A stretch of DNA of 25,675 nt, taken from positions 1-25,675 of the IMG/VR virus record IMGVR_UViG_3300042298_000923; one strand, given 5' to 3'. The notes beneath the pieces are model-generated. The model did not search any database, was not told where the DNA came from, and worked only from the letters and a program-made list of their open reading frames with translations. This stretch comes from a virus. This document shows positions 1 through 25,675 of this stretch, one piece after another. The position numbers and the translations under genes are program-made. Position 1 is the first letter of the stretch. Each line of letters starts with the position of its first letter.

Positions 1-689
1 CCGAACCTATTTCTGGTGGCGTTAAAATTTTGTTGGATTTGTCCTGCATCTAATTCAATATTGTACATTGAAAACAATCCAACTCTTCCAGAATAAAAAT
101 GCCCACCACCATAACTTCCATCAGCAGAACCAAGGCTACCAAAACTAGGACTTGAAATGTTGAATGTTCTCCCAGTTCCCGAATGCCATAGAATCCCATC
201 TAGGTAAATAGACATTCTTTGTGAATTAGCATTTTTTGTAAATACCCAATAATGCCATCCTGTTCTTTCTCCTACCGTTGTTGCTTTAGATATTCTATCA
301 TAAGATCCACCCGAATCACCGCAATCCCAATAAACCGTGTTATCTGACCACGGAATATGTGCATTAATGGTTCTGTTACCGTCGCTTTTTCGTACCCAAA
401 AAACAGAGTTACCACCAACAGTTGTAATATTAATCCAGACAGCAACTGTAATTTGTGTTCCGGATGGAATCGACTCTACTGGTAATAGAGTGTAATCATT
501 TATTCCGTCATAACTCAATGTTGTAAAATTTCTTGAATCAAATGTTGCACCAGAAATATTTGTTGCTAGAGTTGTTGAAACTATATTTGATAAAGTCACA
601 CCTGATCCTGGATAACATTTAGGATTGCCAGCATCTATATGAAGAAGTAACCCATCTGTAACTATTCTTGGATTGTACACAACTGCCAT
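1..689 (-). CDS. LamG/concanavalin-fold tail adhesin, 3' end cut by window edge
   Basis: The frame opens with ATG at 689 and stays open to base 1, giving 229 visible residues. The start lies 2 nt after the TGA of the upstream gene, behind a GGAG ribosome site. Residues 1-30 (YNPRIVTDGLLLHIDAGNP) followed by a beta-rich, Trp/Tyr-rich body match the LamG-like lectin/glucanase fold common in marine phage structural proteins. Core strands include VAVWINI (83-89), WHYWVF (145-150), SIYLDGILW (160-168) and GRVGLFSMYNIEL (201-213). In such proteins the segment around 214-229 (QIQQNFNATRNRF) usually lies close to the stop, so probably only a few codons are missing. Likely role: glycan binding at the tail or fibre tip; the ligand is unknown. 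The gene is visibly more AT-rich than the replication genes (22 of its last 60 in-window bases are G/C). Confidence 0.8.
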   Translation of the reverse strand, partial: MAVVYNPRIVTDGLLLHIDAGNPKCYPGSGVTLSNIVSTTLATNISGATFDSRNFTTLSYDGINDYTLLPVESIPSGTQITVAVWINITTVGGNSVFWVRKSDGNRTINAHIPWSDNTVYWDCGDSGGSYDRISKATTVGERTGWHYWVFTKNANSQRMSIYLDGILWHSGTGRTFNISSPSFGSLGSADGSYGGGHFYSGRVGLFSMYNIELDAGQIQQNFNATRNRF

Positions 690-691
690 GT

Positions 692-1399
692 TCAATACTC
701 CACTTGCAGTTTGGGAACATCCTTGCGCTCGGCATTAACCATGTAGAAGCAGTCAATCTCTCCGCTGCTGCCGATCTTCACGGCTTTGCTGCTCACGGAC
801 TTCACGAAGTGTGGGGTTGCCGAACCAATGGGTGTAAGGGTCACGGTGATGGACTCCTCGTCCACTAATTTGCTCCAATACTTTGGAAGGGTAATGGTGT
901 TCTCTCCCGTGAGCCGTCCACGCACATACACGCCGTGTTCTGGTCCTTCCAACGACCCGTAGTGGAGAGTGGCATTCTTGCGGGTTGGGTGTGGAATCAC
1001 GAAGGACTTGGTTGTTGCGTTCAGGTTTCCGTTGATGGTGACATTGGAACCGAATGTGATGCCACCACTTGCGGACAGCCCTGCGGTGAGGGTTTGCAGC
1101 CCCGTGAATGTGTTGGCACCAAGGGATGCGCCCGTGACTGCACCGGTGGCTCCGTTGAATGATGCCACGAAGTTCCGACGAGCGTATTCGTATACGGCAT
1201 TCTGCGTGGGAACACGGTTCTGTGAAGCAACGGAGCCACCACCCATGTCTGTTCCACCAGTGATCTCACCACCTACCCACACGCCGCTTGCAGTGCCACC
1301 GACCCACAACTGATTTGTGGATGTATTGATAGCAAATTCACCGGTTGTCAGTCCCGATGGCGTGGTGGAACCGCGCTTTATTTTGATTTGCGTGGGCAA
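692..1399 (-). CDS. Short tail-fibre protein with receptor-binding-type N-terminus and conserved C-terminal domain (235 aa)
   Basis: This is the last member of cassette copy 2. Residues 1-48 (IKIKRGSTTP, then GLTTGEFAIN and a VWVGGEI strand) are the N-terminal module shared with the 442-, 544- and 1829-residue proteins and resemble N-termini of phage receptor-binding proteins such as Mtd. Residues 79-104 (SFNGATGAVTGASLGANTF plus GLQT) nearly repeat a segment of the 1829-residue protein. Residues 131-235 (KSFVIPHPTRKN, YGSLEGPEHGVYVRGRL, LVDEESITVTLTPIGS, ERKDVPKLQVEY) form a domain I recall at the C-termini of many marine phage structural proteins. The start must be TTG at 1399: the frame has no earlier ATG or GTG, an in-frame TAA lies just upstream, AGGAG is 9 nt away, and the paralogues align at this residue. 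Exact virion location is unknown. Confidence 0.85.
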   Translation of the reverse strand: MPTQIKIKRGSTTPSGLTTGEFAINTSTNQLWVGGTASGVWVGGEITGGTDMGGGSVASQNRVPTQNAVYEYARRNFVASFNGATGAVTGASLGANTFTGLQTLTAGLSASGGITFGSNVTINGNLNATTKSFVIPHPTRKNATLHYGSLEGPEHGVYVRGRLTGENTITLPKYWSKLVDEESITVTLTPIGSATPHFVKSVSSKAVKIGSSGEIDCFYMVNAERKDVPKLQVEY

Positions 1400-1408
1400 A
1401 GCGTGTGT

Positions 1409-1413
1409 CTCCT
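1409..1413 (-). promoter_or_regulatory. Ribosome binding site AGGAG for a TTG start
   Basis: A perfect AGGAG on the minus strand, 9 nt upstream of TTG at 1399. It decides the start of the 235-residue fibre gene, which has no ATG before residue 52. Confidence 0.65.
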
Positions 1414-1421
1414 GCCCTTAT

Positions 1422-2039
1422 TTAGTAGGTGTCTCCACCCATTACAGCCACCTTCTTGCCACGCTTCTTTGGGGCAATCACCTGTGCTGGTTGCGTCAAG
1501 GAGTCCACTTCTGCCTGTAGTTTTGCCACACGGGACTGCAATTCTGCGTTTTCGGTGGCAAGCAGGTCGCGTTCTGCCTTTGCTGCGGACAGGTGTTCTG
1601 CACGGGACTCCAGTTCTGCAATTCTGACCCTCAGTGCCTCACACTCACGCCCAATCTCGTCCCGTTGTGCGTTGGCAAAACCGATGTCCATGCTTGACGC
1701 ACGCTTCACATCAGCCACCGCGTTTGCAATAGAAGCGTTCAGGTCGCGCTTCTGGTCTTCAAAAGAGCACAGCAGTGCAGACTTTTCCGTTTCCCACGCA
1801 ACAAGTGCGGACTGCCGACCCCGTTCTTCTGCCGCTGCAATCGCTGCTTGGTGATCTGCCTGTCCCTGCTGAAGAGCACTGTGCTTCTCTTGTTCTTGGA
1901 ACAGTTCTTCTGTAAGCCGCTTCTTTTCACTCTCTTCCCATGTCAAACGGGCTTCAAGCAGAATGTTCGTTACAGTCAGGTCTGCAACCCGCCTGTTGAG
2001 CATGGGAACGAGTATGGTTTCGTTTGGATTCTTGTCCAT
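1422..2039 (-). CDS. Coiled-coil protein of the tail cassette (205 aa), paralogue of the 73-aa protein
   Basis: The product is almost wholly helical and charged. Heptad-like Leu/Ala/Glu/Arg repeats run from about residue 20 to 180, for example RIAELESRAEHL and NAELQSRVAKLQAEVDSL. Residues 6-35 (NETILVPMLNRRVADLT and on) align with residues 7-36 of the 73-residue protein at 11305-11526, with 13 of 30 identical by eye. Both end in a Lys/Arg-rich stretch and a short aromatic tail (MGGDTY here). AAGGAAA 6 nt upstream of ATG 2039 supports the start. It lies between the 581- and 235-residue fibre genes, exactly as the 73-residue gene lies between the 769- and 1829-residue genes. Function unknown; a fibre assembly, linker or chaperone role is inference from position and coiled-coil character. 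Confidence 0.85.
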   Translation of the reverse strand: MDKNPNETILVPMLNRRVADLTVTNILLEARLTWEESEKKRLTEELFQEQEKHSALQQGQADHQAAIAAAEERGRQSALVAWETEKSALLCSFEDQKRDLNASIANAVADVKRASSMDIGFANAQRDEIGRECEALRVRIAELESRAEHLSAAKAERDLLATENAELQSRVAKLQAEVDSLTQPAQVIAPKKRGKKVAVMGGDTY

Positions 2040-2070
2040 GATGTATTTCCTTTCACATTAGGGATTGGTA

Positions 2071-3816
2071 TCAGTAACTGCCGCCGTCTATTGCCGTGAC
2101 GGAAGCACTCAATCCACTCACGGTAAAATTCAGAGGATCAAATCGTGCAAGCCCCTTCACCGTGGTGCTTGCGTTTTGTATTGTCATAACAAGGGTTCCT
2201 GTTCCAGAAGACTCTGTTGCAACAGTTGTAGCATCGGCATCACGAATTATAAGTTGCTTATATTCAGGCGCAGCACCAGCACCGTTGGAAGACAACAATC
2301 TTCCCGCTGTAGAGGCACCTAGAACCGTGAGAGAACTGATTCCGTTTGCATACAGAACATCTCCTATGGTATAGGTGGAGCGCCCTGTGCCTCCGTAGGT
2401 TGCACCAACAACTGTTCCCTGCCATACACCGCTGCTAATGGTTCCTACTGCTTGCAGGCTTGATGTGGTTATTCCGCTTCCAAGCGTGCTGCTAGACAGA
2501 ACAGGGGTGCCGTTGATTTCATAAACTTTGCCAGTGACAAGATTCAGGTCTTCGCTGCTTGTCCATGCTCCAGTGGAATTCACCCATGTAAAGGTTTTGT
2601 TCCCCTGACTGGAGTTCAACTGTATACCACCGCCGTCTGCGGCAGCATTGTTTCCTGCTGCTCCGCCTGGACTGTGTGCCAACTCTATGAGTTTGTCGTC
2701 AACCGTAATGGTTGTGGCATTGATCGTGGTGGTGGTTCCGTTGACTATGAAGTTTCCTGCCACCGTGAGTGTGGCACCCACATATAGATCAGAGTCAAAT
2801 GTAGAACCACCGTATGCCTGAATCCTTGTGGTGTTCAGGCTGCTGCTTGTGATTCCCTGCGTGGCTGTGACCAGACGAGAGAAAGATGCTGTGGTTCCTG
2901 ATAGATTGCCTGCAAGGGTTACGCCACCAGCAGCAGAGATTCCGGAACTAGCAGTAAACATGGTGTGTGCCCTGACACCAGACGCGCTTGCGGTAAGACG
3001 GGTGTCATTATCATCATTAATTGTTAAATTATCTGTTGTTATTGTAATACTGGTTAAGTTCCGATTGATTCTGATACCGTTTGCATTATCACCATAGTTC
3101 GGGGCAAGATCACCAATGTAAATGTTAGACGGTGATACAATCGAAACTTCACCGTTCGAAGGCATAACCAGTTCTGCATTTGCACAAAGTCCTCTATGAG
3201 ATTGTGATCTTACGAAAGAGGCACAAACGCCTTCACTGGCTGTGAGCAGACGAGAGAACGATGCGGTTGTTCCCTGTATTGTGTTGGAAAAGTCTACAAT
3301 TCCACCAAATGTAGATCCAGTTGCAACATAAAAACCAGAAGAGGTGCTTGGTATTTCTACACCAGTACCTGTCTGTAGTACTGTTTGTCCGTTCTTTTCA
3401 AAAGTGGTGTTTTGATATGCATCGCTGCTTATTACTGTCAGTCCATAAGAACGCAATTCCATTCCAGAAGTAAAATCAACTACACTATCAAAAGAAACTC
3501 CCTGAATAAATGTATTTTGACCTGTGAATGTGTTGTTGAGGGGCAGGATGTTTGTTCCCGTGCCCATCTGAAATTCTGTTGTCCACCCGCTGTTGGCTGT
3601 GGTGCCAATGAGAGCATAGTATGCAGACACGCCACTGACATAAACCATCATGCCGCGAACACGAAGACGATCAAAAATTGTGTTTAGATCGGCAGTGGTG
3701 CCAACAGTCCGAACACCACCTTTTCCGTGTATGGTGTCGAAGAGTGGATAGTCGTTCTCAGTTGAGAGCGGAGTTAGTTGGGCAGGTACTCGTGTTGTTC
3801 CCACATATTCTGGCAT
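2071..3816 (-). CDS. Modular tail-fibre protein (581 aa), paralogue of the 769-aa protein
   Basis: The N-terminal part (residues 1-70, with FDTIHGKGGVRTVGTTADL and GMMVYVSG) resembles leader domains of marine T4-like phage structural proteins. Then come fibre modules of the type FTGQNTF, FSRLLTA and GISAAGGVTLAGNLSGTTA. Residues about 345-470 match the 769-residue protein closely: LTVAGNFIVNGTTTTIN, VDDKLIEL, ADGGGI, WTSSEDLNL, TSSLQAVGTISSGVWQG. After that comes a GGTGRSTYTIGDVLYA module typical of phage fibres. The protein ends in AIDGGSY, a tail shared with other proteins here. AT-rich unique sequence around 3000-3230 interrupts the repeats. It starts 20 nt after the 442-residue gene, with AGGAAA upstream. 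Likely a trimeric fibre or adhesin component; position in the virion unknown. Confidence 0.85.
   Translation of the reverse strand: MPEYVGTTRVPAQLTPLSTENDYPLFDTIHGKGGVRTVGTTADLNTIFDRLRVRGMMVYVSGVSAYYALIGTTANSGWTTEFQMGTGTNILPLNNTFTGQNTFIQGVSFDSVVDFTSGMELRSYGLTVISSDAYQNTTFEKNGQTVLQTGTGVEIPSTSSGFYVATGSTFGGIVDFSNTIQGTTASFSRLLTASEGVCASFVRSQSHRGLCANAELVMPSNGEVSIVSPSNIYIGDLAPNYGDNANGIRINRNLTSITITTDNLTINDDNDTRLTASASGVRAHTMFTASSGISAAGGVTLAGNLSGTTASFSRLVTATQGITSSSLNTTRIQAYGGSTFDSDLYVGATLTVAGNFIVNGTTTTINATTITVDDKLIELAHSPGGAAGNNAAADGGGIQLNSSQGNKTFTWVNSTGAWTSSEDLNLVTGKVYEINGTPVLSSSTLGSGITTSSLQAVGTISSGVWQGTVVGATYGGTGRSTYTIGDVLYANGISSLTVLGASTAGRLLSSNGAGAAPEYKQLIIRDADATTVATESSGTGTLVMTIQNASTTVKGLARFDPLNFTVSGLSASVTAIDGGSY
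2414..2503 (-). repeat. Paralogous 90-bp block, copy in the 581-aa gene
   Basis: This block encodes the ITTSSLQAVGT...GVWQGT region. It aligns without gaps to 11914-12003 in the 769-residue gene, with about 78 of 90 bases identical by eye. The similarity at DNA level makes it a plausible site for recombination between the two fibre genes. Confidence 0.7.
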
Positions 3817-3835
3817 GGCTCTTTCCTATTCCTGA

Positions 3836-5164
3836 TTACGGGTGATAGACATACACTGGAGTAGAATACGATTCGGTGCTTCTGTATATCTTGTAAACCG
3901 TGGTGAAGCCTTGATCGTTCGTGACCGAAAGTGTTGCTCCTGATGCATATCCTGTGAACGGGATGTCAAAGCCTTCGGTGCTGTTTAGTTTCCAGTTGGA
4001 TAGCGAGTTGTAGTAATCGTGGATGAGTATGTACAGGTATTTGTTTCCTGCACCACCACCGCTGCCAGGACTGAAAGACAGAGATGTTCCTGTGGTGTTG
4101 AACTGCAATCCAGTTCCTGTGGAGGTAATCATTCTGTCTGAAGCCATGCCGGTGGTAACCAATTGGTTTCGGTTTGTTATGGATGTGCCTGTGGTGTATC
4201 CCATATACATCTTGGAATACCATGTAGCCGTCCCAATGGAACGAGAAGCAGTTGCTCCGCTGGTTGTTCCGGGAGATCCTGCCGCAGCGTATGCTGTTGA
4301 CTGACTAGCCTGAACCGTAATTGTGAAAGAGTTTCCAATGGTTGTTGCCATTGCATTCGGAATGGTTCCTGCGCGGTTTGCGTTTGCTCCTGCGCCACTT
4401 CCATAAGCAGTGCCACCAATAATGGTTCCTGAAGCGTAGCCGCTGTAAACAACGGTCATTCCATTTGCATCAATGTTTGTTGGATTGTTTGCCGTCCAAC
4501 CAAAGTTTCTTGAGCCAGCGGAAGCAGCAGTCTGTCCCAACTCAAGATTTCCGGTTGTATACGAACCACTCATGCTCACCACAGAAAGGGTCACCGTTTG
4601 ATACGAGAACAGGAGATTTTCAAGAATTTCAAACACGGTTTTTCCAGACAGGTCTGTGCCGTTAGCGATCCCTCCAACATTTCCTGCGTTGGTCACGCTT
4701 GCCGATCCCCATGTGGCACCCGAAACCAACAGAGCACCGGTAGAACCACCGAAAATGGCAACCACGGACTTCTTCCAATCTCCGCTCAACCCAAGAGTGC
4801 GAACACCATTGTTCGTGACAGTGATGCTGCCTGACGCAGCAGAGATTCCAATATTGGAACCGCCTAGTAGACTCAGAGTTCCTGTCAGGGAGTTCAGGCT
4901 AGCCACACCAGATGTGTTCGTAGCCACATAGTTTGTTACATAATTTTTTACCGCTGCAAGGTTGGGAATCTGAAGAGTAAGCCCTGCGTCAATATCCGAA
5001 GACAGTCCGCTGATACGGGCACCAATCCACGCTGCTGTTATTCCTGCACCACGACCAATATGGAAGGTCTGTTCGGTAGTGTTGAACGCTGGCTCACCAA
5101 GGGAGAGTCCCGAAGCCTGTGTTGGAGCCGCCGTTCCACGGCGTATAATGATTGTTGTTGGCAT
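3836..5164 (-). CDS. Tail-fibre/adhesin protein (442 aa), first gene of cassette copy 2
   Basis: Residues 1-51 (MPTTIIIRRGTAAP, GLSLGEPAFNTTEQTFHIG) are the N-terminal module shared with the 235-, 544- and 1829-residue proteins. Residues 105-122 (NIGISAASGSITVTNNGV) are the short beta-module also seen in the collagen-like and 1829-residue proteins. Residues 169-184 (GTDLSGKTVFEILENL) correspond to residues 106-123 of the 544-residue protein (GDTIPAQGQTVKWVIEDA). A long Gly/Ser/Thr-rich beta region follows. The C-terminus (KYLYILIHDYYNSL ... TVYKIYRSTES) also resembles the 544-residue C-terminus in pattern. AGGAAG precedes ATG 5164. A perfect TATAAATA lies 48 nt upstream, so the gene probably heads a late transcript. 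Ligand unknown. Confidence 0.85.
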   Translation of the reverse strand: MPTTIIIRRGTAAPTQASGLSLGEPAFNTTEQTFHIGRGAGITAAWIGARISGLSSDIDAGLTLQIPNLAAVKNYVTNYVATNTSGVASLNSLTGTLSLLGGSNIGISAASGSITVTNNGVRTLGLSGDWKKSVVAIFGGSTGALLVSGATWGSASVTNAGNVGGIANGTDLSGKTVFEILENLLFSYQTVTLSVVSMSGSYTTGNLELGQTAASAGSRNFGWTANNPTNIDANGMTVVYSGYASGTIIGGTAYGSGAGANANRAGTIPNAMATTIGNSFTITVQASQSTAYAAAGSPGTTSGATASRSIGTATWYSKMYMGYTTGTSITNRNQLVTTGMASDRMITSTGTGLQFNTTGTSLSFSPGSGGGAGNKYLYILIHDYYNSLSNWKLNSTEGFDIPFTGYASGATLSVTNDQGFTTVYKIYRSTESYSTPVYVYHP

Positions 5165-5201
5165 GAGTGCTTCCTGTATTCAAATATTGTGACGCTACCG
5201 C

Positions 5202-5229
5202 ACCGTAAATGTATTTATACCCTTACGGT
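5202..5229. repeat. 7-bp inverted repeat framing the late promoter
   Basis: ACCGTAA (5202-5208) and TTACGGT (5223-5229) are perfect inverted arms with a 14-nt loop that contains TATAAATA. The right arm overlaps the methyltransferase stop codon. No T-run follows on the minus strand, so a terminator is not supported. An operator or chance is possible. Confidence 0.4.
5212..5219 (-). promoter_or_regulatory. T4-type late promoter TATAAATA upstream of the 442-aa gene
   Basis: The minus strand reads TATAAATA, the consensus -10 element of T4-type late promoters (recognised in T4 by sigma gp55). It lies in the largest gap of the window (58 bp), right after the methyltransferase stop and 48 nt upstream of ATG 5164. 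An expected start near 5206 leaves a leader of about 40 nt with room for the AGGAAG ribosome site. Confidence 0.7.
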
Positions 5230-5801
5230 TGGCACAGAACAAAGTATTCCTGATCGTCCAAGCGGTCATCTTCCACTATTCCAAACCGATATATGCCCAA
5301 TCCCTCAAGCATTTCCCCGATCTCTTCGCGGCTGAAATGCACAAAGAAGTCCCGTGGGACGCTGTTTTCGTATTTTTTTCTGATGCTCTCCCTAAACACG
5401 GTGAACACCAACCACTTTCGACACACCCTAATTGACTGCCGCAGTAGGTCGCGCAGCACTTCTTTGTTCCGTGCTTCATCGTGGTCTATGTTGTAAGTCA
5501 CGGTTCCAAACAAACACACAAGATCATACGCCTTTTGCTGCGGTACGGATTGGTATGTGGGGCAGTCGCACAAGGCAAGTGCGTCTGCGCGGATGTCAAT
5601 CGCTTCGTAGTCCGCAGTTATCCCGTTTTCCTGCAACCATCCCCGCAGCAGACACGGACCAGACCCCACATCAAGCACTGATCCGAAAGAAAGCCCTCGG
5701 AGAAACGAAAAACGCCGATAGGCACACTCTCGCCCGTATCCATTTGATTTTGGTGTTCTGTATATGGTAGACAGCAGATAAGAATTCGGATTATGATGCA
5801 T
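5223..5801 (-). CDS. Class I SAM-dependent methyltransferase (192 aa)
   Basis: The Rossmann-type methyltransferase signature is visible: motif I VLDVGSGPC (42-50), acidic strand YEAIDIRADA (65-74) and a motif IV-like YDLVCLFGTVTYN (92-104). A beta strand WLVFTVFRES (130-139) follows. Length suits a small stand-alone enzyme. I chose ATG 5801, which overlaps the end of the 1829-residue gene by 11 bp. The frame is open to 5927, but the extra 42 residues are a shadow of that gene. Ribosome site is weak, so coupling is likely. The target (DNA, RNA, protein or glycan) cannot be told; I see no DNA-methylase DPPY/NPPY motif. It lies inside the fibre cluster between the two cassette copies, which hints at modification of a virion or host surface component, but that is inference. 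Confidence 0.8.
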   Translation of the reverse strand: MHHNPNSYLLSTIYRTPKSNGYGRECAYRRFSFLRGLSFGSVLDVGSGPCLLRGWLQENGITADYEAIDIRADALALCDCPTYQSVPQQKAYDLVCLFGTVTYNIDHDEARNKEVLRDLLRQSIRVCRKWLVFTVFRESIRKKYENSVPRDFFVHFSREEIGEMLEGLGIYRFGIVEDDRLDDQEYFVLCQP

Positions 5802-8800
5802 GGTATGTGTTGCTTGCGTAGCAGTGGACTTCCACACACTCTGTTGATGATTGGAACCCGCTTCCGTTTGCTCCGAATGATCCAAAAACATTTCCTGTGG
5901 TGCTGCTGAAACTGGTTGCTCCGCCAAGGCACAGGAACTTTGCTCTCCAACCAGTGGAAAGCCCTTCCAATGTTACTGTGATAGAGGTTTTTCCGCTGAT
6001 GTTGATGACAAAAATCTTGCCGTTGTCTGCTTCGGTGGGGCTGAAACTTCCAGTTCTGGTGTCAAACACACCCGAAGATGTTCGTGCCATTCGGGTGGAC
6101 ACGATTGGTGTGTTGAATGTGACTCCACCGCTTGCAGACAGTCCTCCGCTTGTTGTAAACAGTCCCGTGGAGTTCAGAGAACCGCTGGCGTTGAGAGTTC
6201 CCGTGATGTTTGTGGTGGCAGACGGAATATTTACAACATATCCACCTGCGCTGCTACTGAGAGTGATTCCGTTGCCGTGGGAAACAATGACACCGCCGTT
6301 GTATCCTATGGTTGTTCGTGCAGAGCCTCCGCCAACAGGACCAGTTCCAATGTAGATGTTCTTGATATCAGAACCGTTTGCTCCAGTTGCAATGTTCAGT
6401 GTCAGTCCTGATGCGACGGTTGCTAGATTCGTGGTGGTTGCTACTCCGCCAATGTTCAGGGTAGTGGCAACGGTGTTGAACAGATTTCCTGTTGCGGCAG
6501 ATGTGGTAATGCTGCCACCATTCACAGCAAGATTGCTTGCAAAAGTCACACCACCAGCAGCAGATATTCCCTGTGTGAATGACTGGAGTGCTGTGAATGT
6601 GTTTGCTGCGGCATCAAGTGCAACCGTTCCTGTGGCATTTGGAAGGGTGATGGTCTTGTCGCTGCCTGATGGATTAGCGGTTAGTGTGGTGTAACGAATC
6701 GGAAAAGAGGTTCCAGTGAATTTCAAACCGACCGGTGTGTAATCTTCTCCATCAGCAGATTTTGTCCCGAGAATGAGATCAGATCCACTGATGTTGATCC
6801 CCCCGTCAGCCACTCCGTTTCCAGCCAAAACCAGTAGGTTTGGATAAGTGCCAAGTCCAGTTGACATCATTGGACTTATGTTGAGAGTAAAATTTCCCGC
6901 TGAAGTAACAGTAAGAGGGCAATCACTAGTGCTTACTCCAGATGTATTTCCGGTGGTTATATTGAATCCGCCGTTTTGCAGGAGTCTCATCGGTCCACCA
7001 CGAACAGTGAGTGGAGCGCCGCCCACAGATCCAAGAGTGGTTCCGCGATCCACGATCAAGCCTCCAGCATTGTCTATGTTGGAAAGCACTCTGGTCTGCC
7101 GCAATCCGTATTCAAACACCACTCCCTGTGATGCACCAAATGTGGTTCCTCCACCGTTTACAAACAGTCCACCACTACTGATGGTCTGCAAGCCATTGAA
7201 TGTGTTCGCACCGAGCGACGCGCCTGTGACCGCACCAGTGGCTCCGTTGAATGACCGAACTCCGATATTGGTAACGGTAACTGCACCAGTTCCTGCACTT
7301 ACGGCAACACCAGTTCCTGCCGCAAGGCTAGTGACACCGCTGTTGGTGATGGTTACAGTGCCAGTATTTGCGTTTACGCTGATACCAGTACCAGCAACTG
7401 CTCGGGTCACACCCGCATTGGTGATGGTGACCGCACCAGTAGCACCTGATACGGTGATGCCATCACCAGCGACAGCAGCAGAGACACCTTGAACTGCACC
7501 AGTGCGCCCGTTGAAAGACGACACTGCCTGAACTGCGCCAGAGAGTCCGTTCACCCGTGTCACACCAATGTGCTGTAGGGGCGTGTTCAACCACTGGCTT
7601 GTAGCGGTATCGTAGATGAGTAGGTCATCGTCCTGCACCGATGAAATAGTGACATCGTTCAGCGAGTCCAAGTTCGTGGCAATGGTTCCGCCACCGCTTG
7701 TGGTAGAGCGGAACTGCCCCGACTGAATAATGCGTGCATCATCCGCAGCAATGGCTGTGGTGAGATTCGTTGTGCCCTTCTTTACAAGCAGATAGCCCGC
7801 AAACACTGCATTGGTTGCGGTGTTCGTGATTTCCGTGAAGTCTTCAAAATTGACATTGTTGGCTGCTTCGGAAATGCTGGCGTAGGACGCGTGTCCGTAG
7901 TACACGCCAAGCACCGAGGGTGTGCCTGGGAAGAAGAACAGTCGCTGAATGGTGAACGGCTTGTTTGAGGGTACGCTATTCAGGGTTCCCGTGCCGTCAT
8001 CGTAGTTTTCGGGATCAATAGCGGTCTGATTCAGTACCGTGACAAACGAACCTGCGGTTGCACCACGGTAGTACCGCCAAAATGTGCAGTCTGTCTGTGC
8101 GTTGTCCGATATCACGCTTGGGTTGTTGGGATCGTTGGGGTAGTTGCGCCCCAAGATGAACGCTGTTCCGCTTGTGCGGTTCAGTTTCAGGTTTGCGCCA
8201 TTGGCTTGAATGCTGTGACCACTCACCTTGAGCGGACCAAACGCACGGATAAACTGCTCGTACTGCTTGTCTGTGGCATACGACACATTGGGAATGGTCT
8301 TGGCAAGCGAAATGTACGCACGGCTTGGGTGAACCAGTGCGCCAACCGCAAGGGTGCTTTGCACCTGATCGTCCGTGAAGAACGCGGGCTGCTGATTCAG
8401 GTTGCCGCTGCTGTCAAAGTATATCCATGTGGTGTCTTGTGCCGTGAGTCCCGAAAGAGTGACACCTGTTTTTGCAGTCCATGAGACACGGGTAATCACG
8501 GGATTCGGTTCTGCGGTGAAGGTGGCTCCCGTGGTGACAATGTAGCCTGCGCCTGCGCTTACATCAAACGCAGCACTGTTGCCTGCGTTGATAGTGACTA
8601 GTCCACCGTACAGCAGACCCGTGGACAGGCTTGAAGCGTAAAGGGATGCGGTGACACCGTACAGTTGCCCTGCGTCCAATCCCGAGGTGGGTCCGTCATT
8701 CAGGGAGTGCCACACCTTGCCGCCGTCAAGCGTCATGCCGCCTGATGCAGAGATTCCTGCGTTGAATTGTGTCAGTGCATTGAAAGTTGCCTGTTTTTGG

Positions 8801-11280
8801 AAGGCAGCAGTTCCACCAACTGTGATTCCATTTACAAAAAGTGCTTCATCCTCTACAAATCCTGGATCCATTCCTGCACCGTTGATCCATAATTTAAGAT
8901 GCTCTAGCGTTGTAAGATACATCTGACTGGGATATTCTACATCTCCATTTCTGGTAACTGCGGATTTGATTAGAATATAATCGTTGGATGGAATGAATGA
9001 TGGACCACTTGCTACAAGGAAATCTTCATAAATTGCAAATGTAATTCCCCTATAGGGTTCTTGCGATGCAACCAATTCACCAAGACCAGTTGTATACAAG
9101 TAGTCTATTCTTGGAAGGATTTCCCAATCATCTCCCGCCCTGTTTACAAACGATATTCCCTGTCCATCAGAGATGAATATATCACCAGTCCGACCATTGA
9201 CAGACTTCACCACATTCGTAGAACTGCTGTTTGCCAACACAAACGCAGTGGTTGCTATCTGTGTGGTGTTGGTGCCAACATTTGCAGTTGGTGCTGTTGG
9301 TATTCCAGTTAGACTTGCATTGTGCAGAGTTACGCCGTTTGCAGCGGATATTCCCTGATTGAAAGTCACCAGACGAGAGAATGCAGCAGTGGTTCCTGAC
9401 AAAGATCCCGCTAGAGTGACACCACCGGCAGCAGAGATTCCTTGACTGAAAGTGACTAGGCGGGAAAATGCAGCAGTGGTTCCTGACAAAGATCCCGCTA
9501 GAGTGACACCACCGGCAGCAGAGATTCCTTGACTGAAAGTGACTAGGCGGGAAAATGCAGCAGTGGTTCCTGATAGATTTCCTGCCAGAGTGACACCACC
9601 GGCAGCAGAGATTCCTTGTTCGGTTGTCACTAGACGAGAGAATGCAGCGGTGGTTCCTGACAAAGATCCCGCTAGAGTGACACCACCGGCAGCAGAGATT
9701 CCTTGTTCGGTTGTCACCAGACGAGAGAATGCAGCAGTGGTTCCTGACAAAGATCCCGCTAGAGTGACACCACCGGCAGCAGAGATTCCTTGACTGAAAG
9801 TGACTAGGCGGGAAAATGCAGCAGTGGTTCCTGACAAAGATCCTGCAAGGGTTACACCACCGGCAGCAGAGATTCCTGCACTGGCTGTTACCAGACGAGA
9901 GAATGCAGCGGTTGTGCCATTAAGAGTATTGTTAACAAAAAGAGGAGGATATATTTGTGCTGAATAAGGATCACCGTTTCCATTAGCAGTGCGAACTAAT
10001 ATACCTGGCTGTCCACCCGGTCGCAATTGAATAGAACTTCCAAATTCACTATTAATACCAGCAGGTTTTGTCATAATATACAAATTTGAAACTTCTGCGT
10101 CGTCCTCACCTGGATCTCCAGAAATACTTCCCTCTCCGGTGGCAAGTAGTCCTATTCCACCCAGTTCATCTCCTAGTCCCCCTGATCCGGTGTATGGATC
10201 GATGTAAGAACTTGGAGATGCACCGTAACCACGAATAATTCTTAAACCAATGGCTTCGGCATTTCCTTTATCTTTTTGTGGTCCTCTATTCAATCCAAAC
10301 TGAAGAATTTCTGTCTGTGAGTCTAGTGTTACTCCACCAACTCTTCCAGAAATTTGCATGGCACTTCCACACAAACCACCGGAATGGCGGAACTGAACAG
10401 CGCCAGTGTCACCCACTCCCACACTTGCAATAGTGACTGTGCCCGTTCCACCAGAAGGAGACACTGAAATTCCGCTGCCAGCCACCGCAGCAGAGACACC
10501 TTGCACCGCACCAGTTCTGCCATTGAAAGAAGTGACCACATTGGTGCTGCTGCCGCTGCTAACAGCAGTCTGCACGAATGCAGTGGTTGCCACCTGAGTA
10601 TTGTTTGTTCCTGGACTGGGTGTGGGTGCTGTTACGCTTCCGCTGAATGTTGCGCCAGCGGCAGAGATTCCCTGTGTGGCTGTGAGCAGACGGGAGAATG
10701 AGGCAGTGGTACCAGTCAATGCCCCATTGAATGTGCTTGAATCTCCTGCTGAAATTCCTCCCAACAAAGTAAATTGGGATGCATTAGAAAATATGGTTTG
10801 GGCTTCAATGCTTATGATACCAGTATTTGGATTTGCTATTATACTTGTATCGTATGGATAGCCTAATGAATTTTCTTCCTGCAATCCCAATGCCCAAGGA
10901 CCAGCAATAACTTGAAACTGAAACCAGTTTCCATCAAATATTGCTTTTGGATATGCACCAGACGCACTGAATCCACTGATTGTTGCAGACGGGGAATTGA
11001 ATGCTATGGATGGAGCAGTCAATACTCGGCTGAATGTGGCAGTGGTTCCCGACAGACTACCTGCAAAGGTCACACCACCAGCGGCGGAGATTCCTGCGGC
11101 AAAGGAGTTCAAACCGGTGAAATTGTTCGCAGACAGACCAGCAAGTTCAATGGTGTTTCCGGCAGTGTCTCCGACAAACATCCGTCTTTGTGTGATGTTG
11201 ACAGCCAACTCCCCGGCAGTCAGCCCTACGGGTGCCGTTGCTCCTGCCGCCATGCTGTATCTGATCTTGATCTTTGCCAT
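5791..11280 (-). CDS. Giant modular tail-fibre protein (1829 aa)
   Basis: Residues 1-50 (MAKIKIRYSMAAG, GLTAGELAVNITQRRMFVG) are the shared N-terminal module. Two stretches ending ATTAFV (near residues 230 and 673, with PTPSPGTNNTQ and PTAPTANVGTNTTQ) match the Phage_fiber_2 type repeat of T4/lambda-like fibres. Residues 469-642 are six 29-residue tandem repeats. Residues about 850-1185 form a larger domain (KVWHSLNDGPTSGLDAGQLYG ... LNRTSGTAFILGRNYP ... AADDARIIQSGQFR) that I recall in other phage fibres. Residues 1269-1343 are three 25-residue beta repeats. The C-terminus (EADNGKIFVINISGKTSITV ... YASNTYHAS) looks like a fibre cap. Unique AT-rich segments lie between repeats. ATG 11280 has no clear ribosome site; it starts 24 nt after the 73-residue gene. 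It is probably the main long-fibre subunit. Confidence 0.88.
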   Translation of the reverse strand: MAKIKIRYSMAAGATAPVGLTAGELAVNITQRRMFVGDTAGNTIELAGLSANNFTGLNSFAAGISAAGGVTFAGSLSGTTATFSRVLTAPSIAFNSPSATISGFSASGAYPKAIFDGNWFQFQVIAGPWALGLQEENSLGYPYDTSIIANPNTGIISIEAQTIFSNASQFTLLGGISAGDSSTFNGALTGTTASFSRLLTATQGISAAGATFSGSVTAPTPSPGTNNTQVATTAFVQTAVSSGSSTNVVTSFNGRTGAVQGVSAAVAGSGISVSPSGGTGTVTIASVGVGDTGAVQFRHSGGLCGSAMQISGRVGGVTLDSQTEILQFGLNRGPQKDKGNAEAIGLRIIRGYGASPSSYIDPYTGSGGLGDELGGIGLLATGEGSISGDPGEDDAEVSNLYIMTKPAGINSEFGSSIQLRPGGQPGILVRTANGNGDPYSAQIYPPLFVNNTLNGTTAAFSRLVTASAGISAAGGVTLAGSLSGTTAAFSRLVTFSQGISAAGGVTLAGSLSGTTAAFSRLVTTEQGISAAGGVTLAGSLSGTTAAFSRLVTTEQGISAAGGVTLAGNLSGTTAAFSRLVTFSQGISAAGGVTLAGSLSGTTAAFSRLVTFSQGISAAGGVTLAGSLSGTTAAFSRLVTFNQGISAANGVTLHNASLTGIPTAPTANVGTNTTQIATTAFVLANSSSTNVVKSVNGRTGDIFISDGQGISFVNRAGDDWEILPRIDYLYTTGLGELVASQEPYRGITFAIYEDFLVASGPSFIPSNDYILIKSAVTRNGDVEYPSQMYLTTLEHLKLWINGAGMDPGFVEDEALFVNGITVGGTAAFQKQATFNALTQFNAGISASGGMTLDGGKVWHSLNDGPTSGLDAGQLYGVTASLYASSLSTGLLYGGLVTINAGNSAAFDVSAGAGYIVTTGATFTAEPNPVITRVSWTAKTGVTLSGLTAQDTTWIYFDSSGNLNQQPAFFTDDQVQSTLAVGALVHPSRAYISLAKTIPNVSYATDKQYEQFIRAFGPLKVSGHSIQANGANLKLNRTSGTAFILGRNYPNDPNNPSVISDNAQTDCTFWRYYRGATAGSFVTVLNQTAIDPENYDDGTGTLNSVPSNKPFTIQRLFFFPGTPSVLGVYYGHASYASISEAANNVNFEDFTEITNTATNAVFAGYLLVKKGTTNLTTAIAADDARIIQSGQFRSTTSGGGTIATNLDSLNDVTISSVQDDDLLIYDTATSQWLNTPLQHIGVTRVNGLSGAVQAVSSFNGRTGAVQGVSAAVAGDGITVSGATGAVTITNAGVTRAVAGTGISVNANTGTVTITNSGVTSLAAGTGVAVSAGTGAVTVTNIGVRSFNGATGAVTGASLGANTFNGLQTISSGGLFVNGGGTTFGASQGVVFEYGLRQTRVLSNIDNAGGLIVDRGTTLGSVGGAPLTVRGGPMRLLQNGGFNITTGNTSGVSTSDCPLTVTSAGNFTLNISPMMSTGLGTYPNLLVLAGNGVADGGINISGSDLILGTKSADGEDYTPVGLKFTGTSFPIRYTTLTANPSGSDKTITLPNATGTVALDAAANTFTALQSFTQGISAAGGVTFASNLAVNGGSITTSAATGNLFNTVATTLNIGGVATTTNLATVASGLTLNIATGANGSDIKNIYIGTGPVGGGSARTTIGYNGGVIVSHGNGITLSSSAGGYVVNIPSATTNITGTLNASGSLNSTGLFTTSGGLSASGGVTFNTPIVSTRMARTSSGVFDTRTGSFSPTEADNGKIFVINISGKTSITVTLEGLSTGWRAKFLCLGGATSFSSTTGNVFGSFGANGSGFQSSTECVEVHCYASNTYHAS
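7252..7476 (-). repeat. Three 75-bp (25-aa) beta-module repeats
   Basis: Three consecutive units fit the pattern (A/L)xAGxG(I/V)xVxxxTGxVT(I/V)TNxGV, such as AVAGTGISVNANTGTVTITN. They lie in the 1829-residue fibre. Related units occur in the collagen-like protein (GISVSGSTGSVTVSNTGV) and the 442-residue protein. Confidence 0.75.
9355..9876 (-). repeat. Six tandem 87-bp (29-aa) fibre repeats
   Basis: Six contiguous units begin GISAAGGVTLAG and end in TFSQ, TTEQ or TFNQ. Two DNA versions of the variable part alternate, one encoding TFSQ and one TTEQ. The copies anchored at 9421 and 9508 are identical over their first 66 bases. The pattern indicates recent duplication with unequal exchange. 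Diverged units of the same type flank the array and occur elsewhere in this gene (near 11014-11100) and in the 581-residue gene (near 2865-2945). Confidence 0.92.
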
Positions 11281-11304
11281 AGTGTATCAGTATGTAGCGA
11301 CCGA

Positions 11305-11526
11305 TTAGTAGACCTGTCCGTCCAACTGTGGCTCCTCACGCTTCTTGCGCTTGGACTGTGTTTCCACCTTTGACTGTAGTTCAGCGATCTGTGTGGACAG
11401 GAAAGCGTTTCTCTGCCGCTCTACCATGAGATTGGCTTCAAGAACAAGATTTTGATTCGTCAGTTCTTTGAACTTGTTCTGCAAAAGGGGAATAACAACA
11501 GTTTCATTGTAATTAGGTTCACTCAT
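11305..11526 (-). CDS. Small coiled-coil protein of the tail cassette (73 aa)
   Basis: Residues 7-36 (NETVVIPLLQNKFKELTNQN and on) align with the 205-residue protein at 1422-2039. A helical region (residues 14-55, with LSTQIAELQSKVE) is followed by a basic stretch SKRKKRE and the tail LDGQVY. It is about a third of the length of its paralogue, which has an extended central coiled coil. AAGGAG 6 nt before ATG 11526 is a strong ribosome site, so good expression is likely. It lies 17 nt after the 769-residue gene and 24 nt before the 1829-residue gene. Function unknown; a short structural linker or fibre-assembly factor would fit the position. Confidence 0.82.
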   Translation of the reverse strand: MSEPNYNETVVIPLLQNKFKELTNQNLVLEANLMVERQRNAFLSTQIAELQSKVETQSKRKKREEPQLDGQVY

Positions 11527-11543
11527 GGGGTTCTCCTTTTATA

Positions 11544-13853
11544 TCACCATGTTCCGCCGTCTATTGTCGCTTCAATTTGAGTGCAACTCAAAACATTTGT
11601 ACTGGCATCAAATGTTATTCCAGAAGCCTTGTCTATCCACAGGTCTTCTGCATCACTTGCATCAGCCACAAAAGTAAGGAACATTGTTCCAGCAGTGGTG
11701 TTTCTGTTTTGAACTTTAACCTTGTTTGCCGTTCCTACGGTGAGTCCGGTGGGAGAAGCAAATGCAGGAAGTCCTGCGGCACCGGCAAACAGAATTTGTC
11801 CATTTGTACCAGTAGCGGTTGCAGTAAGACCGCTGGCTGTCTTGTAAATAACTCCATTGTTTGGAAGAGAATTGATGTTTCCACCAACACCACCGTATGC
11901 CATTCCTATGACGGTTCCCTGCCACACACCAGTGCCGATAGTGCCTACTGCTTGCAGACTTGATGTGGTGATTCCGCTTCCAAGCGTGCTGCTTGTGAGA
12001 ACATTTGTACCAGCAATCTTATAAGCATAAGCAGTTGTGGTAAGGTCTATGTTTTCATTGCTGGTCCATGAATCAGTGTCATTAATCCATGTAAACTTCT
12101 TATCTGTTGCTCCTTTTAGGATGATACCACCATCATTTGCCAATACATCAGTCATCGTGCCTGTGGTGGCTCCAAGCCTCAATTGGATATCATCAACATC
12201 TAGTACCGTTCTATTTACGGTCGTAACAGTTCCCGAGACATAGAAGTTTCCATTGACAGTAAGAGTCTTGCCTATGGTAACATCGTTGTTGAAGTTGTTC
12301 GCAGAACCCGTGAAGGTGTTTGATGCTCCAAGTTGTGCCCATCCACTTGCAGCCGTATTTCCCAAAGAAGACGCATTTGCTGCGGTTCCTGTGACATTTC
12401 CCGTGACATTTCCCGTGACATTTCCCGTGACATTTCCACGAACAGCACCTGCAAAATCAACTGCCTTCTCAAATGTGGTTCCCACACGAACATACATCAC
12501 GCCTTGAGTCGTTCCTCCTACAATCTGTCCTCCGCTTGGACCAATGAGCACATTTCCATTGAAAGCGGCATTCTGTAGAACAGTAAAGGAAATTCCCTGA
12601 CCGAGAGATGTGCCAGCAGGAATATTTGCTAGTGGATATGTTACTCCACCAAGAGTTCCAAATGCGCTGATGCTGCTGAATGTAGCACCACCATTTACCG
12701 TAACAGTACCAGCGGCAGACAGTCCACCGCTAAATGTGCCAAGACCAGTGACCGCAACAGTTGATGCAAATGTGGCACCGCCAGATGTGACATTCAGTCC
12801 TGTATTCAGGGTTTGTAGACCAGTGAAAGTATTTGCGCTGTCTCTTCGTGCATAATTTGATGCGGCGACATTTGCCAAGGTTGTGGCATTGTCTGCTGTT
12901 CCTCCCAAGTTGCCAGTGAATGTAGCGGCACGAACTGCTCCTGCAAAATCAACTGCCCGTTCAAATGTGGTTCCCACGCGAACATACATTACTCCCTGCG
13001 TTCCGCCTGCCAGCACTCCTCCGCTTGGACCGATTAGCACATTCGCATTGAGAGCAACATTGTTTAGAACACTGAATCCAATATTCTGACCAACAGAAGT
13101 ACCAGCAGGAATATTGCTGTATGTGTATGTTACTCCTTGCGGAGGATTTACTGATGTTGGACCAGCGGTTACCGTGCTAGAAAATATTGCTCCAGATCCA
13201 ACAGTCAAACTTTCAACAGAGGTTTGTGATGCAGCAGATATGCCAGAAACAAATCTAGCAGCAGATCCGCTTACAGTCAGACCATTGAATACTGAGTTTG
13301 CTGTGACTGTATCGGTGCTTGCGTTTCCGAGAACAACATTACCATTGAAATTCGCAGCACCTTCAAATATTGCTGTTCCCACAACATCAAGGACACCACC
13401 AACATCAACTCTGCCTGCAAAAGTTGCACCTGATGTGACTGTGAGGACATCGGTAGCCGCATCACCAACAGAAACATTGCCGTTGAGGGTTGTACCACCA
13501 AAAACAAATAGGTTAGTAAAAGTTGCACCAGAAGCCGATATTCCTCCTGGGAAATCTCCACTGCTGCTTGTTGATGTTCCGGATGCAAATTCTTCAAGAG
13601 TTCCTGTGCTTCCACGGAACCAGTATTTGTACGCTAGTGTACTACCACCAGGACCAGTTCTAGCCAAAATCCGCACTTCCATAGACAGAAAGCGGAGTGC
13701 TGGCGGAATAGTTGCTAGAGCATTATTTATAGCCTCGCCAGTGGTTCCATTTGATGCTGAATACGGACCAGACCACGCATCAACTGGAACCGGATTTACC
13801 GGTTCGTATGGCTGAGGAATTTTAATTCCGGGTGTGTATTCGTGAATGGGCAT
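11544..13853 (-). CDS. Modular tail-fibre protein (769 aa), paralogue of the 581-aa protein
   Basis: The N-terminal domain (residues 1-90, with PVDAWSGPYSASNG, EVRILARTG and YKYWFRGSTGTLEEF) is followed by repeated fibre modules (TFTGLQTL, GISASGATFTNL). About 60 residues (NIPAGTS, NVLIGPSGG, GVMYVRVGTTFE, AVDFAGAVR) occur twice. A GNVTG stretch built on a 12-bp repeat lies near residues 472-488. Residues about 530-646 match the 581-residue protein (LTVNGNFYVSGTVTTVN, VDDIQLRL, NDGGIILKG, SLQAVGTIGTGVWQG). It ends in TIDGGTW. ATG 13853 follows tandem stops TAATAA of the upstream gene by a few bases. No clear ribosome site is visible, so translation is probably coupled. Likely a fibre or adhesin subunit. 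Confidence 0.86.
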   Translation of the reverse strand: MPIHEYTPGIKIPQPYEPVNPVPVDAWSGPYSASNGTTGEAINNALATIPPALRFLSMEVRILARTGPGGSTLAYKYWFRGSTGTLEEFASGTSTSSSGDFPGGISASGATFTNLFVFGGTTLNGNVSVGDAATDVLTVTSGATFAGRVDVGGVLDVVGTAIFEGAANFNGNVVLGNASTDTVTANSVFNGLTVSGSAARFVSGISAASQTSVESLTVGSGAIFSSTVTAGPTSVNPPQGVTYTYSNIPAGTSVGQNIGFSVLNNVALNANVLIGPSGGVLAGGTQGVMYVRVGTTFERAVDFAGAVRAATFTGNLGGTADNATTLANVAASNYARRDSANTFTGLQTLNTGLNVTSGGATFASTVAVTGLGTFSGGLSAAGTVTVNGGATFSSISAFGTLGGVTYPLANIPAGTSLGQGISFTVLQNAAFNGNVLIGPSGGQIVGGTTQGVMYVRVGTTFEKAVDFAGAVRGNVTGNVTGNVTGNVTGTAANASSLGNTAASGWAQLGASNTFTGSANNFNNDVTIGKTLTVNGNFYVSGTVTTVNRTVLDVDDIQLRLGATTGTMTDVLANDGGIILKGATDKKFTWINDTDSWTSNENIDLTTTAYAYKIAGTNVLTSSTLGSGITTSSLQAVGTIGTGVWQGTVIGMAYGGVGGNINSLPNNGVIYKTASGLTATATGTNGQILFAGAAGLPAFASPTGLTVGTANKVKVQNRNTTAGTMFLTFVADASDAEDLWIDKASGITFDASTNVLSCTQIEATIDGGTW
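11914..12003 (-). repeat. Paralogous 90-bp block, copy in the 769-aa gene
   Basis: Partner of 2414-2503, with about 78 of 90 bases identical by eye and no gaps. It encodes the same SLQAVGT...GVWQGT segment. Confidence 0.7.
12391..12438 (-). repeat. Four tandem 12-bp units encoding GNVT repeats
   Basis: The plus strand reads GTGACATTTCCC three times and GTGACATTTCCA once, with no interruption. The units encode Gly-Asn-Val-Thr repeats inside the 769-residue fibre. Perfect short repeats like this can change copy number by slippage while keeping the frame. Confidence 0.92.
12448..12627 (-). repeat. Internal duplication in the 769-aa gene, downstream copy
   Basis: It encodes IPAGTSLGQGISFTVLQNAA, NVLIGPSGG, GVMYVRVGTTFE and AVDFAGA. 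It matches 12940-13116 at DNA level apart from scattered changes and one extra codon. Confidence 0.75.
12940..13116 (-). repeat. Internal duplication in the 769-aa gene, upstream copy
   Basis: It encodes IPAGTSVGQNIGFSVLNNVA, NVLIGPSGG, GVMYVRVGTTFE and AVDFAGA. Partner of 12448-12627; the copies are about 490 bp apart. Confidence 0.75.
13724..13731 (-). promoter_or_regulatory. TATAAATA inside the 769-aa gene, possible internal late promoter
   Basis: A perfect minus-strand TATAAATA lies about 120 bp inside the coding region. No gene start follows for 2.2 kb, so a role is doubtful. It is listed because all three TATAAATA sites I found in the window are on the coding strand. Confidence 0.2.
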
Positions 13854-13859
13854 TTGTTA

Positions 13860-15494
13860 TTACGGTTGTGTGACCGTTCCGGTGGTTGTTACATTCCAGT
13901 GTCTAGCATCTCCAAAAGGAACCGCAGCATTCTGAATATAAACATTGTAATTCTTGTTTACACCGCTTGCATCAGGAACTGCCACAATAGTAGTGTTTGG
14001 TTCTCCACCAAAACTAAAGTTTACTACTTGTTGTAGACCTTGATCGAAGAATGTTGCAGACAGTCCATCGGGAACAGCACATATAAAATATGTGTTTGCT
14101 CCAGCAGGACCAATTATTCCGTTCAGTGGGTTGGAAACCGTACCGCTTGCTGAATTGTTTCCGCCTTCTCCATAAGGAGGACCAACTGACGGATCTGGTG
14201 CAATCACCAATCCTGAAGATAGTCCTCGAATCATGGTTCCGTTTAGTGGCTGATTTGTTGTGGCACCATAGAACATCATGTAGTTGAAGTTTATTACACG
14301 AGTAGTAGGAACCGTGTATGTTGTAGTAACTGGTGACCCAGATAAGACCGAATCCCAATAGTCATCGGTAATTTGTGCTTGGAATTCTAGCCTATCAAGT
14401 GAAGCACCTGTTGTTGGTGCTCGGTAGGTGAGTCCAGAAATAGTGCTTGTGGCAGGATTGGGTAGAACGCCGCTTGTTATGCCTGTGTATGAATCATACG
14501 CTCCGTTGAAAAATCTTCTCACTGAAAGAATATAACCAGTCAATGGAATATATTGATTTGCTCTGTTGACTGTAAAGGAGATATTGCTGACAAAAGTGTT
14601 TCCCTTTTCGCGGTTCAGTTCTGTTTCGGTTGCGCCTCCGCCTGCTCCAGTACTGCCAAAAACTCCTGTTCTCAAACTTGGTGCTGATAGAGAGTTCCAC
14701 TGAAAAGATGGAGCAATATTTGTTGAATTTCCTGGAGTAATAGTAAATTGTGATTCCGCTGATGCCCCTGCTCTGTCACTCACCGTCCATCGGTAGTTTA
14801 GGGCTGTTGCCCCAACACCACCGTGTCCAGCCCATCTTCCACCAGAAACAGTGTCTACCAATCGGTTGAATGTGTGGTTAAATGTGTTTGAATATGCTTG
14901 GTTTGTTCCAAGAGCATCATTCTTCAGTGCCGAACTAAGCACCGTATACGCTCCCACATTTCCCCATCTGTATTCCAAAGTTGTTCCAGCAGCACTAGAT
15001 CCGGCAGTAAGAATAGTGTATCCTAATGTTAGTGTTACTGTTCCCGATGTTTGACCAAAAGAAATTCCACCAATAGACGCATAGTTTGTTGTGAGTGATG
15101 TATTTGGATTAATGCGTTCACTCAGAGCGTCTTCGATGACCCATTTTACGGTTTGTCCCTGTGCTGGAATGGTGTCTCCGCGAGTATATTTTCCAAACCA
15201 CTTACCTGTTGCAATATTTACACCAAGATCGGTAGCAAAAGTTAAACCACCACCAGCAACAACACGACTCTCAACCGCAGAAAGTGTGGGAACGGTGGTT
15301 TGAGCATCATCACCGCTCCAGAAAGTGGGTTGATTGATTATCTGCGCTCCCACCCAAACACACACTCCAGCGTTGTTTGCAATATACAGACGATTTGCGG
15401 TTCTTCCGCTTCCCTGCACGAAAGCCATCTCACCAAAGGTCAAGCCTGTTGGTAGACTACTGCCGGTTGTGCGCTTAATCCTAATGATTGCCAT
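13860..15494 (-). CDS. Tail-fibre/adhesin protein (544 aa), first gene of cassette copy 1
   Basis: Residues 1-52 (MAIIRIKRTTGSSLPTGLTF, GEMAF, YIANNAGVCVWVGAQI) are the N-terminal module shared with three other proteins here. Residues 98-131 (KWFGKYTRGDTIPAQGQT, VIEDALSERINPN) form a segment that recurs in phage adhesins and has a counterpart in the 442-residue protein. Ig-like beta-sandwich patterns follow (LEYRWGNVGAY, NYRWTVSDRAGASAESQFTI). Near the C-terminus TYFICAVPDGLSA and NKNYNVYIQNA parallel the 442-residue protein. The gene ends in tandem stops TAATAA. GGAG lies 10 nt upstream of ATG 15494, and a TATAAATA box lies about 120 nt upstream inside the preceding gene. Likely a receptor-binding or fibre component. 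Confidence 0.84.
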   Translation of the reverse strand: MAIIRIKRTTGSSLPTGLTFGEMAFVQGSGRTANRLYIANNAGVCVWVGAQIINQPTFWSGDDAQTTVPTLSAVESRVVAGGGLTFATDLGVNIATGKWFGKYTRGDTIPAQGQTVKWVIEDALSERINPNTSLTTNYASIGGISFGQTSGTVTLTLGYTILTAGSSAAGTTLEYRWGNVGAYTVLSSALKNDALGTNQAYSNTFNHTFNRLVDTVSGGRWAGHGGVGATALNYRWTVSDRAGASAESQFTITPGNSTNIAPSFQWNSLSAPSLRTGVFGSTGAGGGATETELNREKGNTFVSNISFTVNRANQYIPLTGYILSVRRFFNGAYDSYTGITSGVLPNPATSTISGLTYRAPTTGASLDRLEFQAQITDDYWDSVLSGSPVTTTYTVPTTRVINFNYMMFYGATTNQPLNGTMIRGLSSGLVIAPDPSVGPPYGEGGNNSASGTVSNPLNGIIGPAGANTYFICAVPDGLSATFFDQGLQQVVNFSFGGEPNTTIVAVPDASGVNKNYNVYIQNAAVPFGDARHWNVTTTGTVTQP

Positions 15495-15496
15495 TT

Positions 15497-15931
15497 TTAG
15501 AATTCTCCTCCGTCAAGGGAAACATCTGTAACTGGTTCCACATCACCGTCTAGAGTGAAGCCACTGAAGCCTGTCTTGGAAACAATCAGTCCGTCAACAA
15601 GCAGTTTTCCTGTGATATTTATATCGCCAACTATGCCCAAAGACGATCCAAGGGTGATTCCACTCGGTCCACCGCTGAAAGTGTTGCCGCCAATATTCAA
15701 ATATTGAGTGGTCAGTGAATTCGCTATCTGTACATCGTTGGGGAGTCCAATGATATAGGTGGCTCCGCTGACGCTGACATCAATCTCTCCGCTGGTTCCC
15801 CTTACCCCCAGTGAGCCAGTGGACGGCAGGACACCGTAGGCTTCCCACCCCTCCCCGTTCCACCGCCATGTCTTGCCGAATGCGGAGTATAACTGGTTGG
15901 GTGATGGGGATGACGGAAAGTTCAGGGGCAT
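15497..15931 (-). CDS. Small fibre-associated structural protein (144 aa)
   Basis: The N-terminal segment (MPLNFPSSPSPNQLYS, then GKTWRWNGEGWEAYG, residues 1-33) is a common motif of phage tail proteins. The rest is a Gly/Ser/Thr-rich beta region with ITLGSSLGIVGDINITGKL, as in fibre shafts. It ends in SLDGGEF, the C-terminal signature seen in the 581- and 769-residue proteins. The frame is open 10 codons further up to 15961, but I chose ATG 15931. That ATG overlaps the upstream stop as TAATG, has AGGAG 8 nt before it, and starts the recognisable domain. It lies 2 nt before the 544-residue gene and is probably a tail or fibre accessory. Confidence 0.8.
   Translation of the reverse strand: MPLNFPSSPSPNQLYSAFGKTWRWNGEGWEAYGVLPSTGSLGVRGTSGEIDVSVSGATYIIGLPNDVQIANSLTTQYLNIGGNTFSGGPSGITLGSSLGIVGDINITGKLLVDGLIVSKTGFSGFTLDGDVEPVTDVSLDGGEF
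15616..15623 (-). promoter_or_regulatory. Candidate late promoter TATAAATA upstream of cassette copy 1
   Basis: A perfect TATAAATA on the minus strand, inside the 144-residue gene and about 120 nt upstream of ATG 15494. T4 late promoters often lie inside upstream genes. Its placement before the first gene of cassette copy 1 parallels the box at 5212-5219 before copy 2. It also encodes part of GDINIT, so chance is not excluded. Confidence 0.45.
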
Positions 15932-17157
15932 TACACCAACTCCTGCCAGCCGATCTGACACGCAACCTTTTGGTTCACACTCTGCGAAGCCACCACAACC
16001 GTGATGATGTCCGCTGTTCCGCCAATAGAACGGGTCAACTGATTCACAAATTCACGGGGTGACGGCAACTCTGGCTCGCTGAGTTCGGTAAAGAATCCCG
16101 AGCCAATCTCGGTTCCACCAGAAAAACTTGTTGCAGACTTGTCCCATTCCACCGTTCCTGCGGAGTGAGCGGTCCAAGACGCACCCGACAGCACCGCATT
16201 TTCAAGAATCTTGTAGTGATAATTCCCCTTTGTACTAGCAAGAATATCTAGTTGCGACGGGACAACCACTGCATCTGTCCTGTCCGACTTCAGGCGTATA
16301 GACAACAGGGGATAATATTGTGATGCGTTTGTCAAAGTTTTCATATCCGCACTTGCTGTTAATCCAAACCCCACCGAATGGGGTCTGGACTTTCCTTCGT
16401 AGCCACCATCGGATATGACGGTAGAGCATATCTGACGCATGGTGCTGCTGCTTGCGGTGTTGTTAACTGGATCATTTAATATCTCGTATCGCAGGGGCAG
16501 ACACGCAGTGGTCATGTAGGTGCTGGTGTTCTTGTTTGCGTTGTGGAAGGTGTGTGCCACAACAGGTCGCCCCTCAAAGAAAAACCCACAGCGAACAGAC
16601 CCCACGCCCAACCACTCAATGTCAAAGAAACTGATGTTGGCTTTGCTTGGGTCAAGTGTTATGCCTGATGGTCCGCTGCCGTCCAGCACATCACCGTTCC
16701 ACTGGCTCTGCGATACTTTAGTCTCCTGCACCGATCCGCCCACGCTGCTGCGTAGCACGAAATACAGGTTGTTTCCGAAAGGGAATCCGCCCTGTTCAAG
16801 ATATATTCCGTTTTGGGTGTTGAAGTATCCTACCCGCTGAGTAAGGTTGTTTTTTGCACTACTCATTGCAAAGGTGTTTATGGCAGTCAGTGCCTTGCCT
16901 GGCTGATAGGCAAATACACGGCGAGTCTCACGATACACATACGCACCAGCACTTGCTCCAACGGTAAGCAGAACCGCACTCTCGTTTGGGTTGTGTGAGG
17001 TGGTGCCACCAACTGCCACAGCAGTATCCCACTGCCCGTTTTCCTTGTAGCGGTGCTGTGAGTCAAACACCGTATACGGTTGCGATGTCTTGAGTCTGGC
17101 AAACCCGTCAAGCGCAGACCCCTGAAATCCAACTTCGTTGTTGAACAGATAACTCAT
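15931..17157 (-). CDS. Conserved virion structural protein of marine T4-like phages (408 aa)
   Basis: The sequence runs MSYLFNNEVGFQGSALDGFA, FDSQHRYKENGQWDT, NESAVLLTVGASAGAYVYRE, then WNGDVLDGSGPSGITLD and FFDIEWLGVGSVRCGFFFEG. These match my recollection of a family widespread among marine and freshwater T4-like phages and annotated only as structural or fibre-related; it could not be searched here. The start is ATG 17157: it overlaps the upstream stop as ATGA and has GGAGA 6 nt before it. The frame is open four codons further, but that start is less likely. The C-terminal region (VNQLTRSIGGTADIITVVVA) is beta-rich. No signal peptide or membrane segment is seen. Function beyond being part of the virion is unknown. 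Confidence 0.8.
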   Translation of the reverse strand: MSYLFNNEVGFQGSALDGFARLKTSQPYTVFDSQHRYKENGQWDTAVAVGGTTSHNPNESAVLLTVGASAGAYVYRETRRVFAYQPGKALTAINTFAMSSAKNNLTQRVGYFNTQNGIYLEQGGFPFGNNLYFVLRSSVGGSVQETKVSQSQWNGDVLDGSGPSGITLDPSKANISFFDIEWLGVGSVRCGFFFEGRPVVAHTFHNANKNTSTYMTTACLPLRYEILNDPVNNTASSSTMRQICSTVISDGGYEGKSRPHSVGFGLTASADMKTLTNASQYYPLLSIRLKSDRTDAVVVPSQLDILASTKGNYHYKILENAVLSGASWTAHSAGTVEWDKSATSFSGGTEIGSGFFTELSEPELPSPREFVNQLTRSIGGTADIITVVVASQSVNQKVACQIGWQELV

Positions 17158-18722
17158 ACGATTCTCCAACCGTTTCTATAGATCAAGTGTAGGGCTGCAT
17201 TGTCTAGGTTTACCACTACTGATGGCTTATTATCTATGGTTTGTCCGTCAGAGCCTATGATTGTGATGGCTCTGTTTGGTCCCTTACCAGCGTTGCCAGA
17301 CTCGTCCTTTACTATTATTTCACGACCCTCTTCTGGTGAGTCTGGCAGGGTAATAGTGACCTTGCCTGCGTAGTTCACCCCAATGTAGTAGTCTAGTTGG
17401 GTGGCAAAATAAGCAGACTGCTCAACACCCACAACGGTGTTGATTGTTGCGCTGATGGTGCTAGGAATGCTCGGCTGAACCCACTGCTGGCTGTTGCCGT
17501 CATCAATGTAGATGTATTCTTGACCGTTTTCAGAGTCCATCCACCGGTCGCCTGCGGTGATTCCTGTAGTTGGAGCAGTTTCACGATAGAAAAACTTGCT
17601 GCCAACTTCATTAATTGCAGTTGAGTTTATGGTGACCGATCCAGAAGAAGCAGATACGGATATGTTTGTGCCTGCAACAATTTCACGAACACCAGTGTTT
17701 GATACGGTAACCGATCCAGTTGAACCAGAAACACTTATACCAGCACCAGCATTGATGTCCGTGACTCCTTGTGGAGGAGCCACTACATTTATCGTGACTA
17801 CTCCACCACGCTTGGTGACCGACTGTATGGCAGACCCCTTGAAGTTCAAGGACCGCACATCGGGAGTGATAGCGGTTCCGTTCCAGAGGACAGCAACCTT
17901 TCCTCCGCCGCCAGTGGACGCAAGCCAACCCATGTCAGCCGCTGATACTGTTTTGCCGCCGAGTATTCGCTTCAAGATGGAATCAAGACGAGCCTCATCC
18001 ATCGACACCGTTTTGGTGTTTTTGTCATATACGAGTGGAAACTTTGCGGACAGTATTCCAGACTCGCCATCTGCACCGCGTTCGCCACGCTCTCCGCGAT
18101 CTCCCTTTGGTCCTTTTGGTCCCTGCTTGCCTTCTGGTCCACGCTTGCCAGGTACTCCTGCCTTGCCGCGAGGACCAGGCTCTCCCTTCAAGCCACGCGG
18201 TCCACGCTCACCCATTTTTCCACGAGGACCAGCGATTCCTCGGTCACCTTTTGGTCCCTTTACCCCACCAGGTTCTCCACGATCTCCCTTTGGACCAGAA
18301 ACAGACGGCGTGTCCTTTATTTCTTGAATTGATTGGCGCAACTCTTCTGTGAGTTTGGTCAATTCCTTTTCAGTGACTGGCTTTTCAGGATCGGGTTGTG
18401 GTGTTACAAGATTTTGCAGAACATCTTCGGAACTGCTAACCATCTCAAATATAGAGTCAATCTGTTTGTTTCCTGCCTCTATTTTCAGGGGGCGACCATT
18501 GGGATCAATAAAAAATGTTTCCCCTGTTCCTCCAAGTTTCAGAATATCGGGATCGTGGCAGTCTGCTTCATCCAGAAGCATGAATTGATCGCCCACAGAG
18601 TACGCGGAACCACGGATTTCGCGCACTAAACGAAAAAGCGAACCCGACACGAACTGACCAGTTGAAATGGCAGCAGTTCGGCGTGGCTCTGTGGGCTTGG
18701 ATGACTTGCGAGGTCTGTTCAT
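17154..18722 (-). CDS. Collagen-like tail-fibre protein (522 aa)
   Basis: The N-terminal domain (residues 1-110) is followed by a short helix (116-135, EKELTKLTEELRQSIQEI) that could nucleate trimers. A Gly-X-Y collagen stretch covers residues 143-222, about 27 triplets rich in charged pairs such as PKGDRG, GERG and PRGK. The only phase break is at Gly152-Gly153. C-terminal to it come two beta-modules (GISVSGSTGSVTVSNTGV and NISVSASSGSVTI). Next is a fibre-tip type segment (ETAPTTGITAGDRWMDSENG) and an end domain (VGVEQSAYF ... LIYRNGWRIV). Phage collagen-like proteins form trimeric triple helices in tail fibres. It starts 18 nt after thyX and is the first virion gene after the replication block. 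Confidence 0.88.
   Translation of the reverse strand: MNRPRKSSKPTEPRRTAAISTGQFVSGSLFRLVREIRGSAYSVGDQFMLLDEADCHDPDILKLGGTGETFFIDPNGRPLKIEAGNKQIDSIFEMVSSSEDVLQNLVTPQPDPEKPVTEKELTKLTEELRQSIQEIKDTPSVSGPKGDRGEPGGVKGPKGDRGIAGPRGKMGERGPRGLKGEPGPRGKAGVPGKRGPEGKQGPKGPKGDRGERGERGADGESGILSAKFPLVYDKNTKTVSMDEARLDSILKRILGGKTVSAADMGWLASTGGGGKVAVLWNGTAITPDVRSLNFKGSAIQSVTKRGGVVTINVVAPPQGVTDINAGAGISVSGSTGSVTVSNTGVREIVAGTNISVSASSGSVTINSTAINEVGSKFFYRETAPTTGITAGDRWMDSENGQEYIYIDDGNSQQWVQPSIPSTISATINTVVGVEQSAYFATQLDYYIGVNYAGKVTITLPDSPEEGREIIVKDESGNAGKGPNRAITIIGSDGQTIDNKPSVVVNLDNAALHLIYRNGWRIV
18057..18296 (-). repeat. Collagen Gly-X-Y coding stretch
   Basis: About 27 codon triplets with Gly at every third position inside the fibre gene. 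The many GGA/GGT and CCA/CGT codons make a low-complexity DNA tract, which also creates a long proline-rich open frame on the other strand. Confidence 0.9.
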
Positions 18723-18740
18723 CGCAAGTATTTAGGCGCG

Positions 18741-19457
18741 TCAGACAGGCTCTTTGCCAGTCAAAGCCGCCCAAGAACAGGGGAAAAGAGGCTGAATTAT
18801 TGTATTCATTGCCTCTGCGTATTCGCGGCACTCCCATTGTGCGTGTGGATCGCTCCGCTGCGAGAACACCCGTGCATACGCTGCAAGCGAACCCGTCCAC
18901 CACCATTCGGTATAGGTTCCCTGTGGGAGGACAGCCCGTGCCTGCTCCGGAGCCACGCCACGCTTCAGTAGTTCATCGTATGTGAGCAGTGCTTCCTTCA
19001 CAGTCATTTCATAGTGGCGGTTCACCGTGTTGTAGTCTTCGTCTATGGGCATGAAGTCTTCCGACCCCTGCTTCGCACCGTTGGTGGGCTTGCCTCTCCA
19101 CCGTGGCATATACACGGTTGGGGGATCGCTCACATAGCGGCGGCTCACCTCGTTCTCGGTGAATCCCACCTTGTGCTTGAACAGTTGAGTCCGCACAAAG
19201 ATGGGAGCCTTGATCCGCAAGGTGATCTGTGGATGTGCGAACGGAGTCCAGTGCTTATGAGTAGCGAGATACTTGATGAGTTTGCGATCCCGTTCAGAAA
19301 GTTTGTGTTGACGAGAACCACTCCAATGGGGTTCACTGTCCCAATCGCTCTCCTTGTTGAACGAAACTCGGGCGGCGTTCACAACCGTGAGATCGTCGCC
19401 TAGGTGGTCAACATACTCAACAAATCCACGATCAAGCACCATCACATTTTTTGTCAT
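18741..19457 (-). CDS. thyX: Flavin-dependent thymidylate synthase ThyX (238 aa)
   Basis: ThyX makes dTMP from dUMP using FAD, NADPH and methylene-tetrahydrofolate. Visible family features are THKHWTPFAH (66-75), the signature region FVRTQLFKHKVGFTENEVSRRY (87-108; family RHRxxSxNExSxRY), ARAVLPQGTYTEWWWTGSL (173-191) and FSQRSDPHAQWECREYA (198-214). Length is normal for the family. The signature is a variant: KHK replaces RHR, and one extra residue lies before NE. The start ATG 19457 overlaps the upstream stop as ATGA, behind an AAGGAAA site. In T4-like phages ThyX supplies thymidine nucleotide for phage DNA synthesis. It is the last gene of the replication block. Confidence 0.93.
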   Translation of the reverse strand: MTKNVMVLDRGFVEYVDHLGDDLTVVNAARVSFNKESDWDSEPHWSGSRQHKLSERDRKLIKYLATHKHWTPFAHPQITLRIKAPIFVRTQLFKHKVGFTENEVSRRYVSDPPTVYMPRWRGKPTNGAKQGSEDFMPIDEDYNTVNRHYEMTVKEALLTYDELLKRGVAPEQARAVLPQGTYTEWWWTGSLAAYARVFSQRSDPHAQWECREYAEAMNTIIQPLFPCSWAALTGKEPV

Positions 19458-19684
19458 GGCTGATTTTCCTTCTCTAGTTCACTGATCTTTGCACGGAGAG
19501 TCTTTATCTCCTCCGCAGAGGCTATAAGCGTTTCCTGTATCTCTTTCCAAAAAGAAAACATCTGAGACATGGATGCAGCCTGAGTGCGTTCCACGATGTC
19601 CATGTTTGTGATTCTGTTGTGAAGCAACCTTCCGTTTTCGGTGTTGCAAAATTCATTTATTGGGTTCAATTCATAATGACTCAT
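19454..19684 (-). CDS. Hypothetical protein with C-terminal coiled coil (76 aa)
   Basis: I chose ATG 19684, which overlaps the primase stop as ATGA and has GGAGAG 5 nt upstream. The frame is open 18 codons further to 19738, but that part only shadows the end of the primase gene. The C-terminal half is helical and charged (SAEEIKTLRAKISELEKENQ, residues 54-73). It resembles the tail coiled-coil proteins only in composition and lacks the NET motif and aromatic tail. No family recognised. It is coupled by ATGA overlaps to both neighbours, so it is made with the replication proteins. Confidence 0.72.
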   Translation of the reverse strand: MSHYELNPINEFCNTENGRLLHNRITNMDIVERTQAASMSQMFSFWKEIQETLIASAEEIKTLRAKISELEKENQP

Positions 19685-20670
19685 CGCACTCTCCATTGTG
19701 AAAATCGTGCCAGTGCAGTCAATCCGCTGCACGAACACTCGTCAATGATACGCTGAACTTCCTGCGGTGACCGTCCCGCAAGCACCATGTCGTTAATGTC
19801 TTTCTCGCTTACGCTGTCAGCCCACACACATACGGAATATCCACCTCGTATGGCTTCTTCGATTTTCTTGGTGATTTCTGAATTGCGCGGCTCATTATCA
19901 TAAACAATAACGCAATCACGAAACAACTTGACAGCAGAAGCCAGTTCACAGCCAGCGAGAGCAACGCTATTATCAAGAAATACAGAATCAAGTGGACCCT
20001 CAACAACATAAACCCTCTTGGAATAATCCAACCGATCCTCTCCGTAAATCGCTCTGCCGTCCTTGCTGAACTTTACGGTGATGTATCGGATTGAGTTCTT
20101 GGAGCCGCTTATGCTGCGTCCTTGCGCTGCAACGAGTTCTCCTGCCTTGTTCACGAATGGGATGACGATACGCTCGTCATTCGGAATGGTTGTGTATGTA
20201 GGGTCAATGGCACGAACCCAGTCACCAAACCCATTTGAAAAATAAAACCTGTCCAATTCTTTAATTCCTCTGCCTTCCAAATACAGCCGTGCTGCGTGAT
20301 CTGGTGGCAGAGTGTCGCACCGAGGAAGTCTGATATTTGCATTGGGCAGGAGTTTGGGTTCTTCTGGCTTGACATAATTGCTCTTCCCGTTCTCACCGTT
20401 TCTCCACCGCTCAAGTGCATACTCTTGAGCCATTGCAGGGGCAACAATCTCAAGAAATCTGTAAACCGAATGCCCTGCTCCGCAGTTGTGGCACTTGAAA
20501 AAGTAGTCGTTCTTCTTTGGAAAGAAAAAACCACGCGCCTTGCTCTTGTTCTTCCGCGAGTCTCCGCAGATAGGGCAACGGCAGTTTGCAAGGTTCGGAC
20601 CCTTCCACTTGAATCGCTCAAGTTGAGCCGATACCATGTTGATGTATTTCTTATCAATATACGCAGACAT
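19681..20670 (-). CDS. 61: DNA primase, T4 gp61 type (329 aa)
   Basis: A DnaG-type primase that makes RNA primers for lagging-strand synthesis together with the gp41 helicase. The N-terminal zinc site is seen as CRCPIC (30-35) and CHNC (60-63). The Toprim domain shows VVEGPLDSVF (222-231, catalytic Glu224), VYDNEPRN (256-263) and EKDINDMV (289-296). Length is close to T4 gp61 (342 residues). The start ATG 20670 overlaps the helicase stop as TAATG. The adjacency of 41 and 61 is the classic T4 arrangement and matches their physical complex. Confidence 0.93.
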   Translation of the reverse strand: MSAYIDKKYINMVSAQLERFKWKGPNLANCRCPICGDSRKNKSKARGFFFPKKNDYFFKCHNCGAGHSVYRFLEIVAPAMAQEYALERWRNGENGKSNYVKPEEPKLLPNANIRLPRCDTLPPDHAARLYLEGRGIKELDRFYFSNGFGDWVRAIDPTYTTIPNDERIVIPFVNKAGELVAAQGRSISGSKNSIRYITVKFSKDGRAIYGEDRLDYSKRVYVVEGPLDSVFLDNSVALAGCELASAVKLFRDCVIVYDNEPRNSEITKKIEEAIRGGYSVCVWADSVSEKDINDMVLAGRSPQEVQRIIDECSCSGLTALARFSQWRVR

Positions 20671-22085
20671 TATATCGTCCAGTCGCTTGTGTCTCGCTTG
20701 TCACCAAACTTTGCCTTGAAGTCCTTTGCACCAAATCCTGCTCCGTATCCGTCGTTCTCACCCTTCTCAATATTCGAATCCATGAGGTCTTCGGATAGTT
20801 CACTGTCAATATCGTAGAACTTCATCTTGGAGTAGTTCAATCCAACGATGAATTTCTTGTTTGCAGTCTTGCCGTTGTAACGATTCTTCAACTGCTTCAC
20901 CATGATCTGCCCTGCCTTTTCCAACTCGTCCGTTGTGATGAGGGCAATCATCAGGTCAGCGGTGTGTGGCAAGCCAAACGATTCTGAAGTGTCCGTTAGG
21001 TCAACATCGGTGGACGAGAACCCCGCTCGGTTCACCTGTGTGGCACTCACGATTGGCACATCCCGTTCCATTGCCAGTCCACGCAACTCCTCTGCAATAG
21101 CCTTGATGTATCCGTAGGAATTGATGTTGTTGCCGTGCTTGAACCGCGCAGACGAGCAGATATTGATGTAGTCCACGAAAATGATGTCAGGCGTGAACTG
21201 CTTCTTCAGCCGCAACTCGTCCAACAGGACACGGAAGTGGTTTACATTCGCAAACGAAGTGGGATACTCCTTTACGATGAGTTTTCCGCTTACTCCCCGT
21301 GTGCTACCAAGCAGCCGCTTCTCATACATTTCAAGCGGCAGGTCTTGCAGTTCATCCATTGTGATGTCCATGATGTTTGCATCAATTCGCTCTGCAATCC
21401 GTTCCTCTGCCATTTCAAGAGTGATGTACAGCACATTCTTGTTCTGCATGAGGCAAGCAGCAGCGTGGTGGCACATGAACAGGGACTTGCCCACACCTGT
21501 GCCTGCCATGATGATGTTCAGAGTCTTGGGCGAGATTCCGCCCTTTGTAATGACATTGAACATCTCAAGATCAAACGGCACCTTCTTCTCTACCCTGTGG
21601 TAGAACTCATGCCGCTTCTCGTAGTCCTCAAGGAAATCGTGTCCCACATTGGTGTCAAACGAAACCGCAAGTGCCTTGGACAGGATTTCAGGCAGGGCAT
21701 GGGGCGTGAGGTTCTTGTCCTTGCCGTCAATAATCTGAATGGACTGCAAGATGGCATTATAGATCGCTTTGTCCTTGCAGAACTTTTCCGTGGTGTCTGT
21801 GAGCCACGCGGTGTCCTGCTGCGGACTCTTGCCCATGTCCACTACAAGAGTCTTGCACTTGGAGAACTCGTCCTCCGTCAGCCCCTTGTTGTCTTCAAGT
21901 GCAATAAGCAGGGCATCCTTTGTGGGAATGCCCTTGTACTGATTGACGAAATCCCTGATGGATCGGAACACTGCACGATCCACTCGGTCAAGGAAATACT
22001 CCTCCTGCAAGAACGGAATGGTCCGCTTGCAGTATTCGCTGTCGTTAAGCAGCCCCGCCAGTATTGTCTTTTCGGTTTGGCTCAT
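20670..22085 (-). CDS. 41: Replicative DNA helicase, T4 gp41 (DnaB family, 471 aa)
   Basis: Hexameric 5'-3' helicase at the phage fork. An N-terminal helical domain (1-150) is followed by a RecA-type motor: Walker A AGTGVGKS (194-201), ITLEMAEERIAERI (221-234) with catalytic Glu224, Walker B IIFVDYIN (301-308), SATQVNR (347-353) and KQLKNRYNGK (397-406), where the arginine finger is expected. T4 gp41 has 475 residues, so it is full length. ATG 22085 lies 41 bp inside the end of uvsX, with AGGAA about 10 nt upstream. The C-terminal tail is Gly/Asp/Lys-rich, a likely place for contacts with primase or a loader. Confidence 0.95.
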   Translation of the reverse strand: MSQTEKTILAGLLNDSEYCKRTIPFLQEEYFLDRVDRAVFRSIRDFVNQYKGIPTKDALLIALEDNKGLTEDEFSKCKTLVVDMGKSPQQDTAWLTDTTEKFCKDKAIYNAILQSIQIIDGKDKNLTPHALPEILSKALAVSFDTNVGHDFLEDYEKRHEFYHRVEKKVPFDLEMFNVITKGGISPKTLNIIMAGTGVGKSLFMCHHAAACLMQNKNVLYITLEMAEERIAERIDANIMDITMDELQDLPLEMYEKRLLGSTRGVSGKLIVKEYPTSFANVNHFRVLLDELRLKKQFTPDIIFVDYINICSSARFKHGNNINSYGYIKAIAEELRGLAMERDVPIVSATQVNRAGFSSTDVDLTDTSESFGLPHTADLMIALITTDELEKAGQIMVKQLKNRYNGKTANKKFIVGLNYSKMKFYDIDSELSEDLMDSNIEKGENDGYGAGFGAKDFKAKFGDKRDTSDWTI

Positions 22086-23151
22086 TTAGTCCAAGTTCCT
22101 CATCAAGTTCAGCCAGACGATCCATTGCCTTTTCTGCTTCGTCCTTGCCGTAGCAGAACTCCTTCTTCGCAACAATGTCAATAGCCCGAAGGATATCTTC
22201 GTTGTAGTACTTCTCTGGATTCTTGTTGATCTGCGATTCAAACACGGTCTTTCCGTTGGGCAACTGAATCTTCGTGGACACCTTTTGGAAAATACCGTAC
22301 TTGATGGCAATGTCCAACAGCCCGTAATACTTGTTCAGTCCTGTCTCAAAGTTCAACTGAACATCCACCATCTTGTCCTGCTTCGTTAGACGGCTCTTGT
22401 AGGTCTTGCAGTGGATAATGTTGCCCACCACCTCGTTGTCCACCTTGTCCTTCTTCTTGGACAGATAGATGATGGTGGACGCAGCATACTTCAGACCGCT
22501 TCCGCCGCCCATTTCCTTCGTGGGCACATACGCACCCACCACATCGTAGGTGTGGTTCGTCATCAACAGGGGAATCCGTGCGTGACCCAACTTGATGGTC
22601 AGGACGCGGAATGCCGCCTTCGTGACCTGTGCGCGAGTCATGTCGCGGGTGGTCTTGCCCTCTGCGGTGTCGTTCATTTCCTTCTCGGTGGACAACATTC
22701 CAAGGGAGTCAAGCACGATCATCATGCGGGGGCGAGTGTCCTTGTCCTCTTCAAGATACTTGTCCACAGACAGGACGCACTGGTGACGGAACTCCTCCAC
22801 CGTGGCAACAGGCAGCACAGCCACGCGGTCGGTGTCAATGCCCCGTCCACGGAGCAGATCAGAGGTAATGGCTTGTTCCGTATCAAAATACAACACCATT
22901 GCCTTCGGATCGGAATTTAGGAACTCCCGCACCACATTCAGGGCAAAGTAGGTCTTGCCCGTGGCTTGCTCTCCTGCAAGAGCCACAATCTTGTTGTCGG
23001 GAATCCCACCGTGGATGGAACCGCTTAGAAGCGCGTTGAACGAATACGATCCCGTGGAGATGAAACCCTTGACATCGCTGCCCTCAAGCCCATCTGATGC
23101 CACGGTTGCGTACTTGTTTCCTGCTGCCTTCAGAATGTCCTTCAGTTTCAT
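22045..23151 (-). CDS. uvsX: UvsX recombinase, RecA family (368 aa)
   Basis: Strand-exchange protein for recombination-dependent replication and repair in T4-like phages. Visible features are Walker A GEQATGKT (60-67), LYFDTEQAI (87-95) with catalytic Glu92, Walker B MMIVLDSLG (143-151), LLMTNHTYD (195-203) and the loop KEMGGGSGLKYAAS (212-225). Length is near T4 UvsX (391). The start ATG 23151 overlaps the previous gene as ATGA, with GGAGAG upstream. The 3' end overlaps gp41 by 41 bp, so its last residues (GLNEPNRKDNTGGAA) share DNA with the helicase N-terminus. Confidence 0.95.
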   Translation of the reverse strand: MKLKDILKAAGNKYATVASDGLEGSDVKGFISTGSYSFNALLSGSIHGGIPDNKIVALAGEQATGKTYFALNVVREFLNSDPKAMVLYFDTEQAITSDLLRGRGIDTDRVAVLPVATVEEFRHQCVLSVDKYLEEDKDTRPRMMIVLDSLGMLSTEKEMNDTAEGKTTRDMTRAQVTKAAFRVLTIKLGHARIPLLMTNHTYDVVGAYVPTKEMGGGSGLKYAASTIIYLSKKKDKVDNEVVGNIIHCKTYKSRLTKQDKMVDVQLNFETGLNKYYGLLDIAIKYGIFQKVSTKIQLPNGKTVFESQINKNPEKYYNEDILRAIDIVAKKEFCYGKDEAEKAMDRLAELDEELGLNEPNRKDNTGGAA

Positions 23152-23321
23152 AGTCTCTCCAATGATTTGGTCTGTGTGTCAATGAGAACCATCTCGTTCT
23201 CGTTAGCCCTTATTGTATCCAAGGGCGTGAGTTTGTCAACGATCATCTGCTGCGTTTCACGGCGCAGCAGGTCTTTTCGCGCTGCGAGAAGACCTTTCAA
23301 GTATTCAATATTAAGATTCAT
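23148..23321 (-). CDS. Small hypothetical protein between the Sm-like gene and uvsX (57 aa)
   Basis: The short frame begins at ATG 23321, which overlaps the upstream TGA as TGATG, and ends with TGA overlapping the uvsX ATG as ATGA. Perfect coupling on both sides, with no other use for this DNA, makes it very likely real. The product (MNLNIEYLKGLLAARKDLLR ... EMVLIDTQTKSLERL) is predicted helical with amphipathic Leu/Arg/Lys patterning and no Cys or membrane segment. No family recognised. Position next to uvsX suggests a role in recombination or replication, but that is inference. Confidence 0.75.
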   Translation of the reverse strand: MNLNIEYLKGLLAARKDLLRRETQQMIVDKLTPLDTIRANENEMVLIDTQTKSLERL

Positions 23322-23650
23322 CAGGTGGTGATCTTTAGAGCGGGACTCTTCACGCCCTTGTCGGGAACCACGATTCCGCTGCCGAACGCAGAACTGAATT
23401 CATTCATAAGATCAGTCATGGGTTCAGCAGTGAACATTACATACGATGCAGGAACAGTAATAGCCTGATCCTTCACCGAAGCCATCCACGGGACGACAGC
23501 AATATTTGCACCGCCGCCCTTCGTAGGCACGGGCACAACCATGCACGGATTCTTCAGCGTGTATGCGGTAATCTTTTCGCCTTCAAACTTTTCGGTGACC
23601 GATGCAATGAGTTCTTCGCCGGTCTGAACCTTCACGATCTTTATAGCCAT
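23321..23650 (-). CDS. Conserved Sm-like (small beta-barrel) hypothetical protein (109 aa)
   Basis: The start IKIVKVQTGEELIASVTE (3-20), then YTLKNPCMVVPVP, an IAVVPWMA strand and ITVPASYVMF, form a run of short beta strands with a central KNP as in Sm/LSm-type barrels. The tail NEFSSAFGSGIVVP matches what I recall of a small protein next to gene 43 and uvsX in marine T4-like phages; this could not be searched here. AAGGA lies upstream of ATG 23650. It follows the polymerase by 34 bp and overlaps the next gene by one base. RNA or nucleic-acid binding is a guess from the fold only. Confidence 0.7.
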   Translation of the reverse strand: MAIKIVKVQTGEELIASVTEKFEGEKITAYTLKNPCMVVPVPTKGGGANIAVVPWMASVKDQAITVPASYVMFTAEPMTDLMNEFSSAFGSGIVVPDKGVKSPALKITT

Positions 23651-23684
23651 GATGTATCCTTTTTGTAAGAGTTACAGTATGTAG

Positions 23685-25675
23685 TCAAGCAAACAGAGAT
23701 TCAAGAGTATTTCGTTCTTCGGGACTCCACCCCACCGCATTTGTGATTGCGCGGAGTGGTTCAAGAAATGTCTTTTCAAATTGGAGTTGGCGATTAATGT
23801 ATTTCTCAAGAGCAAACTCCTTCGGGATGGATGACGGGAATCCAATCACACTTTCGTGAAACGGATTGGGTGTCTTCAAGTAGATGAACTTGATCTTCTC
23901 GCCGTCACCGATGGTGCGGTATTTCTTGTCTAGTTTCATCCGCTTTATGTGGTGATTATACAGCAGCGCACCCTTCACGGCAATAGGCGTGGACTTTTTG
24001 TATACGGTGCCGCTGTGTGCGTACTCTTCCATTCCAGATACGGATCGGGGAGAAGCCACATCCTCCACAGGCAGGGACATGAATTCCTTCTCCGTTGCCT
24101 TCACGAATTGCTGAAGTGTGCCCTCGTCGCGCATGAGGATCATCTCAATCGCAGTCTTCAGTGCCTTGCGGACATACGCAGGAGTGGAGGAACGGGCAGT
24201 CTCAATGCCCATGATCTTGAACTTCGGTGTCTTGTAACGAACACCTTCGGAATCCCAAACGGACAACATATACCGCTTCTTTGCCGTCCATACGCCCTGC
24301 TCCGCAATCACTTCGCGTCCCATCACCATTTTGTTTGTGTAGGCGTTCATGCAGTCAGCAAGGGTGGCGAACTCCCGCTCAATCTGTGGCTGAATCACCC
24401 GCTCACAGAATCCGTTCAGGAAGTCCACCACCCGTTGCGTGTCCCGCTCGCCCTTGAAGGACGAATCCACCACCTTGCCAAGTCTCAAATACACGGAGTC
24501 GGTATCAATATACATTACATACACCTCGCCGTCCGTCTTCAGGATGCGGTTGAGAAATCGGTTCAGAGCATCACCGATCCATCGGATGCTCAACTGCCCT
24601 GAAAGCGTGATGGCTTCCGCAAGTGCCACATCAAAGAATCTGAAATACTGGTTGCCGATGGCACCGTATGCGGAATTCAACTGAATCTTACGCACCAACT
24701 GAAAGTTGTGATACTTGGAAATCTCGTATTCAATCTTTCGCCGCTCGGACTCGGGAGCGTTCTTGTCCAAATCCACAAGCCGCTTCTGTGCTGCAATCAT
24801 CAGCCCCTTGTAGTGCTTGCGTTCGGCATACATCTTCTCCATCAGTTCGGGAAGGAAGCCCTGCTTGTCCCGCCTGAAAGCAACACCATTTGCGGCTACG
24901 CTCACCCCGTCCCGCTTTGCAGCATCAAGATATTCCGCAGGATCAACGAAAGTCTTTACAGGCTCTCCTCCGTTGCGTGACAGCACAGCATCGGGAGTAA
25001 TGCTGCCACGCGCCCATGAACGGTTCTCCACCTGTGTTTCGGGCGAGATGTTGTACTGCATGATGAGGTGTGGATACAGGGAGTTCAGGTCAAAACTCAC
25101 CACCCAATCGTGCTTGCCCACGATGGGGTCCATCACATACGCACCCGCGTATTGATCGTCCTTCTTGTGTTCGGTCTTCTGCGGGATCACCATGCCCTTG
25201 CTCATCAGGTGGTGGTGGATGATGGCATCCCATGTGCGGACTTGCGAGAACACATCCTCAAAGTTCACCCGTGCCGAATACGCAAGGGCTACAGCCAGTT
25301 CCATCAGTTTCAGTTTGGATTCCAAGCGGTCAACGAGCCGCACATCCTGAAGGTTATACTCCATGAACCGCTGAAAGTTCTGCGTGTAGAACTCCTGAAT
25401 CGTTTCGTATTCCCCATACGACAGTTTTTCCTCACCCAACTCCACCTTGGAAATGTGGTTCAGGGAATACGCTTCCTGCTTCACATAGGTGAAAGTCCTG
25501 TACAACTCAAGGTAGTCAAGGGTGGCTACACCGCTAATCACATACGCGGTCTGATCGCGTCCCATGCGGTTCACCACAGTCTCGCGCAGTCTGCCCCACG
25601 GCGAGAGGGAGTTTCCCCATCCTTCTTCAAGATAGTTCATCCGTGCCACAAGGTACGGAATGTCAAAGAAACGGA
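23685..25675 (-). CDS. 43: DNA polymerase gp43, family B, 5' end cut by window edge
   Basis: The frame is open to the right edge: 662 residues of about 900 are visible. The first in-frame GTG (25649) is not the real start, because RFFDIPYL just before it is the Exo II motif (compare FDVPY in T4 gp43). Further motifs, numbered from the edge, are Exo III YNLQD (106-110), TWDAII, motif A FDLNSLYP (194-201), motif B KIQLNSAYG (329-337) and motif C DTDS (390-393). All visible catalytic residues are present, so polymerase and proofreading are probably active. The C-terminus TLESLFA resembles a sliding-clamp binding tail. It is the first gene of the replication run in this window and is followed at 34 bp by the Sm-like gene. 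Confidence 0.96.
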   Translation of the reverse strand, partial: RFFDIPYLVARMNYLEEGWGNSLSPWGRLRETVVNRMGRDQTAYVISGVATLDYLELYRTFTYVKQEAYSLNHISKVELGEEKLSYGEYETIQEFYTQNFQRFMEYNLQDVRLVDRLESKLKLMELAVALAYSARVNFEDVFSQVRTWDAIIHHHLMSKGMVIPQKTEHKKDDQYAGAYVMDPIVGKHDWVVSFDLNSLYPHLIMQYNISPETQVENRSWARGSITPDAVLSRNGGEPVKTFVDPAEYLDAAKRDGVSVAANGVAFRRDKQGFLPELMEKMYAERKHYKGLMIAAQKRLVDLDKNAPESERRKIEYEISKYHNFQLVRKIQLNSAYGAIGNQYFRFFDVALAEAITLSGQLSIRWIGDALNRFLNRILKTDGEVYVMYIDTDSVYLRLGKVVDSSFKGERDTQRVVDFLNGFCERVIQPQIEREFATLADCMNAYTNKMVMGREVIAEQGVWTAKKRYMLSVWDSEGVRYKTPKFKIMGIETARSSTPAYVRKALKTAIEMILMRDEGTLQQFVKATEKEFMSLPVEDVASPRSVSGMEEYAHSGTVYKKSTPIAVKGALLYNHHIKRMKLDKKYRTIGDGEKIKFIYLKTPNPFHESVIGFPSSIPKEFALEKYINRQLQFEKTFLEPLRAITNAVGWSPEERNTLESLFA

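What the first reader, a model, noticed from the sequence alone, without database searches (positions are those of the whole stretch)
692..15494. A four-gene adhesin cassette is present twice in tandem
Copy 1 (13860-15494, 11544-13853, 11305-11526, 5791-11280) and copy 2 (3836-5164, 2071-3816, 1422-2039, 692-1399) have the same order. The order is: (a) shared N-terminal module plus a GKT/GQT-type segment; (b) a fibre with the VDD...SLQAVGT...GVWQG domain ending in IDGG[ST][YW]; (c) an NET-motif coiled-coil protein; (d) shared N-terminal module with SFNGATGAVTGASLGANTF. Pairs b and c are clear paralogues. Pairs a and d share modules but differ widely in length (235 vs 1829 for d). I know of no description of such a paired cassette; it may give the phage two adhesin complexes or a store for recombination.
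Basis: partly seen in the sequence, partly recalled or inferred. Interest (0 to 1): 0.75.

Follow-up and report, generated by a model that had tools for sequence, protein, structure and literature searches.

The report
Phage fibre chains with end tags
This stretch of an uncultured T4-like phage encodes several two-part attachment fibres, and its relatives show a simple rule in which a protein ending in a short tag is followed in the gene order by a protein that starts with a particular cap domain, which looks like a code for snapping fibre segments together.

Summary
The eight genes exist, but "a four-gene cassette twice" is only partly right. Pairs b and c are paralogues (b: 41% over ~250 aa; c: 41% over 34 aa). 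Pairs a and d share an N-terminal cap (Mtd_N-like) that all four carry; their tips differ. About four groups of related contigs carry both copies, others one, and the cap tree argues against simple block duplication.

The better unit is a chain. x, b1, b2 and c1 end in one hexapeptide, [ILVM]DGxx[YFW]. In 16 sequences 51 of 872 ORFs end so (0.3 expected). The next gene, ignoring coil c, starts with the cap after 43 of 44 tagged genes but after 3 of 600 untagged ones; in 94 further loci, 60 of 90 against 21 of 625. Loci read starter(tag), linkers(cap+tag), terminator(cap). The window gives x-a1, b1-(c1)-d1, b2-(c2)-d2 and an unpaired a2. Most likely the tag plugs into the next cap; this binding is inferred, not shown. 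Tips and shafts move between slots, supporting the "store for recombination". My searches listed no paper that describes the tag.

The parts
17154..18722 (-). col: collagen-like fibre (522 aa), untagged here; its relatives in G010, G011 and G012 end in the tag
   Evidence: Pfam Collagen E 8e-14
15931..17169 (-). e: virion structural protein, 412 aa, no tag and no cap
   Evidence: PHROG 1645 E 5.5e-109
15497..15931 (-). x: small starter (144 aa from the ATG at 15931; the longest ORF runs to 15961), ends SLDGGEF
   Evidence: orthologue in G002 144 aa
15500..15517 (-). C-terminal tag of x (LDGGEF)
13860..15494 (-). a1: cap (Mtd_N-like) plus tip, untagged; predicted terminator of chain x-a1
15270..15494 (-). 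cap (N-module) of a1, slot-specific type MAIIRIKRTT
11544..13853 (-). b1: starter fibre with VDD domain, tagged IDGGTW
11547..11564 (-). C-terminal tag of b1
11305..11526 (-). c1: 73-aa NYNET coiled-coil-like protein with lysine-rich tail and tag LDGQVY, at the b1-d1 joint
5791..11280 (-). d1: cap plus long shaft plus tip, untagged; predicted terminator of chain b1-(c1)-d1
11056..11280 (-). cap (N-module) of d1 (MAKIKIRYS)
   Evidence: Pfam Methyltransf_23 E 0.004, below its cut-off; 91% orthologue in G002; ATG read
3836..5164 (-). a2: cap plus tip, untagged; no tagged gene directly before it (unpaired cap)
4940..5164 (-). cap (N-module) of a2; AlphaFold2 model of this stretch pLDDT 90
   Evidence: Pfam Mtd_N E 2.7e-6, 27.7 bits against cut-off 26.3 for this piece
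2071..3816 (-). b2: starter fibre with VDD domain, tagged IDGGSY
2074..2091 (-). C-terminal tag of b2
1422..2039 (-). c2: 205-aa NPNET coiled-coil-like protein ending MGGDTY (loose tag)
692..1399 (-). d2: cap plus LEGPEHGVYVRG tip domain, untagged; predicted terminator of chain b2-(c2)-d2
   Evidence: PHROG 17490 E 9e-36
3..695 (-). LamG (concanavalin-like) lectin protein after d2, cut by the contig end
   Evidence: Pfam Laminin_G_3 E 7e-15

Best explanation
The region is a host-recognition locus of a T4-like phage that encodes serial (multi-segment) fibres. Each fibre is built from separately encoded segments whose order is written at their ends: a segment that is not the last one ends in a hexapeptide tag ([ILVM]-D-G-x-x-[YFW], mostly DGG), and the next segment begins with a ~75-residue Mtd_N-like cap. 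The tag of one segment plugs into the cap of the next (inferred). Starters have another N-terminus and a tag, linkers have cap and tag, terminators have a cap and a variable tip but no tag. In the window this gives x-a1, b1-(c1)-d1 and b2-(c2)-d2, plus a2, a capped protein without a tagged partner before it. The small coil protein c is made at the b-d joint, usually carries the tag itself, and is probably an assembly factor or clasp of that joint. The b-c-d unit is present twice because of an old duplication or second acquisition, followed by exchange of tips and shafts between slots. Shown: sequences, paralogy of b and c, tag enrichment, adjacency rule, slot-specific caps, cross-slot exchange. 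Inferred: physical binding of tag to cap, order along the fibre, role of c, role in host recognition.
For: Tag: 51 of 872 complete ORFs (>=60 aa) in 16 sequences end in [ILVM]DGxx[YFW] plus 0-2 residues, against 0.31 expected from 30 internal matches in 251,780 residues; by position all 51 lie in fibre loci. It is on unrelated proteins, and its codons vary freely (D: GAC 33, GAT 18; first G: GGT 27, GGC 11, GGA 11, GGG 2), so it is kept at the protein level. Adjacency: the next gene has the cap after 43 of 44 tagged and 3 of 600 untagged genes in those 16 sequences; 60 of 90 and 21 of 625 in 94 further loci. Order: 91 of 95 neighbouring pairs fit the grammar against a mean of 49.5 when genes are shuffled within the locus (maximum 65 in 2000); 132 of 173 against 83.2 (maximum 103) in the further loci. 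Same-slot switches: col is tagged in G010, G011, G012 and a cap gene follows; untagged col in the window and G001-G006 is followed by e or x, which have no cap. d1 is tagged in G003-G006 and a cap gene follows, untagged in the window, G001 and G002, where the next gene has no cap. No cap-like stretch was found beyond residue 80 of any ORF and no tag-cap fusion was seen (110 sequences). c: of 32 distinct c proteins recognised in the 57 loci, 25 follow a tagged gene, and 16 of these carry the strict tag, 7 a loose one, 2 none; the other 7 have no such neighbour and no tag. 24 of the 25 are followed by a cap gene, the 25th by the contig end. Caps are slot-specific (9 label changes on the tree, minimum 7, shuffled mean 31.2).
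Against: No binding was tested, and the AlphaFold2 model of the b2 C-terminal domain is poor (pLDDT 53, tag unresolved). Four of 95 pairs in the first set break the rule: the a2 cap without a tagged gene before it in the window, G001 and G002, and in L046 a tagged 340-aa protein followed by an x-type protein. In the window and G002 the capped a2 still follows d1 after one intervening gene although d1 has no tag. In the further loci 30 of 90 tagged genes are followed by something else, for example the neck protein gp13 in the DSL-LC02 type or unrelated genes in the AG-345-D19 type, and 21 capped genes follow an untagged gene. Of 15 stretches fetched from 14 isolate or single-cell viruses, only those of AG-345-D19 (one of its two) and DSL-LC02 held tagged genes; several cyanophages have one ~2000-aa untagged fibre at that place. 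The loci are related to each other, so the counts are not independent events, and the further loci were chosen through two fibres that themselves have cap and tag. c2 has only a loose tag, c of DSL-LC02 has none. A tag on c, which has no cap, is not needed by the simplest plug-and-socket model. The counts skip c-like coils by a composition rule of mine.
Confidence: 0.55

Rival explanations
1. The tag is a shared address for one common virion receptor (baseplate, neck or whisker socket) or for a common fibre chaperone; all tagged proteins dock side by side, and the neighbourhood with cap proteins only reflects that both belong to fibre loci.
For: The coil c carries the same tag on a lysine-rich tail and has no cap; tagged genes are followed by gp13 or unrelated genes in the DSL-LC02 and AG-345-D19 types.
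Against: Shuffling gene order within the loci does not reproduce the adjacency; tag and directly following cap change together at the col and d1 slots.
Confidence: 0.25
2. One reading: a four-gene adhesin cassette (a-b-c-d) duplicated en bloc, giving two equivalent adhesin complexes.
For: Same order twice; b and c clearly paralogous, with b1/b2 and c1/c2 each splitting by slot across relatives; d1+d2 caps as one clade not rejected (p 0.216).
Against: a1/a2 tips not detectably homologous in the window; a1+a2/b2 caps as one clade rejected, p 0.027; the a2-type cap belongs to the b2 protein in G003, G005, G006, G011, G012; G011/G012 have only the second unit, G003/G004 lack c2 on their contigs.
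Confidence: 0.1
3. Cap and tag are relics of gene fission: one long fibre was repeatedly cut at the same place, and the ends have no binding role.
For: Tag and cap sit at gene boundaries, and segments are encoded one behind the other.
Against: No fused form was seen among the ORFs of the 110 sequences searched; the tag is conserved against free codon change and sits on unrelated proteins including the coil c.
Confidence: 0.07

Closest known systems
Host recognition cluster (HRC) of pelagimyophages and cyanomyophages (PMC7029224, passages seen)
   Same: Hypervariable island of tail-fibre genes in T4-like aquatic phages; the paper names Mtd, collagen and concanavalin domains among unidentified structural proteins. 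In DSL-LC02 the tagged x and b genes and the coil sit at the corresponding place, between the large structural gene (its counterpart in S-SCSM1 is annotated VrlC) and gp13.
   Different: In the window and its relatives the tagged genes lie beside thyX, primase, gp41, uvsX and gp43; G012 has at the VrlC-gp13 place four other large untagged ORFs. The passages seen do not mention an end tag or an order rule.
T4 long tail fibre gp34-gp35-gp36-gp37 with chaperones gp57A and gp38 (recalled; the order gp10-gp11-gp12-wac-gp13 was seen in RB32)
   Same: One fibre made of several gene products joined end to end, with a small helper protein and a variable distal tip.
   Different: No common tag or cap is known to me for the T4 joints; no sequence relation of c to gp57A was tested.
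Major tropism determinant N-terminal domain (Pfam PF18454 Mtd_N) and phage hyaluronidase N-termini
   Same: The cap matches Mtd_N in 19 of 39 members, best E 1.4e-7; weak structural matches to phage hyaluronidase 6x3m, Mtd 1yu4/1yu1 and Mtd_N proteins in BFVD.
Branched receptor-binding complexes of Ackermannviridae and CBA120-like phages (listings and recall only)
   Same: Several receptor-binding proteins held together, with N-terminal connector parts.
   Different: As I recall, those use larger connector domains; here a C-terminal hexapeptide and a cap in serial order.
Docking domains of modular polyketide synthases (recalled, analogy only)
   Same: The C-terminal end of one protein and the N-terminal end of the next specify the order of a chain, colinear with the genes.
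   Different: No sequence relation; here phage structural proteins.

Membership tests
   BLASTP E 4e-37 and 6.5e-6; slot trees
   hhalign without the cap: 17 columns, E 0.022
   a-group rejected p 0.027; d-group not rejected p 0.216 (tests chosen after the tree was seen)
Mtd_N cap (PF18454) | Match to the Pfam model | tested here: met
   a2 cap 27.7 bits against cut-off 26.3 when scanned as a 75-aa piece, 23.9 bits as whole protein; 19 of 39 caps match at E <= 0.01, 20 do not
Mtd_N cap (PF18454) | Same fold as the Mtd N-terminal domain | tested here: inconclusive
   PDB hits to phage hyaluronidase E 0.39 and Mtd E 2.4-4.8; BFVD Mtd_N protein E 0.008, probability 1; no match at E <= 0.001 in either
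T4-like phage | T4 core replication genes in order | tested here: met
   gp43 52% to P-SSM7; uvsX, gp41 and primase named from their sequences, syntenic in relatives
Host recognition cluster between VrlC and neck gene | Position between the VrlC-like gene and gp13/gp14 | tested here: not met
   Window locus follows gp43...thyX; the VrlC-gp13 interval is elsewhere in G012 and G008; met in DSL-LC02
T4 gp57A-type fibre chaperone (for c) | Sequence homology to gp57A and need for fibre trimerisation | not tested
   No gp57A comparison was run; only size, coil-like sequence and position are alike

The most novel reading that the evidence does not exclude
Aquatic T4-like phages write the order of their fibre segments in a portable two-part code: a C-terminal hexapeptide plug and an N-terminal Mtd_N-like socket, with slot-specific variants that keep several fibres apart, so that shafts and tips can be swapped between slots and phages and still assemble; a small coil protein bearing the same plug helps to make the joint.
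Probability: 0.45. Interest if true: 0.85.

Novelty: new variant of a known kind. Interest (0 to 1): 0.7.

Why it matters
Tail-fibre genes of marine and freshwater phages are numerous, fast-changing and mostly unannotated. A rule at the gene ends would let a reader predict from sequence which fibre proteins join, in what order, and which one carries the tip, and would explain how tips can be exchanged without breaking assembly. It is directly testable with a few recombinant proteins, and one isolated cyanophage (DSL-LC02) carries tagged genes.

Tried and rejected
The structure of the b2 C-terminal domain with 19 sequences was too poor to place the tag and was not searched further. PDB sequence searches with d2, b2 and the cap and b profiles gave nothing of use. 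tblastn of c1 and of a c3-type coil against phage isolates found nothing, and that of the AG-345-D19 coil found only itself; low-complexity masking may be one reason. tblastn of a2 found no isolate. The tag as a DNA site (ribosome-binding or recombination sequence) was rejected because its codons vary freely. A tag-cap fusion was looked for and not found (caps beyond residue 80 at iE < 0.05; two internal matches to a narrower tag pattern, neither beside a cap). An 81-aa protein ending EIGGGTY in G012 was compared with G001, G006, G008 and G004 and no relative was found.

Definitions changed during the work. Tag pattern (0-2 residues may follow): [ILVM]DGxx[YFW]; [ILVM]D[GSC]Gx[YFW]; [ILVM]D[GAC]xx[YFW]; [ILVMF]D[GACS][GAS]x[YFW]; [ILVMFT]D[GACS][GAS]x[YFW]. 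The cap model was first built on the first set (45 of 46 tagged and 3 of 606 untagged in the first set; 36 of 88 and 18 of 645 in the further loci), then iterated over both sets because near-identical caps had been missed; tags were not used in building it. Near-duplicate pairs were counted once; genes called coils by composition were skipped; genes under 60 aa, on the other strand, or in runs with fewer than two tagged or capped genes were left out. In one search my pattern recognised c in about 47 of the 57 loci (count from the list); the other ten were not examined. The b tree left out two b proteins without the domain motif. One search kept the best 80 of at least 600 matching stretches.
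Full report
WHAT IS THERE. The window is a whole IMG/VR record of 25,675 bases, a fragment of a T4-like phage. The main genes lie on the minus strand: gp43, a small gene, uvsX, gp41 helicase, primase, thyX (named from their sequences), then a fibre region. The nearest isolates by gp43 are Prochlorococcus and Synechococcus phages at about 52%. The eight ORFs of the finding are present at the stated places.

PAIR BY PAIR. b1 and b2 match over their C-terminal ~250 residues (41%, E 4e-37) and not over their N-termini; c1 and c2 match over 34 residues (41%, E 6.5e-6). In the relative contig G001 the c2 orthologue is 75 aa and aligns to c1 end to end. a1 and a2 share only the N-terminal ~70 columns; with these removed the profiles align over 17 columns at E 0.022. 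d1 and d2 share the N-terminal module and short stretches. The N-terminal module is common to a1, a2, d1 and d2.

RELATIVES. The contigs G001 (80.5 kb) and G002 (38 kb) have the same layout; contig 3300042478_000817 is nearly identical to the window where they overlap. A search with the c family gave 57 loci. Both c types lie on one contig in 10 of 12 contigs with a c2 type. G011 and G012 have only the second unit; G003 and G004 have a c1 unit and a further capped protein without c2. Trees of c and of the b C-terminal domain separate slot 1 from slot 2 in the phages sampled, with modest support (c1 slot 85/80, c2 slot 95/88; b1 63/70, b2 67/96), so the two units look older than these phages. 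The cap tree shows slot-specific caps (9 label changes, minimum 7, shuffled mean 31.2) and groups a2/b2 with d2 and one other row (91/85). The AU test rejects a1 with a2/b2 as one clade (p 0.027) but not d1 with d2 and d (p 0.216); the second-unit caps alone are one side of a branch with weak support, 62/72. I chose these tests after seeing the tree. A clean duplication of a four-gene block is therefore not supported, though not excluded for the d caps.

EXCHANGE BETWEEN SLOTS. In G002 and G003 the a1 slot keeps the a1 cap (72% and 78% over about 80 aa) but carries an a2-type tip (hhalign of the two together against a2: E 1e-26 over 288 columns). Window d1 and G012 d2, in different slots, share 1350 bp at 92% identity; b1 and d2 of G003, in one genome, share 429 bp at 88.6%.

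THE TAG. x, b1, b2 and c1 end in LDGGEF, IDGGTW, IDGGSY and LDGQVY; c2 ends in MGGDTY. In 16 sequences 51 of 872 complete ORFs end in [ILVM]DGxx[YFW] plus 0-2 residues, against 0.31 expected, and by position all 51 lie in fibre loci. In the contigs G001, G002, G006 and G012 all 12 ends that fit a stricter pattern lie in the fibre locus; outside it only three ends fit a loose one (G001 203 aa NIGSGF, G006 251 aa AVSFKF, G012 81 aa IGGGTY). The codons behind the tag vary freely. Of 32 distinct c proteins recognised, 25 lie directly behind a tagged gene, of which 16 have the strict tag, 7 a loose one and 2 none; the 7 that lie elsewhere have neither neighbour nor tag.

THE ORDER RULE. Ignoring the coil c, the gene after a tagged gene starts with the cap in 43 of 44 cases, the gene after an untagged one in 3 of 600. 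As a string of genes the 16 loci read: starter without cap but with tag, any number of linkers with both, terminator with cap and no tag (exceptions: the unpaired a2 cap in the window, G001 and G002, and a tagged gene followed by an x-type gene in L046). 91 of 95 neighbouring pairs fit, against a mean of 49.5 and a maximum of 65 in 2000 shuffles. I then fetched 94 further loci through b-type fibres of Marine virus AG-345-D19 and Synechococcus phage DSL-LC02, both of which carry tagged genes. There the rule holds for 60 of 90 tagged genes against 21 of 625 untagged ones, and 132 of 173 pairs fit against a mean of 83.2 and a maximum of 103. Some misses look like tag or cap variants by eye (ends TVNGGNY, ATFNGGNF; starts such as VAVPNINEGQIALD); others are plain exceptions, such as a tagged fibre followed by gp13. 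The further loci share ancestry and were selected through capped and tagged proteins, so P-values overstate independence. In isolates the tag is not general: of 15 stretches from 14 viruses, tagged genes were seen only in AG-345-D19 (one of two stretches) and DSL-LC02. The strongest argument is switching at one slot: col is tagged in G010, G011 and G012, where a cap gene follows, and untagged in the window and G001-G006, where e or x follows; d1 is tagged in G003-G006, where a cap gene follows, and untagged in the window, G001 and G002, where the next gene has no cap, although a2 still follows one gene later in the window and G002.

READING. The window then encodes x-a1, b1-(c1)-d1, b2-(c2)-d2 and the unpaired a2. 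In G005 and G006 the chain reads b1-d1-b2-d2 with the a2-type cap on b2; in the window lineage d1 has no tag, a2 carries that cap, and b2 has another N-terminus, as if one long chain had been cut into two (inference). So 'a' is the end of the chain before b. c lies between a tagged and a capped gene in 24 of 25 cases, the 25th being cut by the contig end. The cap is Mtd_N-like (19 of 39 match Pfam Mtd_N; model pLDDT 90; weak structural hits to phage hyaluronidase and Mtd, none at E <= 0.001). I propose that the tag plugs into the next cap and that c helps. No binding was tested.

KNOWN OR NEW. Hypervariable fibre loci in aquatic T4-like phages are known as the host recognition cluster between VrlC and a neck gene (PMC7029224, passages), metaviromic islands of marine phages hold tail-fibre genes (PMC3909814, passages), and modular exchange is known for T4 fibritin and long tail fibres (PMC3797505, passages). 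In G012 the VrlC-gp13 place holds four large untagged ORFs, one with a T4 gp12-like stretch, so the tagged locus is an additional one there. Searches for the tag or for an end-to-end code listed no paper whose title or abstract start describes it; the library is open-access only, and beyond the three papers above I saw listings. Multi-segment fibres are a known kind; the end code is the new part, hence 'new variant of a known kind'.

Noticed in passing
L084:1884-2102 (G001:C1); G002:C1:32635-32784; L058:9977-10228; L061:9977-10192: A third NYNET coil paralogue (c3), outside the fibre cassette and without the tag; function unknown.
   Followed up: partly
window 9341-9909: 87-bp tandem repeat (6.5 copies) inside d1, a repeated shaft unit (SGTTAAFSRLVT...GISAAGGVTLAG).
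   Followed up: no
window 5223-5801: Methyltransferase-like gene between the two units, with relatives in G002 (91%), L030 (54%) and L058 (41%).
   Followed up: no
L010:68-1505 (G001:C1:33048-34485): uvsX appears as two overlapping reading frames, as if interrupted near its C-terminus.
   Followed up: no
L014:13287-15357: Three LamG-like proteins in tandem after d2, where the window shows one.
   Followed up: no
L079:17217-19178 (G012) and G012:C1:64999-65244: The fibre locus is bounded on its far side by a ribonucleotide-reductase-like gene; separately, an 81-aa protein elsewhere ends EIGGGTY.
   Followed up: partly
L136:8299-9155 (Synechococcus phage B23): Two small proteins before a large fibre end in IDLGEY and IDMGEY, possibly a variant of the tag in an isolate.
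   Followed up: no
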